From Levilactobacillus lanxiensis (GTDB lineage Bacteria; Bacillota; Bacilli; Lactobacillales; Lactobacillaceae), in assembly GCF_016861655.1 (NCBI RefSeq), contig NZ_BOLN01000004.1, forward strand, positions 124,001 to 188,000: a stretch of DNA of 64,000 nt. Direction: 5' to 3'. Made by a program: the position numbers and the translations under genes. Numbering within the stretch: position 1 is the stretch's first letter; the number at the start of each line of letters is the position of its first letter. This document shows positions 1-64,000 of this stretch, piece after piece. The notes beneath the pieces were generated by a model. That model saw only the letters and a program-made list of their open reading frames with translations, was not told the DNA's origin and did no database searches.

Positions 1-282
1 CTTACGTTCGTCCATGGTGCTGGTTTCAAGCAACGTGGTGATGTCCGTTTTGGCCAGCCCCATCTCGCTCAGGAAGGTTGGGATGATCCCGATGACCTCA
101 CCGCCAGCCTCCATGGTTGCGGTGGCAATGGCGCCCATGAGGCCTTCCTTACCACCACCGTAAACCAGTGGATGGTGATTGTCGGCCAGGTATTGGCCTA
201 GGGCATTCGTTTCTTTTAGAAAATTCGGATTGTAGCCGTGGTTGGAACCACAGAAGACACAAACATTTTTAACAGTTGGCAT
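1..282 (-). CDS. LOG-family phosphoribohydrolase (5' part only)
   Basis: The gene reads leftward from an ATG at 282, and the window edge cuts it after 94 codons. The visible part matches the TIGR00730/LOG family ('lysine decarboxylase-like' Rossmann fold), which releases the free base from nucleoside 5'-monophosphates. Seen: a first strand ending in VCVFCGS, the nucleotide loop GGGKEGLMG at residues 42-50, and VIGIIP at 63-68. The catalytic PGGxGTxxE motif would lie beyond the edge. A GGGGGT ribosome binding site precedes the start. It is divergent from the hydroxyacyl-CoA dehydrogenase gene. The true substrate cannot be told from sequence. Confidence 0.88.
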   Translation of the reverse strand, partial: MPTVKNVCVFCGSNHGYNPNFLKETNALGQYLADNHHPLVYGGGKEGLMGAIATATMEAGGEVIGIIPTFLSEMGLAKTDITTLLETSTMDERK

Positions 283-383
283 AGGATTACCCCCAAAGTT
301 TTTAGTCTAAATAATTATACCGCAAAATGGTTCTATCCTGGTGAATAAAGTCACTTAGTTAATGTTCGACCTTAACATTGTAG

Positions 384-432
384 TTTTGATTGCCGCCGGC
401 TGGCTTGCTGAGTAAGCTAGGGGTAATCAAAA
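384..432. promoter_or_regulatory. Hairpin / inverted repeat upstream of hydroxyacyl-CoA dehydrogenase
   Basis: TTTTGATT (384-391) pairs with AATCAAAA (425-432), with further GCC/GG and CTGGCTT/AAGCTAG pairing inside, so the whole 49 nt can fold. It ends about 12 nt before the AAGGAGG of the next gene. It could be an operator in the divergent promoter region or a leader hairpin. No T-run follows, so it is not a terminator. Confidence 0.45.
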
Positions 433-460
433 TGAGTCGGTGTTAAGGAGGATGAACAAC

Positions 461-1372
461 ATGGCATTTAAAAGAATTGTCGTCGCTGGTGGTGGGACCC
501 TGGGCAGTCAGATTGCCTACCAAACCGCCTATAGTGGGTTTCAGGTGACTATCTATGATATTAACGCAGCGGCCATCGCGGCGGCCAAGCGGCGGATTGC
601 TACCTGGGACCAGGCCTACGCCCAGGAAATGAATGCCACGCCAGCCGTAATTCATGACACGAATGACCGGTTAGCCTTTGCGACCGACCTGGAGACGGCG
701 GTGGAGGACGCGGACCTGGTGATTGAGGCGGTGCCCGAAGTCGTGGCCATTAAGAATGACTTTTACGCGGCACTGGCCAAGGTCGCGCCGGCCCGTACCA
801 TCTTCGCGACGAACTCCTCAACCATGGTGCCCAGTCAATTCGCGGCCATTACCGGGCGGCCAGCCCAGTTCATGGCGCTGCACTTTGCTAACCACGTGTG
901 GGAAAACAACATGGCGGAGGCCATGGGCCACCAGGGCACGTCGCCTGAGGTGTACCAGCAGGTCGTGGCGTTTGCCCGGCAGATTGGGATGGTCGTCATC
1001 CAGCTACACAAGGAGCAACCCGCCTACATTCTCAATACGATTTTGATTCCCTTCGTGGATGCGGCCCTGGTCTTGTGGGTCCATGGTGTCGCTGATCCGC
1101 AGACGATTGACCGGGCCTGGATGGTGGCCACGGGTGCGCCCATGGGCCCCTTTGGTATCCTCGATGAGATTGGGTTACGGACGGCCTACAACATCATGTT
1201 AGCGGCCAGCACAGCGCCGGGAAAGGGCACGTTAGTCGACGTTGCCCACAAAATCAAGTCAGAGATGATTGATCAAAATAAATTGGGTCAAGAAAGTAAT
1301 CAGGGCTTTTACAGTTATCCGGCACCGGCCTTTGCGTCGGCGAAATTTTTGAAGGATGACGGCAAAGATTAA
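461..1372 (+). CDS. 3-hydroxyacyl-CoA dehydrogenase family protein
   Basis: A 303-residue NAD-dependent dehydrogenase of the 3-hydroxybutyryl/3-hydroxyacyl-CoA family. The N-terminal Rossmann fold shows GGGTLGSQIAYQ near residue 10, VIEAVPE and TNSST; HFANHVWENNMAE replaces the usual HFFNP-type active-site stretch, and a helical C-terminal domain follows. I chose ATG 461 because AAGGAGG at 445-451 is correctly spaced for it; an upstream GTG at 440 overlaps that site. No beta-oxidation genes lie nearby, so the physiological substrate is unknown. Lactobacilli commonly carry such single-gene homologs. Confidence 0.85.
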   Translation: MAFKRIVVAGGGTLGSQIAYQTAYSGFQVTIYDINAAAIAAAKRRIATWDQAYAQEMNATPAVIHDTNDRLAFATDLETAVEDADLVIEAVPEVVAIKNDFYAALAKVAPARTIFATNSSTMVPSQFAAITGRPAQFMALHFANHVWENNMAEAMGHQGTSPEVYQQVVAFARQIGMVVIQLHKEQPAYILNTILIPFVDAALVLWVHGVADPQTIDRAWMVATGAPMGPFGILDEIGLRTAYNIMLAASTAPGKGTLVDVAHKIKSEMIDQNKLGQESNQGFYSYPAPAFASAKFLKDDGKD

Positions 1373-1386
1373 TTGTAGAGAGTCGG

Positions 1387-1416
1387 AGTCTGGTGAGAGC
1401 TTGCCAGACTTTTTTG
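1387..1416 (+). terminator. Rho-independent terminator
   Basis: AGTCTGG (1387-1393) and CCAGACT (1404-1410) form a stem followed by a T run, 15 nt after the dehydrogenase stop. Beyond it, 1417-1610 is AT-rich and non-coding; it contains one more hairpin (TTCCAAGT 1565-1572 / ACTTGGAA 1592-1599) and no gene that I can see. Confidence 0.8.
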
Positions 1417-1610
1417 ACGCACTCTTTTTCGGGTTAGGTTGAATCTTACGCCAATCTGCCGAGATTACAACCCAAATAAGGGTATAAAATTAACTGGGGG
1501 TGTACCATAAGCGACCGATGTGAATTTGCATAAAAAACGTTATTTACGCGATTGAAATATTTATTTCCAAGTCGTCAAATCGTCATGATTTACTTGGAAT
1601 TTAAGCGTAA

Positions 1611-1655
1611 AAAAGCCGGCAACGCCAACCCCTGAGGGCTGCGCGTTGCCGGCTT
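1611..1655 (-). terminator. Terminator of the nrdHEF operon
   Basis: Read on the minus strand, a 13-bp stem (AAGCCGGCAACGC 1613-1625 with its complement 1643-1655) ends in a T run just downstream of the nrdF stop. Confidence 0.9.
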
Positions 1656-1664
1656 CTGCTTAAT

Positions 1665-2660
1665 TTAATGTTGGGAATCGTCTGGGTCGGCGGGTTCGCC
1701 AATGTTGTAGTCGTCGTTGCTCATGGCTTCAACATTTCCCAGGAGATAGCCGTTACCGACTTGGGAGAAGAAGTCATGGTTGGCGGTCGACGTGGAAATT
1801 CCGTTCATGACCACGGGGTCGACATCTTCGGCCGTATCAGGGAAGAGGGAATCTTGACCAAGGTTCATCAGCGCCTTGTTGGCGTTGTAGCGGATGAAGG
1901 TCAAGACCTTGTCGGACCAGCCGATTTGGTCGTATAACGTGTGGGTGTATTGTTCTTCGTTGGCGTACAGCTTGTACAAGAAGTCGTACATCCAGTCCTT
2001 CATTTGTTGCTGCTCATTGTCGGTCAGCTCTTTCATGCCTAATTGGAACTTGTAGCCAATGTAGGTACCGTGAACCGATTCGTCCCGCAGAATCAATTTG
2101 ATGATTTCGGCGACGTTGTTCAGCTTGTTGTGCCCCAGGTAGTAGAGTGGGGTGAAGAAGCCAGAGTAGAACAGGAAGGTTTCCAGAAAGACACTGGAGA
2201 TCTTTTTCTTCAGGGGATGCTCATCGTCGTGGTACAGGTCATAGATGCGCTTCGTTTTGTTTTGTAAAAATTCTTCCGAATCACTCCATTGGAAAATTTC
2301 ATCAATTTCGTCCGGCGTGTTCAGCGTGGAAAAAATCGTCGAGTAACTCTTAGCGTGAACGGATTCCATGAATTGAATGTTATTCAGGACCGCCGTTTCG
2401 TGGGGCGTCCGGACATCGCGGCGGAGGGCCGCCATCCCGTCTTGGGACTGCAGCGTGTCTAAGAGGGTCAAGCCCCCGAAGACGTGGCCCACGACCCATT
2501 TGTGGTCGGTATCCAACGTCCGCCAGTCGTCCAAGTCATTGGAAACGGGGATCCGGGTGTCTAACCAGAATTGTTCCGTTAATTTTTCCCAGGTGGCCTT
2601 GTCAATCTCATCGGAGACCTGGTTCCAGTTGATTGCGTTGTAATTTTCAGTTCTTGCCAT
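1665..2660 (-). CDS. nrdF: Class Ib ribonucleotide reductase, beta (radical) subunit NrdF
   Basis: A 331-residue small subunit that holds the dinuclear metal (Mn or Fe) centre and tyrosyl radical used by NrdE to reduce ribonucleoside diphosphates. Ligand residues are in place: Asp68, Glu99 and His102 (FMESVHAKSYS), radical Tyr106, and the second Glu/His pair in RDESVHG. Length and spacing match NrdF of the class Ib type. It is the last gene of nrdH-nrdE-nrdF, 59 nt after nrdE, and is followed by a strong terminator. The flavodoxin nrdI, often in this operon, is not in the window. Confidence 0.97.
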   Translation of the reverse strand: MARTENYNAINWNQVSDEIDKATWEKLTEQFWLDTRIPVSNDLDDWRTLDTDHKWVVGHVFGGLTLLDTLQSQDGMAALRRDVRTPHETAVLNNIQFMESVHAKSYSTIFSTLNTPDEIDEIFQWSDSEEFLQNKTKRIYDLYHDDEHPLKKKISSVFLETFLFYSGFFTPLYYLGHNKLNNVAEIIKLILRDESVHGTYIGYKFQLGMKELTDNEQQQMKDWMYDFLYKLYANEEQYTHTLYDQIGWSDKVLTFIRYNANKALMNLGQDSLFPDTAEDVDPVVMNGISTSTANHDFFSQVGNGYLLGNVEAMSNDDYNIGEPADPDDSQH

Positions 2661-2719
2661 GTGCGGGCACTCCTTTTAGTGTGCGTCTGTTTGTTCCCAA
2701 AACAAGTCGGTGGACCGGT

Positions 2720-4885
2720 CTAAATGACACAGCTTTCACACTGGTTGGCGCCGACTTCGTTGTTGTCGTCGGTGAAGGTCCGAACGTAGTAGAGGGACTT
2801 GATGCCCTTGTGATAGGCGTAGTTCCGCAGAATACTCAGATCCCGCGTGGTCATCTTATCGGTTCGGCCATTCTTCCATTCGTACAGACCAGTCGGCATC
2901 GTGGAACGCATGAATAGCGTCAAGCTCATCCCTTGATCCACGTGCTTCTGGGCAGCCGCGTAAACGTCAATGACCCGGCGCATGTCGGTGTCGTAGGCGG
3001 ACTTGTAATAGGGCATGGTGTCGTTGCTGAGGTAAGGCGCTGGGTAGTAGATCTTCCCAATCGTCTTTTCCTGGCGTTCTTCGATCCGGTTGATGATGGG
3101 GTGCAGGCTCGCAGTCGTGTCATTGATATAGGAAATGGACCCGTTAGGCGCAACGGCCATCCGGTTTTGATGGTACAGGCCATCCTGCATGACCGCGGTC
3201 TTCAAGGCTGCCCAATCTTCGGGCGAGGGGAGCCACACGTCGGCGAAAAGTTCCTGAACCTTCGTGTTGGCTGGCCGCCAGTCGGTCGTGGTGTAGCGGT
3301 CAAAGTAACTGCCATCGGCGTAGGCACTCTTGTCAAAGTTGTGGAACGTTTCGTGGCGTTCCTTAGCGATTTGGTTGGAAGCCTTCAACGTCCAATAGTT
3401 CAGCAGCATGAAGTAAACGCTGGTAAAGGCGATGCTGTCCTTGGAACCGTACATCATGTGGTTCTTGGCAAAGTAGCTGTGTAAGCCCATGGCGCCCAAA
3501 CCAATCGTGTGGGCCAATTGATTACCCTTTTGAATAGAAGGCACCACGTCGATGTCGGAGTGGTCGGTGACAAAGGTCAGGGCCCGCACCATGGTCTCGA
3601 CGGAATGGCCAAAGTCAGGAGCGGCCATGAGGTTGACGATGTTCGTTGAGCCCAGGTTGCAGGAAATATCGGTGCCCAACTGGCTGTATTCTTGGCGATT
3701 GTTGACGGTGGAAGGTGTTTGGACTTGCATGATTTCTGAACATAAATTACTCATCACGATGCGACCGTCAATCGGGTTCTCGCGGTTAGCCGTGTCGATG
3801 TTCACGATGTAGGGGTAACCGGATTCCTGTTGGAGCTTGCCAATATCGGTTTCCAGGTCCCGCGCCTTCAGTTTCTTCTTATGAATGTCAGGGTTGGCGA
3901 CCATGTTGTCGTATTCCTGGGTGATATCCACGTAGGAGAAAGGCTTGCCGTAGATGCGTTCAACGTCGTAGGGACTGAACAGGTACATGTCATCGTCAGC
4001 CGCACAGAGCTCGTAGAATTTATCGGGCACGGTGATGCCTAAGGACAACGTCTTCAAACGAATCTTTTCGTCGGCGTTTTCCTTCTTCGCACTCAAGAAG
4101 GCCACGATATCTGGATGGAAGACGCTCAGGTAAACGACCCCGGCGCCTTGACGTTGGCCTAGTTGATTGGAGTAGGAGAAACTGTCTTCGAGTAATTTCA
4201 TGACGGGCACGACGCCGGATGCAGCGCCCTCGATGTGCTTGATGGGATCACCGGCACCCCGCAGGTTGGAGAGGCTAATGCCGACCCCACCACCGATACG
4301 GGACAGTTGTAAGGCCGAGTTGATGGTCCGGCCAATCGTATTCATGTCATCGGTCGACTGGATCAGGAAGCAGGAGACCAGTTCGCCCCGGCGAGAACGA
4401 CCGGCGTTTAAGAAGCTAGGCGTGGCCGGTTGGTAGCGTTGGTGAATAATTTCATCCGCTAAATCGTGTGCCAGTTGTTGGTCCCCATCGGCGAAGTCCA
4501 AAGCGTTCATGGCGACCCGGTCGATAAAGTTTTCTAAGTAGTAGTCGTTGTCATCGGTCTTCAAGGCGTATTGGGCGTAGAACTTATAAGCGGCCATGAA
4601 AGATTTGAAATGGAAATTCTGCGCGCGCAGGTAGGCGTACAGGTCTTCAATAAAGCTCATGGGATAGGCGGCGATGACGGTTTTTTCAACGTAATTGTTG
4701 GCAATTAGAAAATCAAAACGTTCCTGTAAGGAAGCAAATTTCTTGGTATTGGGAATCACGTTTTCTTTCAGAAAGGCTTGGAGGGCCTCTTGATCCTTGT
4801 TCAACGGAATCTGACCGTCGACGGGGATGTTGATTTCGTTATTTAAGTCGTAATACGTCACGTCGGTTAAGTCTTTTAAAGGCAT
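2720..4885 (-). CDS. nrdE: Class Ib ribonucleotide reductase, alpha (catalytic) subunit NrdE
   Basis: The catalytic subunit, 721 residues from ATG 4885, with a TTG at 4894 as an alternative start; the AAGGAAG site is poorly spaced for both, and I preferred the ATG because the protein then begins MPLKDL as in related NrdE. The substrate-reduction cysteine pair includes the one in VSCFLIQ, the active-site triad lies in NLCSEI (Asn, Cys, Glu), and the C-terminal tail ends CESCVI, the redox pair reduced by NrdH. The short class Ib N-terminus lacks the ATP-cone of class Ia enzymes. It lies between nrdH and nrdF. Confidence 0.97.
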   Translation of the reverse strand: MPLKDLTDVTYYDLNNEINIPVDGQIPLNKDQEALQAFLKENVIPNTKKFASLQERFDFLIANNYVEKTVIAAYPMSFIEDLYAYLRAQNFHFKSFMAAYKFYAQYALKTDDNDYYLENFIDRVAMNALDFADGDQQLAHDLADEIIHQRYQPATPSFLNAGRSRRGELVSCFLIQSTDDMNTIGRTINSALQLSRIGGGVGISLSNLRGAGDPIKHIEGAASGVVPVMKLLEDSFSYSNQLGQRQGAGVVYLSVFHPDIVAFLSAKKENADEKIRLKTLSLGITVPDKFYELCAADDDMYLFSPYDVERIYGKPFSYVDITQEYDNMVANPDIHKKKLKARDLETDIGKLQQESGYPYIVNIDTANRENPIDGRIVMSNLCSEIMQVQTPSTVNNRQEYSQLGTDISCNLGSTNIVNLMAAPDFGHSVETMVRALTFVTDHSDIDVVPSIQKGNQLAHTIGLGAMGLHSYFAKNHMMYGSKDSIAFTSVYFMLLNYWTLKASNQIAKERHETFHNFDKSAYADGSYFDRYTTTDWRPANTKVQELFADVWLPSPEDWAALKTAVMQDGLYHQNRMAVAPNGSISYINDTTASLHPIINRIEERQEKTIGKIYYPAPYLSNDTMPYYKSAYDTDMRRVIDVYAAAQKHVDQGMSLTLFMRSTMPTGLYEWKNGRTDKMTTRDLSILRNYAYHKGIKSLYYVRTFTDDNNEVGANQCESCVI

Positions 4886-4936
4886 ACTGATCAACTCTTC
4901 CTTCTCTTAATTTGCGTAAAATTCAAACAAAAATGG

Positions 4937-4981
4937 CGGCACCGTGAACAAACACGACGTCGCCAAGACGGGTTTGTGCCG
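4937..4981 (-). other. Possible intercistronic hairpin between nrdH and nrdE
   Basis: CGGCAC (4937-4942) and GTGCCG (4976-4981), with AAAC/GTTT further in, can pair in the nrdH-nrdE spacer. No T-run follows, so it may stabilise or process the message rather than terminate it. Confidence 0.35.
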
Positions 4982-4994
4982 AACTAAAAAAGGC

Positions 4995-5222
4995 TTAGCC
5001 CGCGATTTGCGTTAATTGGTCTGGACGGAAGCCATAGAAGGCTGGCATGCCCGGTGCTTCAACAACGGGAACGGCTTGGAAACCCTTCTCCTTGAGGTAC
5101 GTCACATATTCGGGGTTTTGGTTAATATTCCGTTCTTCAAAATCCACGTTATGTTCGCTCAGAAAACGCTTTGTCATCTTGCACTGCATACAATTGTTCT
5201 TTGAATAGACTGTTACTTTCAT
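4995..5222 (-). CDS. nrdH: Glutaredoxin-like electron donor NrdH
   Basis: A 75-residue thioredoxin-fold redoxin that passes electrons from thioredoxin reductase to NrdE. The active site is CMQC at residues 11-14, the typical NrdH CxQC form, and a cis-proline region VPVVEAPG follows. ATG 5222 has GAGGAAG at a good distance; longer upstream reading has no start signal. First gene of nrdHEF. TrxB, the likely upstream reductant, is encoded at 54.2 kb. Confidence 0.96.
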   Translation of the reverse strand: MKVTVYSKNNCMQCKMTKRFLSEHNVDFEERNINQNPEYVTYLKEKGFQAVPVVEAPGMPAFYGFRPDQLTQIAG

Positions 5223-5298
5223 GGTCGACACTTCCTCGTAAAATTCATTATCAATGTGTTCAGTGTACACCAGATATAGAAAATTACAATCAAAAAAG

Positions 5299-5346
5299 AC
5301 ACTATATTTGGTAGTTGAAACATACAATAACTACCAAATATAGTAT
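5299..5346 (-). promoter_or_regulatory. Tandem NrdR boxes upstream of nrdHEF
   Basis: Box 1 (5299-5314) matches 13 of 16 positions of the NrdR consensus ACACWATATWTWGTGT; box 2 (5331-5346) matches 11 of 16. They start 32 bp apart, the three-helical-turn spacing usual for NrdR. The pair is also a perfect 16-bp inverted repeat (5301-5316 / 5329-5344). NrdR is the ATP/dATP-sensing repressor of RNR genes. The boxes are 77-124 bp upstream of the nrdH start. Confidence 0.85.
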
Positions 5347-5421
5347 CTGAACTGATAAACTTTTTTTATTAGCCACCAACGACTAACTACGGTAAAATAG
5401 TCAGTAAAGGTGGCGGAGAAA

Positions 5422-6030
5422 TTGACTAATCACTATTATACACAAAATCCAGACGTTTTACACGAGGAACATCATTGGCCGTTTACCCTCTTAGGCAACG
5501 AATTGTTGTTTACCACCGACAACGGTGTTTTTTCTAAAAACCGGGTGGACTACGGCTCACGGGCGTTGCTGAATGCGTTTAACGCCGATAAGACACCGGC
5601 TGGTCCTTGGTTGGATCTTGGCACGGGTTACGGCCCAATCGGCCTGGCACTGGCGAAGAAGTGGCCTGATCGCCAGGTCACCATGGTCGATGTGAATGAA
5701 TTGGCTTTGGATTTGGCCCGGCAAAATGCCGTCGCCAATCAAATTGAAAACGTAGAGATCAAGACCTCAGACGTGTATACCCACGTCACGGAGCGTTACG
5801 CGGCTATCATTACGAATCCGCCCGTTCGTGCCGGTAAGCAGGTGGTCACGGCCATGTTGACGGGGGCTAAGGATCATTTGCTCCTAGGCGGGACGTTGAC
5901 CGTGGTCTTACAAAAGAAGCAGGGTGCACCGTCGGCCGAGAAGACCATGAAAGAAACGTTTGGCAACTGTACAAACATTAAGAAGGATAAAGGCTACTAT
6001 ATTTTAGAGAGCACACTGACAGCCGATTAG
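5422..6030 (+). CDS. RsmC/YbxB-like class I SAM-dependent methyltransferase
   Basis: About 202 residues, resembling Bacillus YbxB and the C-terminal half of RsmC, which methylates 16S rRNA. Visible: FSKNRVDYGSR before the SAM site, SAM motif LDLGTGYGPIGL, an acidic MVDVNE strand, and the catalytic NPPVRAGK (NPPF/I-type). I prefer TTG 5422 (AAAGGTGG well spaced, protein begins MTNHYYTQNP) over GTG 5410, whose ribosome site would overlap the codon. tadA follows 18 nt downstream and probably forms an operon with it. Confidence 0.88.
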   Translation: MTNHYYTQNPDVLHEEHHWPFTLLGNELLFTTDNGVFSKNRVDYGSRALLNAFNADKTPAGPWLDLGTGYGPIGLALAKKWPDRQVTMVDVNELALDLARQNAVANQIENVEIKTSDVYTHVTERYAAIITNPPVRAGKQVVTAMLTGAKDHLLLGGTLTVVLQKKQGAPSAEKTMKETFGNCTNIKKDKGYYILESTLTAD

Positions 6031-6048
6031 CTGAAAGGAGGGGTCCCC

Positions 6049-6600
6049 GTGCGCGACCAGAGTTATACCGGATTACAACGTCACTATATGGAAGAGGCCC
6101 TCTTTGAAGCGGATCAGGCCGCCATCATTGGTGAGGTGCCCATTGGGGCCGTCATTGTGCATGATGATCACATCGTGGGGCGGGGGCACAACCTCCGCGA
6201 GCACGGCAACGATGCTACGATGCACGCTGAGGTGCGGGCCATCGAAGAGGCTTGTGGGACCTTAAAGAGTTGGCGGCTAGAGGAGTGCCAGCTGTACGTG
6301 ACGATTGAACCGTGCCTGATGTGTAGCGGCGCGATTATTAACTCACGGATTCCCGAAGTCTTTTATGGTGCGCGTGATCCGAAGGCGGGCGCGGTCGATA
6401 GTCTTTACGAAACGCTGACGGACACGCGGTTGAATCACACCGTGAAGGTCCATGAAGGCTTACTGGCCAAGGATGCTGGTGAGCGAATGGTCAGTTTTTT
6501 CCAGGCGGCGCGCAAGCGGCAGAAGGCGGCGAAGAAGGCGCGACAAGCGGCCAAACGCGCAGAAGCTAACAAGACGCTAGACAGCAAGAATAAATCATGA
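6049..6600 (+). CDS. tadA: tRNA-specific adenosine-34 deaminase TadA
   Basis: A zinc deaminase that converts A34 of tRNA-Arg(ACG) to inosine for wobble decoding. Zinc ligand and proton shuttle are in HAE (residues 59-61) and the remaining ligands in PCLMC (88-92). 183 residues, with a basic, lysine/alanine-rich C-terminal tail. GTG start at 6049 with AAAGGAGGGG. The neighbours (ffs, dnaX) give the order conserved in lactobacilli. Confidence 0.96.
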   Translation: MRDQSYTGLQRHYMEEALFEADQAAIIGEVPIGAVIVHDDHIVGRGHNLREHGNDATMHAEVRAIEEACGTLKSWRLEECQLYVTIEPCLMCSGAIINSRIPEVFYGARDPKAGAVDSLYETLTDTRLNHTVKVHEGLLAKDAGERMVSFFQAARKRQKAAKKARQAAKRAEANKTLDSKNKS

Positions 6601-6610
6601 TACACTAGTA

Positions 6611-6715
6611 TTTGCCGTAAAGGCCTTGGAGCAAGGGTGGGCTTACGAATCGTGTCAGGTCCGGAAGGAAGCAGCACTAAGTTCGTTTCGCTTTGTGCTT
6701 CAAGTTTATGTGATA
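6611..6715 (+). ncRNA. ffs: Signal recognition particle RNA (small 4.5S-like type)
   Basis: It contains the SRP domain IV signature GTCAGGTCCGGAAGGAAGC (6653-6671), whose flanks pair (GTG...CAC), plus outer pairing strands on both sides. It binds Ffh and guides membrane protein targeting. The place between tadA and dnaX is the usual one in Firmicutes. The ends are estimated from pairing and from the terminator that follows. Confidence 0.93.
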
Positions 6716-6720
6716 ATTCC

Positions 6721-6750
6721 AACTCCTAGTCCGTGGACTGGGAGTTTTTT
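6721..6750 (+). terminator. Terminator of the SRP RNA
   Basis: AACTCC-AGTCC pairs with GGACT-GGAGTT, followed by six T. Confidence 0.9.
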
Positions 6751-6811
6751 CGTGTCCAAATTTAGCTAATTAAGTTCCCAATTAAGTTCCGGTAAATCTC
6801 CGACTTGAGTC

Positions 6812-6841
6812 GTGACAGGACCCGGTCAAAAAGGCTATAAT
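6812..6841 (+). promoter_or_regulatory. Putative dnaX operon promoter
   Basis: GTGACA (6812-6817), an 18-bp spacer and TATAAT (6836-6841). Transcripts from here would carry an approximately 490-nt leader that includes repeat copy A before dnaX. Between 6842 and 7014 I see only AT-rich non-coding sequence. Confidence 0.6.
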
Positions 6842-7014
6842 GTTAATCAGTGAATTTAAGCAAAATGCGTAAAATTAAAAGAACGTTTGCGTTACAAGTG
6901 TAAGAAATGTTTCGGCCGACCATTGGTGAAATAAGTAGGTCGATGAGTCTTAATATAGTTTTAAAGTTGACGAAAATACCGCCGAAAAATAATTGGCGGG
7001 GTAAGTCAGCGGTC

Positions 7015-7285
7015 GCCGTAGGGCTGGTGAAAATGAGCTGACTAGGTCAGTGTGAGTGACCAGAGGCAGATCAAGGAGACCAGCTGTGTCGGTGGTCTTG
7101 GCCGGAGTTTTATCCCGGCCTAGAGCACGGGACGGCCTTGGAAACTCGCGATTCTCAGCGAGGTTTCAAGCCGAGCTGGAAGACCGCCCCTCAGGCTGGA
7201 AGCGTTCCCCACAGCAGGGCACCTTGAATCTGCCGCCGGGAACGGTACTGACAGCGTCACGGCCCATTTTCACCGGCCCAGAGGC
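7015..7285 (+). repeat. Dispersed structured repeat, copy A (upstream of dnaX)
   Basis: A full copy of the intergenic repeat family. The closing stem pairs 7021-7035 with 7265-7279: 15 continuous pairs, one of them T-G. It is flanked by GCC (7015-7017) and GGC (7283-7285) across a GTA/AGA internal loop. Core 1 (CAGCTGTGTCGGTGG) is at 7081 and core 2 (CCCCACAGCAGGG) at 7207. An internal hairpin GGCCGG/CCGGCC replaces the GGCTGAG/CTCAGCC of other copies. It ends 53 nt before the dnaX start. Not recognised as a known RNA family. Confidence 0.8.
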
Positions 7286-7338
7286 AAAACCAACGACCAT
7301 TTAACCAGATAACTATTTTCAAGAAAGGAACAGATTGC

Positions 7339-9075
7339 ATGGCTTATCAAGCACTTTACCGGGTCTGGCGGCCCCAGCGATTCGAGGATATGATTGGGCA
7401 AGAAGTCATTACCCGCACCTTGAAAAACGCCATTACGACCAACCAAATCAGTCACGCGTACCTCTTTGCTGGTCCGCGGGGAACCGGGAAGACCTCGGCG
7501 GCTAAAATCTTTGCGAAGGCCATCAACTGTCACCATCAAACGGACGGCGAACCCTGCAATGAATGTGAGACCTGCAAGGCCATCACTGAGGGGACGCTCA
7601 ACGATGTGATTGAAATCGATGCGGCTTCAAACAACGGGGTCGAAGAAATTCGGGATATCCGGGATAAGGTGAAGTACGCGCCGACCGTAGCTGATTACAA
7701 AGTCTACATTATTGATGAAGTTCATATGTTATCGACGGGGGCGTTCAACGCACTGTTAAAGACCTTGGAAGAGCCACCGGCTAACGTGATTTTCATTTTA
7801 GCCACCACGGAACCCCACAAAATTCCGGCCACGATTATTTCGCGGACCCAACGATTTGATTTCAAACGAATTGCGGCCAATGATAGTTATGCGCGCATGA
7901 CTTATATCTTGGACCAAAAGGGTGTCACTTACGATGAACAAGCCGTTAAGGTGATTGCCAAGGCGGCCGAAGGTGGTATGCGGGATGCCCTGAGCATTCT
8001 CGACCAGGCGCTGTCCTTTGGGGATAATGAAATCACCCTGGATAACGCGCTGTTGGTGACGGGGAGTGTGACCCACGAACTGTTAGCGACCTACGTGCAA
8101 CAGGTCCTAGCCGGCGATACCAAGGCGGCCTTAGCTACGCTCCAATCCGTTTTGGAAGCGGGCAAGGATGCCGAGCGGTTCACCGAGGACGTCATCAGCT
8201 ATGCCCGCGACCTGTTGCTCTATCAACAAGCACCTCAGCTAGTTGAAGAGGCCGAGATGGGCAGCGTGAGCGACGATTTCCAAGCCTTAGCCAAGCAAAC
8301 GCCGGCGCAGACCATGTACGCCATGATCAACGAGTTAAACGCCATTCAACAACAGATGCGGTTTACGACCCATCCCGACGTTTACCTAGAAATTTTGACC
8401 ATCAAACTGGCCGAAATCGGCCGGCAGGTGGGGGCGGCCCAACCGGCAGCACCCACAGCGGCAGCATCCGCTGCGCCACAGGCAGCCGCTAGTTCAACTG
8501 AGCTGACATCCCTGCAACACGAGGTCGACCAGCTACGTAACACGGTCAAGCAGTTGGAACAAGCTCCGGTTGCGGCAAAACCCGCAGCGGCCAAGCCACG
8601 AACGACGAAGGCGGCCCCGGTTAAAGAGGTCAACCTCGCGAAGATCTATCCCGTTCTGGGGTCGGCCACGCGGGAGAAGTTGAACCAACTTCAAGAAGTT
8701 TGGCCCGACCTGCTGGATACGTTATCCATTACCCAACGAGCCGTGATGAAGGTGTCTCAACCGGTAGCGGCAGCGGATTCCGGGGTCATTGTGGCCTTTG
8801 ATTATTCCTTTCTGTACCAGCGGGCGACGACCGATCACGAGTTGACCGACGCCCTAGAAAATGGGTTGGATCGCATGATTGGGACGGCCTTGCCGGTTGT
8901 CTTCGTGCCGAAGGATGAGTGGCCAACGATTCGAAAGAATTATTTGACAGACCATCGTGAGGAGTTGCAGAATAACGCTGAGTCACCGGAACCAACTAAG
9001 CCAGCACCTAATCCCGTTGTCACCAAGGCGGAAGAGCTGTTTGGTAAAGATGTTGTTGATGTTAAAAATGATTAA
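7339..9075 (+). CDS. dnaX: DNA polymerase III subunits gamma/tau
   Basis: 578-residue AAA+ clamp-loader subunit. Walker A GPRGTGKT at 45-52; zinc cysteines 64, 73, 76 and 79; Walker B IIDEVH with Asp126-Glu127; sensor/arginine-finger region SRTQRF at 168-173 (T in place of the usual C). An alanine/proline-rich linker near 370-430 is followed by a tau-type C-terminal domain that would contact the polymerase and DnaB. AAGAAAGGAACAG precedes the ATG. It heads dnaX-ebfC-recR-yaaL. I see no convincing frameshift site for a separate gamma form. Confidence 0.97.
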   Translation: MAYQALYRVWRPQRFEDMIGQEVITRTLKNAITTNQISHAYLFAGPRGTGKTSAAKIFAKAINCHHQTDGEPCNECETCKAITEGTLNDVIEIDAASNNGVEEIRDIRDKVKYAPTVADYKVYIIDEVHMLSTGAFNALLKTLEEPPANVIFILATTEPHKIPATIISRTQRFDFKRIAANDSYARMTYILDQKGVTYDEQAVKVIAKAAEGGMRDALSILDQALSFGDNEITLDNALLVTGSVTHELLATYVQQVLAGDTKAALATLQSVLEAGKDAERFTEDVISYARDLLLYQQAPQLVEEAEMGSVSDDFQALAKQTPAQTMYAMINELNAIQQQMRFTTHPDVYLEILTIKLAEIGRQVGAAQPAAPTAAASAAPQAAASSTELTSLQHEVDQLRNTVKQLEQAPVAAKPAAAKPRTTKAAPVKEVNLAKIYPVLGSATREKLNQLQEVWPDLLDTLSITQRAVMKVSQPVAAADSGVIVAFDYSFLYQRATTDHELTDALENGLDRMIGTALPVVFVPKDEWPTIRKNYLTDHREELQNNAESPEPTKPAPNPVVTKAEELFGKDVVDVKND

Positions 9076-9094
9076 AATCTTGAAAGGATGATTA

Positions 9095-9415
9095 ATGATG
9101 CGGAACATGGGAAATATGGGGAACATGATGAAACAAATGCGCCAAATGCAAAAGAAGATGGAAGAGGACCAAAACAACTTGAACGCCCAAAGCTTTACCG
9201 GCGTTTCACCAGATAGCATGGTTCAAGCCACCTTTACCGGTGAACGGAAGATGACCGACCTGACCATCAAGCCAGAAGCCATCGATCCCGATGACCCTGA
9301 TATGTTGGCCGACTTAGTCCTGGCCGCCGTTAACGACGCCCTGGGCCAAGTTGATGCAGCAACGAAACAATCTCTGGGTAAATACACGCAAGGCATGAAC
9401 ATTCCCGGGATGTAA
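9095..9415 (+). CDS. YbaB/EbfC-family nucleoid-associated protein
   Basis: A 106-residue small DNA-binding protein (Bacillus YaaK). The methionine- and glutamine-rich N-terminal helix ([16 protein letters not shown]) forms the dimer tweezers, and a glycine-rich C-terminus ends MNIPGM. It is always found between dnaX and recR in Firmicutes. AAAGGATG serves the ATG at 9095. Confidence 0.95.
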
Positions 9416-9436
9416 TTTAGAAAGGACGTTGTGACC

Positions 9437-10036
9437 ATGCAGTATCCAGAACCGATTGCCCAACTGATCGACAGCTACATGAAGCTGCCCGGTATTGGGC
9501 AAAAGTCAGCGACGCGGCTGGCCTTCTTCACGATTGATATGCAAGAAGATGACGTCACGGCGTTTTCCAAGGCGTTAATTTCAGCCAAAAAAAACCTGCA
9601 CTTCTGTTCCATCTGTGGGAACATTACCGAGAGTGATCCGTGTGTCATCTGTACCGACAAGACGCGGGATCAATCGCACGTCTTAGTGGTTGAACAGGCC
9701 AAGGACATCATGGTGATGGAAAAGATGAAGGAATATCATGGCCTGTATCACGTTTTGCAAGGGGTCATGTCGCCAATCGAAGGCAAGGGGCCGGAAGACC
9801 TGAACATTGCCAGCCTCATCAATCGGTTGCAGCAGAATCCATCCATTAAAGAAGTTATCATCGCGACCAACGCCACGCCAGAGGGTGAAGCCACGGCCAT
9901 GTACCTGTCTCGCTTGATCAAGCCAGCGGGCATCAAGGTGACGCGGTTAGCCCACGGCCTGTCCGTCGGGAGTGATATCGAATACGCGGATGAAATGACG
10001 CTGTTCAAGGCGGTTGAAGGCCGAACGGAAATGTAG
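9437..10036 (+). CDS. recR: Recombination mediator RecR
   Basis: 199 residues from ATG 9437 (MQYPEP, as in Bacillus RecR; an in-frame GTG at 9431 is too close to the ribosome site). Helix-hairpin-helix [13 protein letters not shown], zinc finger with Cys57, 60, 69 and 72, and a Toprim domain starting VLVVEQAKD. With RecO and RecF it loads RecA on SSB-coated gaps. Confidence 0.96.
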
Positions 10037-10050
10037 AGGAGGGTTGCCAC

Positions 10051-10302
10051 ATGTTTGGACGAAAGAAACGGCAACTCCCACGGTTAAAGGCCGCGTACGA
10101 TGAACAACTCCTGTTGAGCATCGACGACGCCAAGGACCGCTGGGACCACGCCAAGCAAACGGAAGAGGCCATTGCGGACGCCGACAATCAAATGACGGCC
10201 AACACCGCACTGGCCCGGCAGACGTACCTCTTCTTGTACCGCGAAGCCCGTCGCCGCCACGTCAGAGGAAAGCATATCTCTGCCGCAGTGTTCCGCGATT
10301 AG
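10051..10302 (+). CDS. yaaL: YaaL-family protein (DUF2508)
   Basis: An 83-residue charged, helical protein of unknown function, recognised from its position after recR and from the family pattern (basic N-terminus MFGRKKRQL, later YLFLYREARRRHV). AGGAGG at 10037-10042 precedes the ATG. It is cotranscribed with recR; a terminator follows. Confidence 0.85.
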   Translation: MFGRKKRQLPRLKAAYDEQLLLSIDDAKDRWDHAKQTEEAIADADNQMTANTALARQTYLFLYREARRRHVRGKHISAAVFRD

Positions 10303-10321
10303 TTTAATAAGTAGTGAGGAG

Positions 10322-10354
10322 AAGACGAAGGCGTTGTGGCTTTCGTCTTTTTTT
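10322..10354 (+). terminator. Terminator after yaaL
   Basis: AAGACGAA-GC / GC-TTCGTCTT stem with a run of T. From here to 10521 I see no gene; the stretch is AT-rich. Confidence 0.88.
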
Positions 10355-10521
10355 ACGCGCTCGTGTTGACGGAGCGTGTAGAATTGAAGGGAGTGAAGTT
10401 GAAAAAATTTAAGTAACGTTAGGATAGTTGGTTGAATTGGTTTTGCGTTCGCTAGTTACGGTGCCTATAGTATAGAAAAATTATTATGTCAGTCAGACAA
10501 GCATAGTGCGTGAACACGAAT

Positions 10522-10777
10522 GACGGAGTTGGTGAAAAGGTCCACGCAATGTCAGTGACCAGAGGCGGGCCAAACTGACCAGCTGTGTCGGTGGTCTTGG
10601 CTGAGTGAACTTCTCAGTCTAGAGCACGGGACGACCTTGGAAACTCGCGACTCGCAGCGAGGTTTCAAGGCGAGGCGGAAGACCGCTTCTCAGGCTGGAG
10701 CCGTTCCCCACAGCAGGGCGGTTTGAGCCCGCCGGCGGGAACGACCAGCGAGAAACCATTTTCACCAACGCCAAGTC
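10522..10777 (+). repeat. Dispersed structured repeat, copy B (upstream of tmk)
   Basis: The closing stem GTTGGTGAAAA (10528-10538) pairs with TTTTCACCAAC (10759-10769), and GG/CC continues inside past a bulged A. Core 1 is at 10580 and core 2 at 10706. Internal hairpins: GGCTGAG with CTCAGTC, and CCTTGGAAACTCGC with GCGAGGTTTCAAGG. The copy lies upstream of the apparent tmk promoter, so it need not be part of the tmk leader. Confidence 0.8.
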
Positions 10778-10819
10778 GTGAACTTTTGGTAAGAAACAGG
10801 CGAAAGCTAGCGATGCAAA

Positions 10820-10848
10820 TAGACATCAATTCTGAATTCAAGTACAAT
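10820..10848 (+). promoter_or_regulatory. tmk promoter
   Basis: TAGACA (10820-10825), an exact 17-bp spacer and TACAAT (10843-10848), about 30 bp before the tmk start. It lies downstream of repeat copy B. Confidence 0.7.
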
Positions 10849-10877
10849 ATAACTATCAAACAAAAATGGGGTCGAGT

Positions 10878-11522
10878 ATGTTGTCAGGAACGTTTATTAG
10901 TTTTGAAGGACCCGACGGCGCCGGGAAGACTAGCGCGCTGCAGGCCATTACCGCACAAATTGCGCCTGTGTTGGGTGACCGACTCACGATTACGCGAGAA
11001 CCCGGGGGCAACCCGATTTCTGAAAGTATTCGGGCCATCATTTTAGACCGCGCCAACACGGCGATGGATTACCGCACGGAAGCCTTATTGTACGCAGCGG
11101 CTCGGCGGCAACACTTAGCGGAGACCATTTTACCCGCGCTAGCCGATGATAAATTGGTGCTGTGTGACCGTTACGTGGACAGCTCCGTTGCCTATCAAGG
11201 CGCTGGCCGTGAAATCGGGGAAGCCGCCGTTGCCCAAATGAATGAATTTGCCACGGACGGGCTGTTGCCCGAATTGACCGTGTATTTCGATGTCCCGGCT
11301 GAAGTGGGGTTACACCGAATTCAAGCGCACCGGGACCCCAAGAAGGTCGACCGGCTAGACGTTGAGCAGGCGGCCTTTCACGACCGGGTCCGGGCTGCTT
11401 ATTTGCGCTTACAAGCTGCGCACCCGGAACGAATCAAACTGATCGATGCCACGCAGGCCCCTGAAGTTGTGGTGGAACAGGCGTTGGCACTCATCAAGCA
11501 CACGGCCCAAGCTTACTTTTAG
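10878..11522 (+). CDS. tmk: Thymidylate kinase
   Basis: Phosphorylates dTMP to dTDP. P-loop GPDGAGKT at residues 11-18, the DRYVDSSVAYQGAGR dTMP-binding/lid region near the middle, and a start MLSGTFISFE. About 214 residues from ATG 10878; an in-frame ATG at 10866 has no ribosome site, and the GGGG upstream of 10878 is weak. It heads tmk-darA-holB-yabA-rsmI, the standard Firmicute order. Confidence 0.96.
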   Translation: MLSGTFISFEGPDGAGKTSALQAITAQIAPVLGDRLTITREPGGNPISESIRAIILDRANTAMDYRTEALLYAAARRQHLAETILPALADDKLVLCDRYVDSSVAYQGAGREIGEAAVAQMNEFATDGLLPELTVYFDVPAEVGLHRIQAHRDPKKVDRLDVEQAAFHDRVRAAYLRLQAAHPERIKLIDATQAPEVVVEQALALIKHTAQAYF

Positions 11523-11549
11523 CACCGGCATTGAGGGAGGAAACCAGTT

Positions 11550-11879
11550 ATGAAATTATTAATCGCCATTGTCCAAGATAAGGATGCAAACCGTCTCAGT
11601 AATGAATTTATCGATCACGATATTCGCGCGACCCGGTTATCCACGACCGGTGGTTTCTTAAAGTCTGGGAACACGACGTTTATGATTGGGTTGGAAGACG
11701 AGCGCGTCGATGAGGTGCTGGATATGATCAAAGAGGCCAGTCACACGCGTCAACAGTTCATGACGCCACCCGTTAACCTGGATGCCCAACTCGACAGTAC
11801 TTCCGCCTACCCGGTCGAAGTGCAAGTCGGCGGGGCCACGGTATTCGTGATGCCCGTTGAGCAGTTCCACCGTTTTTAG
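11550..11879 (+). CDS. darA: PII-like cyclic di-AMP receptor DarA (PstA/YaaQ)
   Basis: 109 residues of the DUF970 family, a trimeric PII-like protein that binds c-di-AMP. It starts MKLLIAIVQDKDA; the family-typical TTGGFLKSGNTTF loop is present and the end is VFVMPVEQFHRF. AGGGAGGAAA precedes it. The downstream target is unknown in any species. KimA, another c-di-AMP-controlled protein in Bacillus, is encoded at 25.8 kb in this window. Confidence 0.95.
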   Translation: MKLLIAIVQDKDANRLSNEFIDHDIRATRLSTTGGFLKSGNTTFMIGLEDERVDEVLDMIKEASHTRQQFMTPPVNLDAQLDSTSAYPVEVQVGGATVFVMPVEQFHRF

Positions 11880-11888
11880 GAGGAAAAT

Positions 11889-12902
11889 ATGACCGAAGAA
11901 TCCGTGGTCGCCACGGCCCAACGGCTTCAGCCGCAACTCGTGACCCACTTTATGCAACTGATTCAAACCAATCATCTGGCGCACGCCTACCTCTTTAATG
12001 GTGCGGACGGGACCGGCCGACAAGAGGTTGCGCGGACCGTGGCCATGCGGTTATTTTGCCAAAACGTCACGGCTGAGGGCATGCCCTGTGGGACGTGTGC
12101 CGAGTGCCGGCGCATCATGGCGGGGGACCATCCTGATGTAGTCAGCGTGGTTCCGGACGGCCAGCGTATCAAGGTCGACCAAGTCCGTTACTTAAAGGCG
12201 GAGTTCACCAAGAGCGCGGTGGAGGGCAATCAAAAGATCTTCATCGTCGACCAGGTCGACCGGATGACGACTGGGGCCGCCAATAGCCTGTTAAAGTTTA
12301 TTGAGGAACCCGTGGGCAACACGGTGGCGTTATTGTTGACGGCCAATAAAAACCTGATTTTACCCACGATTTTGTCGCGGACCCAGGTCGTTGATTTTCT
12401 CCGGGTATCGCCACGAGCCTTGACGGATGCTCTAGCCACGGCCGGCGTCGTTCCGAGTCAACGCTACTTATTGACCACCTTAACTGAAAGCGTCAGTGCC
12501 GCTTTGGAATTGACGGCGGATGACTGGTTAAAGGATGCCCAAGCGGCGGTGGGCCAATGGTTAGCCGCTTGCTGTGCCAATGATGAGCGGGCCTTTGTCC
12601 GCGTGCAAACGGACCTGGTCCCATTGGGCAGTAACCGCGATCGGCAGGGGATCATTTTAGACATGGTCGTGCAGGCCTGGCACGATGCCTTACGCCAACA
12701 GTCGGGGACGGTCGGTCCAGATGACCTGGCCTATCCGCAGGTGGCGCAGGCGAGTCGTGAGGTGGGTCAACGCCTATCCATCGACCAGCTGGTGGCCATC
12801 ATGACGCTGACGCTCGCCACGCGCGGACAGTTGGCCGGGAACATGAATTTTCAAGCAATCTTAGAAGCCTTAACGTTACAGATTCTGGCGCAAATGCGCT
12901 AA
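11889..12902 (+). CDS. holB: DNA polymerase III subunit delta'
   Basis: 337-residue clamp-loader subunit related to DnaX. The Walker A position is GADGTGRQE, degenerate as expected for delta', which does not hydrolyse ATP. Zinc cysteines lie in CGTCAEC; SRTQVVDF matches the SRC/arginine-finger region. AGGAGGAAAAT precedes the ATG, 9 nt after darA. Confidence 0.95.
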   Translation: MTEESVVATAQRLQPQLVTHFMQLIQTNHLAHAYLFNGADGTGRQEVARTVAMRLFCQNVTAEGMPCGTCAECRRIMAGDHPDVVSVVPDGQRIKVDQVRYLKAEFTKSAVEGNQKIFIVDQVDRMTTGAANSLLKFIEEPVGNTVALLLTANKNLILPTILSRTQVVDFLRVSPRALTDALATAGVVPSQRYLLTTLTESVSAALELTADDWLKDAQAAVGQWLAACCANDERAFVRVQTDLVPLGSNRDRQGIILDMVVQAWHDALRQQSGTVGPDDLAYPQVAQASREVGQRLSIDQLVAIMTLTLATRGQLAGNMNFQAILEALTLQILAQMR

Positions 12903-12931
12903 GACTAGTCAGCATTGGAGGGGTGGCAGCT

Positions 12932-13270
12932 TTGGATAAAGAAGAAGTTTATGATCAATTCAAGAGTCTTGAGGGTCAGTTGCAGCAGATGCTCGCCCAA
13001 TTCTCTGACTTACAAACGCAGATGACGCAGGTGTTTGAGCAAAATGCCGAATTGGAAATTGAGAATCAGCACTTGCGGGACTTGGTGCGGGAGCTACAGA
13101 AGACATTGCCCGAGGATCCTGAAACACCCCAAGGGCTCTCCAAGTCGCGACAGATTCTGGAGAAACTTTACGAGGAAGGCTTTCACGTTTGCCGGGAATT
13201 CTACGGAACCCGGCGCAAGCAGGATGAGGAATGTGCCTTTTGCCTGGAAGTTATTTACCGCGATCAGTAG
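12932..13270 (+). CDS. yabA: Replication initiation control protein YabA
   Basis: Negative regulator of DnaA that bridges DnaA and the DnaN clamp. 112 residues from TTG 12932 (MDKEEVYDQ; GGAGG is well spaced), with GTG 12923 as a less likely start. A leucine-zipper-like coiled coil fills residues about 5-60; the C-terminal zinc cluster is in HVCREFYG...CAFC. Confidence 0.94.
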   Translation: MDKEEVYDQFKSLEGQLQQMLAQFSDLQTQMTQVFEQNAELEIENQHLRDLVRELQKTLPEDPETPQGLSKSRQILEKLYEEGFHVCREFYGTRRKQDEECAFCLEVIYRDQ

Positions 13271-13278
13271 GAGGCCAC

Positions 13279-14163
13279 ATGATGGAACGAACACGGAGTT
13301 TTAAGGACGATGCCCAGGGACATTTATACCTGGTGCCAACGCCCATTGGGAACCTGGACGACATGACCCTTCGGGCGGTTAAGACCCTGAAGGCCGCCGA
13401 TTTAATTGCCGCCGAGGATACCCGTAACACCCAGAAATTATTAAATCATTTTGAAATTACCACGAAACAAATCAGTTTTCACGAACACAACACGCAGGAA
13501 CGGATTCCCCAGTTGGTCGCCAAACTCCAGCAGGGACAAGACATTGCCCAGGTCAGTGACGCGGGGATGCCATCCATTTCGGATCCCGGCCATGAGCTGG
13601 TCAATGCCTGCATCGCGGCGCAAATTCCCGTGGTCCCGTTACCTGGGGCCAATGCTGGGTTAACCGCGTTGATTGCCTCTGGTTTACTGCCCCAGCCGTT
13701 TTATTTCTACGGCTTCTTGGACCGCAAGCCTAAGGATCAACGGTCTGAAATCGAGGGCTTGGCGCAACGCCCAGAAACCTTGATTTTCTATGAAGCGCCG
13801 CACCGGTTGAAAAAGACCCTGCAGAATCTGGCAACGGGTTTTGGGGATGACCGGCCCGCCGTGCTTTGTCGGGAACTCACCAAGCGTTACGAAGAATTTC
13901 TCCGCGGGTCCTTAGCCGAATTGGCTGAATGGGCCGCTACGGACACGGTCCGAGGAGAATTCGTGGTGTTGGTTGGCGGCAACCCCGCACCCACCACGAC
14001 GGCAACGACGGCGGTCGATTTGAGTGAACCCGTTGAAGTCCAGGTCGACCGGTTGATTGCAGCGGGGGAAAAGCCCAACGCTGCAATCAAAGAGGTCGCC
14101 AACCTGCGTGGCGTGAAGAAACAAGCAATCTATAATACCTATCATCATTTAGACAAGGAGTGA
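13279..14163 (+). CDS. rsmI: 16S rRNA (cytidine1402-2'-O)-methyltransferase RsmI
   Basis: A SAM-dependent methyltransferase of the tetrapyrrole-methylase fold. Motifs: LYLVPTPIGNLDDMTLRA, AEDTRNTQKLLNHF, SDAGMPSISDPG and PLPGANAGLTAL. 294 residues from ATG 13279, or 293 from the adjacent ATG 13282, which is better spaced from AGGAGG. Continuous reading upstream into yabA is out of phase with the signals and rejected as the start. Confidence 0.96.
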   Translation: MMERTRSFKDDAQGHLYLVPTPIGNLDDMTLRAVKTLKAADLIAAEDTRNTQKLLNHFEITTKQISFHEHNTQERIPQLVAKLQQGQDIAQVSDAGMPSISDPGHELVNACIAAQIPVVPLPGANAGLTALIASGLLPQPFYFYGFLDRKPKDQRSEIEGLAQRPETLIFYEAPHRLKKTLQNLATGFGDDRPAVLCRELTKRYEEFLRGSLAELAEWAATDTVRGEFVVLVGGNPAPTTTATTAVDLSEPVEVQVDRLIAAGEKPNAAIKEVANLRGVKKQAIYNTYHHLDKE

Positions 14164-14168
14164 CCTAG

Positions 14169-14912
14169 GTGGCCGCAAATGAATTTACCGAACCCCATCG
14201 TGTCGTTTACTATGAAGCAGACGATACCGGCCATTTAACCCTGGCCATGCTGATCGACCTCTTCGTGCTGGTCTCTGAAAATCAGAACGCCGCTTTAGGA
14301 TTGACCACGGAATTTGTGCAGTCCCACGGCGTTGGCTGGGTCGTGACCCAGTATCACATCCAAGTGACCCAGTTGCCAGCGATTGGCGATCAAGTCACGC
14401 TGAAGACTCGAGCAACGTCGTTTAACAAGTACTTTGCCTACCGTGAATACTGGCTACTCGACGCCGAAGGAAATCAGTTGGCCTATGCCGAGGGCATCTG
14501 GGTGACCATGAGTTACGCGACCCGCAAAATTGCGGCGATTCCTGCCGAGGTCATGACGCCTTACGAGAGTGAACCGAGCGTGCGCTTGCCGCGGTTACCC
14601 CGGCCAGACCGCTTACCTGCGGAAACCACGTTGGCGGATAAGCCCTACACGGTCCGTTACTTTGATATTGATGAGAACGGCCACGTCAACAACGCCCACT
14701 ACTTTGAGTGGATGCTGGACGCGCTGCCGGCAGACTTTTTACGCCAGCATCAGCCCACGGATATTCGAATTCGTTATGAAAACGAAGTCACGTACGGCCG
14801 GCAAGTCACCAGCGATTACGTACAGCCGGATGACGCGTTGGTTAGTCAACATGCCATCTACAGCGGCGACGTGTTAGCTGCCAAGGCAACGATTCAGTGG
14901 CAAGCACGGTAG
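14169..14912 (+). CDS. Acyl-ACP thioesterase (FatA/B-like, double hotdog)
   Basis: 247 residues that hydrolyse acyl-ACP to free fatty acid. Two hotdog folds: residues about 5-150 with VVYYEADDTGHL, and about 157-247 with the active-site-like HVNNAHYFEWM. GTG start with AAGGAG overlapping the end of rsmI. It is likely the last gene of the tmk operon; free fatty acid or membrane homeostasis is the usual inferred role in lactic acid bacteria. Confidence 0.9.
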   Translation: MAANEFTEPHRVVYYEADDTGHLTLAMLIDLFVLVSENQNAALGLTTEFVQSHGVGWVVTQYHIQVTQLPAIGDQVTLKTRATSFNKYFAYREYWLLDAEGNQLAYAEGIWVTMSYATRKIAAIPAEVMTPYESEPSVRLPRLPRPDRLPAETTLADKPYTVRYFDIDENGHVNNAHYFEWMLDALPADFLRQHQPTDIRIRYENEVTYGRQVTSDYVQPDDALVSQHAIYSGDVLAAKATIQWQAR

Positions 14913-14967
14913 TCTTTTTTAAGAAAATTCAAGCAGAGAAGGTGTCGCGTCCGTCCGTTTGTGGTAG

Positions 14968-15050
14968 TATAATAAACTGATAAAGACAGTAAACGGGCGC
15001 AACAACCGAGACAGATGGTTAGCGGTGGGCGAGTTCGGCCACCGCTTTTC
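14968..15050 (+). promoter_or_regulatory. tsaB -10 box and leader with terminator-like hairpin
   Basis: TATAAT at 14968-14973 lacks a good -35. The leader that follows contains AGCGGTGG (15021-15028) pairing with CCACCGCT (15039-15046) and then TTTTC, a terminator-like shape, before a further hairpin (CACCGG...GGTG) and the tsaB ribosome site. This may be an attenuator, or the terminator of the upstream operon. Confidence 0.45.
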
Positions 15051-15106
15051 ACTTCCCGGCAACTCACCGGCTTGGTGAAGTCCAGTAAAGGGGAACGCAA
15101 GTAATT

Positions 15107-15835
15107 ATGAAGATTTTAGCAATTGATACATCGAATCGACCTTTGAGCGTCGCCGTGTTAGATGACAGCATGGTGTTAGCTGCCATCACGGTCACCGTTC
15201 ATCAAAAACACGCGGAGTACCTTTTACCAGAAATTGAACGACTTCTGGAGATGGCGGATCTCAAGCCGACGGACCTTGACCGGGTCGTCGTTGCCGCAGG
15301 ACCCGGTTCCTACACGGGCATCCGGATTGCCGTGACGACTGCCAAGACACTCGCCTCGACGCTAGACATTGAGCTGGTGGCCGTTTCCAGTCTGGCAACG
15401 CTCGCAGCTAACGTGCCAGTGGAAGGTGCTCTGGTGGCGCCTTTGTTTGACGCCCGGAATCAAAACGTCTTTGCGGGGTTGTACCGGATCAAAGATGGCG
15501 TGCCAACGGCCGTCATTGCGGATGCCCACACAAACATCACGCACTTCTTAGAGGCTGTGACGGAGTACGCTGAACCCGTTTGGTTCCTGGGAGATGCCAG
15601 TCACTTTGCTGACCTAATTAACACGACCGTGTCAGCGGCGACGCCAAAGATCAGTCCTTGGCTGAACCTGCCCCAAGTTGCCACCATTGGTTTACTGGGT
15701 CAAGAGATGACGCCCGTCACGGATGTCGACCGGTTTGTGCCGAACTATTTACGTTTGACACAAGCAGAAGCGGAATGGCAAGCGAAGAACCCGAATAATA
15801 AAAAGGATAACGACTCATATGTTGAAAAAATTTAA
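15107..15835 (+). CDS. tsaB: tRNA t6A synthesis protein TsaB
   Basis: 242 residues of the ASKHA fold, the inactive partner that holds TsaD and TsaE to make N6-threonylcarbamoyl-A37 in tRNAs reading ANN codons. It starts MKILAIDTSNRPLSVAV and has AGPGSYTGIRIAVTTAK. AAAGGGGAACG precedes the ATG. It overlaps rimI by 17 nt. Confidence 0.95.
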   Translation: MKILAIDTSNRPLSVAVLDDSMVLAAITVTVHQKHAEYLLPEIERLLEMADLKPTDLDRVVVAAGPGSYTGIRIAVTTAKTLASTLDIELVAVSSLATLAANVPVEGALVAPLFDARNQNVFAGLYRIKDGVPTAVIADAHTNITHFLEAVTEYAEPVWFLGDASHFADLINTTVSAATPKISPWLNLPQVATIGLLGQEMTPVTDVDRFVPNYLRLTQAEAEWQAKNPNNKKDNDSYVEKI

Positions 15836-16412
15836 AGTCTGGTATAAAAATGTATTTGGCAGCCGGCGCGAACAGGTGCGTGAGGAGGCCATGGACGTTA
15901 AGAACCACCGGGTAGACATCCGGGAGGTCACGTATTTTGTGGCCAAAGCCCTCTTCACGGACATTCCTGAAATGATTGAAATTGAAAGGGCTGTCTATGC
16001 TGGCAAGGCACCATGGGATTCCACGGCCTTTGCCAACGAGCTGCGCCGCGAAAAGGATCGGCTCTACCTGGTTATTCGTAAGGAAGATAAGCTGTTGGCC
16101 TTCATCGGCTGTACCTTTGACGAACGGACTCGGGACGCCCATATTACCAATATTGCTGTCCTACCGGCGTACCAGAACCGGGGACTCGGGCGGTTTTTAT
16201 TGGCCATCATGATCAAAAAGGCGCGCAAGTTGAATTACAAGTCTGTCAGCTTAGAGGTCCGCGTCTCTAACACCAATGCCCAACGGCTCTACCGGGACTT
16301 GGACTTTGAACAGACCGGCATTAAGCGGGGCTACTATTTAGGCGACCACGAAGACGCAGCGGATATGAAATTGTATTTAAACGATGACACCGTTGCAGAC
16401 GCAGACGAGTAG
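15819..16412 (+). CDS. rimI: Ribosomal protein S18 alanine N-acetyltransferase RimI
   Basis: GNAT-fold acetyltransferase, 197 residues. The acetyl-CoA loop is in VLPAYQNRGLGRFLL, and the C-terminal part has LEVRVSNTNAQRLYRDLDFEQ, typical of RimI. The start overlaps the end of tsaB, with AAAAGGAT before the ATG. An N-terminal extension of about 40 basic residues precedes the GNAT core. Position between tsaB and tsaD is the standard one. Confidence 0.93.
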   Translation: MLKKFKVWYKNVFGSRREQVREEAMDVKNHRVDIREVTYFVAKALFTDIPEMIEIERAVYAGKAPWDSTAFANELRREKDRLYLVIRKEDKLLAFIGCTFDERTRDAHITNIAVLPAYQNRGLGRFLLAIMIKKARKLNYKSVSLEVRVSNTNAQRLYRDLDFEQTGIKRGYYLGDHEDAADMKLYLNDDTVADADE

Positions 16413-16434
16413 GCGTTTGGCCACTCGTCTTTTT
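16403..16434 (+). terminator. Terminator overlapping the rimI stop codon
   Basis: AGACGAGT (16403-16410) pairs with ACTCGTCT (16423-16430), then T's. The stem begins inside the last codons of rimI, so tsaD probably has its own start of transcription or is fed by read-through. Confidence 0.75.
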
Positions 16435-16469
16435 AATTGGCGTAGTAAATAAGATCACGATAAATCAGA

Positions 16470-17531
16470 TTGATAACAGAAAAGGGAGTGGGTCCAACGG
16501 ATAAGCGAAATTTAATTTTGGCGTTCGAATCAAGTTGTGACGAAACGAGTGTGGCGGTCATTGAAGATGGCCACAAGATTCTGTCAAACATTGTGGCAAC
16601 GCAGATCAAGAGTCACCAACGCTTTGGTGGCGTGGTGCCCGAGGTTGCGAGCCGGCACCATATTGAAGAGGTCACGCTGTGCATCAAGGATGCGCTGACT
16701 GAGGCTGAGGTCGGGTATGACGACCTGGATGCCGTGGCGGTCACGTACGGTCCCGGCTTGGTCGGTGCCCTGTTGATTGGGGTCACGGCGGCCAAGACGG
16801 TGGCCTTTGCCCACAACTTACCGCTGATTCCCGTCAACCACATGGCCGGTCACATCTATGCGGCCCGTTACGTGGAACCAATCGAGTTCCCCGCGATGGC
16901 CTTACTGGTTTCCGGTGGTCACACGGAACTGGTCTACATGCCAGCTGAAAATGAATTTGAAATCATCGGTGAAACGCGTGACGACGCCGCTGGTGAAGCT
17001 TACGATAAGGTCGGCCGGGTAATGGGCGTCAACTATCCTGCCGGGAAGACTGTGGACGAATGGGCGCACCAAGGCCACGACACGTTTAACTTTCCCCGCG
17101 CCATGGAGAAGGACGACAACTTTGACTTTAGCTTTAGCGGGTTGAAGAGTGCCTTCATCAACACGACCCACCACGCCGACCAGATTGGCGAAACGCTTAG
17201 CAAGCAAGACTTAGCGGCTAGTTTCCAACAGGCCGTTGTCGACGTCTTGGCTGAAAAGACGCAGCGTGCCCTAGCCGATTACCCCGTTCACCAGCTGATT
17301 TTGGCCGGTGGGGTGGCGGCTAATCATGGCCTGCGGGACCGTTTAGCCAGTGACTTAGCCAGCAACCCAACGACGCACTTGGTCAAAGCCCCTCTGAAAT
17401 TGTGTGGGGACAATGCGGCCATGATTGGTGCCTTTGCTAACGTGGCCTACCGTCACGGCGTCTTCGCTGACGCGACGTTGAACGCTGACCCAAGTTTGGA
17501 ATTCGATTGGGCCGCCGACTCAGCCAAGTAG
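16470..17531 (+). CDS. tsaD: tRNA N6-adenosine threonylcarbamoyltransferase TsaD
   Basis: The catalytic subunit of t6A synthesis. Metal-binding [14 protein letters not shown], and [13 protein letters not shown] are intact. The start is unclear. TTG 16470 has no ribosome site. GTG 16488 touches AAAGGGA with no spacing. The best-spaced site (AAGGGAG 16482-16488, 8 nt) serves ACG at 16497, which would give 344 residues beginning at the sequence [12 protein letters not shown] list the longest frame; the true start is probably 16488 or 16497. Confidence 0.95.
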
Positions 17532-17555
17532 GGGATACGCGAAGGGAGCATGCGC

Positions 17556-18617
17556 ATGACGCCAGCAGAGCTTTTGGCTTATCGGTTATTTCAGCAGGGC
17601 CTCTTGACGACTGACGCGCCAATTTTACAGCCGTTTACCCAAGTGATTGGGATTCAGGCCCAGAATCAGCGAGTCGCCGAACTGACTGTCGCGCTCCAAA
17701 CGCGGGCTAGTATGGCCGAGTTGACGGCGTTGTATCAAACGCGGCAACTGGTTCGCTCCTGGGGGCAACGGTGGACGCTGCACCTCTATACCACGGCGGA
17801 CTGGCAGTTGATGATCAACGCCCGGCAAACGGAGCGGCTCCCGAAAGCTTATTTTGAAGGGCAGTCCGAGCAGGTCCGTGCCGTAGCCGATGAGATTGCG
17901 GCGGTCCTGCAGCACCAGGAGCTATCCAAGGCGGATTACTTAGCCTGTGTGGCCGAGTTGGTCCCCGGCCTGAAACGTTCACGAAACTTTGACTACGCGG
18001 TGCTCCAGGTGTTGGAGGCACAAGGGCGAGCCGTGATGCAGGGGCAGCCGGGGCAGAGTCAGTTTCACCTGTTTCGACCGGACTTTACCCGGACGGACCA
18101 GCAACTAGCGACCCAAGACCTGATTCGCCGCTACCTCACGGGATTCGGTCCCGCGACGTTGACGGACTTTGTCAAATGGTCGGGCGTTAAGATTGGCAAG
18201 GCCCGGCCAGCCTGGCGCGTGGTCGAACCTGAGTTGACGCCCGTGACGGTTGCAGGCGAGACACTGTGGTTAACGCAGGTGGTGTCGGTCCAACAGCTAC
18301 GGGAAATAGCGGCAGAGGTGGCCGACCGCACGCTGATAGCGCCGCGGTTCAGCTCGCTGATGACCGGTTATCAGCAAAAGGGCTGGTTAGTCGACCCTGC
18401 TCTGCAGTCGAAAATGTGGACTGTGAACGGCATCCTGATGGCCCCAATTATTGCCAACGGCCAGTTGGTCGGTCACTGGAATTATCAGATTTCGGGGAAG
18501 CGGATGCGGTTTACGGTAACTCGTTGGGGTGAGTTTGATCAGCCAGTTGTGGAGAGATTCTTCCAGCGTATCGCTGAGTTTTGCCAGTTAACGTATGATG
18601 GCATGTCGTTTACGTAA
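17556..18617 (+). CDS. Winged-helix DNA-binding protein, HTH_42 / AlkZ (YcaQ)-like
   Basis: 353 residues from ATG 17556 (AAGGGAG 7 nt before; ATG 17550 is too close). It matches the HTH_42 family whose studied members AlkZ and YcaQ are DNA glycosylases that unhook interstrand crosslinks or alkylated bases. Seen: IGIQAQNQR near residue 30, which carries the QxQ-type catalytic position, and QLVRSWGQRWTLHL in the first winged helix; tandem winged helices follow. Function as a glycosylase is inferred. It lies 24 nt after tsaD. Confidence 0.8.
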   Translation: MTPAELLAYRLFQQGLLTTDAPILQPFTQVIGIQAQNQRVAELTVALQTRASMAELTALYQTRQLVRSWGQRWTLHLYTTADWQLMINARQTERLPKAYFEGQSEQVRAVADEIAAVLQHQELSKADYLACVAELVPGLKRSRNFDYAVLQVLEAQGRAVMQGQPGQSQFHLFRPDFTRTDQQLATQDLIRRYLTGFGPATLTDFVKWSGVKIGKARPAWRVVEPELTPVTVAGETLWLTQVVSVQQLREIAAEVADRTLIAPRFSSLMTGYQQKGWLVDPALQSKMWTVNGILMAPIIANGQLVGHWNYQISGKRMRFTVTRWGEFDQPVVERFFQRIAEFCQLTYDGMSFT

Positions 18618-18689
18618 AATCGTTTTGAAGGTGTAATCACCTTTTGGGAATCACGATGTTGTACGCACTTAAATTAAATGAAATAACTA

Positions 18690-18723
18690 AGTCGTTGCCA
18701 TTTCAAGTGGGAACGGCTTTTTT
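18690..18723 (+). terminator. Terminator after the AlkZ-like gene
   Basis: GTCGTT-CC pairs with GG-AACGGC, followed by six T. Confidence 0.75.
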
Positions 18724-18775
18724 GGTAACCCCATCAAAATAGCCGCTATCGCCAATGAATAGTAACTAATTAACT

Positions 18776-19026
18776 GGTAGGGAAAATGGGTGCCGCCGTG
18801 AGTGACCAGAGGCAGGCCAAGGTTCCCAGCTGTGTCGGTGGTCTTAGCTGAGTGATTTTTCTCAGCTTAGAGCACGGGACGACCTTGAAAACTCGCGGTT
18901 CTTAGCGAGGTTTCAAGGCGAGGCGGAAGACCGGTTCTCAGGCTGGAGCCGGGCCCCACAGCAGGGGACCTTGAGCCTGACGGCGGGAACGGCTGGGACC
19001 GGTCTTATTTTCCCCCACCCGGAGGC
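18776..19026 (+). repeat. Dispersed structured repeat, copy C (upstream of the SDR gene)
   Basis: The closing stem GGGAAAAT (18780-18787) pairs with ATTTTCCC (19007-19014) and extends through GGT/ACC. Core 1 is at 18827 and core 2 at 18954. The first internal hairpin is AGCTGAG/CTCAGCT, an A-T pair where copy D has G-C (copy B has G-T). Another hairpin is CCGG...CCGG around CTCAGGCTGGA. It ends CCCGGAGGC like copies D and E. Confidence 0.8.
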
Positions 19027-19030
19027 ACAA

Positions 19031-19044
19031 ATAAAGCGCTTACA
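19031..19044 (+). promoter_or_regulatory. cre-like CcpA site
   Basis: ATAAAGCGCTTACA matches 12 of 14 positions of the cre consensus TGWAARCGYTWNCA. It is just upstream of a TATACT (19064-19069) that would be the -10 of the SDR gene, so CcpA-HPr(Ser-P) binding here would affect transcription. HprK is encoded at 50.4 kb. Confidence 0.6.
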
Positions 19045-19091
19045 TTTAAACGATAAGTTGCAGTATACTGGACGCAAAGGAGTGATGTGTC

Positions 19092-19808
19092 ATGGGTAAG
19101 CTAGAGAACAAGGTAGCCGTTGTCACGGGTGGCTCGTCCGGAATCGGACTGGCGACCATTCAAAAGTTTACGGCTGAGGGCGCAACGGCGGTGTCCGCTG
19201 ACGTGACGGCGCCTGCCGACGCTGGGATTGCGTTTATCGAGACGGACGTCACGGACGAGCAGTCCCTGCAAGCGATGGTCGACCAGGTGGTCAGTCAGTA
19301 CGGGCACCTGGATATTTTGGTGGCCAATGCCGGGGTTGCCGAGCAGAAGGCTGGCGTGGCCGATATTGACATGGCCAACTGGAACAAGGTGATCGCGATT
19401 GATTTGACCGGTGTCGTCTTGACCAACAAGGTCGCCGTCGCCCAGATGGTGAAGCAGGGGAGTGGGAGCGTCGTCAACATGAGCTCGATTCTCGGGGTCG
19501 TGGGCGCCGCCAAATCCCAGGCCTATTCCGCAGCCAAGGCTGGTGTGGCCAACTATACCAAATCCCAAGCCGTCACCTATGCGCAACAGGGCATCCGGTT
19601 CAACTCGGTGGCACCGGGCTACGTGGCGACACCGCTCCTGAAGACATTGCCGCCAGAAGTGACCGGACCGATGGTGGGTAAGATGCCAATCGGCCGGCTA
19701 GCCGAACCGGCGGAAATCGCCAACGTCATTGCCTTCATTGCTAGCGATGAGGCGTCATTTGTGACCGGCGCCACGATTAACGTCGATGGCGGATACACCG
19801 CTTTATAA
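19092..19808 (+). CDS. Short-chain dehydrogenase/reductase
   Basis: 238-residue classical SDR. TGGSSGIG cofactor loop near residues 13-20, NAGVAEQ, catalytic Ser in NMSSILG and the YSAAK motif; it ends NVDGGYTAL. The acidic DVT after the second strand favours NAD(H) over NADP(H). The substrate cannot be read from sequence; 3-oxoacyl or acetoin/diacetyl-type reductases are possible. Single gene with AAAGGAG, preceded by repeat C and a cre-like site. Confidence 0.9.
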   Translation: MGKLENKVAVVTGGSSGIGLATIQKFTAEGATAVSADVTAPADAGIAFIETDVTDEQSLQAMVDQVVSQYGHLDILVANAGVAEQKAGVADIDMANWNKVIAIDLTGVVLTNKVAVAQMVKQGSGSVVNMSSILGVVGAAKSQAYSAAKAGVANYTKSQAVTYAQQGIRFNSVAPGYVATPLLKTLPPEVTGPMVGKMPIGRLAEPAEIANVIAFIASDEASFVTGATINVDGGYTAL

Positions 19809-19820
19809 AAGGGTAAATTA

Positions 19821-19871
19821 AAACCGTTTCACTCGCGTCCCTTAGGGGATAACGGGTGAAACGGCTTTTTA
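19821..19871. terminator. Bidirectional terminator
   Basis: CCGTTTCAC-CG pairs with CG-GTGAAACGG; T's follow on the plus strand and A's precede, so it serves the SDR gene and the convergent ABC-F gene. Confidence 0.88.
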
Positions 19872-19872
19872 A

Positions 19873-21825
19873 TTAATCGTTAAAATCTTCTAAAGCTAAA
19901 CTCTTTTCCGTCCATTCTTCTTCGGTGGCGTCGAGGTCCGTGGTGACCGCAGTCAATTGTGCCTGCAGGTCAGCTAGCTTCTCGGCATCGTTGAAGTTGT
20001 CTGGTGAACTCATGTCCGTTTCGATGACCGTTTTCTGTTGTTCGAGGTCACCGAGCTTGGTTTCCAGCGCCTCGACCTGGCGGCTTAATTTCCGCTTGGC
20101 CTTTTGCTGCTCCTTTTGTTGCTGGTAGTCGACCTGCGTTTGCTTCGGGGCAACCACGGTTGGGTGGGCCTCCTCCGCTTCGGCAGCTTCCTTGGCGGCA
20201 TAGGCATCCTGTTCCGCCTTTTTCTCCATGTAGTAATCATAGTTACCCAGGTAACGTGTCGTGCCGGTTGGGGCCAATTCAACGACCTGTGTGGCGACCT
20301 GGTTGATGAAGTACCGGTCATGGGAAACGAAGAGGATGGTCCCGTCGAATTCATTCAGGGCATTTTCCAAGACCTCGCGGCTGTCGATGTCCAAATGGTT
20401 CGTCGGTTCGTCCAGCATCAGAAAGTTATCGTGCCGCAGTGCCAGCTTGGTCAGCAGGAGCCGGGCCCGTTCGCCCCCACTAAGACTGTGGACGCTCTTG
20501 TCGACATCGCTTCCGGTGAATAGAAAACTGCCTAAGATAGAGCGAATATCGCCTTCGGGGGTCGTGGGATGGTCGTCCCACAGCTCATGCAAGACGGTCT
20601 TCTTCTCGTGCAGCGTGGCTTGGTCTTGGTCGTAGTACCCGGTATCCACGCCGGTGCCAAAGATGATTTGACCCTGAATGGCGGGGATGCGACCCAGAAT
20701 CGTTTTCAGCAAGGTGGATTTCCCGATACCATTGGGGCCGACGATGGCGACGGCTTGGTGTTTCTTGATGTCGAGGGTGACTGGGGCGCAGAGAATCTGT
20801 TGGTCGTACCCGACGGCACCGTTGACCACGTCCAACACGACGTTCCCGCTTTGGCGGTGCGGCGTAAAGGTGAAGCGGGCGACCTTTTCATCGCCCTCGG
20901 GTTTCTCCATGCGGTCCATCTTGTCCAGCTGCTTCCGGCGAGCCTGGGCCCGTTTCGTCGTCGAGGCCCGGACGATGTTCTTGTTCACAAAGTCCTCGAG
21001 CTTACCGATTTCAGATTGCTGCTTGTCATATTCCTTCCATTCGCGCCGTAGCCGTTCGGCCTTAGCGGAAATGTAGTGGGAATAGTTGCCGGGATAGTGG
21101 ACCAGTCCGCCGTGCGCCATGTCGTAGACGTCGTTGACCACGTGATCCAGGAAGTACCGGTCATGGGAAACGACGAGAATAGCACCAGAGTAACCTTGGA
21201 GGTAGCCTTCGAGCCAGGTCAACGTTTCAACGTCCAAATGGTTGGTGGGTTCGTCCAAAATGAGTAAGTCGGGCCGTTCCAACAGCAGTTTGGCCAAGGC
21301 CAATTGGGTCCGCTGCCCACCCGAGAGTTCATTGATGGGTTTATCATAGTATTCTTCGCCAAATTCAAACCCGTGAAGCACACCGCGAATCTCGGCCTGG
21401 TAGCCGTAGCCATTGTGGTCACTAAAATCTTGTTGAAGCTGATCGTAGGTTGCACTGATTTGGGCAAATTGTTCCTCGTCGGCAATGATGGCGGGGTCAC
21501 TCATTTGCGTTTCAAGTTCGTGAATCCGTTTCTCCGTCGCCCGGACCTCAGCGAAGACCTCCAGCATTTCGTTCCAAACCGTTTTAGATGAGGCTAAGCC
21601 GGCGTTTTGCGCTTGGTAGCCCAGGGTAAGTCCCCGTTTAGTGGTAATCTGACCGACATCCGGGGTGGTTTCGCCGGCAATCATTTTGAGCAGGGTGGAT
21701 TTTCCAGCACCGTTGCGGCCGACTAGGGCGACGCGACCGTGTTCAGGGACATCCAGACTGACATTTTCAAACAGGACGGTGGCGCCGAATCGGCGGGTAA
21801 CCTGTTGCACTTGTAAAAGTATCAC
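19873..21825 (-). CDS. ABC-F family ribosome-associated ATPase (YdiF-like)
   Basis: 650 residues with two ATP-binding domains and no membrane segments: Walker A GRNGAGKST and GPNGIGKST, signatures LSGGQRTQLA and LSGGERARLL, and two LDEPTNHLD. The charged linker between them carries the interdomain arm, and the last 100 residues form a coiled coil (KRKLSRQVEALE...). ABC-F proteins act on stalled ribosomes; this layout is like Bacillus YdiF rather than a known resistance type, but drug protection cannot be excluded. GTG start with AAGGAGGT. Confidence 0.92.
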   Translation of the reverse strand: MILLQVQQVTRRFGATVLFENVSLDVPEHGRVALVGRNGAGKSTLLKMIAGETTPDVGQITTKRGLTLGYQAQNAGLASSKTVWNEMLEVFAEVRATEKRIHELETQMSDPAIIADEEQFAQISATYDQLQQDFSDHNGYGYQAEIRGVLHGFEFGEEYYDKPINELSGGQRTQLALAKLLLERPDLLILDEPTNHLDVETLTWLEGYLQGYSGAILVVSHDRYFLDHVVNDVYDMAHGGLVHYPGNYSHYISAKAERLRREWKEYDKQQSEIGKLEDFVNKNIVRASTTKRAQARRKQLDKMDRMEKPEGDEKVARFTFTPHRQSGNVVLDVVNGAVGYDQQILCAPVTLDIKKHQAVAIVGPNGIGKSTLLKTILGRIPAIQGQIIFGTGVDTGYYDQDQATLHEKKTVLHELWDDHPTTPEGDIRSILGSFLFTGSDVDKSVHSLSGGERARLLLTKLALRHDNFLMLDEPTNHLDIDSREVLENALNEFDGTILFVSHDRYFINQVATQVVELAPTGTTRYLGNYDYYMEKKAEQDAYAAKEAAEAEEAHPTVVAPKQTQVDYQQQKEQQKAKRKLSRQVEALETKLGDLEQQKTVIETDMSSPDNFNDAEKLADLQAQLTAVTTDLDATEEEWTEKSLALEDFND

Positions 21826-21884
21826 GGTGAACCGACCTCCTTATATTTTTTAGTTTAATTCATGTTGATGGTTAATTAGTTATT

Positions 21885-21997
21885 CGTTGGTCAGCTGAAG
21901 CGAAAGCCACGAAAAAGCCAGTGTCGCGATGGCTCCCGGTTATTTTTGCCACTCAAATTGAGGGGCTGACCTGACCAACGCAGATACGTCTATTTTA
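21885..21997 (-). promoter_or_regulatory. ABC-F gene promoter and folded leader
   Basis: On the minus strand an extended -10 (TGCTAAAAT, box at 21992-21997) would start transcription near 21985. The RNA begins with CGTTGGTCAG, complement of a distal arm (perfect 10-bp inverted repeat, 21885-21894 / 21971-21980). Between the arms, AGCCA...TGGCT followed by TTTTT resembles a short terminator, and a 26-codon GTG-started reading frame runs through it. This is the layout of an attenuator. Confidence 0.5.
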
Positions 21998-22032
21998 GCA
22001 TATTCTGGGATTAGACCGAAATTAGTAAAGAA

Positions 22033-22107
22033 TTGTGAAAAATATTTGCAAATTCTTTCACAAGGCCGGTGGTTATGCTATAATTTGTAAGAAAGTCAAT
22101 TTCACAA
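22033..22107 (+). promoter_or_regulatory. rex promoter with Rex-type half-sites
   Basis: TTTCAC (22056-22061), 17 bp, and extended TGCTATAAT (22076-22084). TTGTGAAA at 22033 and TTTCACAA at 22056 and again at 22100 are half-sites of the Rex operator TTGTGAA-N6-TTCACAA; one overlaps the -35. Spacing between the halves is not the classic one, so autoregulation by Rex is an inference. Confidence 0.55.
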
Positions 22108-22181
22108 TCAGGATGTCATTTAGAGAAAGTGTTATCGCCGACTGGTGGTAACTCGTAATATTGATTAGGAGGTCTCGTTTT

Positions 22182-22817
22182 TTGACTGAACAAAAGATTC
22201 CCCGCGCTACAGCAAAGCGGTTACCCATTTACTATCGTTACTTAAACATTTTGTTGGATGCAGACAAGACGCGTGTTTCTTCGACGGAATTGTCAGAAGC
22301 CGTTAAGGTTGACTCTGCCACCATTCGTCGTGATTTCTCGTACTTCGGTGCCCTCGGTAAACGGGGATACGGTTACGATGTTGAGAGCTTAATTAAGTTC
22401 TTTAAGAAAATTTTGAACCAAGATCGGCTGACGAACGTTGCCTTGATTGGGGTCGGGAACTTGGGCCATGCGCTCTTGAACTTCAACTTCCATCAAGACG
22501 GAAACGTGCGGATCAGTGCGGCCTTTGACGTGAACGCAGATATTGCCAACACGATTCAAAGCGGCGTGCCAATCTACCCCATGTCAGAGCTGCGGACACA
22601 GCTGGAAGAACAACAGATTCAAGTGGCCATCTTAACGGTCCCAGCCGACGTGGCCCAATCCGTCACGGATGACGCTGTTGCCGGCGGGGTGAAGGGAATT
22701 TTGAACTTCACACCACTGCGGGTCACGGTGCCTAAGGATGTCCGCGTGCAAAACGTTGATTTGACCAACGAATTGCAAACGCTGATCTACTTCTTGGAAC
22801 ACTACAACAAAGAATAA
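22182..22817 (+). CDS. rex: Redox-sensing transcriptional repressor Rex
   Basis: 211 residues. An N-terminal winged helix ([23 protein letters not shown]) binds DNA, and the Rossmann domain (GVGNLG at about 90-95) senses NADH/NAD+. TTG start at 22182 with AGGAGG 9 nt before; it begins [15 protein letters not shown] like Bacillus Rex. It represses fermentative and NADH-recycling genes when NADH is low. Divergent from the ABC-F gene. Confidence 0.97.
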
Positions 22818-22823
22818 TCAGGG

Positions 22824-22856
22824 AGTCGTAATCTATTCGTAGGTTGCGGCTTTTTT
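22824..22856 (+). terminator. Terminator after rex
   Basis: AGTCG-AA-CTA pairs with TAG-TT-CGGCT around TTCG, followed by T's. Confidence 0.75.
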
Positions 22857-22954
22857 GTTGCCATTTGTGAAAGTCTGCGGTCAAATTTGCCGAAATTGGT
22901 GAAAAAAGCCTTCACTTTGACGACTTTGTGATTGTGTACTTAAAAACAACCACG

Positions 22955-23300
22955 TTAACTGTGTCGATGGTCATCAGATTGGGGGCCTAGTCACTCAGGG
23001 TGGCAACTGGGCCATACCCGCATGTTAGTGCTGGAAGTGACAGCTATCTTGGCCCGATGCCCAACTGATTGGTTTACCGAGCAGCGGCAGCAGGGGAGCC
23101 TATCAAATTAATGGCAATTTGTCAGGAGGTCGGTATGATAGGGAACAACGAGGATGGTCAGTCCAGCTGATGGGGACTTGAAAGTGGCCGTGCTAGTGGC
23201 GCCAAGTTGGCCTAACTGCCGGCCGGTGGTGCCAGTTGAGACCTGCCGCACACTGGTGGATTTCCGTCTGACTGGAGGCGCTGCCAACGAGATGTTGCCG
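22955..23300 (+). repeat. Possible degenerate copy of the dispersed repeat (rex-groES gap)
   Basis: A GC-rich non-coding block with CTGTGTCGATGGTC (one mismatch to core 1, near 22960) and GCAGCAGGGG (near 23087, like core 2), then GGGAACAACGAGG. I could not line up the closing stem, and the spacing differs from copies A-D, so membership is doubtful. No gene is visible between 22857 and 23373. Confidence 0.3.
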
Positions 23301-23373
23301 GTCTTCGTCTATGAATAAATTCATACAATGTGCGGTCATCCCTAGGCCCACAAGGCATCAGTGGACTGACCAA

Positions 23374-23399
23374 TTAGCACTCGAGAATTTGTTTGCCAA
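23374..23399 (+). promoter_or_regulatory. Degenerate upstream CIRCE element
   Basis: TTAGCACTC (23374-23382) is a perfect left half; the right half GTTTGCCAA matches 6 of 9 of GAGTGCTAA with an 8-nt spacer. It may be a weaker second HrcA site. Confidence 0.45.
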
Positions 23400-23404
23400 A
23401 TTCC

Positions 23405-23433
23405 TTGATTTTTACGAGGAAAAACCATATATT
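23405..23433 (+). promoter_or_regulatory. groESL promoter
   Basis: TTGATT (23405-23410), a 17-bp spacer and TATATT (23428-23433). The start point falls just before CIRCE. Confidence 0.75.
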
Positions 23434-23444
23434 AGATATTGTGA

Positions 23445-23471
23445 TTAGCACTTATGTTAGTCAAGTGCTAA
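23445..23471 (+). promoter_or_regulatory. CIRCE operator (HrcA site)
   Basis: TTAGCACTT-N9-AAGTGCTAA, one symmetric change from the CIRCE consensus. It places groESL under the heat-shock repressor HrcA, which is not in the window. A further GTGCTAA half lies at about 23474. Confidence 0.95.
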
Positions 23472-23506
23472 CAGTGCTAAAAAGTAAGTTTATTGGAGGG
23501 ATTCAA

Positions 23507-23791
23507 GTGTTAAAACCATTAGGAGACCGCGTCATTTTGGATCAACCACAAGAAGAAGAAACTACGGTTGGTGGCATTGTTTTAGCAAGTAATGCTCAGG
23601 AAAAGCCTTCAACGGCCAATGTCGTTGCTGTCAGCGATGGCCGTGTGTTAGACAATGGCGATAAGGTAGCCCCAGCTGTTAAGGTTGGCGACAAGGTATT
23701 GTTTGATAAGTATGCCGGTACGGAAGTTAAGTACGAAGACAAGACTTACCTTGTTTTACACGAAAAGGATTTAGTCGCTGTCGTTGACTAA
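23507..23791 (+). CDS. groES: Co-chaperonin GroES
   Basis: 94 residues from GTG 23507, with GGAGGG 6 nt before. The heptameric lid of GroEL; typical [11 protein letters not shown] start, [11 protein letters not shown] mobile loop and [12 protein letters not shown] longer in-frame reading upstream runs through CIRCE and the promoter and is not coding. Codon choice is that of a highly expressed gene. Confidence 0.98.
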
Positions 23792-23848
23792 TTGCTTTCC
23801 CACTAATACGTGCAACTATTTAAAAAATTTAGTATGAGGTGAATGTAA

Positions 23849-25477
<1,629 letters not shown>

Positions 25478-25503
25478 GCGACTGCTTCATTAAAATGATT
25501 ATC

Positions 25504-25536
25504 AAAAACGAGAAGATTGCGATCTTCTCGTTTTTT
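25504..25536 (+). terminator. groESL terminator
   Basis: ACGAGAAGAT/ATCTTCTCGT stem and six T. Confidence 0.93.
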
Positions 25537-25708
25537 GCGTCTAAATTAGGGCTTTTAAGGGGAAATTTAACCAAATTTCAGCGGGTAAAGGGTCGGTATA
25601 TCAGGGATTAGGGGGTAGCAACAAAACAAAGTAAAAAGAAAGTCTTTATTTCTCTTAGCCTTTGCCGGATAATGGATAAGTTCGTTGAGAAATTCTGGTG
25701 TTGCTAAC

Positions 25709-25808
25709 TGCTAGAATTGTGGTAATGTGGAGCTAGTTGTAGTAGACTTACCACACATTCGGATTCAATCTGAAAAGCACTTATTAACGGGCATAGACCC
25801 GTTTTCAT
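25709..25808 (+). promoter_or_regulatory. kimA promoter and leader with terminator-like hairpin
   Basis: Extended -10 TGCTAGAAT (25709-25717). TGTGGTAA (25718-25725) pairs perfectly with TTACCACA (25748-25755). ACGGG (25788-25792) pairs with CCCGT and is followed by TTTTC just 29 nt before the kimA ATG, which would stop transcription unless prevented. I did not recognise the c-di-AMP (ydaO) riboswitch here. 25537-25708 is otherwise empty. Confidence 0.45.
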
Positions 25809-25836
25809 TATTTATGGAGATAAGGAGTAAATAGTC

Positions 25837-27675
25837 ATGTGGCGTTATTTAAAGCGGGTTTTAATTGGTAAACCCCTCAAGACCATGGACGAAGGCGGTC
25901 AGGCGTTAACCAAGTTTAAAGCGTTAGCCTTACTCTCGTCTGATGCGTTATCTTCCGTGGCTTATGGTACTGAGCAAATTACGACAGTTCTGATTACCTT
26001 ATCAGCAGCCGCTTTGATGTATCAATTGTGGGTTGCTGCACTGGTCTTAGTTCTGTTATTTGCGATCACGCTTTCTTACCAGCAGATCATTCACGCATAT
26101 CCTTCCGGGGGTGGCGCGTACGTGGTTGCTAGCACTAACTGGGGCCAATCGGCTGGGTTAGTCGCTGGGGGTTCCTTGCTGGTTGATTATATGCTGACCG
26201 TGGCGGTTTCAACGACTTCTGGGACCGAGGCGATTACCTCGGCGATTCCAGCGCTGTATCCGTATTCCGTATTGGTATCAGTCTTAATCGTTATTGGGAT
26301 TATGCTTTTGAACTTGCGGGGAATGAAGGAGTCGGCGGCCTTTCTGACGATTCCTGTCTACTTGTTCATTGGCATGATCATCGTGATGATTGGTGTTGGT
26401 TTCTACAACATCATGAGTGGAAATATCACGTATCACGCTGCGGCAACCCCATTGGGCGATCCCGTAAAGGGCATGACGTTGTTGCTGTTCCTGCGGGCGT
26501 TCTCGTCTGGGTCATCTTCATTGACTGGGGTCGAAGCCATTAGTAACGCGGTACCAAACTTCAAGGAGCCGAAACGGCATAATGCGGCGGCAACGCTGGC
26601 CATTATGGCGGGTATCCTGGCCATCTTCTTCGCTGGGATTACGTTCCTGAGTTACTACATGGGCATTCGGCCACAGAGTAGCCAGACCGTGCTGTCACAA
26701 ATTGGGACGGCGGTCTTTGGCCATGGTGTGCTGTATTACATTTTCCAACTGTCAACGGCCATGATTTTGGCTGTGGCTGCGAACACTGGGTTCTCGGCCT
26801 TTCCAATCTTGGCCTACAACTTAGCCAAGGATAAATTCCTGCCACACGCGTACCTTGACCGGGGGGACCGGTTAGGGTATTCCAACGGGATTATCTCGCT
26901 AGCCGTTGGGGCGATTGTCTTGATTCTGATTTTCCATGGTCAAACGACGCTGTTGATTCCCCTCTATGCAATTGGGGTTTTCGTGCCATTTGTCCTGTCA
27001 CAGTCTGGGATGATCATTCACTGGTTCAGAACACGCGAGGGCTGGTGGATTGGTAAGGCGCTGATTAACTTATTAGGGGCCTTGATTTCACTGGGATTGG
27101 TTACCGTCTTGCTGTTGCTGCGTTTTGGCAATGTTTGGCCATACCTGATCATTATGCCATTGATTCTGTTACTGTTTTATCGGATTAATGGTCATTACCA
27201 TAACGTCGCGAAACAGTTGCGGGTCGCTGAAAAGGAACGGGCTGACATCCACGAGTATGATGGGGCGACCGTCATCGTGCTGGTCAGCAACATCACCCGG
27301 GTGACATCCGGTGCCATCAACTACGCGCGGTCCATTGGGGACTACGTGATTGCGATGCACGTGTCCTTCGATGAAAATCCAGAGAAGGAACACAAGACGG
27401 CTCAGGAGTTCAAAGAAGAGTTCCCAGACATCCGGTTCGTGGATATCCACTCGTCTTACCGCTCCATTGCCACGCCAACGTTGCGGTTCTGTGACGTGAT
27501 TGCCAAGCGGGCAGCTGAACGGAACTTTACGACCACGGTCCTGGTACCGCAGTTCGTTCCGCGGCACCCGTGGCAAAATGTCCTGCATAACCAAACGGCG
27601 TTACGCTTACGGACAATCCTGAACTCACGGGAAAATATCATCGTTTCGACTTATAACTATCACTTAAAAGAGTAG
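25837..27675 (+). CDS. kimA: High-affinity potassium importer KimA (YdaO family)
   Basis: 612-residue APC-superfamily proton/K+ symporter. It is collinear with Bacillus KimA: LIGKPLKTMDE N-terminus, LSSDALSSVAYGTEQI (first helix and ion site), YPSGGGAYVV, LVAGGSLLVDYMLTVAVS, TGVEAISNAVPNFKEP. About 12 membrane helices to residue 450, then a cytosolic UspA-like domain (DGATVIVLVSNI...IAMHVSFDENPEKE). In Bacillus c-di-AMP shuts KimA both at the RNA and protein level. The monocistronic unit ends in a terminator. Confidence 0.93.
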   Translation: MWRYLKRVLIGKPLKTMDEGGQALTKFKALALLSSDALSSVAYGTEQITTVLITLSAAALMYQLWVAALVLVLLFAITLSYQQIIHAYPSGGGAYVVASTNWGQSAGLVAGGSLLVDYMLTVAVSTTSGTEAITSAIPALYPYSVLVSVLIVIGIMLLNLRGMKESAAFLTIPVYLFIGMIIVMIGVGFYNIMSGNITYHAAATPLGDPVKGMTLLLFLRAFSSGSSSLTGVEAISNAVPNFKEPKRHNAAATLAIMAGILAIFFAGITFLSYYMGIRPQSSQTVLSQIGTAVFGHGVLYYIFQLSTAMILAVAANTGFSAFPILAYNLAKDKFLPHAYLDRGDRLGYSNGIISLAVGAIVLILIFHGQTTLLIPLYAIGVFVPFVLSQSGMIIHWFRTREGWWIGKALINLLGALISLGLVTVLLLLRFGNVWPYLIIMPLILLLFYRINGHYHNVAKQLRVAEKERADIHEYDGATVIVLVSNITRVTSGAINYARSIGDYVIAMHVSFDENPEKEHKTAQEFKEEFPDIRFVDIHSSYRSIATPTLRFCDVIAKRAAERNFTTTVLVPQFVPRHPWQNVLHNQTALRLRTILNSRENIIVSTYNYHLKE

Positions 27676-27684
27676 TTTCACCAG

Positions 27685-27737
27685 AAAAGGCGTTCCTCAA
27701 ACAGTCGGTTACACGGTTGTCGGGGGAGCGCCTTTTG
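27685..27737 (+). terminator. Terminator after kimA
   Basis: AAAAGGCG-TCCTC pairs with GGGGGAGCGCCTTTT. From 27738 to 27989 I see AT-rich sequence without a gene. Confidence 0.82.
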
Positions 27738-27989
27738 TGGTACCTGGAAGTTCAAGTCCTGTAAATTCTTAAAGGTTCACTTCAAAATTGAGAGACGATG
27801 TAGTATTTACATGATTAAACGGGTAACATGCTGTTAGAGGTACTCATATGTGTGAGTATAGAATTTATCGCGGATCGTTCGACCGTTTTTGACCGATAAC
27901 ATGCAAGGCAGGTCAACCAGCTTGAATATTCTTAAAGATTGTTTGTGCCATATAAGCAAAAGTGATGACTTTTTGATGGAAATGATCCC

Positions 27990-28374
27990 GTGTTTCGCAA
28001 AGTGATATTATGGGCTTTAGCATGGAGTGGGGTGCCCTTGGCACTTTATGATCTGGCCGGCATGGCGATTACCGTTGTGCTGTTGGCGTTCAATGGGAGT
28101 GCGTGGCTTGCACTATGCTTTTGGCTACTAGGACTAACCTCCAATTGTTTTCGTGTCCTATATCTTCTATGCAGCACTGAAGAAAACGGTCTATAAACCC
28201 ATTTTGATTTGTGGTGGACTGATGATATTGGAATACTTTTACTATTTCCTTTTAAGCGGAAAGATAGCGTCGCCATTCTTGGCGGTGTATGTTTTCGTTT
28301 ATATTGGGGCGGGGTTAGTTGTTCCATTTGTACTAAGAATGTATGGAAAAAATCATCTGAATGATGAGAATTAA
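27990..28374 (+). pseudogene. Frameshifted small membrane protein gene
   Basis: Two overlapping frames (27990-28196 and 28153-28374) together make one hydrophobic protein of about 128 residues with four membrane segments. Removing one A from CCAATTG near 28141 joins them into LTSIVFVSYIFYAAL, a continuous helix. A one-base insertion, either real or a sequencing error, is the simplest explanation. I do not recognise the family. The GTG start has no strong ribosome site. Confidence 0.6.
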
Positions 28375-28404
28375 TTATGACGCAAAGGAAATATTGTTAA
28401 ATGA

Positions 28405-28438
28405 GAGCACTTGCCGTTATTGGTAGGTGTTCTTTTTT
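28405..28438 (+). terminator. Terminator after the frameshifted gene
   Basis: GAGCACTTGCC pairs with GGTAGGTGTTC, followed by six T. Confidence 0.82.
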
Positions 28439-28767
28439 AAGCATGATGGTGCCAGGCTGACTGAAAGTGCAATTTGAAGGTAGAAAGATCGACAAGCTAG
28501 AATGTCAATCAATAAGGTGAGTGGGTAGCTGAATTCCAATGCTATTCGGCGCTGTCAGGGACTTTAGCCGTTCATGGGTAAGTTTACCAACTCGCTAGTA
28601 AAGCCACGGAGAATGATATCTAGACGGGCAAATTGCGGGTTGTGTGAAGTAGCTTGTGTTGTAGAACTGCTTCCACCAAAAAAATCAGTAGAGTAGGGGG
28701 ATTAAGAGTAGATAATTGGGGAACCAACGATCTTTCTATTGCTGCTTAACCTGAATTTAGACCATGT
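28439..28767. other. Non-coding stretch
   Basis: No reading frame with a ribosome site, no recognisable RNA and no clear repeat. It lies between a terminator and the start of the folded region around repeat F. Confidence 0.5.
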
Positions 28768-28859
28768 GGCGGTTGATTTTGCGCTTGGTCTTCAAGGTCT
28801 TGGGCCAAACGGGCTAAGCAAATGCATCAATCAACGCACAATCGAGAGCCGGAGGAAGC

Positions 28860-29036
28860 CAGGACGGAGACGGCTGTGTCGATTCTGTTAGTCGGCGTTC
28901 TTGGGCCGGTTTACAGAATGGGACAAACTTTGAGCCCTGCACGAACTTAGCAGGGGGCAAAGTTGAGGTGGGAGCCCGGTTCTCAGGCGGGAACCGGCCC
29001 CACAGCAGGCGTAGTCCTGGAAGCCGCAGGCGGCCA
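28860..29036 (+). repeat. Dispersed structured repeat, diverged copy F (kimA-lrgB gap)
   Basis: It shares the cores GGCTGTGTCG (28872) and CCCCACAGCAGG (28998), with GGGACAAACTTTG and GGGAGCCCGGTTCTCAGGC between. The hairpins are preserved with other bases: AACTTTG..CCCTGC / GCAGGG..CAAAGTT, and a perfect CCGGTTC/GAACCGG around the conserved CTCAGGC loop. Flanking sequence from 28768 also folds. Unlike copies A-E, no plus-strand gene follows; lrgB converges on it. Confidence 0.6.
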
Positions 29037-29105
29037 ATCGCAAGTGACTTGACGGGTTTGACTTAAAGCTCTTGACTCAAACCTAAGACCGGAGACTCAA
29101 GAGCG

Positions 29106-29140
29106 CAAAAAAACACCGAACCCAAATGGATTCGGTGTTT
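29106..29140 (-). terminator. lrgAB terminator
   Basis: On the minus strand AACACCGAATCC pairs with GGGTTCGGTGTT, followed by seven T. Confidence 0.9.
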
Positions 29141-29161
29141 AGCAAGCTAGTTTAAGTTAGC

Positions 29162-29968
29162 TTAGATTAAGCCCATCATAGAAGCAAATGGTGGAACAAC
29201 GATATCAACAACGATAGAGATAACAACAACGGCGATGGATGCCATAGACCCTTGGATAGAACCAAGTTGTAAGGCCTTAGCAGAGCCAACCGTGTGTCCG
29301 GCAGTACCTAAACCAAGTCCGGCACCAATTGGGTCGCTGTTAACATGGAAGAACTTAACGAGCCAGTCACCCAAGGCGTAAATGATAACGGCGTTGAGGA
29401 TGCAGGCCATGGCAGTAACGGCAGTGTTACCACCGATAGCACCGGCAATAGGCATCGCGATGGCGGTCGTGGCAGCTTGTGGCATCATTGAAGCAATACC
29501 AACGTTGTCCAAACCGATAAGCTTTGAGACGTAGTAGATAACGAACAAGGAAATAACTAACCCAACGATCAGGGAAAGCACGATTTCCAACCAGAACTTC
29601 TTAACAACGTCATTCCGACGGTACAGAGGAATAGCGAAGGCGATAGTAGCTGGGTTCAAGAACCAGAAGATAATGTTACCACCTGGTAAGTAGGCTGACT
29701 TGTAGAAAGTAGCCGTGTCCGTTCCGAATGCCTTAGCAAACAGGAACAGAATGAAGATCCCTAAGACCATCCCAACGAACAGAGGTTGGAATAAGAAGAA
29801 ACCTTTACCGATCTTGAATAACCATTGACCGAATAAGTAAACAACTAATGATAGAAAAATACCAAATAATGCGTTACCGGCAGAAGCACCAGCGGCGTTA
29901 GTTCCTAACGCGTCACCGAGCCATTTGCCCCAAACTGCCATATGGGCGGTTGCAGTTAAAGTCATCAT
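29162..29968 (-). CDS. lrgB: LrgB/CidB-family membrane protein
   Basis: 268 residues, about 7-8 membrane helices, with the family pattern MPQAATTAIAMPIAGAIGGN and GLGTAGHTVGSAKALQLG. Works with LrgA; the pair is linked to control of autolysis and, in several bacteria, export or uptake of small acids such as pyruvate. Two adjacent ATGs, with AAAAGGATG before. 44 nt after lrgA. Confidence 0.92.
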   Translation of the reverse strand: MMTLTATAHMAVWGKWLGDALGTNAAGASAGNALFGIFLSLVVYLFGQWLFKIGKGFFLFQPLFVGMVLGIFILFLFAKAFGTDTATFYKSAYLPGGNIIFWFLNPATIAFAIPLYRRNDVVKKFWLEIVLSLIVGLVISLFVIYYVSKLIGLDNVGIASMMPQAATTAIAMPIAGAIGGNTAVTAMACILNAVIIYALGDWLVKFFHVNSDPIGAGLGLGTAGHTVGSAKALQLGSIQGSMASIAVVVISIVVDIVVPPFASMMGLI

Positions 29969-30012
29969 AAATTTTCATCCTTTTCTAGTGAAAGTAGTAG
30001 CAGTCGACGAAT

Positions 30013-30453
30013 TTATTCTTCGACGTTAACGTCACGATGGAAGACGTTCTTCCGAAGCCAGATGAATCCGGCGGTCGTGTAGGCCACAACAACCAGCAGG
30101 ACAATCGTTGCAATTAAGATAACGACAACCAGTTGAACCCCTTGAGCCTTTAAGATGTCCAGGCTAGCAGCCAATTGGATACCTGAAGGAACGAACAAGA
30201 AGGCAATCAAACTGATCATGAAGTCCCCAAATTTTTCAACGTTACGTAACTTAACGATGTGGGAAGCCAATAAGATGTAAAGGATTACCAAACCGATAAC
30301 AGGCGTTGGAACTGGGAACGTTGCTGGGAACAGTGGGGAAATTAGGCTGGAAACAAACAGGATGGCGGCGAAGATCCCCATTTGAATTAAGATGGGTGAA
30401 GCTTGTTCTTCTTTAGCCGTTTCTGTCTTTGTTGCTTTATCATTAGCAGCCAA
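30013..30453 (-). CDS. lrgA: LrgA/CidA-family holin-like protein
   Basis: 146 residues with four membrane helices and a charged 20-residue N-terminal extension (MAANDKATKTETAKEEQ). The FPVPTPVIGLVILYILL and FLFVPSGIQLAASLD segments mark the LrgA/CidA family. TTG start with AAAGGAGA 7 nt before. First gene of lrgAB. The upstream region carries inverted repeats and a cre-like site; no LytST pair lies in the window. Confidence 0.92.
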   Translation of the reverse strand: MAANDKATKTETAKEEQASPILIQMGIFAAILFVSSLISPLFPATFPVPTPVIGLVILYILLASHIVKLRNVEKFGDFMISLIAFLFVPSGIQLAASLDILKAQGVQLVVVILIATIVLLVVVAYTTAGFIWLRKNVFHRDVNVEE

Positions 30454-30499
30454 TAGAAAAATCTCCTTTCAAAATACAAACCAAAGTGACGGACGACTG

Positions 30500-30560
30500 G
30501 AAAGGTTTCACAAGGAAATAGGATAAATAGCTTGGACACAAATGAAATGTGAAACCTTTC
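30500..30560 (-). promoter_or_regulatory. Inverted repeat upstream of lrgA
   Basis: Perfect 13-bp arms GAAAGGTTTCACA (30500-30512) and TGTGAAACCTTTC (30548-30560), 35 bp apart, 47 bp upstream of the lrgA start. Likely an operator or leader hairpin controlling lrgAB. Confidence 0.6.
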
Positions 30561-30671
30561 TCAATGGCACAAATCCATTATATGGCTTTTGCCTGATTTG
30601 CACAAGAAAAATCTGTGAATTTTAGGCTTTTGTCTGTACACTTGTGCACGAAATCGCCCAATTGGATAGAA

Positions 30672-30685
30672 AGGAAACGCTTACA
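30672..30685. promoter_or_regulatory. cre-like CcpA site in the lrgA-tagO region
   Basis: AGGAAACGCTTACA matches 12 of 14 cre consensus positions. It could act on lrgAB (known to answer to CcpA in streptococci) or on the divergent transferase gene. Confidence 0.5.
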
Positions 30686-30707
30686 CAAACTTTATGAATT
30701 AATTTTT

Positions 30708-30742
30708 AATTCACAAACCCAGAGCGGGGTACTTTGTGAATT
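30708..30742. promoter_or_regulatory. Second inverted repeat (AATTCACAAA / TTTGTGAATT)
   Basis: Perfect 10-bp arms at 30708-30717 and 30733-30742. The TTCACAA/TTGTGAA halves resemble Rex half-sites, but the 15-bp spacer is longer than a standard Rex operator. Confidence 0.45.
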
Positions 30743-30795
30743 GTGTTAGTTGACTGAACAAAGCTTATTTTTCTCTGATGAGTCCGAAAAGGCGG

Positions 30796-30824
30796 TTGTG
30801 TTTAATTTCATAGATTTGTATAAT
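30796..30824 (+). promoter_or_regulatory. tagO/wecA promoter
   Basis: TTGTGT (30796-30801), a 17-bp spacer and TATAAT (30819-30824), 38 bp before the ATG. Confidence 0.8.
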
Positions 30825-30861
30825 TAGCAAAAGAGTTGAATGAAAGAAAGAGGACACTTTA

Positions 30862-31959
30862 ATGAAATTTGAGATTATTGTTAGCTTATTTGCTACCATG
30901 ATTATCTCCGCGGTCCTAACCCCGTTTGTACGCCGCTTTGCGTTTCAAATTGGTGCGGTGGATAAACCGAATCAACGCCGGGTCAACAAAGTTCCCATGC
31001 CGACCCTGGGTGGCCTAGCCATCTTCATTGCGTTTACATTTTCAACCATGTTTTTGTTACGTGACCAAATGCCAACGCAACAGCTGTGGGGGTTGTTCGG
31101 TGGTGAATGTATTATCGTTGCTGAGGGCATGATCGATGATGTCTTCGAGCTTTCCCCCAAGCAGAAGATTTTAGGACAACTGCTGGCGGCCCTGGAAGTT
31201 TATTTCGTGGCCGGCGTGCGGATGCGTTACCTGACGTTACCCTTCGTGGGCGTCTGGCACTTTGGCTGGTTAGCCCTGCCAATCACGTTGCTGTGGATTG
31301 TGGCCATCGTGAATGCCATCAACCTGATCGATGGGCTGGATGGGCTAGCGACCGGGGTCTCAATCATTGCGTTGACGACCACTGGGATTACCGGCTTGTT
31401 CTTCTTAAACGTAGCCAACACCTGGGTGGCCATCATGATTTTCGCGTTGGTGGCTGCCATGGTTGGGTTCTTACCTTATAACTTTTTCCCAGCCCGGATT
31501 TATTTAGGGGATACCGGGGCCCAGTTTATCGGGTTCATGATTGCCTGTTTCTCCCTCTATGGGTTAAAGAACGTCACGTTTATTTCCGTGATCATCCCCG
31601 TGATCATTCTCGGGGTGCCCATCACGGATACCGTGTACGCCATGATTCGCCGGATCTTAAATCGGCAGCCAATCTCGCATGCGGATAAGCACCATTTGCA
31701 TCACCGCTTGATGCAGTTGGGCTTAACCCACCGGCAAACGGTGCTGGTCATCTACGGCATTGCGTTGATCTTTTCCTTTATTTCCTTGCTCTATCCGTTG
31801 TCTACCATCTGGGGGTCCGTCCTGTTGACGGTGGCCATCCTGATTGGACTAGAACTCTTCGTGGAGGCCATTGGCCTGGTTGGTTCGGATCGACAGCCCT
31901 TGTTGCACTGGATCAATCGGGTTGTTCAGAAACTCACGTCGAAGAATTCTGACGAGTAG
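30862..31959 (+). CDS. UDP-GlcNAc:undecaprenyl-phosphate GlcNAc-1-phosphate transferase (TagO/WecA type)
   Basis: 365-residue polytopic MraY-family enzyme that starts wall teichoic acid or polysaccharide synthesis on the lipid carrier. Motifs: early KVPMPTLGGLAIF, AEGMIDDVFELSPKQK (catalytic Asp pair), NAINLIDGLDGLATG, YLGDTGAQFIGF and the cytosolic HADKHHLHHRLM histidine loop. About 10-11 membrane helices. The final product (teichoic acid or EPS) cannot be told from the sequence. Confidence 0.92.
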   Translation: MKFEIIVSLFATMIISAVLTPFVRRFAFQIGAVDKPNQRRVNKVPMPTLGGLAIFIAFTFSTMFLLRDQMPTQQLWGLFGGECIIVAEGMIDDVFELSPKQKILGQLLAALEVYFVAGVRMRYLTLPFVGVWHFGWLALPITLLWIVAIVNAINLIDGLDGLATGVSIIALTTTGITGLFFLNVANTWVAIMIFALVAAMVGFLPYNFFPARIYLGDTGAQFIGFMIACFSLYGLKNVTFISVIIPVIILGVPITDTVYAMIRRILNRQPISHADKHHLHHRLMQLGLTHRQTVLVIYGIALIFSFISLLYPLSTIWGSVLLTVAILIGLELFVEAIGLVGSDRQPLLHWINRVVQKLTSKNSDE

Positions 31960-31982
31960 GAACCAATTTGAAGTTTAACCAT

Positions 31983-32025
31983 AAAAGGTGTGTCGCCAGA
32001 AAATTTCTGACGGCACACCTTTTCG
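31983..32025. terminator. Bidirectional terminator
   Basis: AAAAGGTGTG-CG pairs with CG-CACACCTTTT; it serves the transferase gene and the convergent yigZ. Confidence 0.88.
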
Positions 32026-32049
32026 TTTGCCAATGTATTAGTAGAAGAA

Positions 32050-32715
32050 TTAATCCGTTTTGTCATGACTGCTGGCGTTGATTTCCACCGGGACTTCGTT
32101 ATAGGCGATGTCGCCCAGGGTAACCGTCAGTCGGTCGCTTAGCAGGTTAGTGATGGCGGCCTGGGTGTCAGCGACGGCGGCTAAATCGACCGCAATCGTG
32201 ACGGCAACCTGGTCCGTATAGTTGGTGGCCAGGATGCTGATGGCGTTTTCGGTGAGGTAGTGGTTGAGCCGGTCGTAGTTGGGGTAGTCGACGGTGAGGG
32301 TCAGTGCCTGTTGCCGGACTAATTTGACCACGCCAACCGCTTCGATGCCGGTCGAGGTGGCGTTACTGTAAGCGCGAATCAAACCACCGGCGCCCAACTT
32401 GATGCCGCCGAAGTACCGGGTGACCACGGCAATCACGTTGTGCAGGTGGTTGCGTTGCAGGACGGTCAGAATGGGGACGCCCGCGGTTCCGGAGGGCTCG
32501 CCGTTATCACTTTCCCGTTGGATTTCGTCGTGCTCACCAATCAAGTAGGCCCAGCAATGGTGGGTGGCCTTTGCTTCACGGGCCGTCACGTCCGCCCAAA
32601 AGGCCTTGGCGTCCTCTTCCGATGTGACCCGGCCGAGATCGGCGATGAACCGAGATTTTTTAATTTCGAGCTCGTGGTTGCCGCTCGCTTGGATGGTTAA
32701 ATAATCTGTTTCCAT
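32050..32715 (-). CDS. yigZ: IMPACT/YigZ family protein
   Basis: 221 residues (Bacillus YvyE). N-terminal IMPACT domain with KKSRFIADLG, HHCWAYLIG, SDNGEPSGTAGVPIL and RYFGGIKLGAGGLIRAY, then a DUF1949 ferredoxin-like domain. Members bind nucleic acid or ribosomal factors, but the cellular role is not settled. ATG with AAAGGTG. Divergent from comFA, as often in Firmicutes. Confidence 0.93.
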   Translation of the reverse strand: METDYLTIQASGNHELEIKKSRFIADLGRVTSEEDAKAFWADVTAREAKATHHCWAYLIGEHDEIQRESDNGEPSGTAGVPILTVLQRNHLHNVIAVVTRYFGGIKLGAGGLIRAYSNATSTGIEAVGVVKLVRQQALTLTVDYPNYDRLNHYLTENAISILATNYTDQVAVTIAVDLAAVADTQAAITNLLSDRLTVTLGDIAYNEVPVEINASSHDKTD

Positions 32716-32794
32716 TTAAAAAGCACCTTTCAAAAAAATAATCGGCCTTCTTTTACGGAGTTAACTAGTAGAGTCACCGTAAGGAGGAGTAGCC

Positions 32795-34111
32795 GTGCAA
32801 AATGATGAAGACTTTTTTGGCCGCCAGTTACCGTTGCGAGGCGCGCCCACGAATGGGGCAGTGGGACAACACGCGTTAAGAACTGTGGGTGAACGGCGGC
32901 AGTGTCAGCGCTGTGGGCAGTGGTTAGCGGTCACAGACCGGTTGGCCAACGGCGACTGGTATTGTCGCCAGTGCCTACAGCTAGGCCGATTGACCTCGCA
33001 ACATGAATTATACACTATTCCGGAACCCAACCGGTTTGTGCGCGTCAAATCTGGGGGATTGACTTGGACGGGACAATTGAGTGCCCAACAAAATGTGGCG
33101 GCACAGGCCGTGTTACGACACGTGAAAACGCGAACGGACCATTTACTGTGGGCGGTCACCGGGGCGGGGAAGACGGAAATTGTCTATCCGGCGCTGGCTT
33201 GGGCGTTGGCGCAAGGCTGGCGGGTGGCCTGGACCTCGCCGCGAGTGGACGTGTGTCTGGAACTTGCCCCCCGGTTACGTCAGGCGTTTGGTGGGGTTGC
33301 ACAGGCCTTACTGTATGGTGGTCAGGCTGACCCGTACGCCTATTGTCCGTTGACGATTTGTACCACGCATCAATTGTTACGGTTCAAGGCCGCCTTTGAC
33401 CTGATTGTCGTGGATGAGGTGGATGCCTTTCCATTGGCGACTAGTCCGATGCTACAACGGGCCATCACTAACGCTCAGAAGCCCCAGGGCTGTCATCTAT
33501 TATTGACCGCGACGCCTGGCAACGACCTGCAGCAACAAGTTCGTCGGCGACAGTTAGCGGTGACCTACGTGCCGCTCCGCTATCACGGCCATTTGTTACC
33601 ACAGATTGATCTGCGTTTGGCGTGGCGGTGGCGAGAAGGACTTTTACGCAATCGCCTGCCGAGCGCGCTGATTCACCAGCTGCGGGGGTATTTGGCCAAG
33701 CACCAGCGGTTCCTGTTATTTGTGCCGCACGTGGTGGACCTGCCGGTAATCGGTCAGGCCCTACAACTGGCGGGTATTCAGGGCGGGGTGACCGTGCATG
33801 CGGCGGACCCGGACCGGCCGGCCAAGGTCCAGGCGATGCGTGACGAGACGATTCCGTTTCTGATTACGACCACTATCTTGGAACGCGGGGTCACCTTTCC
33901 CAATATTGCCGTGGTGATTTTGGGTGGGGATGATCCGGTCTTTTCGACGGCCGTCCTAGTCCAGATTGCCGGACGGGTTGGTCGAAGCGCAGACTTTCCT
34001 AGCGGGCAGGTCACCTGTTACTGTCACAGCCATACCAAACGGGTGCGGCTGGCGCGGGGAATGATTGCGCACCTCAATCTCCAGGGCAGACGCCAGGGTG
34101 GACGGCCATGA
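32795..34111 (+). CDS. comFA: Competence helicase ComFA
   Basis: 438-residue DEAD-like ATPase that powers uptake of single-stranded DNA during transformation. An N-terminal zinc cluster (CQRCGQW...CRQC) is followed by Walker A AVTGAGKTE, DEVD box (VVDEVDAFP), motif III LLLTATPG and the C-terminal helicase half (TTTILERGVTFPN...AGRVGRS). GTG start with AAGGAGGAG. It overlaps comFC by 4 nt. The intact gene suggests competence potential, though no other com genes are visible here. Confidence 0.95.
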   Translation: MQNDEDFFGRQLPLRGAPTNGAVGQHALRTVGERRQCQRCGQWLAVTDRLANGDWYCRQCLQLGRLTSQHELYTIPEPNRFVRVKSGGLTWTGQLSAQQNVAAQAVLRHVKTRTDHLLWAVTGAGKTEIVYPALAWALAQGWRVAWTSPRVDVCLELAPRLRQAFGGVAQALLYGGQADPYAYCPLTICTTHQLLRFKAAFDLIVVDEVDAFPLATSPMLQRAITNAQKPQGCHLLLTATPGNDLQQQVRRRQLAVTYVPLRYHGHLLPQIDLRLAWRWREGLLRNRLPSALIHQLRGYLAKHQRFLLFVPHVVDLPVIGQALQLAGIQGGVTVHAADPDRPAKVQAMRDETIPFLITTTILERGVTFPNIAVVILGGDDPVFSTAVLVQIAGRVGRSADFPSGQVTCYCHSHTKRVRLARGMIAHLNLQGRRQGGRP

Positions 34112-34785
34112 GGGCCTGCGTTTGGTGTGGCCGTCAGTTACAAACGACGCTGACGTTAGCCCAAATTTGGCAGTTCACCCCAATAGCGCAGGCGACCGTC
34201 TGTGACACGTGTCGGCAACGGTTTACGGCCATTACGAGTCAGCACTGTCCGTCGTGCGGTCGGCAACAAGTAGATGAGACTGTCTGTCTGGATTGCCAGC
34301 GCTGGTCGGGGGATCGACTGACCAATCATGCCGTTTACGTGTACGATTCGGCCATGAAGGCCTACATGCAGCAATATAAATTTCAGGGGGATTATGCATT
34401 GCGGGTCCTGATGCAGGCCCCATTGGCGGCGGCCCTGCAGCGGGAGACCTATGATGTGTTGGTGCCAATCCCGGTGGACCAGCTGACTTGGCGGACGCGG
34501 GGCTTCAATCAGGTCACCGGCTGGCTGCAGAATCAGCCTTTCCAGCAAGCCCTGCTGGTCCGAGCAACACACAAGGAACGGCCGCAATCAGCCAAGGACC
34601 GGGCCGACCGACTCCGGACACCCCAGCCATTTACCCTGGCGCCCAATGCCGGTCAACTTCTCCGCGGACAACGCGTTTTGCTGCTGGATGATGTGTACAC
34701 GACGGGGCGGACCCTGCGTCACGCCGCTGACCAAATTTATTTGGGAGGGGCGAAAGCGGTTACTAGCCTGACTTTAGCGCGTTAA
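34108..34785 (+). CDS. comFC: Competence phosphoribosyltransferase-like protein ComFC
   Basis: 225 residues. Zinc knuckles (CVWCGR, CDTCRQ, CPSCGR, CLDC) in the first 65 residues, then a PRTase fold with the PRPP loop VLLLDDVYTTGRTL. It acts with ComFA and DprA in transformation. Translationally coupled through ATGA. Confidence 0.95.
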   Translation: MRACVWCGRQLQTTLTLAQIWQFTPIAQATVCDTCRQRFTAITSQHCPSCGRQQVDETVCLDCQRWSGDRLTNHAVYVYDSAMKAYMQQYKFQGDYALRVLMQAPLAAALQRETYDVLVPIPVDQLTWRTRGFNQVTGWLQNQPFQQALLVRATHKERPQSAKDRADRLRTPQPFTLAPNAGQLLRGQRVLLLDDVYTTGRTLRHAADQIYLGGAKAVTSLTLAR

Positions 34786-34811
34786 GGGGTGGGTAAAAAT
34801 GATTAGATTAA

Positions 34812-34840
34812 TTGTTTCTGGTAGGGCTTTCTATTATAAT
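34812..34840 (+). promoter_or_regulatory. hpf promoter
   Basis: TTGTTT (34812-34817), a 17-bp spacer and TATAAT (34835-34840). Confidence 0.78.
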
Positions 34841-34852
34841 AAGTGTAAGCAA

Positions 34853-34907
34853 AGCATATTAGAAGAGTGGTCCTTCTAATGCTGAGCAAGCCAAGGAATT
34901 CTTGGCT
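34853..34907 (+). other. Two hairpins in the hpf leader
   Basis: AGCAT-TTAGAAG pairs with CTTCTAA-TGCT (34853-34883), and AGCCAAG with CTTGGCT (34889-34907). Neither ends in T's; the second finishes 4 nt before the GGGAG ribosome site, so they may tune translation or stability. Confidence 0.5.
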
Positions 34908-34924
34908 GAAGGGAGAGAAGTTTT

Positions 34925-35482
34925 ATGCTCACATTTAATATTCGTGGTGAAAACATCGAAGTTACTGACGCAATACGGGATTACGTTGAAAAGCGTATCA
35001 GCAAGTTGGAGAAATATTTCGACAACAATGTTGAGGCAATTGCGCATGTCAACCTGAAGGTCTACCAAAACAAGACAGCGAAGGTTGAAGTAACAATCCC
35101 ACTCCCATACTTGACATTACGGGCAGAGGAAACCTCTCCGGACTTATATGCAAGTGTTGACCTGGTAACGGACAAGCTGGAACGTCAAATTCGTAAGTAC
35201 AAGACCAAGGTCAACCGTAAGTCCCGGGAAAAGGGTTACAAGAATCTCGACTTCTCACCGGACGCTGACAGTGAAAAACCGGCTGACAGTAACGAATTAG
35301 AAGTTGTCCGCACCAAGCGGGTTTCATTGAAGCCAATGGATAATGAAGAGGCCGTTCTGCAAATGGACATGTTAGGCCATGACTTCTTTATCTACGAAGA
35401 CGCTGAAACTAATGGTATCAGCATCGTCTACCGTCGTAACGACGGTCGGTATGGCTTGATTGAGGCCGATGACCAAGATTAA
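34925..35482 (+). CDS. hpf: Long-form ribosome hibernation promoting factor
   Basis: 185 residues. The N-terminal RaiA/HPF domain (to about 100) sits in the 30S decoding region; the linker leads to the C-terminal dimerisation domain (VRTKRVSLKPMDNEEAVLQM...YRRNDGRYGLIEA) that joins two ribosomes into a 100S particle. Usual length for Firmicutes. Own promoter, and a terminator after it. Confidence 0.97.
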   Translation: MLTFNIRGENIEVTDAIRDYVEKRISKLEKYFDNNVEAIAHVNLKVYQNKTAKVEVTIPLPYLTLRAEETSPDLYASVDLVTDKLERQIRKYKTKVNRKSREKGYKNLDFSPDADSEKPADSNELEVVRTKRVSLKPMDNEEAVLQMDMLGHDFFIYEDAETNGISIVYRRNDGRYGLIEADDQD

Positions 35483-35499
35483 GTAAATTTAGTTTCCGA

Positions 35500-35528
35500 A
35501 GCGCTGCGAGTTCTCGCGGCGCTTTTTT
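35500..35528 (+). terminator. hpf terminator
   Basis: AGCGCTGC pairs with GCGGCGCT around a short loop, followed by T's. Confidence 0.88.
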
Positions 35529-35545
35529 GTATAAGAGTGCGGAAC

Positions 35546-35642
35546 GAGCCGCTTAGGTCCTGAGCATTAGGGAGTAAAAGAGCTTCTGCCCGGCAGCGCC
35601 GGGCAGGAGTTCTTTTACTTTCTAAGCGCAGGGACCTGGCTC
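35546..35642 (+). other. Very stable long hairpin upstream of the tandem repeats
   Basis: 35573-35594 pairs with 35598-35619 over 22 positions (two G-T) with a 3-nt loop, centred on TGCCCGGC/GCCGGGCA. An outer stem joins GAGCC-AGGTCCTG (35546-35562) to CAGGGACCT-GGCTC (35629-35642). GCTTAG/CTAAGC offers an alternative outer pairing. No T-run follows. Its right arm is also the beginning of tandem repeat unit 0. Confidence 0.6.
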
Positions 35643-36060
35643 GTGTAGCACGTTTCGGAAGCCGCAAGGACCGGGATTGTTCCGTGGAGAACCGACTTAA
35701 CGAACTAAAACAATCTAAATTGAACGTAAATTCCGGGCCTGGGTCGTTTCCGTTACGGTGTTAAGCGGAACCAGTTGCCCCGCGTAGCACGTTTCGGAGG
35801 CCGCCAGGACCGGGATGGTTCCGTGTAGAACCAGTGAAACGATTTGAAGTAAGCTGAAATGAATGTCCAGTCCTGGATATTTTCTTAGCCGGGTTAAGCG
35901 CAGGAGTCTGCCCCGCGTAGCACGTTTCGGAGGCTGCAAGGAACGGGATTGTTCCGTGTAGAATCAGTGAAATGATTTGAAACAAGCTGAAATGAATGTC
36001 CAGTCTAGAGTCATTGCTTAGTCAGGGTTAAGCGCAGAAACCTGCCTTGCGGAACACGTT
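35623..36060 (+). repeat. Tandem repeat: three units of about 135 bp plus a partial fourth
   Basis: Units begin with TAAGCG at 35623, 35762, 35895 and 36029 (lengths 139, 133, 134, then partial). The shared heart is GTAGCACGTTTCGGA, then a GGAAC...GTTCC-type hairpin. Units 1 and 2 also share GATTTGAARYAAGCTGAAA and ATGTCCAG. It lies between hpf and secA, with no gene on either strand that I can support. Confidence 0.8.
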
Positions 36061-36080
36061 CCTGCCAGGCAACCTAGGCG

Positions 36081-36459
36081 TTGCTACATGGTGTCTCAAG
36101 CAATTCAACCGGTGCCAGTCACCAGCCAGTTTGGCCAGTGAAATCACAATTTAATTTCCACGCAACGCAGACTTAACGCAGAACTGTTATACTTAAGACT
36201 CGAATCAGTGTGTCGGGGAGACCGCGATGCACGCTGGAAGTCTGTGACCCCCTTGAATATCGCAATAGATTAATTGTTAAACTAATTTTGTTAACCCTAT
36301 TTTAGGTTGGTGCCAAGCTAAAGAAACCGCTTCACCAAGCCGCCAGTATGGAGATTTGTTTCATCTTGGTCCGGATAGTGGTAAAATGTAGGTTGATTTA
36401 TTGTAAACAAATGGGTAACTTTAAATAGACTTACTAAATGTACTGAAGGGAATTCTCAC
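36081..36459 (+). promoter_or_regulatory. secA upstream region with possible promoters and a hairpin
   Basis: Extended -10 TGTTATACT (36185-36193) could start an RNA that folds at once: GGGG-GAC (about 36214) with GTC-ACCCCC (about 36240-36252). A second weak promoter, TTTCAT-N17-TAAAAT (36359-36387), lies nearer secA. No coding signal is visible in the stretch. Confidence 0.35.
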
Positions 36460-38823
36460 ATGGCAAATATTTTGAAACGATGGGTCGAAAGTGATCGCCG
36501 GACTTTACGACGCCTCAGTAAATTAGCGGACGAAGTTGGTGCTTACGCCGACGAGTACGCACAACTTTCAGACGATGATCTGAAGGCAAAAACGCCGGAA
36601 TTTAAACAGCGTTATCAAGACGGCGAAACGTTGGACGATTTACTGCCTGAGGCTTTTGCGGCTATCCGTGAAGGTGCCAAGCGGGTTCTCGGCCTCTATC
36701 CTTTCCACGTGCAGATCATGGGGGGAATTGTGCTTCATGAAGGGAACATTTCCGAAATGAAGACAGGTGAAGGGAAAACCTTGACCGCCACAATGCCCGT
36801 GTACCTGAACGCTATTGCCGGTAAAGGGGTTCACGTTGTAACGGTTAACGAATACCTGTCTGCACGTGACGCCACTGAAATGGGTGAACTGTACACCTGG
36901 ATGGGCTTAACGGTTGGGTTGAACTCAGCTGAAAAGTCACCAGAAGAAAAACGGGAAGCCTACAACGCCGACATCACTTACTCAACCAACGGGGAAATCG
37001 GTTTCGATTACCTGCGTGATAACATGGTTGTTTACAAAGAAGATATGGTTCAACGACCATTGAACTTTGCGATTGTCGATGAAGTTGACTCTATCTTAAT
37101 TGATGAAGCCCGGACGCCACTGATCATTTCTGGTCAGTCCGAAGGGACGAGTGCGCTTTACCAACGGGTTGATCGCTTTGCGAAGACCTTACATGAAAAA
37201 GACGACTTTAAGATCGACCTGGAATCCAAGACGGTTGCTTTGACCGATACTGGGATTGAAAAGGCCGAAAAGTACTTCAACTTGAAGAACTTGTATGACA
37301 CCGACAACACGGCCTTGACCCACCATATGGACCAAGCCTTGCGGGCCAACTTTATCATGCTTCGTGATAAAGACTACGTGGTTCAAGACGGTGAAGTCTT
37401 AATCGTTGATTCCTTTACTGGGCGGGTTATGGACGGTCGTCGTTACTCTGACGGCCTGCACCAAGCCATTGAAGCCAAGGAAGGCGTCGAGATTCAAGAA
37501 GAAACCAAGACGATGGCCAACATCACGTACCAAAACTTGTTCCGGATGTACAAGAAGCTTTCCGGGATGACGGGTACTGCCAAGACCGAAGCCGAAGAAT
37601 TCCGGGAAATTTACAACATGGAAGTTATCACCGTGCCAACCAACAAACCGGTTGTCCGGGTCGATGAACCTGACTTGTTGTACCCAACCTTGGAATCCAA
37701 GTTTGACGCCGTTGTTAAGGAAATTAAGTCATTACACGAAAAGGGTCAACCGATGTTAATCGGGACCGTTGCCGTGGAAACGTCAGAATACCTGTCCCAA
37801 CGTTTGGATAGTGAAAACATTCCGCACGTGGTCTTGAACGCCAAGAACCATGCCAAGGAAGCCGATATTATTCAAAACGCTGGTCAAAAGGGTGCTGTTA
37901 CCATCGCTACCAACATGGCTGGGCGGGGGACCGATATTAAATTGGGACCCGGCGTCGTTGAAATTGGTGGGTTAGCCGTTATCGGGACTGAACGTCACGA
38001 ATCACGGCGGATTGATAACCAACTTCGTGGGCGTTCCGGTCGTCAAGGTGACCCTGGTATGACCCAGTTCTACCTGTCTCTGGAAGATGATTTGATGCGG
38101 CGGTTCGGTTCTGACCGGGTCAAGGCCTTCCTCGAACGGATGAACGTTGATGGCGAAGACGCTGTTATCCGTAGCCGGATGATCACTAAGCAAGTGGAAT
38201 CTGCACAAAAGCGGGTTGAAGGGAATAACTACGATTCCCGGAAGAACGTTCTGCAATACGATGACGTTATGCGTCAACAACGGGACGTTATCTATGGCGA
38301 ACGGAACCAGGTCATTAACCAAGACTCCTCATTGAAGTGGGTCTTGATGCCAATGATCGAACGGACCGTTGACCGGGTGGTTAACCTGCATACGCAAGGC
38401 GACCAATCCGATTGGGATTTGGATACCTTACTAGACTTCGGGATTTCCGCAATGGTTTCACCAGATAAGATCAGCCTGGATGATTTGAAGGGCAAGACCG
38501 CTGATGAAATCAAGGCCTTCTTCATGGGCTTAGCTGAAGAAGTTTACGCTGACAAGCAAAAGCAACTCTACGACCCAGCTCAAATGTTGGAATTCGAAAA
38601 GGTTGTGCTGTTACGTTGTGTCGACTCTCACTGGACCGACCACATCGACGCCATGGACCAATTACGTCAATCCATTGGATTACGGGGCTATGGTCAGTTG
38701 AACCCATTGGTTGAATACCAACAAGATGGGTTCCGGATGTTCGGCGAAATGATTTCCGACATCGACTACGACGCCACGCGCCTGTTCATGAAGTCTGAAA
38801 TTAGACAAAATATTACCCGTTAA
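36460..38823 (+). CDS. secA: Preprotein translocase ATPase SecA
   Basis: 787-residue motor that drives unfolded preproteins through SecYEG. Walker A MKTGEGKT at 100-107, [15 protein letters not shown], and [12 protein letters not shown] in the second motor domain. It ends shortly after the helical scaffold, without the C-terminal zinc-binding SecB/ribosome tail, as in many lactobacilli. Codons are biased as in highly expressed genes. AAGGGAA precedes the ATG. Confidence 0.98.
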
Positions 38824-38831
38824 ACGGGAAC

Positions 38832-38867
38832 GAACGAGGCGGAAGCAATTCCGACCTCGTTTTCTTT
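38832..38867 (+). terminator. secA terminator
   Basis: AACGAGG-CGGAA pairs with TTCCG-CCTCGTT, followed by T-rich sequence. Confidence 0.88.
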
Positions 38868-38930
38868 TAGCTTCGCTACTGAGGGCGAAACACTAGTGAC
38901 AAACTTGTTTGTGGGTTAAACTAGTAGTTG

Positions 38931-39196
38931 GCCGCAGGGTGTATGAAAATAAAGTTGGCCGCGACAATGTCAGTGACCAGAGGCGGGGCAAAGTACCCAG
39001 CTGTGTCGGTGGCCTTGGCTGAGGTTCTTTCTCAGCCTAGTCCACGGGACGACCTTTGTGACCGTTTCTCAGGCACAAAGTCGAGGTGGAAGCCCGTTTT
39101 TCAGGCTGGAACCGACCCCCATAGCAGGGAACTTTGAACCCCGCCGGCGGGAACGAAATTTCTCGTGGACCGGTTCATTTTCACCAGCCCGGAGGC
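38931..39196 (+). repeat. Dispersed structured repeat, copy D (upstream of prfB)
   Basis: Closing stem TGAAAAT (38944-38950) with ATTTTCA (39177-39183), extended by GGG/CCC, then GCA/GGA internal loop and GCC (38931) with GGC (39194-39196). Core 1 is at 38998; core 2 (CCCCATAGCAGGG) at 39117. The hairpin CTTTGTG/CACAAAG replaces the TTGGAAAC/GTTTCAA of copies A-C. It ends 56 nt before prfB. Confidence 0.8.
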
Positions 39197-39251
39197 GGAA
39201 ACAACGATTTAACCCGAAACAAATAGAATAACTAAAAAGGAGCCAACTAAC

Positions 39252-40368
39252 ATGGAATTAAGCGATGCAAAACGTGAAATTACCACCATGCGTGAACAAC
39301 TAACCGGCTTTAGGGGGTCGCTTTGACTTTGATGCCCTGAACGAGAGCATCAGTGTCAACGAAGGCCAGATGGCCCAACCGGATTTTTGGGACAATGCCC
39401 AAGCCGCGCAAAAATTAATTGATGAAACCAATGAAATGAAGAAAAAGGTCGAGGAATACCAAAACCTGTCCGACCAAGTCGATGACCTCGAGGTTGCCCT
39501 GGAGTTATTACAGGAGGAACCCGACGCTGACATGCAGGCGGAGTTTGAGGCGGACTTTGCCAAAGCCAAACAAGCATTACAGCAGTACAGCCTGAACATG
39601 TTGCTCAACCAGAAGTATGACCGCAACAATGCGATTTTAGAAATCCATCCCGGCGCTGGGGGCACTGAATCCCAGGACTGGGGTGACATGCTGATGCGGA
39701 TGTATACGCGTTGGGCCGAACAGCATAGCTTTAAGGTCACCATTTTGGATTACCAACCGGGGGATGTTGCGGGCTTAAGCAGCGCAACGTTACTGATTGC
39801 CGGACACAATGCGTATGGCTATCTTCGGTCCGAGAAGGGCGTGCACCGGCTAGTTCGGATTTCCCCATTCGATTCGGCCGGGCGGCGACACACGTCGTTT
39901 GCTTCCGTGGATGTTCTACCAGAACTGGATGACTCGGTCGACGTTGAGATCAACCCGGCTGACTTGAAGGTGGACGTTTACCGGGCTTCGGGGGCTGGGG
40001 GCCAACACGTTAACAAGACGTCTTCGGCCGTGCGAATCACCCACTTGCCAACTGGTATCGTGACGCAGAGTCAGGCGCAACGGTCACAACTGCAAAACCG
40101 GCAGACGGCTTTGGGGATGTTGCGGGCCAAGCTGTATGAACGCGAGGAACAGAAAAAGGCCGAGGAAAAAGCCAAGCTTGAGGGCGACCAGATGGATATT
40201 GGCTGGGGGTCTCAGATTCGGTCATACGTGTTCCACCCGTATACGATGGTCAAGGATCACCGGACGGACTACGAAACGGGGAACGGTCAAGCCGTCATGG
40301 ATGGCGACCTAGATCCCTTCATCGATGCATATCTGCAATGGCAACTGAGCCAAAAAAATCCAGATTAA
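39252..40368 (+). CDS. prfB: Peptide chain release factor 2 (with programmed +1 frameshift)
   Basis: RF2 recognises UGA and UAA. The reading starts at ATG 39252, meets UGA after 24 codons (39324-39326) and continues in the +1 frame from GAC 39325, giving about 371 residues. RF2-specific codon-reading SPF lies in RISPFDSAGRRHTSF; the catalytic GGQ is in GAGGQHVNKTSSAVR. AAAAAGGAG precedes the ATG. secA-prfB order is conserved in Firmicutes. Confidence 0.97.
39312..39327 (+). other. prfB programmed +1 frameshift site
   Basis: AGGGGG (39312-39317) acts as an internal Shine-Dalgarno 3 nt before CTT-TGA-C (39321-39327). When RF2 is scarce the ribosome slips from CTT and reads GAC, an autoregulatory loop. 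Confidence 0.95.
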
Positions 40369-40488
40369 GCGTCAGGTGGCGTGGCTAAACGTTAGCACAA
40401 CTAACAATCGCAGCTGTCGCAAAAGAGTTAACGGCGCTACCGGCTGGCATGTCCTGCTAGTTGACTGATTCACAAAAATAATGATTGC

Positions 40489-40524
40489 GCGGGTAACACG
40501 AATGTCGTGTTGCCCGTTTTTGTT
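40489..40524 (+). terminator. prfB terminator
   Basis: CGGGTAACACGA pairs with TCGTGTTGCCCG, followed by T's. It is close to an extended -10 (TGCTATACT, ending near 40536) for the next gene. Confidence 0.88.
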
Positions 40525-40572
40525 TCATGCTATACTGGGGACAGCTATTTTTTCAGGAAAGGTGTCGATTTC

Positions 40573-41727
40573 ATGCGGACATTTATTGCTTGCGGCAGTT
40601 ATTTGCTGCAACCGCTAGTTTGGCTGGCCATTCTGCGGGTCTGGCTGACTAGTCGCGCGCGGATCAAGTCCGAGCGTCATGACTTTGGGAGCGCCGTTTA
40701 CGGTGACCATTTTGAGTTGCGTCATCTGCTAACGCAGGGGATTTTACTAGGATTAGGGCTCTCTCTAATCAACTTCTTAATTGGGTTCAGTTTACCCATT
40801 ATGTGGATTATTGTTTATGAAGTGTTGGCGTTTATCACGTTGATCATTTTGCCAACCACAGTTTTACCGCTGACCCTGATTGTGGTGAGCACGTTAATCA
40901 CCTGGTGGGGCAGCAATTACATACCAATCAAGCCCAATCTATCGGCTGCCGGTCTCAGTTTTGGTCCCGTAGCGGGTGCCAACTATCTGTGGCTCGCAGT
41001 TATGTTCTTCCTGTTGCTGGGCCACTGGGTTGCCCACTATGGGGGCCGGTTCACGAGTCCTAAGATTTACGCGAAACAGCGGGGGAAGCGCATCGCTGGC
41101 TATCCCTGGCGAGAATTATTAGTCATTCCCATGGTGACACTGGTTCCCGGCGACTGGTTTACCAGTCAGTGGGCCTTTTGGCCGGTCTTTCACATTCAAG
41201 GGCAAAGTTTTGCGGTCCTAGTTTTACCCTTACTGCTAGGCCTACGTTTCACCATCTTTCGACAGGCGCCACAACTGGTCTACCGGCGTTTGGCGAAGCA
41301 ATTCGTGTGGCTAGGTGTGGTCGCCGCAGCTTTTGTGGGCTGGACAACGTTTCGGCCACAAGATTCGCCATTCCTATTAATCGTCCTGTTAGTTGGTTAT
41401 GCTGTTATCCTATGGCGGGCTAAACGCTATGACGAACACCAACAATTCTGGTATTCTCAGGTGGACGACGGCGTCCGGGTACTGGCTATCCGGCCACGAA
41501 CACCAGCCGTGAAAATGGATCTGGCTGCTGGCGATATTATTTTGGAATGCAACCATCGTCCCATCAATAGTGAAACGAGTTTTTATGAGGCGCTGCTGGC
41601 CAATCCCGCGTACTGCCATTTACGTGTCCGGGACATGAACGGTGAATTGAAAATGACCGAGACGGCCATCTACTCCGGCGCACCGCACGAAATTGGGATC
41701 GTTTTATTCAGAGATCAGGAGGGGTAA
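40573..41727 (+). CDS. Polytopic membrane protein with C-terminal PDZ domain (MinJ-like)
   Basis: 384 residues from ATG 40573 (AGGAAAGG upstream). Seven or eight hydrophobic helices, then a PDZ domain from about 300 (DGVRVLAIRPRTPAVKMDLAAGDIILECNHRPI). The layout is that of Bacillus MinJ, which links DivIVA to MinD at division sites and poles, and whose gene lies in the secA region there too. Function is inferred. phoP follows after 3 nt, so the three genes are one operon. Confidence 0.75.
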   Translation: MRTFIACGSYLLQPLVWLAILRVWLTSRARIKSERHDFGSAVYGDHFELRHLLTQGILLGLGLSLINFLIGFSLPIMWIIVYEVLAFITLIILPTTVLPLTLIVVSTLITWWGSNYIPIKPNLSAAGLSFGPVAGANYLWLAVMFFLLLGHWVAHYGGRFTSPKIYAKQRGKRIAGYPWRELLVIPMVTLVPGDWFTSQWAFWPVFHIQGQSFAVLVLPLLLGLRFTIFRQAPQLVYRRLAKQFVWLGVVAAAFVGWTTFRPQDSPFLLIVLLVGYAVILWRAKRYDEHQQFWYSQVDDGVRVLAIRPRTPAVKMDLAAGDIILECNHRPINSETSFYEALLANPAYCHLRVRDMNGELKMTETAIYSGAPHEIGIVLFRDQEG

Positions 41728-41730
41728 CCT

Positions 41731-42438
41731 ATGAGTCGAGTCCTAGTCGTCGATGATGAACCCGCCATTGTGACGTTGTTGCAGTACAACTTGGAACAAG
41801 CAGATTTTCAAGTGGTCACAGCAATTGATGGCGAACAGGCGTTGAATTTAGCTCTACACGAAAAGTTTGATGTGATTTTACTGGATTTAATGTTGCCTAA
41901 ATTAGATGGCGTTGAGGTGACCAAACGCCTGCGCCAAGAGAAAATTCAGACACCCATCATTATGGTGACGGCCAAGACGGGGGAATTTGACACGGTCTTT
42001 GGCCTAGAACTAGGGGCGGATGATTATATCACCAAACCGTTTAGTCCCCGCGAGGTGATTGCTCGGATGAAGGCGGTCATGCGGCGGTATCACGAGGATG
42101 AGCCACAGGAAAAGGCGCCCAGCAAGGTCGCTCACCGGTTACAGGTCGGGGACCTGACCATTGATCAGGATAAGTTCCAGGTGAAGCGGGGCGACCAGCC
42201 GATTGAGCTGACCCCCAAGGAATTTGAATTGTTGCTGTTCTTTGCCAAGCGTCCCGGCAAGGTCTGGAGCCGCGAGCAATTGCTGGAAGGCGTCTGGGGC
42301 TTTGATTACAGTGGGCAAACGCGGATGGTGGATATTCATGTGTCCCATCTCCGGGAAAAAATTGAGCGGGACCCCAAGCATCCGACACTGTTGAAGACGG
42401 TCCGGGGCTTTGGGTATACCTTTGAGGTCCAGCCATGA
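41731..42438 (+). CDS. phoP: PhoP-type response regulator (OmpR family)
   Basis: 235 residues. Receiver domain with acidic pocket DDE (8-10), phosphoacceptor Asp52 in LLDLMLPKLDG and the TKPF lysine; C-terminal winged helix (PKEFELLLFF...SREQLLEGVWG...VDIHVSHLREKI). AGGAGGGG precedes the ATG. Its likely target is the Pho box at 43990. Confidence 0.93.
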   Translation: MSRVLVVDDEPAIVTLLQYNLEQADFQVVTAIDGEQALNLALHEKFDVILLDLMLPKLDGVEVTKRLRQEKIQTPIIMVTAKTGEFDTVFGLELGADDYITKPFSPREVIARMKAVMRRYHEDEPQEKAPSKVAHRLQVGDLTIDQDKFQVKRGDQPIELTPKEFELLLFFAKRPGKVWSREQLLEGVWGFDYSGQTRMVDIHVSHLREKIERDPKHPTLLKTVRGFGYTFEVQP

Positions 42439-43787
42439 TCCGGCAATTGCTGGTGGTCTTTCTCGGCTTGGGGGCGGCCAATACGTTACTGGTGAGCGTG
42501 GTGCGGGCCCCACATTTTGCCTTAGCCACGTTGGTAGCTTGGTCGTTGGCCTTACTGGAAACTGTGGTCGCTGGCTACCTGTACCACTGGGCTGAACAGC
42601 GAATTACGATTTTGACGAAAAAGGTCGAGGGCATCCGCCATGAGGAAGCGCCGGCCCACGTGTTATTATCGCCGCATGACCCGTTTTACCAATTAGCCTT
42701 ACAGATCAATTATCTGCAAACACAGCAGCGTAAGGCCCGGCGACAGATGGCGGGGCAAAACCAAGAGTTTGCCACCCTGCTGGACTACTTGCCCATCGGG
42801 GTGATGGTGATTGACCGGTATCGTAAGGTCGAGCTGGCCAATCCCGCGATGGAACAGTTCCTCCAGCACCGCATCTCGCCGCGGCGACATCCCTTTACCC
42901 AAGATATTCGGCAGTTTGAGCTGGCCAGCCTGATCAATTCAGCGTTGAGTGACCGGGAGACCCAGCATCGGACTTTGAAGTTGCCAGGTGTGGTCAATGA
43001 ACGGACCGTGGATGCCCGAGCTATTTATACGGCGACGTCGCAGGATTATTTTCAAGTGTTGGTCCTGCTGTACGATGTGACCGAGGTGTATGCGGTCGAG
43101 CAGATGCAGATGGACTTCGTGTCCAACGCTTCCCATGAGCTGAAGACACCGGTCACGGCTATTTCGGGATTTGCCAAGACCCTGTTAGCGGGGGCCAAGG
43201 ATGATCCGGAAAAGTCGGTCGAGTTCTTAAAGATTATTGACCAGCAGAGTGAACGCTTAGTGGAATTAATCAATGATGTCTTAACCATTTCGCACATCGA
43301 ATCGGGTAACGCTGTCGAGGTGACCGAGGTCCCTGTGGGCCAGATGATTGCGAGTCAGGTGGCGTTGTTAACGCCCTTGGCGGCAGTTAATGCCGTGACG
43401 CTGATCAATCAGGTACCGACAGACTTAATGGCCGTCACCGACCAGCGTAAGTTTGATCAGGTGCTGAAAAATGTATTGAGCAACGCCATCAAGTACAATC
43501 GGCCACAGGGATCTGTGACGCTTTCGACCCGAATTTTAGGGCACTCGTGGGCGTTGACCATTGCGGATACGGGGATTGGGATTGCCCCGCAGGATCAGCT
43601 CCGGGTATTCGAACGTTTCTACCGGGCCGACGTGTCCCATTCCAATCAGTTGGTCAGTGGGAGCGGCCTCGGCCTTGCCATTGTCCGAGAGCTGGTCGAG
43701 TCGTTGAACGGCAAGATTGATTTGCAAAGCACCCCAGACGTGGGGACTAAGGTTACGCTGACGTTCCCGTTGGCTGAAAAAGAATAG
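42435..43787 (+). CDS. phoR: PhoR-type sensor histidine kinase
   Basis: 450 residues, overlapping phoP by ATGA. Two N-terminal membrane helices with almost no outside loop, a PAS domain (LLDYLPIGVMVIDRYRKVELAN), HisKA box with the phospho-His in SNASHELKTPV, and ATPase boxes ADTGIGIA and GSGLGLAIV. The missing sensor loop suggests that phosphate status is read through PstSCAB-PhoU, as in other bacteria. Confidence 0.93.
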   Translation: MIRQLLVVFLGLGAANTLLVSVVRAPHFALATLVAWSLALLETVVAGYLYHWAEQRITILTKKVEGIRHEEAPAHVLLSPHDPFYQLALQINYLQTQQRKARRQMAGQNQEFATLLDYLPIGVMVIDRYRKVELANPAMEQFLQHRISPRRHPFTQDIRQFELASLINSALSDRETQHRTLKLPGVVNERTVDARAIYTATSQDYFQVLVLLYDVTEVYAVEQMQMDFVSNASHELKTPVTAISGFAKTLLAGAKDDPEKSVEFLKIIDQQSERLVELINDVLTISHIESGNAVEVTEVPVGQMIASQVALLTPLAAVNAVTLINQVPTDLMAVTDQRKFDQVLKNVLSNAIKYNRPQGSVTLSTRILGHSWALTIADTGIGIAPQDQLRVFERFYRADVSHSNQLVSGSGLGLAIVRELVESLNGKIDLQSTPDVGTKVTLTFPLAEKE

Positions 43788-43798
43788 ATTAAGTGCGT

Positions 43799-43834
43799 GG
43801 GTGCCTGGAATTTATTTTCCGGGCACCTTTTTTG
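43799..43834 (+). terminator. phoPR terminator
   Basis: GGTGCCTGGAA pairs with TTCCGGGCACC and is followed by six T. 43835-43989 shows no gene. Confidence 0.92.
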
Positions 43835-43989
43835 TGCAGAACGAGTGGACTGGTGAGTGACGGTGGCTTGGTCGCTGAAGAAGATGGCAGGCATAGGCAG
43901 TGGAGGTGGCGCAACGCGTGGTCGTAGACTAATTGGCTAGTTGTGGGGCATGACCGCTTAATCAAAAAAATTACCCATAACGGGATATA

Positions 43990-44043
43990 TTTACATAACC
44001 TTTACAATACGTCTACACGACATTTACATTCGTTAGGTATACT
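43990..44043 (+). promoter_or_regulatory. Pho box (four direct repeats) and pst promoter
   Basis: TTTACA at 43990, 44001 and 44023 and TCTACA at 44012 lie exactly 11 bp apart, the PhoP dimer array known from Bacillus (TT(A/T/C)ACA with 5-bp gaps). TATACT (44038-44043) follows as -10. Binding covers the -35 region, as expected for activation. Confidence 0.92.
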
Positions 44044-44095
44044 TATTTTTGAAATGGTCGGGCCGCAAAGCCTAGCCAATTAGGAGGTTAACGGT

Positions 44096-44977
44096 ATGTC
44101 TAAAAAGCGCTGGGTGCAGGGCCTGGTCTTGGTTGTTCTGGTTGCGTTAGGGTTTTATGCTTACCAAACGCGTCAGGTCAGCCATGCGGGTGAATCCATC
44201 ACCGCGGTAGGGTCAACGGCCCTCCAACCCTTAGTAGAAGCAGCAGGCGAACAGTATACGGGCGAACACCTGGGGACGTTCATTAACGTTCAGGGTGGAG
44301 GAACCGGTACAGGATTGAGCCAAATTCAAGAGGGCGCAGTCCAGATTGGGAATTCAGACCTCTTCGCTGCAGAACAAAAGGGGATTCGGGCTAAGGAATT
44401 AGTCGACCACCGCGTAGCCGTCGTGGGCATTACCCCTATCGTAAACAAAAAAGTGGGTGTCAAGGATCTGTCGACACATCAGCTGATTCAGGTCTTTACC
44501 GGCCAGGTCACGAACTGGCGGCAGGTCGGTGGCGCTGACCTGCCTATCGTTTTAATCAACCGGGCCCAAGGAAGTGGGACCCGAGCAACCTTTGAACAAT
44601 TTGGCCTGGAGAAGCACCGTTCCAAGACCTCACAGGAACAGGATTCTTCCGGGATGGTCCGGTCCATCGTCGCCACGACGCCCGGTGCCATCAGTTACGT
44701 GGCTTTTTCTTACGTTGATAAAACGGTTCAGGATCTGTCCTTGAATCACGTGGCACCAACTGAGGATAACGTGACAACGAATCGCTGGAAAGTTTGGTCC
44801 TACGAGCACCTGTACACCAAGGGCCAGCCAACCGGTCTGACGAAGGCCTTCATTGCGTACGTTCAATCGCCAGCGGTCCAAAACACTTTGGTCCGCCAAC
44901 TGGGCTATCTTTCACCCAACCAAATGATGGTCGAACGGAATGCAACCGGTCAGATTACGCAGACGGAGGGCAACTAA
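44096..44977 (+). CDS. pstS: Phosphate-binding protein PstS
   Basis: 293 residues. One N-terminal hydrophobic helix, then the phosphate-binding fold: AVGSTALQPLVEAAG, GGGTGTGLSQI, IGNSD and NRAQGSGTRATFEQF. No lipobox cysteine is present, so it is held by an uncleaved or SPase I-type segment rather than as a lipoprotein. AGGAGG precedes the ATG. First gene of the pst operon. Confidence 0.93.
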   Translation: MSKKRWVQGLVLVVLVALGFYAYQTRQVSHAGESITAVGSTALQPLVEAAGEQYTGEHLGTFINVQGGGTGTGLSQIQEGAVQIGNSDLFAAEQKGIRAKELVDHRVAVVGITPIVNKKVGVKDLSTHQLIQVFTGQVTNWRQVGGADLPIVLINRAQGSGTRATFEQFGLEKHRSKTSQEQDSSGMVRSIVATTPGAISYVAFSYVDKTVQDLSLNHVAPTEDNVTTNRWKVWSYEHLYTKGQPTGLTKAFIAYVQSPAVQNTLVRQLGYLSPNQMMVERNATGQITQTEGN

Positions 44978-44978
44978 T

Positions 44979-45908
44979 ATGAAAACAACTGAACAATTAG
45001 AAGCCAAGCTGAAGCGTCGTTCCAAGGCCGCCAAGTTAGAAATTTGGGGGCGCCTGATCAGTCTAACGGCGCTGATGCTGATTGTTGCGGTCGTCGTGGC
45101 CATCATTGGTTTTGTGGCCTCCAAAGGGATTGCAACGTTTACGAGTAACCACGTGAGCCTCTGGGACTTTTTATCCGGCAAGAGCTGGAACCCCGGGGTC
45201 AACGGGGCCAACGGCAAGCCTGAAGTTGGGGCATTACCCATGATTGTCGGGTCCTTCTTAATTACGATTTTATCGGCCATCGTGGCCACGCCATTTGCGA
45301 TTGGCACGGCGGTCTTTATGAATGAAATTTCACCCAATAAAGGGGCCAAGATTCTCCAACCCGTGACGGAACTCCTAGTGGGGATTCCTTCCGTGGTGTA
45401 CGGGTTTATCGGGCTTTCCGTGGTGGTTCCGACCACCCGGGCCATCTTTGGCGGCAGTGGTTTTGGGATTCTTTCCGGAACCTGTGTGCTCTTTGTGATG
45501 ATTCTCCCAACAGTGACGTCGATGAGTGCCGATGCCTTGCGCGCCGTGCCCCGTTACTACCGGGAGGCTTCCTTAGCCTTAGGGGCGACGCAGTGGCAAA
45601 CCATCTACAAGGTCGTCTTGCGCGCAGCGACCCCCGGGTTAATGACCGCGGTCGTCTTCGGGATGGCGCGGGCCTTTGGTGAAGCCTTAGCCGTGCAAAT
45701 GGTGATTGGGAACGCCGCACTGATGCCCAACAGTCTGGTCTCACCGTCGGCCACGTTGACGTCGGTTCTGACGACGGGGATCGGGAACACCGTCATGGGC
45801 TCGCTGCAAAACAATGCGCTGTGGTCCCTGGCACTAGTTCTGTTATTCATGTCACTAGTCTTTAACTTAATTATTCGCTTGATTGGTCGAAAGGGGCGCT
45901 TACAATAA
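44979..45908 (+). CDS. pstC: Phosphate ABC transporter permease PstC
   Basis: 309 residues from ATG 44979 (GGAGGG before it; upstream in-frame reading lies in pstS). Six membrane helices, with the permease coupling loop REASLALGATQWQTI. One base separates it from pstS and one is shared with pstA. Confidence 0.95.
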   Translation: MKTTEQLEAKLKRRSKAAKLEIWGRLISLTALMLIVAVVVAIIGFVASKGIATFTSNHVSLWDFLSGKSWNPGVNGANGKPEVGALPMIVGSFLITILSAIVATPFAIGTAVFMNEISPNKGAKILQPVTELLVGIPSVVYGFIGLSVVVPTTRAIFGGSGFGILSGTCVLFVMILPTVTSMSADALRAVPRYYREASLALGATQWQTIYKVVLRAATPGLMTAVVFGMARAFGEALAVQMVIGNAALMPNSLVSPSATLTSVLTTGIGNTVMGSLQNNALWSLALVLLFMSLVFNLIIRLIGRKGRLQ

Positions 45909-46792
45909 TGAATTCCAAAACGCAAAATAAGATTGCCATTGGCGGTCTCTACGGAATTGCCGGATTGGTCGTTCTAATTTTGTTAGCCCTGCTTGGCTAC
46001 ATCTTGGTCAGTGGGGTGCCGCAGTTAAGCTGGCACTTCCTGACCGCACCGGGTAAGGCGTTCCTGAAGGGCGGGGGCGTTGGGATTCAACTGTATAATT
46101 CCTTTTATCTGTTGATCCTTGCCATGCTGATTTCCTTTCCAATTGCCTTGGGCGCTGCCATTTACCTGTACGAATATGCCAAGGATAATTGGGTCACAAC
46201 CACGATTCGAACGGCGATTGAAATTCTGAGTTCACTGCCTTCCGTAGTCGTTGGGTTGTTCGGTTTCCTGTTCTTCGTGGTCAAGCTGCACCTAGGTTTT
46301 TCCATCTTGTCCGGAGCCTTTGCACTAACCTTCTTCAACTTGCCGCTGCTAACCCGGAGCATTGAAGATTCCTTACGCACCATCAGTGACGTGCAACGAG
46401 AAGGGGGCCTGGCACTCGGGCTGTCTCGGTGGGAGACCGTTACTCGGGTAATTTTACCTGCCGCGGTACCCAGTATCCTGACCGGGGTCATCCTGAGTGC
46501 TGGCCGGGTCTTTGGGGAAGCCGCTGCGTTGATCTACACGGCGGGCCAGAGCGCCCCGGCCTTGGACTTCACCGACTGGAATCCGTTTAACATTTCCAGT
46601 CCACTGAACCCAATGCGGCCAGCAGAAACCTTAGCCGTTCACATTTGGAAAATTAATTCGGAAGGCATCATGCCGGATGCCAAGGCCATTTCATCCGGGT
46701 CATCGGCCGTCTTAGTGATTGCCATTCTGCTGTTCAACTTTGCGGCCCGTTACCTGGGTAAACGTTTGTATAAGCGCCTGACATCGGCGTAG
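45908..46792 (+). CDS. pstA: Phosphate ABC transporter permease PstA
   Basis: 294 residues, six membrane helices, coupling loop REGGLALGLSRWETV. The ATG shares one base with the pstC stop (TAATG). Ribosome site AAAGGGG. Confidence 0.95.
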   Translation: MNSKTQNKIAIGGLYGIAGLVVLILLALLGYILVSGVPQLSWHFLTAPGKAFLKGGGVGIQLYNSFYLLILAMLISFPIALGAAIYLYEYAKDNWVTTTIRTAIEILSSLPSVVVGLFGFLFFVVKLHLGFSILSGAFALTFFNLPLLTRSIEDSLRTISDVQREGGLALGLSRWETVTRVILPAAVPSILTGVILSAGRVFGEAAALIYTAGQSAPALDFTDWNPFNISSPLNPMRPAETLAVHIWKINSEGIMPDAKAISSGSSAVLVIAILLFNFAARYLGKRLYKRLTSA

Positions 46793-46804
46793 AGGAGGAA
46801 AACC

Positions 46805-47629
46805 ATGTTTGTGAATAACGATGTAAAAAATGCGATGGCCATGGAAGAGCGGCACGTGATTAAGCTCAGTGACCCGGACCATCCCGTCATTCTCTCCACG
46901 GAAGACCTCCACGTGTACTATGGCAAGAAGGAAGCCTTATTTGAAGGTGACCTGGAGTTTGCCAGCAATCAAATCACGGCCTTGATTGGGCCTTCCGGTT
47001 CGGGGAAGTCGACCTACTTGCGGTCGTTGAACCGGATGAATGATCGCATCGCCACGGTGACGGGGAAAATCATGTACCGCGGCGTTGATATCAACCAGCC
47101 CAGCATTGACGTCTATGAGATGCGGCGTCGGGTGGGGATGGTCTTCCAACGACCCAACCCGTTTGCCAAGTCAATTTACGATAACATCGCTTTTGCTTTA
47201 CGACTCCGGGGGGTAACCGGTAAACATAAGTTAGATGAAATCGTGGAGACGTCGCTCAAGCAGGCGGCACTCTGGGACCAGGTCAAAGACGACCTGAACA
47301 AGAGTGCGTTGGCGCTTTCCGGTGGTCAGGCGCAGCGGTTGTGTATCGCCCGCGCCATCGCCATCAAGCCAGACATCCTCTTGTTGGATGAGCCAGCTAG
47401 TGCGTTGGATCCGGTGTCGACCGGGCAACTGGAAGACACGTTGTTGTCACTCAAGGAGCATTACACGATTATCATTGTGACCCACAACATGCAACAGGCC
47501 GCGCGGATCAGTGAGTATACGGCATTTTTCAATCAGGGACGGGTGTTGGAGTACGACACCACGAGCCATATCTTTACCAATCCGTCGGTGCAGGTGACCA
47601 GTGATTACGTGTCGGGGAACTTCGGCTAA
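46805..47629 (+). CDS. pstB1: Phosphate ABC transporter ATPase PstB (first copy)
   Basis: 274 residues with a 30-residue N-terminal extension. Walker [10 protein letters not shown] at 62-70, Q-loop VFQRPNPF, signature LSGGQAQRL, Walker [13 protein letters not shown]. It pairs with PstB2; two PstB paralogs in tandem are common in lactobacilli. GAGGAGG ribosome site. Confidence 0.95.
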
Positions 47630-47643
47630 GAGGAGGAGAAATA

Positions 47644-48402
47644 ATGAAAGAAGAAATTTTGACGACGCAGGATCTTCACTTATACTATGGTGACAAGGAA
47701 GCCTTGAAGGGCATCAATTTAAACTTTGATGAAAAGGGCATCACCGCATTGATCGGGCCATCGGGATGTGGCAAGTCCACTTACCTGCGGACCCTCAACC
47801 GGATGAACGATTTGATTCCAAACGTCACGATCACCGGGACCATTAAGTTCAAGGGCGACGACCTGTACGCCCCCAGTGCGGACACGGTGCAGATCCGCAA
47901 GGAAATTGGCATGGTGTTCCAACAACCTAATCCATTCCCATTTTCCATCTACGACAACGTGATCTATGGTCTGCGGATTGCTGGCGAAAAGGACAAGGAA
48001 AAGTTAGACGCCGTCGTTGAAAAATCTTTGCGGCAGGCGGCCGTGTGGGATGAAGTCAAGGACCACCTGCATGAAAGTGCCCTGGCCCTTTCCGGTGGGC
48101 AACAGCAACGGGTCTGCATTGCGCGGGTCCTAGCCGTGTCACCAGAAATCATCTTGCTAGACGAACCGACGAGTGCCCTGGATCCCGTGTCCAGTAGCCA
48201 AATTGAAGCAACCCTCTTGAATTTACGGCACGATTATACGATTATTATTGTGACCCATAACCTCCAGCAGGCGTCCCGAATTGCGGACCGGACCGCGTTC
48301 TTCATGAACGGGGAGCTGATTGAAGTGGATCAAACGAAGAATATTTTTATGAACCCAGCGAACAAGCAGACAGAAGACTACATTAGTGGTCGTTTCGGGT
48401 AA
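47644..48402 (+). CDS. pstB2: Phosphate ABC transporter ATPase PstB (second copy)
   Basis: 252 residues, standard PstB length. Walker [10 protein letters not shown] near 38-46, VFQQPNPF, signature LSGGQQQRV, Walker [11 protein letters not shown]. Differs from PstB1 in the signature (QQQ versus QAQ). Either a heterodimer or alternative homodimers are possible. Confidence 0.95.
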
Positions 48403-48413
48403 GGAGGCAGGAT

Positions 48414-49094
48414 ATGCGCAGATTATTTGATGATGAGTTAGCTGAATTAGATGCTGACTTTACTGAAATGGGGATGCTGGTCAGTGAAACGATTGAGCAG
48501 GCGGTGAGTTCCTTTACCAACCGGGATGCCGTTGCCGCGCAACAAATCATTGACCACGACCATGATATTAACGAACGTGAAATTGCTTTGGAAAAGAAAA
48601 CGTTTGAAATGATTGCCTTGTACCAACCCGTCACTACGGACCTGCGAGAAATCGTGACAATTTTAAAGGCCGTGTCGGAGCTGGAACGGGCCGGGGATCA
48701 CGCCCGGAACATTGCGCACGCCACGATTAAGTTTGGCACGAAGCAAAAGATTCCCGTCTTAGAACAGCTACTGAACCAGATGGGGTTGATGACGACCCAG
48801 ATGGTGAAAGATGTCTTGGCCGCATACGTGGATAAGAACGACCACGAGGCCCGGAAACTAGCCGATGTCGACCGGCAACTTGATCAGCTCAACCACCAGG
48901 TGCGGGCCGATAGCTATGCTCAGATGCGTAGCGACCCGGCGTTTGAAACGGGCGCGTCCATTTACTTGAACGTGGCCCAAGACCTCAGTCGGATTGGGGA
49001 TTACGTGACGAACGTCTGTGAATGGATTGTTTACCTGAAGTCCGGGCAGATTATCGAATTGAACACGGCAAGTCAGGATGGCGAAACGGCGTAA
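48414..49094 (+). CDS. phoU: Phosphate uptake regulator PhoU
   Basis: 226 residues; two three-helix repeats with metal-binding motifs ELERAGDHARNI and RIGDYVTNVCEW. It couples transport through PstB to PhoR and damps the response when phosphate is ample. AAGGAGG precedes the ATG; last gene of the operon. Confidence 0.95.
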   Translation: MRRLFDDELAELDADFTEMGMLVSETIEQAVSSFTNRDAVAAQQIIDHDHDINEREIALEKKTFEMIALYQPVTTDLREIVTILKAVSELERAGDHARNIAHATIKFGTKQKIPVLEQLLNQMGLMTTQMVKDVLAAYVDKNDHEARKLADVDRQLDQLNHQVRADSYAQMRSDPAFETGASIYLNVAQDLSRIGDYVTNVCEWIVYLKSGQIIELNTASQDGETA

Positions 49095-49142
49095 TCCGTT
49101 GCAGCCAGCACGAAAGCTTAATCTAAACTGAAGATTGATGAG

Positions 49143-49180
49143 AACGGCCACTGAAGACTTGCTTTCAGTGGCCGCTTTCG
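49143..49180 (+). terminator. pst operon terminator
   Basis: CGGCCACTGAA pairs with TTCAGTGGCCG, then T's. Between here and 49354 I see no gene. Confidence 0.85.
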
Positions 49181-49354
49181 TTATTCTTGCCCTAGTGAGC
49201 CTGAAAATCAGCAATCAATCGCGAGATTACTGGATTTACTAAGGTCATTTCGGATATGATAGAAGCACTTAACCACGGTCTGTAAATTGCAAAGGTCAGG
49301 GAAGCATTGCCCAAAAGATTAAGCAATTGGTCAGTCCTGGTTAAACCAGTGTTG

Positions 49355-49531
49355 GCCGCAGGAAGCGTGAAAATGGTCTCAGCCGTGGGAATTTCCTTAG
49401 CGGCGGGGTGAGCCGGTTAGGAAATTGATATCTTTGAGACAGCTTGCTGGCTCAAAGTAAGCTCGGAGACCGTCCTTTGGCTCCGGGCGTTCGCCCACCG
49501 CGTTCCGGACCATTTACACGCTCCCGGAGGC
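49355..49531 (+). repeat. Dispersed structured repeat, short diverged copy E (upstream of pspC)
   Basis: Closing stem 49361-49378 with 49508-49525: 16 of 18 positions pair. It is followed by GCA/GGA and GCC (49355) with GGC (49529-49531), the same outer frame as copies A and D. Inside, AATTTCCT/AGGAAATT and CTTTGAG/CTCAAAG hairpins occur, but the CAGCTGTGTCGG and CACAGCAGGG cores are missing. It ends 48 nt before pspC. Confidence 0.65.
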
Positions 49532-49579
49532 CCGGGCAACGTGTATTTAGACTAAACAAATAAAAAGGAGTGTTCGCCT

Positions 49580-49915
49580 ATGGCAGCAAAGAAACGTTTC
49601 GTCCGTTCCCGTACTAACCGCTTAGTTGGTGGGGTATTGGGCGGCATTGCAGAATATTTTAATTGGAACGCCAACCTTTTACGGTTGATCTACGTCTTGG
49701 TTTCACTTGCGATTCCCACTCACGGCGTCTTGGGCCTATTGGTCTACGTGGTCGTGATGACCTTCATGCCGCTGGATGATTCACAGCCAGCAACGCCTAA
49801 CTTTCGGGATTTATTCCGGGGTGGGGACCAACAGGAACCCGAGCATACCGGGCGCAAGGTGATTCACGACGTCACGGAACAAGACGTCAAGGATTCTCAC
49901 AAGGACGGTGAGTAG
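49580..49915 (+). CDS. PspC-domain membrane protein
   Basis: 111 residues. PspC domain (KRFVRSRTNRLVGGVLGGIAEYF) with one or two membrane helices and a charged C-terminal tail. Related proteins take part in cell-envelope stress responses (PspC/LiaF-type). AAAAGGAG before the ATG; overlaps the next gene. Confidence 0.88.
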   Translation: MAAKKRFVRSRTNRLVGGVLGGIAEYFNWNANLLRLIYVLVSLAIPTHGVLGLLVYVVVMTFMPLDDSQPATPNFRDLFRGGDQQEPEHTGRKVIHDVTEQDVKDSHKDGE

Positions 49916-50288
49916 GGTGCGGTTTTGGCCAAGAATTTTTGTGAACGCGTTAATCTTCCTGGCATTAGCCGGCTTTTTCCAGAGCTCGCTGGCCGGGTCA
50001 TTTCAAAATAGCTTCTACGTCTCCAGCGTCTGGATTGCCTTACTGGCAAGCTTCGTGCTGGCCCTGTTGAACGCGGTGGTTAAGCCGATTCTCTTCGTAC
50101 TGTCGCTGCCGATTACCATTTTGACCCTGGGGCTGTTCAGTATTGTGCTGAACGCTGCCATGCTCGAGTTGACCTCAGCATTCGTTGGCGCCAACTTTGC
50201 CTTCAGTTCGTTTGGCACGACCCTGATTATTGCGGTGATCATGTCGTTATGTAACGCGATTATCAGCGACCACTTTGCCCGAGGATAA
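49908..50288 (+). CDS. YvlD/phage-holin-family membrane protein
   Basis: 126 residues with four membrane helices. LLNAVVKPILFVLSLPITILTLGLF is characteristic (shown here only to locate residues about 45-70). GTG 49908 overlaps the end of pspC; GTG 49917 is an alternative. PspC plus YvlD is the pairing of the Bacillus yvlABCD envelope-stress operon. Despite the family name it is not a phage gene here. Confidence 0.85.
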   Translation: MSRVRFWPRIFVNALIFLALAGFFQSSLAGSFQNSFYVSSVWIALLASFVLALLNAVVKPILFVLSLPITILTLGLFSIVLNAAMLELTSAFVGANFAFSSFGTTLIIAVIMSLCNAIISDHFARG

Positions 50289-50332
50289 CTTGCGGCCACC
50301 GGTTTAATTTGGTGGGAGTTCCTACGGGAAAG

Positions 50333-50341
50333 TGCTAAAAT
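50333..50341 (+). promoter_or_regulatory. Extended -10 upstream of hprK
   Basis: TGCTAAAAT, 36 bp before the hprK ATG, with no good -35. Confidence 0.4.
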
Positions 50342-50376
50342 TAAAGTAGTTTACTATGCAGTAAGGAGGAGCGCCC

Positions 50377-51312
50377 ATGACAGAAAGTGTCACGGTTGCC
50401 GAACTCGTCAAAGCCAACCGCTTAGATGTGTATTCCGGCGAAGAAAATCTAGACCGTCAAATTACGACCAGCGATATTTCCCGGCCGGGATTGGAATTGA
50501 CCGGTTATTTTAATTACTATCCAGCAAAACGGGTTCAGTTACTGGGAATCACCGAAACGTCGTTTGCAAAGGGCATGAGTCATAAGAAATTGCTCGATGT
50601 GATGCGGAAGATGTGTCAACCTGAGACACCCGCATTTGTGATTTCCACGCAATTGGATCCACCAGAAGAACTTAAGGAATCTGCTGCTGAGGCGGGAATC
50701 CCTATCTTAGGGACCAAGCTCACCACGTCGCGGGTTCTCAGTAACATGACCAACTTTTTGGAAGGCAAATTAGCCGAACGTCAATCCGTTCACGGGGTTC
50801 TCGTGGATATCTACGGGGTTGGGGTCATGATTACCGGTGATTCTGGTGTTGGGAAGAGTGAAACCGCGTTGGAACTGGTTAAACGGGGGCACCGGTTGAT
50901 TGCCGATGACCGGGTCGAAGTTTACCAGCAGGATGAACAGACCCTAGTGGGGGCCGCCCCAGCCATTTTGAGCCATCTGCTTGAGATTCGGGGAATTGGC
51001 ATCATTGACGTGATGAACCTCTTTGGTGCCGGCGCCGTCCGGAGTGAAACGGACATCGATTTGATTGTCCACCTGGAACTCTGGAAGGACGATAACCACT
51101 TTGACCGTCTTGGTAATAATGATGAGACACAACGCTTCTTTGATGTCGTGGTGCCAAAAATCAGTATTCCCGTTAAGACTGGGCGTAACCTGGCCATCAT
51201 CATTGAAGCCGCAGCCATGAACTTCCGGGCACGGTCAATGGGCTACGACGCCACTAAAGTCTTTGATGAAAACTTAAAGCGCTTAATTAAGCAAAACGGA
51301 AATAAATCATAA
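50377..51312 (+). CDS. hprK: HPr kinase/phosphorylase
   Basis: 311-residue bifunctional enzyme that adds or removes phosphate on Ser46 of HPr, giving the co-repressor for CcpA. Catalytic His in SVHG near 139, P-loop GDSGVGKS at 154-161, ADDRVEV, and the family signature [18 protein letters not shown] precedes the ATG. It leads hprK-lgt-gpsA-galU, the usual Lactobacillales order. Confidence 0.97.
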
Positions 51313-51317
51313 GGGAG

Positions 51318-52181
51318 ATGGGCGTTATCTTTTCACCTATTGTGGCGGCGCTGAACCCCATCGCCATTCACCTCGGACCGATTGCAGTCCACTGGTACGG
51401 CGTCATTATTGCAACCGGGGTCATCATTGCGGTGACTCTGGCAGTGCGTGAGGGCGACCGCCGGGGAATCAAGTCGGATGATATTTACGACATGATTCTT
51501 TGGGCATTGCCAGCTGCTCTGATTGCGGCCCGCGCTTACTACGTTATTTTTCAGTGGTCATACTATCAGCACCATCCCGGTGAGATCATTGCGATTTGGG
51601 ATGGGGGTATCGCCATCTACGGCTCGCTGATTGGGGCCGGACTGGTCGTGTACTTCTTCTGCCGTTCCCGGTTCATTCCGGTGTGGTTGATGCTGGACGT
51701 GGCCGCGCCGACCGTTATTTTGGGCCAAGCTATTGGCCGGTGGGGAAACTTTATGAATCAGGAAGCCTTTGGCCGCATCACCAGCCTGGCCTTCCTGCAG
51801 GGCCTCCATCTGCCTAACTGGATCATCAATCAAATGTTGATCAACGGGGCTTACCGCCAACCCACCTACCTGTATGAGTCGACCTGGGATCTGATGGGCT
51901 TCGTCATTTTGATGAGTCTGCGTCACTATCCCAAGCTCTTCAAGCAGGGCGAGGTCTTCCTGGGCTACGTGATGTGGTACTCATTTGGCCGGTTCTTTAT
52001 TGAAGGCATGCGGACGGATAGCCTGATGTTGTTGGGCGTCATCCGGGTGTCACAACTGTTGTCGATCATCTTGTTTGTGGGTGCCCTGATTCTCTGGGTA
52101 TCCCGGCGACGGGCGGTCACGCCACCAATCGCTTACCTTGACGGAAATCCGTTTCAAGAAAAAACTAATCTTTCTAAATAA
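51318..52181 (+). CDS. lgt: Prolipoprotein diacylglyceryl transferase
   Basis: 287-residue membrane enzyme that attaches diacylglycerol to the lipobox cysteine. About seven helices; motifs [36 protein letters not shown] and [13 protein letters not shown] 51318 touches its AAGGGAG with no gap, so GTG 51342 is a possible alternative start; the conserved region begins soon after ([10 protein letters not shown]). 5 nt after hprK. Confidence 0.95.
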
Positions 52182-52196
52182 GGAGAATCCATTACT

Positions 52197-53210
52197 ATGT
52201 CAGAGAAAATTGCAGTACTCGGTGCCGGTTCATGGGGATCAATCTTAGCGAGCGTTTTGGACGAAAATGGTCATGACGTCCGCCTCTGGTCGTACAATCC
52301 GAAACAAGTTGAGGAATTAAACCAGCAGCATACGAACACGCATTACATTAAGGACTTTACTTTCTCTCCGTCGTTAGTGGCTTACTCCGATTTGGCAAGC
52401 GCCCTGGACGGCGTGGATGCCATTCTGTTTGTTGTGCCAACCAAGGCCATTCGTTCCGTGGCGGGCCAGGTTGCTGAAATCTTAAAAGCTAAGAACTTAC
52501 AGCCTGAACTGATTCACGCCAGCAAGGGGATCGAACAGAAGACTTACAAGCGGCTGTCACAAGTGCTAGAGGAAGAGATTCCCGCAGCTAACCGCAAGGC
52601 CGTAACCGTCTTGTCCGGTCCTAGTCATGCGGAAGACGTTGCGCGCAAGGATATTACCCTGGTCACGGCGGCTAGTGTGAGTCCCGACGCGGCTAAATAC
52701 GTGCAAAAACTGTTCATGACACCTTACTTCCGGGTTTACACCAACCCAGATATTATTGGGGTTGAAATTGGGGCCGCACTGAAGAACATCATTGCTTTGG
52801 GTGCCGGGGCCTTACATGGGTTAGGCTACGGCGACAACGCCAAGGCTGCCTTGATGACCCGGGGCCTGGCCGAAATTTCTCGGTTAGGGACCTCCTTTGG
52901 GGCTGACCCGATGACTTTCATCGGGCTGTCCGGTGTCGGTGACATTATCGTGACTGCCACGAGTTCTAATTCACGGAACTGGCGGGCCGGCGATGAACTG
53001 GGCCGCGGTGAGGCGTTGGATGACGTCATCAACCACATGGGCATGGTCATCGAAGGCTTGGCAACGACCAAGGCCGCTTACGAACTTTCTCGTGAACGCG
53101 GCGTTTCCATGCCAATCACGGAAGCCATCTATCAAGTTATTTACGAAGGCAAGGATATTCGTGCCGCTATCTCTGATCTGATGCAACGTGAGGGTCGGTC
53201 TGAATTTTAA
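52197..53210 (+). CDS. gpsA: Glycerol-3-phosphate dehydrogenase [NAD(P)+]
   Basis: 337 residues; makes sn-glycerol-3-phosphate from dihydroxyacetone phosphate for phospholipids. N-terminal [10 protein letters not shown], mid-chain [30 protein letters not shown] and [19 protein letters not shown] precedes the ATG. Confidence 0.97.
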
Positions 53211-53245
53211 AAATTTCTGGGGATACGAGGAAGGATCTTATTACT

Positions 53246-54151
53246 ATGAGAAAAGTTAGAAAAGCAGTGATTCCAGCGGCGGGTTTGGGAACCCGTTTCT
53301 TACCTGCAACCAAAGCGTTAGCGAAGGAAATGTTGCCCATCGTGGACAAGCCAACGATTCAATTCATCGTTGAGGAGGCCCGGAAGTCTGGCATTGAAGA
53401 TATCGTGATCGTGGATGGCAAGTCTAAGCGCTCGATTGAAGATCACTTTGATTCCAACCCGGAATTGGAAGCGAATTTGGAAGCCAAGCATAAGGATGAC
53501 CTTTTGCGTCAGGTTCAAGAAACCACGGGCATGAATCTCTACTTTATTCGCCAGCCCTATCCACGAGGCTTGGGGGATGCCGTATTGACAGCCAAGGCCT
53601 TCATCGGCGACGAGCCTTTCGTTGTGATGCTGGGTGACGACATGACCGACAGCAAGGTGCCCTTGACCAAGCAATTGATCGACCGGTATGAAGAAACCGG
53701 GGCGTCCACGTTGGCAGTGATGCGGGTCCCACACAAGGATACGGCGAAGTATGGCGTGATTAATCCTTCTGAGGAAACGGCGCCAGGCCTGTACAACGTC
53801 ACGAATTTTGTGGAAAAGCCCCAACCGGATGAAGCACCTAGTGACTTAGCCATTATTGGCCGGTACCTGTTCACCCCAGAAATCTTTGAAGCCCTGGAAA
53901 ACACGCCAGTCGGCTTGGGCAACGAACTCCAATTAACGGATGCCATTGATAATTTAAACAAGACCCAACGCGTGTTTGCCCACGAGTACACGGGCAAGCG
54001 GTTTGACGTCGGCAATAAATTCGGCTGGATTCAAACCAACATCGAATATGGGTTGAACCATCCGGAAACGAAAGACCAACTCCGGGCCTACATCAAAGAG
54101 TTGGGCGCTAAGTTAGCCAAGGCTGACGAGAAGGCTCCCAAGTCGAAATAG
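53246..54151 (+). CDS. galU: UTP-glucose-1-phosphate uridylyltransferase
   Basis: 301 residues; makes UDP-glucose for wall polymers and glycolipids. Nucleotide loop [18 protein letters not shown], sugar-binding VEKP and [12 protein letters not shown]. 35 nt after gpsA, with AGGAAGGAT. Confidence 0.96.
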
Positions 54152-54222
54152 GTGACAAACTTACTTTTTAATAGTAAAGTAGGCTCTATCATTAAAGGCA
54201 TGAGTGGAAGGGAGCGTTACGC

Positions 54223-55158
54223 TTGAAGAATTATGATGTGATTGTAATCGGCGCCGGCCCCGGTGGGATGACCGGAGCGCTGTACGCCTCACGGGCCAAC
54301 TTATCCGTTTTAATGTTGGATCGCGGCATCTATGGGGGTCAAATGAACAACACGGCTGCCATTGAAAACTATCCTGGGTTCAAGTCCGTTCTCGGACCCG
54401 ACTTGGCCAAGGACATGTACGAAGGCTCAACGCAATTTGGCGCTGAGTTTGCCTATGGTAGCGTTGAAGCCATTGAAGATCATGGCGACCACAAGGTGGT
54501 TAAGACCGACGACGGTGATTATGCTGCCAAGGCAGTCATCATCGGTTCCGGTTCCGAATACAAGAAGCTGGGCGTGCCTGGCGAAGATAAATTCGGTGGC
54601 CGGGGTGTTTCCTACTGCGCGGTCTGCGACGGAGCGTTCTTTAAGAACCGCGAAGTTGCCGTGATCGGTGGCGGGGATTCCGCTGTTGAAGAAAGCATCT
54701 ACCTCTCTGGATTAGCTTCCAAGGTCACGGTCTACGTTCGGCGTGACCAATTGCGGGCCCAAAAGGTTATCCAGGACCGGGCGTTTGCTAACGAGAAGAT
54801 CGAATTCGTTTGGAACACCAGCGTGACCGAAGTGTTGGGTGACGACATGAAGGTGACTGGTGTGGCCACGAAGAACAACGTGACTGGTGAAACTGGCGAA
54901 AAGGCTGTGAGTGGGGTCTTCATTTACGTGGGGAACTTACCAATGACCGATCCTTTCAAGGACTTGGGCATCACAGACGACGCTGGTTGGATCAAGACTG
55001 ACGAACACATGCGGACGGCTGTTCCTGGCATTTTTGCTATCGGCGATGTGCGGCAAAAAGATTTGCGGCAGATCACGACGGCGGTCGGCGATGGTGGTAT
55101 CGCGGGCCAAGAAGCCTTCAGTTTCATCGAAGACTTAAAAGCCGCTGCGGCTAAATAA
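54223..55158 (+). CDS. trxB: Thioredoxin reductase
   Basis: 311-residue FAD/NADPH enzyme. GAGPGGMTGALYA at the N-terminus, redox pair Cys132-Cys135 in YCAVCDG, GGGDSAVEE for NADPH, and IFAIGDVRQ for FAD. TTG start with GAAGGGAGC. It would reduce thioredoxin and the NrdH encoded at 5 kb. Confidence 0.96.
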   Translation: MKNYDVIVIGAGPGGMTGALYASRANLSVLMLDRGIYGGQMNNTAAIENYPGFKSVLGPDLAKDMYEGSTQFGAEFAYGSVEAIEDHGDHKVVKTDDGDYAAKAVIIGSGSEYKKLGVPGEDKFGGRGVSYCAVCDGAFFKNREVAVIGGGDSAVEESIYLSGLASKVTVYVRRDQLRAQKVIQDRAFANEKIEFVWNTSVTEVLGDDMKVTGVATKNNVTGETGEKAVSGVFIYVGNLPMTDPFKDLGITDDAGWIKTDEHMRTAVPGIFAIGDVRQKDLRQITTAVGDGGIAGQEAFSFIEDLKAAAAK

Positions 55159-55169
55159 GGATTAAATGG

Positions 55170-55207
55170 AAACGGGAACGCCTTTGCGGGTGGGTCCCGT
55201 TTTTTAT
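55170..55207 (+). terminator. trxB terminator
   Basis: AACGGGA pairs with TCCCGTT, with inner GC pairing, and is followed by T's. Confidence 0.85.
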
Positions 55208-55317
55208 TTTGGCACAATAGGTGAATTGAAACCGAAAAGAGTGGTAAGCTAACTTTAGAATCTGTTGGGGCAACCACCTCAACGGTAATCACTGACTTGA
55301 GGGAGCTGAACTGAATT

Positions 55318-55956
55318 ATGGGCATGAATCAATTTTTGCAAAGTTTGAGTGACTTGGAAACGATCGACCGGGCACCGGGATACTTTAAATTTGAGCAACA
55401 CTCCGTGGCCGCCCACTCGTTTAAAGTGGCAGAAGTCGCGCAATTCTTAGGCGACGTGGAGGAGCAAGCCGGGAATGACATCAACTGGCGGCTGCTGTAC
55501 GAGAAGGCCTTGAATCACGATTACACCGAGCGTTTTATTGGTGACATCAAGACGCCCGTGAAGTACGCGACGCCGCAATTGCGTCAAATGTTAGCCGACG
55601 TGGAAACGTCCTTGACGGCCAACTTCATTCAAAATGAAATTCCCGAACAGTTCCAAGCCGCCTACACCCGCCGGTTAGGTGAAGGGAAGGATGACACACT
55701 GGAGGGCCAGATTCTTTCCGTGGCCGACAAGGTGGACTTGCTTTACGAATCCTTTGGCGAAATTCAAAAGGGCAATCCGGAACCCGTCTTCACCGAAATT
55801 TACCGGGAAAGCCTGAGCACGATTTTGAAATTCAATCAGATGGCTTGTGTTCAGTACTTCTTGGCCGAGGTATTACCAGAAATGTTAGCGGCAGACTTTA
55901 GTGACCGACAAAAGTTGGCGCAGTTGACGGATAAATTATTGGAGGATAACGCCTAA
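55318..55956 (+). CDS. YfbR-like HD-domain 5'-nucleotidase
   Basis: 212 residues. Metal ligands: His in EQHSVAAHSF, the HD pair in ALNHDYTER, and Asp in VADKVDLLYESFGE. YfbR hydrolyses deoxyribonucleoside 5'-monophosphates; the same substrate here is inferred. The start lies in a GAGGGAGC context. TAATG overlap with the next gene. Confidence 0.82.
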   Translation: MGMNQFLQSLSDLETIDRAPGYFKFEQHSVAAHSFKVAEVAQFLGDVEEQAGNDINWRLLYEKALNHDYTERFIGDIKTPVKYATPQLRQMLADVETSLTANFIQNEIPEQFQAAYTRRLGEGKDDTLEGQILSVADKVDLLYESFGEIQKGNPEPVFTEIYRESLSTILKFNQMACVQYFLAEVLPEMLAADFSDRQKLAQLTDKLLEDNA

Positions 55957-56477
55957 TGAAACTAGCAGAAGTTTGGAATCAACGATTGAACGGTGCCAGT
56001 GTGCGGCCGTTAACGCATGACGATGACACGCTGATCTACCAATTTCAGGCTAGCCATCCGGAATACTTTGCCCATTTTCAGGAGCATCCCGTGACCCGGC
56101 AAGAGGCCATTCAAGACGTGACGGACATCCCGTTGAACGCACAGCCGGAGCAGAAGGCCTACCTGGGCATTTTCCAGGATGGCGAGTTGCAGGTGCTGGT
56201 CGATTTGATTATCGACTACCCGCTGCCAAGTCTGGTTTGGCTGGGCATGTGGTTGCCGGCTAAGACGGTCAGCGCGGAACAGTCCGCGGCCTTTTATGCG
56301 AGCTTGGTCGCGACGCTGAAGGCCGCCGGGGCGGTGCAACTCCAGTTGAGTGTCTTCATGGGCGACCGGCAAATGAAGCAGTTCTGGGAAGACCGCGGGT
56401 TAGCCGCGATGCAGACGACCGCCCTCGTGAAGGGTGACCGGGTCGCCAACGTGACGATTTACCAGGATAAATTTTAG
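55956..56477 (+). CDS. GNAT-like N-acetyltransferase
   Basis: 173 residues. SVRPLTHDDDTLIYQFQ opening, central YLGIFQDGELQVLVDLIIDYP and a C-terminal FWEDRGL stretch fit a GNAT fold, but the Q/RxxGxG acetyl-CoA loop is not evident. Substrate unknown. Starts on the last base of the nucleotidase stop codon. Confidence 0.6.
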   Translation: MKLAEVWNQRLNGASVRPLTHDDDTLIYQFQASHPEYFAHFQEHPVTRQEAIQDVTDIPLNAQPEQKAYLGIFQDGELQVLVDLIIDYPLPSLVWLGMWLPAKTVSAEQSAAFYASLVATLKAAGAVQLQLSVFMGDRQMKQFWEDRGLAAMQTTALVKGDRVANVTIYQDKF

Positions 56478-56494
56478 GCAGGTCGCCAAACTGG

Positions 56495-56520
56495 CGAAAG
56501 TATGTTCGGTATGGTAAAAT
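56495..56520 (+). promoter_or_regulatory. SOS (LexA/DinR) box and -10 upstream of uvrBA
   Basis: CGAAAGTATGTTCG (56495-56508) differs at one base from the Gram-positive box CGAAC-N4-GTTCG, and TAAAAT (56515-56520) follows. LexA bound here would block RNA polymerase; DNA damage would release uvrBA. Confidence 0.78.
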
Positions 56521-56533
56521 ATTTTAGCGTAAT

Positions 56534-56563
56534 GAGTTTGGATTTACGTCCAGACTCTTTTTG
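56534..56563 (+). terminator. Terminator or attenuator directly after the uvrB promoter
   Basis: GAGTTTGGA pairs with TCCAGACTC and is followed by T's. It ends the upstream operon but also sits within 45 bp downstream of the SOS promoter. Confidence 0.75.
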
Positions 56564-56583
56564 CGATTGCAGGTATTTCCGCC

Positions 56584-56670
56584 GCGCTGGCGGGGCCTAG
56601 CAACAAATGAAACTGTCGCGTGGCGGCGAGGAAAGCGTGACTGGTGACAGTCAGGACTTTCAGCCAGCGC
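56584..56670 (+). other. Long-range pairing in the uvrB leader
   Basis: GCGCTGGC (56584-56591) is the exact complement of GCCAGCGC (56663-56670), just before the uvrB ribosome site; CCGCC/GGCGG and GACTG/CAGTC hairpins lie between. Confidence 0.4.
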
Positions 56671-56704
56671 AGTGAAAATAACAGTAGCAGGGAGGTTACC
56701 ATTC

Positions 56705-58711
56705 ATGATCGATCGACAAACGGACCGTAAGTTTGATTTGGTGTCCAAGTATCAACCTACCGGGGATCAGCCCGAGGCCATTAGCAAGTTGACCCAGGGC
56801 ATCGAGTCTGGCGAGAAGGCTCAGATTCTGTTGGGGGCTACCGGGACCGGGAAGACGTTTACCATTTCTAACGTCATTAAAAATGTGAACAAGCCGACAC
56901 TGGTGTTGTCCCACAACAAAACGTTAGCGGGACAGCTCTACGGGGAATTCAAACAGTTTTTCCCGAACAACGCGGTGGAATACTTTGTTAGTTATTATGA
57001 TTATTATCAACCGGAAGCTTACGTACCCTCGAGTGATACCTATATCGAAAAGGATTCATCCATCAATGATGAAATCGATAAACTGCGCCACTCGGCGACG
57101 AGTTCGTTACTGGAACGCAACGACGTGATTGTTGTGGCGTCCGTCTCGTCTATCTTTGGGTTGGGTGATCCGACCGAGTACAAGAACCACGTGGTTTCCT
57201 TGCGGGTCGGCCAAGAGCTTGAACGGGACGCCCTGTTACGTAAATTAGTGAATATTCAATTTGAACGCAACGACTACGACTTCCAGCGGGGCCGGTTCCG
57301 GGTTCACGGGGATGTCGTTGAAATTTTCCCAGCGTCCCGGGACGAACGGGCGCTACGGATCGAGTTCTTCGGCGATGAGATCGACCGGATTCGGGAGGTT
57401 GATGCCCTGACCGGTGAAATCGTGGGCGACCGCGAACACGTGGCTATCTTCCCAGCGACCCACTTTATGACCAACGATGACATCATGGCGAAGGCCACGG
57501 CGGGCATCGAAGGTGAGCTCAAGGATCGGGTTGAAGAACTCGAGAACGGTGGGAAGTTGTTGGAGGCCCAACGGCTGAAGCAACGGACCACGTATGACCT
57601 CGAAATGATGCGGGAAATGGGTTACACCAGTGGGATTGAAAACTACTCACGCTGGATGGACGGTCGTAAGGAAGGGGAACCGCCTTACACGTTACTGGAT
57701 TTCTTCCCCAAGGACTTCTTGATGGTCGTCGACGAATCTCACGTCACCATGCCCCAAGTGCGGGGGATGTACAACGGGGATCGTGCCCGGAAGCAACAGC
57801 TGGTCGACTATGGTTTCCGGCTGCCAAGTGCGCTGGATAACCGACCATTGAAGCTCAACGAAGTGGAACAACACATTAACCAGGTCGTTTACATGTCAGC
57901 CACGCCAGGCCCTTATGAACAAGAGCAGACCGACCACGTCGTGCAACAGATCATTCGACCAACCGGTTTGTTAGATCCAACCATTGAGGTTCGACCAATC
58001 ATGGGTCAAATGGATGACCTGGTGGGTGAAATCAACGCTCGGGTTGAAAAGAACGAGCGGACCTTTGTGACGACTTTGACCAAGAAGATGTCCGAAGACC
58101 TGACGGATTACCTGAAGGATCTGGGCATCAAGGTGGCCTATTTACACTCGGACATCAAGACGCTGGAGCGGACCGAAATCATGCGGGACCTGCGACTGGG
58201 CAAGTACGATGTCTTAGTCGGCATCAACCTGTTGCGGGAAGGAATCGATATCCCAGAAGTTTCGTTGATTGCGATTCTGGATGCCGACAAGGAAGGCTTC
58301 TTGCGGAACGAACGGTCGTTGATCCAAACGATTGGGCGGGCTGCTCGGAACTCCCACGGGCACGTTATTTTGTATGCCGATAAGGTCACGGAGTCCATGC
58401 AAGCTGCCATGGATGAGACGGCCCGGCGGCGGGAAGTTCAGATTGCTTATAACAAGAAGCATGGGATTACCCCAACGACTATTATTAAACCAATTCGTGA
58501 CTTAATTGCGGTCACGAAGAAGAACGATAACGCTGACGAGAAGGATGACTTCGTGGCCAGCGACTTTGAAGATATGACCAAGGAAGATCAAGAAAAACTG
58601 ATTGTTCGGTTGGAAGACGAGATGCGGGCCGCTGCTAAGAAGCTCGATTTTGAGCAAGCCGCCTCGCTCCGGGATACCATCATGGACATGAAGACCGAGA
58701 TTGGTGATTAG
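56705..58711 (+). CDS. uvrB: Excinuclease ABC subunit B
   Basis: 668 residues from ATG 56705 with GGGAGGT. Helicase-like damage verifier: P-loop GATGTGKT at 44-51, beta-hairpin [21 protein letters not shown], motif [11 protein letters not shown], and a C-terminal UVR domain that binds UvrC. Upstream reading to 56672 lacks a start signal. Confidence 0.97.
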
Positions 58712-58731
58712 GTTAGTGAGGAGATTTCAAT

Positions 58732-61584
58732 TTGGCAAACGATAAAATCGTGATTCACGGGGCGCGGGCCCACAACTTAAAGGATATCGACGTGACGATT
58801 CCTAAGAACAAATTGGTCGTTATCAGTGGCCTGTCCGGTTCTGGGAAGAGTTCATTGGCATTCGATACGCTGTACGCGGAAGGTCAACGCCGTTACGTTG
58901 AGAGTCTGTCATCATACGCGCGGCAGTTCTTAGGACAGATGGACAAACCAGACGTCGATTCCATTGATGGACTCAGTCCGGCCATTTCCATTGACCAAAA
59001 GACGACCTCAAAGAACCCCCGGTCGACGGTCGGAACGGTGACCGAAATCAATGACTACCTGCGCCTGCTGTGGGCCCGGGTCGGGACACCTATCTGTCCT
59101 AACGACGGTACCCAGATTACCAGCCAGAGTGTTGAGCAGATGGTCGACCAAGTTCTGGCCTTGCCTGAACGGACGAAGATGCAGATCTTATCGCCCATCG
59201 TCCGCGGTAAAAAGGGCCAGCATAAGAAGATTTTTGAAAAGATTCAACGCGAAGGGTTCGTCCGGGTCCGCGTAGATGGTGAAACCATGGACCTGTCCGA
59301 AGTCCCCGAACTGAACAAGAATCAGAACCACGATATTGCCATCGTGATTGACCGGGTCGTGGTCAAGAAGGGCATTCGTTCTCGGTTATTTGACTCATTC
59401 GAAGCCGCCTTGCGCCTAAGTGGTGGCTACTCTATCGCCGACCTGATCGACGGGGACCCCATGATTTTCTCCGAACACTACGCCTGCCCGGTCTGTGGGT
59501 TTACGGTGGGGGAACTCGAACCCCGGCTGTTCTCCTTTAACGCGCCGTTTGGGGCCTGCCCGGACTGTGATGGGTTAGGGGTCAAGCTGGAGGTCGACTT
59601 GGATCTGGTCGTTCCCGACAGAACTAAGACGCTGCGCGAAGGAGCCTTGGAACCCTGGAATCCCATTAGCTCACAGTACTACCCAGCCTTGCTTGAACAG
59701 GCTTGTGACGCTTTTGGCGTGGACATGGATATCCCATTTGAAAAGCTCTCCAAGAACGACCAAGCCCTGGTGCTCTATGGGTCACAAGGTAAGGAATTCC
59801 ATTTCCATTATGAGAACGACTTTGGTGGCGTGCGTGACGTGGATGTTGAATTTGAAGGGGTCATCCCGAACATCGACCGGCGTTACCACGAGACCAATAG
59901 CGACTTCACCCGTGATGTGATGCGCAAGTACATGACCGAATTAACCTGTCAGACCTGCCACGGCTTCCGGTTGAATCGTCAAGCTCTGAGTGTCAAAATC
60001 AATCACCAACACATCGGTGAGGTCTCTGAATTACCCGTTGAAAAGGAATTGGCCTTCTTCCAGGACCTTTCCTTTGGGGAACAAGACCAAGTCATTGCCC
60101 AACCCATCCTGAAGGAAATTCGGGACCGGTTGACGTTCTTACGAAACGTGGGGCTGGATTACCTCACGCTCAGTCGTTCGGCGCGGACCCTGTCCGGTGG
60201 GGAAGCGCAACGGATTCGGTTAGCCACACAAATTGGCTCGAACCTGTCCGGGGTGCTCTACATCTTAGATGAACCCTCAATTGGGTTGCACCAACGGGAC
60301 AACGACCGGTTGATTGCCTCACTCAAGCAAATGCGTGATCTGGGGAACACACTGATCGTCGTTGAACATGATGAGGACACCATGCGCGCCGCCGATTACA
60401 TCGTGGACATTGGTCCTGGTGCGGGTGAGAACGGAGGCCACGTGATGGCTGCCGGCACGCCTAAGCAGGTCATGCGTTCACGGAAATCGTTGACGGGGCA
60501 GTATTTAGCCGGCAAGCAGTACATTCCGGTACCGTTGGAACGACGCGCTGGCAATGGCAAGTCCATCGAAATTACCGGTGCGGCTGAAAACAACCTGAAG
60601 GATATCACGGTCGACTTCCCGTTAGGTGAGTTCGTCGTGGTGACCGGGGTTTCTGGGTCCGGAAAGTCGACGCTGGTCAACACGATTCTGAAGCGGGCCT
60701 TGGCCCAGAAGTTGAATCACAACTCCGAGAAGCCCGGTAAGTACAAGAGCATCGCCGGGGTCAAAAACATTGAACGACTGGTGGATATCGACCAGAGTCC
60801 CATTGGCCGGACGCCACGGAGTAACCCGGCGACCTATACCGGGGTCTTTGACGACGTGCGGACACTCTTTGCGCAGACCAACGATGCGAAGCTGCGGGGC
60901 TATCAGAAGGGCCGGTTCAGTTTCAACACCAAGGGTGGTCGGTGTGAAGCCTGCCACGGTGATGGAATCTTGAAAATCGAAATGAACTTCCTGCCCGACG
61001 TCTACGTGCCTTGTGAAGTTTGTCATGGGACGCGGTACAATTCCGAAACCCTGGAAGTCGAATACAAGGGGAAGAACATCTCTGACGTCCTGAACATGAC
61101 GGTCAGTGAAGCCCTCAAGTTCTTCGAAGCCATCCCCAAGATTACGCGGAAGCTACAGACGATTCAGGACGTTGGTTTGGGCTACGTTAAATTAGGCCAA
61201 CCCGCCACCACGTTGTCCGGTGGGGAAGCCCAACGGATGAAGTTAGCCTCCGAACTGCACAAGCAACAGAACGGGAAGAACTTCTACATCCTGGATGAAC
61301 CAACAACTGGGTTGCATAGTGATGACATCAAACGCCTGTTGGTCGTGCTGCACCGCCTGGTCGACAAGGGCAACACAGTGTTGGTTATCGAACATAACCT
61401 GGACGTCATCAAGACGGCCGATCACCTGATCGACCTGGGTCCTGAAGGTGGGGAAGCCGGGGGTAACGTGGTTGCGACCGGGACGCCCGAAGAACTGGCC
61501 GAGGTCAGTGAGAGCTATACGGGTCAATACCTGAAGCCGGTACTGGAACGCGATACCGCCCGGACCAAGGAAGACCAAGCTTAA
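58732..61584 (+). CDS. uvrA: Excinuclease ABC subunit A
   Basis: 950-residue damage-recognition ATPase with two ABC modules: Walker [10 protein letters not shown] near 31 and GVSGSGKST near 640, two LSGGEAQR signatures, zinc modules CPVC...CPDC and CEAC...CEVC, plus an insertion CQTCHG. TTG start with GTGAGGAG, 20 nt after uvrB. Confidence 0.97.
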
Positions 61585-61599
61585 CGAAATGCCAATCAG

Positions 61600-61648
61600 T
61601 AGCAGCTAGTGCCTCACGCCTTCGTGTGGGTCACGAGCTGCTTTTTTG
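61600..61648 (+). terminator. uvrBA terminator
   Basis: AGCAGCT-GTG pairs with CAC-AGCTGCT, with an inner CACG/CGTG hairpin and six T. Confidence 0.9.
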
Positions 61649-61734
61649 ATCCAGTCGGTTAGTCATCAAATTGTTACAAAATGGGGTAACGTTGACCGTT
61701 CACGGTTTGTCCGGCATTTAGGTACGGGTAGAAC

Positions 61735-61763
61735 TTGTCGACGGGCTGAAAAACCAGTACAAT
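61735..61763 (+). promoter_or_regulatory. Promoter of the DUF308 gene
   Basis: TTGTCG, an exact 17-bp spacer and TACAAT. Confidence 0.7.
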
Positions 61764-61812
61764 GATTGAAAGCCGGTCGACACCTGACCGGAATTGTGAG
61801 GAGATGCAGACT

Positions 61813-62358
61813 ATGTTTAATATGAATCGATCCCGTTGGGGTTTTGACTGGGGCGAGTTCATTCTCGGTATTCTATTCATCGTTGCCGCGTTTGGCTTAA
61901 TGCGCTCACCTAAGATCGGGCTAACCGGATTAGCCATTATTTTTGCCTTCATGGCACTGCTGAGTGGGTTGACCACGATTGCGGGTTATAAAAAATTGCA
62001 TGATGCAACCGGATTACGGGCTAACTTTGCGTTAGTTTTTGGTGTCCTGGATATTCTGATTGCGGTGGTGTTCTTCTTTGATATGAACAGTGCCATCGTC
62101 ACATTGGGCTACTTATTTGCCCTGTGGTTTATTTTTGACTCCATTGAACGCCTGCTGGTCGCCAGTCACCTTCGAGATTTTGGGGGCGTTTGGTTCTGGC
62201 TGTCGGTTGTTTTAGATGTCGTGACCTTAGTCGTCGGCATCATGCTCTTCATTCACCCAATTGCGGCCGCCTTATCGTTGAACGTGCTGATTGCGTTCTT
62301 CTTTGCGGTCTTTGGCGTGAACGCGATTTGGATTGCCATTGCGCGCAGTCGGTCTTAA
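61813..62358 (+). CDS. DUF308 (HdeD-like) membrane protein
   Basis: 181 residues from ATG 61813 (GTGAGGAG 9 nt before). Six membrane helices in three pairs (FILGILFIVAAFGLM ... LVVGIMLFIHPIAAAL), the repeat pattern of DUF308/HdeD. HdeD is linked to acid tolerance in enterobacteria; the role in lactobacilli is unknown. Own promoter and terminator. Confidence 0.85.
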   Translation: MFNMNRSRWGFDWGEFILGILFIVAAFGLMRSPKIGLTGLAIIFAFMALLSGLTTIAGYKKLHDATGLRANFALVFGVLDILIAVVFFFDMNSAIVTLGYLFALWFIFDSIERLLVASHLRDFGGVWFWLSVVLDVVTLVVGIMLFIHPIAAALSLNVLIAFFFAVFGVNAIWIAIARSRS

Positions 62359-62367
62359 GCCTAGTTG

Positions 62368-62402
62368 AGTCGGTAAACGGAAATCGTTTGCCGGCTTTTC
62401 TT
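62368..62402 (+). terminator. Terminator after the DUF308 gene
   Basis: GTCGG-AAACG pairs with CGTTT-CCGGC, then T's. Confidence 0.82.
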
Positions 62403-62423
62403 TTACACTTATTGGCAAAATAG

Positions 62424-62479
62424 TTGCGCCCGCTGATGGGTCAGCTATACTGAAGAAAGTTACATACCTGCGGGGGTAT
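62424..62479 (+). promoter_or_regulatory. Promoter with CsoR/CstR-type operator
   Basis: TTGCGC (62424-62429), a 16-bp spacer and TATACT (62446-62451). Just downstream, ATACCTGCGGGGGTAT (62464-62479) is an inverted repeat (ATACC/GGTAT) with a G-rich centre, the operator form of the CsoR/CstR repressor family, and it lies before the AAAGGAG site. Confidence 0.65.
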
Positions 62480-62497
62480 CTCGAAAGGAGCTTGGAT

Positions 62498-64000
62498 ATG
62501 AAAATTGTGATTGTTGGGGGCGTGGCCGGTGGTATGGCCGCTGCCGCACGACTACGCCGGTTGGATGAGACGGCAGAAATTGTGGTGCTGGAACAGGGAC
62601 CCTACGTGTCGTACGCCACCTGTGGCTTGCCGTTTTATCTGTCCGGTGAAATCAGTGACCGGGAAGACCTCTTAGTTCAAACGCCTGCTAAACTACGGCA
62701 ACGATTCGCTATCGATGTCCGAACGAATCATCGGGTAACGGCCGTTGATCCAGCGCAGCATACGGTGACCGTGGTCAGCCAGGGACAGGAACAGGTCGAA
62801 GCTTATGACCGTCTGATTTTAGCGCCCGGCGCCGTGCCGATTGTGCCCGAATTAGCTGGATTGGCTGCCGCCAAAAATGTTTGGGTTCTGCGCAATATTC
62901 CTGATTTAGATCAGATCATGGCGCAACTCAACGCCACGGCCGCCCAGCGCGTCACGTTAGTGGGTGGCGGCTTTGTTGGCTTAGAAATGGCTGAGGCCTT
63001 GCGTCAACGGGGCTTGACCGTGACCCTCGTGGAACAGCACCAACACCTTTTGCCACCGTTGGATGAGGAAATGGCGGCTGGCATTCAGCGGACGCTGGCA
63101 GCCCATGACGTCCGCGTCATTACCGGACACGCGGTTCAGGGATTCCGCCACGCGGGCCGGACACTGGTCTTGGATGATGAGACTGAACTGCAAACGGACC
63201 TGACGTTGTTGACGGTCGGTGTGCGGCCGGCCACGGACTTCCTTGCCAGCAGTGGCATCAGGTTAGGGGACCACGGCGGCATCGTGGTTGACGATTATTA
63301 CCAAACGAGTGCCGCTGACGTTTACGCGGTAGGGGATGCCATCCTGGTCAAGCAACAACTGACCGGACAGAACGCGCTCATTTCATTGGCATCACCAGCC
63401 AATCGGCAGGGCCGCCAGGTAGCGGATAACGTGGCCGGCCATCCCCGGCGGAATCGCGGGAGTATCGGCACAGCTATTGTACGGGTATTTGAGCAAACTG
63501 CGGCGATGACCGGGCTGAACGAAGCCGACCTACGCAATCAAGGCGTGCCGTTTCGAGCGGTTCACGTGCGCGAAGACAATCACGCCAGCTACTTCCCCGG
63601 TAGCCAGTCGCTCTTATTAAAGCTCCTTTTTGCCCCGGATAGTGGCGAAATCTACGGCGCACAGGGCGTTGGGCCGAGTGGCGTGGACAAGCGCATCGAC
63701 GTTTTGGCCACGGCCATCAAGGGACATCTGACGGTCGCGGACCTACCGGAGTTGGAGTTGTCCTATGCGCCACCGTTTGGTTCGGCCAAGGACCCCGTGA
63801 ACCTGCTGGGGTACGCCGCGTTAAACGTGGTTGAGGGTTTTAGCGACAACATTCAGTGGTCCGCACTCAAGGAAAATGAAGTGGCCGGGCGTCAACTGAT
63901 TGACGTGCGTAATCCGGATGAATTGGCGCAGGGGTATTTTCCAGACTCTCGGAACATTCCGCTCGACCAGTTGCGTGACCGGCTAGGCGAATTGGATCCA
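62498..64000 (+). CDS. CoA-disulfide reductase with C-terminal rhodanese domain (3' end cut)
   Basis: 501 codons are visible before the window edge, with no stop. FAD loop IVGGVAGGMAAAARLRR, redox Cys42 in SYATCGLPF, NAD loop VTLVGGGFVGLEMAEAL, and DVYAVGDAI for FAD; the dimerisation domain runs to about 440. From about 450 a rhodanese fold starts (LKENEVAGRQLIDVRNPDE). CoADR-Rhd fusions reduce CoA persulfides/disulfides and polysulfide. AAAGGAG precedes ATG 62498. Confidence 0.9.
   Translation, partial: MKIVIVGGVAGGMAAAARLRRLDETAEIVVLEQGPYVSYATCGLPFYLSGEISDREDLLVQTPAKLRQRFAIDVRTNHRVTAVDPAQHTVTVVSQGQEQVEAYDRLILAPGAVPIVPELAGLAAAKNVWVLRNIPDLDQIMAQLNATAAQRVTLVGGGFVGLEMAEALRQRGLTVTLVEQHQHLLPPLDEEMAAGIQRTLAAHDVRVITGHAVQGFRHAGRTLVLDDETELQTDLTLLTVGVRPATDFLASSGIRLGDHGGIVVDDYYQTSAADVYAVGDAILVKQQLTGQNALISLASPANRQGRQVADNVAGHPRRNRGSIGTAIVRVFEQTAAMTGLNEADLRNQGVPFRAVHVREDNHASYFPGSQSLLLKLLFAPDSGEIYGAQGVGPSGVDKRIDVLATAIKGHLTVADLPELELSYAPPFGSAKDPVNLLGYAALNVVEGFSDNIQWSALKENEVAGRQLIDVRNPDELAQGYFPDSRNIPLDQLRDRLGELDP

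Follow-up and report, generated by a model that had tools for sequence, protein, structure and literature searches.

Introduction

The systems closest to the element analysed here are repeats and hairpins already described. REP sequences and BIMEs are extragenic palindromes that number more than 100 in a genome, occur in inverted pairs, form species-specific families and undergo complementary changes that keep the palindromes (PMC2817692). For the ERIC, NEMIS-Correia and RUP MITEs, both terminal inverted repeats and a target duplication are tabulated (PMC2229807). A survey of ncRNA in 50 genomes includes candidate mobile or repeat sequences, among them MRSC-65-2, a single long stem often present dozens of times in a genome (PMC11109978); the string "lactobacill" is absent from the main text of that survey. 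The Lac-1 family of L. johnsonii has 231 positions and is typed 'G' (PMC2267715).

The element occurs in a 64-kb stretch of Levilactobacillus lanxiensis DNA (the window). Its high copy number, extragenic location and inverted pairs are those of REP/BIME, but, unlike the repeats as described in PMC2817692, it is built on a branched core of about 200 nt with arms specific to the locus, its pair members are not specially alike and no Y1 transposase accompanies it consistently. With the ERIC, NEMIS-Correia and RUP repeats it shares the form of an imperfect intergenic palindrome of 100-200 bp that can fold in transcripts; in contrast to their entries in PMC2229807, its arms depend on the locus and can be inverted host coding sequence, and its 3' end nearly always faces a gene. 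Like the survey candidates in PMC11109978 it is structured, covarying, multi-copy and inconsistent in its orientation to genes, although it is not one long stem as MRSC-65-2 is. Hairpins made by template switching (PMC8794818; Monttinen and Loytynoja 2022) likewise have stems built or mended by reverse-complement copying, but as described there they are without a dispersed shared core or gene-edge geometry. Locus-specific arms and a fixed orientation to coding sequence are absent from the bacterial repeats compared, and no description of this family was recognised in searches of the openly accessible journal literature. We read the element, with a probability of about 0.55, as a high-copy, probably mobile, non-autonomous repeat of part of the Lactobacillaceae, with selection acting on its folded single strand and with insertions that make a reverse copy of the flank on the gene side.

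Copies in the window

A covariance model (R1) was built from 30 copies, including window copies A, B, C and D. The six stretches that the initial annotation had grouped as one family all match R1 on the + strand, with scores of 222.9, 221.8, 211.1, 191.8, 79.6 and 37.3 bits for copies A, B, C, D, F and E, respectively; because copies A-D sit in the model, only F and E are independent matches. An R1 search of the 64-kb window at E 0.01 gave no seventh copy, the remaining rows being complement-strand shadows of copies A-D. The two cores said to be shared by copies A-D are exact in all four, with CAGCTGTGTCGGTGG at 7081, 10580, 18827 and 38998, and CCCCAYAGCAGGG at 7207, 10706, 18954 and 39117.

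Copy A has a core of the long type, with helices P1-P4 (7050-7245, + strand), and together with its arms (approximately 7001-7303) is positioned between the SRP RNA (6623-6709, Rfam) and dnaX (7339-9075, NCBIfam). Copies B (core 10549-10744, +) and C (core 18796-18992, +) are upstream of the dTMP kinase gene (10866-11522, NCBIfam) and an SDR-like oxidoreductase gene (19092-19808; the SDR models shown are all under their cut-offs), respectively, and copy D (core 38967-39156, +; arms approximately 38914-39214) occupies the 5' flank of prfB (NCBIfam; ATG at about 39252, placed by eye). Copy F, a diverged subtype (core 28842-29033, +), lies downstream of an LrgB-like gene on the minus strand (29162-29968) and is antisense to it; the gene scores 262.9 bits with the LrgB model and narrowly misses the cut-off of 264. 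Copy E (49349-49533, +; arms GTGAAAATGG / CCATTTACAC) had been annotated at 49355-49531 as a diverged member; it does belong to the family, but as a shorter core type without P1, similar to the short core that genome G029 has at its dnaX site. No function is shared by the nameable neighbours in the window (dnaX, dTMP kinase, SDR-like, prfB and LrgB-like; one is unnamed).

The Rfam check called for by the initial annotation is consistent with its proposal of novelty. The SRP RNA is the sole gathering-level match to Rfam 15 in the window and none falls on a copy; copy A at E<=5 gives just Esr41 (17.7 bits against a cut-off of 102), copy E at E<=1 gives no match, and 20 loci of relatives give none at gathering level. 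Tandem repeats in the window are also without a gathering-level Rfam family.

Copy number and distribution

As the initial annotation suggested, copies in the genome are very numerous. At least 150 scoring at least 174 bits are found in the element's own genome, and the motif CCCCAYAGCAGG occurs exactly 221 times genome-wide against 0 for the same pattern read backwards as a control; together with the fold of a 311-nt stretch of copy A (z = -6.4), this motif count excludes chance. In the suggested search of Lactobacillaceae genomes, matches came from 33 of the 35 genomes covered in the genus, own genome counted, and from 8 of the 40 genera sampled across the family (the 20 stretches picked for containing matches are unsuitable for estimating element density). 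Subfamilies are species-specific. On this evidence the genes of a genus used in food fermentation would have some two hundred structured copies, or more, in their untranslated flanks, unmatched at the Rfam gathering level.

Closely spaced copies are in excess: 16 of 146 have their closest copy no more than 3 kb away, where permutation gives 1.6 on average and 8 at most. Members of neighbouring pairs resemble each other no more closely than do random pairs matched for score, and on this ground we reject the idea that they are inverted duplicates of one another.

Fold and covariation

The core, of approximately 110-200 nt, comprises a long helix or closing arms bearing three hairpins, and the two shared core sequences pair together inside one long helix, P1. 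The stems covary, as had been proposed. In alignment A1 (31 listed copies minus L006) 30 of 57 pairs covary and 98.4% of cells are paired, with 148 double-change cells against 37 when shuffled; in A2, which was fitted to the model and keeps all 94 rows, four of them shadow or partial matches, the corresponding counts are 1282 and 315. Recent duplication, the alternative raised with the initial annotation, is rejected as the source of this covariation by the median identity of 81% among 81 high-scoring copies and by the double changes between orthologues.

Substitutions between orthologous copies were analysed in 72 of 122 comparisons with G016/G029 (identity >=80%, coverage >=90%). Conservation is 2.4 times higher in stems than in loops, and double Watson-Crick changes number 69 where simple arithmetic gives about 2. 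G-U exceeds A-C by 97:46 (p 2.4e-5), and by 30:10 at A-U pairs (p 0.002). Changes between orthologues mostly preserve pairing on the element's own strand, and the single-stranded fold appears to be under selection. Within alignment A3 (150 rows, 12 dropped for this count) the G-U to A-C ratio is 192:48 in antisense copies and 164:38 in sense copies, or 93:33 and 84:24, respectively, when four near-fixed columns are left out. Counting against an own-strand reading, G-U is barely above A-C in single-genome copies at columns where A-U is commonest (57:45 in A3, 5:4 in A1). The best explanation, at the probability already given for the reading as a whole, is that the relevant folded form is the element's own (sense) single strand, whether RNA or single-stranded DNA.

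Template switching during replication, which lengthens and perfects quasi-palindromes, would generate covariation and inverted copies by mutation, with no selection on RNA; the published mechanism yields both reverse-complement repeats and compensatory changes (PMC8794818). It would accommodate the inverted copies of gene ends described below, the locus at which an entire hairpin stem differs between G000 and G016 (C1a_64884), and the internal deletions between arms seen at orthologous sites. The mechanism alone, however, does not predict a one-strand excess of G-U over A-C, the double changes between orthologues mostly affect one pair at a time (runs of 1, 2 and 3 pairs number 40, 13 and 1), and the shared core at hundreds of sites and the head-to-head geometry are left unexplained, so that we consider it an improbable account. 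The element would, if confirmed, provide a natural test of RNA-level selection against template switching as a source of covariation, with a bearing on all covariation-based RNA discovery.

Orientation towards genes

Genomic context was analysed for 154 of 234 R1 rows, with complement-strand shadows, rows below 35 bits and three cut or partial matches (L237:19895, L238:1 and L235:1280) dropped; six of the 154 have no called gene on one side, leaving 148. Copies in a 5' flank are in the sense orientation, those in a 3' flank antisense. Relative to the gene on the 3' side, 69 of the 148 copies are sense and 79 antisense, and the 3' end is the end closer to coding sequence in 139; 41 antisense copies lie within 40 nt of a stop, a count that is all we take from a match-rate profile confounded by free end gaps. 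Neighbouring copies are arranged head-to-head, their 5' ends facing, in 58 cases, in tandem in 13 and tail-to-tail in 0. Copies in other genera likewise face coding sequence, as judged from 90 of 94 rows (three shadows and one partial match left out).

Sense-strand promoters are not enriched upstream of copies, which rejects the idea of one promoter per element. In convergent regions such a promoter is present in 1 of 33, against 4.4 expected from shuffles, and antisense copies are therefore without an evident sense transcript. With 79 of 148 copies antisense and functionally mixed neighbours, a leader RNA or riboswitch of the usual kind is rejected; the element is not an ordinary cis-regulatory RNA family. 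What holds of the initially annotated candidate RNA family is a dispersed, covarying structure with no gathering-level Rfam match. A plain RNA family is not supported, given the antisense copies, the lack of promoter enrichment, the locus-specific closing stem and the differences in presence and core between orthologous sites.

A family of RNAs beneficial to the host could in principle show such an orientation, if sense RNA at the entrances of coding sequences, from either side, tuned transcription, decay or antisense transcription, and if spread and geometry were products of selection. The sense-strand pairing maintained in orthologues, with its conserved stems and double changes, is in keeping with this, as are the equal orientation in other genera and the 93 of 127 orthologous comparisons in which the element is called present by length. 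Close species nevertheless differ in its presence, the nameable window neighbours lack a common function and sense promoters are not enriched, in convergent regions included; we regard this reading as rather unlikely. Stem conservation itself could reflect host selection and not mobility.

Search for a mobilising enzyme

Neither of the enzyme domains searched for in the 35 genomes, reverse transcriptase and Y1 transposase, tracks the element. The reverse transcriptase domain PF00078, expected if the element derived from a retroelement, retron or group II intron, is found in only 10 genomes, against element matches in 33, and the Y1 transposase PF01797 in 23. All 12 genomes without PF01797, including G029 and G002, carry element matches, both genomes without element matches (G012 and G024) have PF01797, and the element's own genome (G000) has two PF01797 matches. 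Their occurrence being uncorrelated with the element, both enzymes are rejected as mobiliser. One 206-base copy used as a blastn query gave no match in plasmid and phage collections, and 63 IMG/VR stretches containing the 15-mer gave no covariance model match; carriage by phage or plasmid is rejected on these results.

These distributions bear on whether the element is an ordinary REP/ERIC-type MITE moved by a resident transposase. Its intergenic, palindromic character, high copy number, species-specific subfamilies and inverted pairs all recall REP/BIME as described in PMC2817692. A branched core in place of a short palindrome, arms that are mostly locus-specific and the 12 of 35 genomes that have the element but no Y1 transposase match make this very unlikely. 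A non-autonomous repeat of the kind we favour would, if confirmed, show how palindromic repeats can arise and spread with no obvious transposase.

Locus-specific arms and orthologous sites

The closing stem, described in the initial annotation as shared, proved specific to its locus and in places includes host coding sequence. The arm duplex with the own locus is -40.2 against -28.2 kcal/mol (79 copies). Counting against the favoured reading, only 25 of the 79 pair best of all with their own arm. As to terminal inverted repeats of the MITE kind, GGTGAAAAT is exact in the 5' arm of 18 of the 79, while arms overall pair better with their own locus. Arm complementarity extends into coding sequence (permutation p 0.00075 for 14 copies and 0.0003 for 27), but the own coding end is the best partner in only 3 of 14 and 4 of 27, which likewise counts against that reading. 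At galT, 44-46 nt of the gene-side flank, last codons of the gene included, recur in inverted form as the 5' (distal) arm (p 0.0003-0.0013); of the 10 species tested this holds for 4, the ones with a shared insertion; a short gap to the next gene is kept in most of 30 species displayed. Against generality, the ABC locus reaches p of about 0.01 in 2 of 8 element-bearing species, and inverted copying more than 60 nt from the core gives no general signal.

Orthologous sites vary in presence, length or core type, and presence differs even between close species. The locus-specific closing stem, the antisense copies, the lack of promoter enrichment and these differences in presence and core suggest the behaviour of a mobile repeat. 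In the proposed mechanism, a DNA 3' end leaving a gene would copy the element, starting at the element's 3' end and finishing at its 5' end; having folded back on the existing arm, the newly made strand would reverse-copy the gene-side flank for tens of bases, and then rejoin the chromosome. Existing copies may also be overwritten when their cores or individual hairpins undergo conversion, and the copying enzyme could be a host polymerase or a reverse transcriptase. Why the 3' end prefers coding edges does not follow from this mechanism. Only tentatively, as a possibility that we think doubtful, would we propose a new class of bacterial mobile element, in which DNA 3' ends emerging from genes are extended by copying a structured single strand and the product folds back and reverse-copies the gene edge, with no dedicated transposase. 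Were this true, arms could hold a fossil of host coding sequence and head-to-head pairs would come to bracket intergenic regions. At nine near-absent orthologous sites the longer unaligned flank is 5' in seven and 3' in two.

Identity, fold and distribution of the element

The exact core motifs reported in the initial annotation were found at their positions, and the six window stretches (copies A to F) proved to be one related family: all of their cores were matched on the + strand by the covariance model of the element (trained on 30 copies, four of them from the window), with scores from 223 down to 37 bits. The two conserved cores described there pair with each other to form a single helix, P1, and three hairpins lie inside it. 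P1 is missing from the copy at 49349-49533, which belongs to a shorter type; one close relative also carries the shorter type as its orthologue of copy A, the copy adjoining dnaX. In a MAFFT alignment of 30 copies (A1), from which the scored structure was itself derived, pairing holds in 98.4% of the 1710 cells and double changes occur in 30 of 57 pairs; its covariation score of 0.296 compares with 0.140 for shuffled and at most 0.088 for slid alignments. A cross-species, model-fitted alignment, in which three rows are shadow hits and one is a partial hit, gave variation on both sides of 55 of the 57 pairs (1282 cells vs 315 shuffled). Copy A with its arms folds with a z of -6.4.

The strain's own genome (3.03 Mb, 24 contigs) contains at least 150 model matches, the lowest of these at 174.5 bits, and 221 occurrences of CCCCAYAGCAGG; the reversed control gave 0. 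The closest named relative of its DnaX is that of L. enshiensis (89%), which makes Levilactobacillus the probable genus. Matches were obtained in 33 of 35 genus genomes, the own genome included. With stricter filters than in the genus survey, matches came from 25 of the 151 genomes sampled across the family (five from the genus), spread over 8 of 40 genera; the order sample of 148 genomes, also strictly filtered, yielded the own genome and one weak match (29 bits) in another family. Best scores per genome span about 230 to 42 bits, which suggests that the element is divided into species-specific subfamilies. Elsewhere in the window, tandem repeats with a period of about 133-139 lie at 35608-36060. 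They comprise three 133-nt copies (67% and 80% against the reference) plus a 36-nt part present four times, and have no gathering-level Rfam match.

Position relative to genes

None of 148 copies overlaps a gene, as called with our own simple gene caller, by more than half. Relative to the gene on the 3' side, 69 copies are sense and 79 antisense; an ordinary leader RNA identity was rejected on the test of consistent orientation. The 3' end is closer to coding sequence than the 5' end in 139/148 copies, and in 76/81 copies that share their region with no other. Of the 79 antisense copies, 41 have the 3' end no more than 40 nt from the stop codon, and 48 of the 69 sense copies have it no more than 137 nt from the start, the smallest distance for the 5' end being 109 nt. 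Neighbours within one intergenic region (n = 36) are arranged head-to-head in 26 cases, in tandem in 10 and tail-to-tail in none, and members of a pair show no special mutual similarity. The corresponding counts in other species and genera, taken from 55 loci of which some are likely orthologous to each other, were 32, 3 and 0; here the 5' end was within 100 nt of an ORF in 0/87 copies and the 3' end in 50/87.

Closing arms and the galT locus

The closing arms are largely locus-specific: a copy's own 5' arm and 3' flank pair with a mean of -40.2 kcal/mol, against -28.2 for mismatched partners (79 copies), the own partner being the single best match in just 25 of the 79. Arm complementarity extends past the stop codon into the gene's coding sequence (permutation p 0.00075 with 14 antisense copies and 0.0003 with 27), and a copy's own coding end is individually the best partner in 3 and 4 of these, respectively.

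In most of the 30 species displayed, a short gap separates galT from the next gene. In the own genome, its close relatives G016 and G029, and G006, the element lies antisense directly after the galT stop, and beyond it is an inverted copy, 44-46 nt long, of the galT 3' coding end (p 0.0003 to 0.0013 against block-shuffled flanks). In the first three genomes this copy differs from the gene by three or four mismatches and five gaps of one base. In G006 it matches the GACCAG codons of that genome's galT, which seem to have changed in the own genome since copying, and for this reason the arm looks like a fossil of the gene. The galT locus shows the direction of copying, from gene end to arm. Six other species tested here have no inverted copy, and at least two of them carry other element types at the site. 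At a second locus, that of an ABC-transporter-like gene, p was 0.005 and 0.011 in two of eight element-bearing species, and none of three species without the element gave a signal. More than 60 nt out, there was no general inverted-copy signal. In G012 (L281), a genome without model matches, the stop of the ABC gene is directly followed by a short hairpin-like scar. It looks like the two ends of an element joined together and may have arisen by deletion between the arms of a palindrome.

We propose that a DNA 3' end coming out of a gene would first have the element copied onto it, after which fold-back extension would copy the gene edge; replication template switching, as discussed in PMC8794818, may supply the second step. 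We infer that this would account for the arm polarity, for the stem being specific to each locus, and for part of the geometry.

Variation between orthologous sites

The dnaX site has a long core in the own genome and G016 and a short core in G029, with recognisably the same arms, and the locus at C1:106975 has a long core in the own genome and a short one in both relatives. Among 127 orthologous comparisons, 54 had the expected length within 60 nt, 39 were longer and 34 shorter, with 93 sites counted as present by length. At one locus an entire hairpin stem differs between the own genome and G016 while neighbouring hairpins are nearly unchanged. Of 146 copies, 16 have their closest relative no more than 3 kb away, five of these being tandem neighbours (permuted mean 1.6, maximum 8; 2000 permutations). 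These near closest copies and the core and hairpin differences between orthologues indicate that spread is partly local, with cores being overwritten. A short tandem repeat of ACAAATT-type units (L228 about 6828-6870; C1:106.8 kb of the own genome) stands upstream of a copy 96% similar to copy A, the unit being different in G016.

The strand probably under selection

The main alternative to copying with fold-back is selection for an RNA that acts on transcription as it enters a gene. Terminator-like hairpins were commoner on the 5' side, but a longer stretch was scanned there; promoter-like sites on that side showed no enrichment. A single strand can accommodate G-U pairs, whose complement is A-C. 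On the element's own strand, the G-U:A-C counts in the model-fitted alignment were 164:38 in sense and 192:48 in antisense copies, or 84:24 and 93:33 without four near-fixed wobble columns; the unfitted A1 gave 28:5. Between orthologues the count was 97:46 (p 2.4e-5), to which antisense copies contributed 63:27 and sense copies 34:19. As C/T differences were commoner than A/G in loops, the counts were split by pair type, and at A-U pairs, where a C/T bias would act oppositely, the ratio was still 30:10 (p 0.002). Columns with A-U commonest among copies of one genome gave only 57:45 (model-fitted) and 5:4 (A1), which counts against an own-strand bias. We take the element's own single strand, as RNA or DNA, to be the form under selection, whichever gene it adjoins; conversion from other copies could contribute.

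Relation to known repeats

In behaviour the element is similar to REP/BIME sequences, to ERIC, RUP and NEMIS repeats, and to the mobile/repeat class defined in a recent survey of ncRNAs, as described in PMC2817692, PMC2229807 and PMC11109978, respectively. We have filed it among dispersed structured repeats, as a variant, and think it rather unlikely to be a new class of mobile element. In a search of 35 genus genomes, neither reverse transcriptase matches (10 genomes) nor Y1 transposase matches (23 genomes) tracked the element, so that no mobilising enzyme was identified, and the Y1-transposase test speaks against REP identity. One genus genome, G032, has four Y1 transposase matches at an identical 134.3 bits and three at 105.6 bits, and these equal scores suggest that it holds active IS200-like elements.
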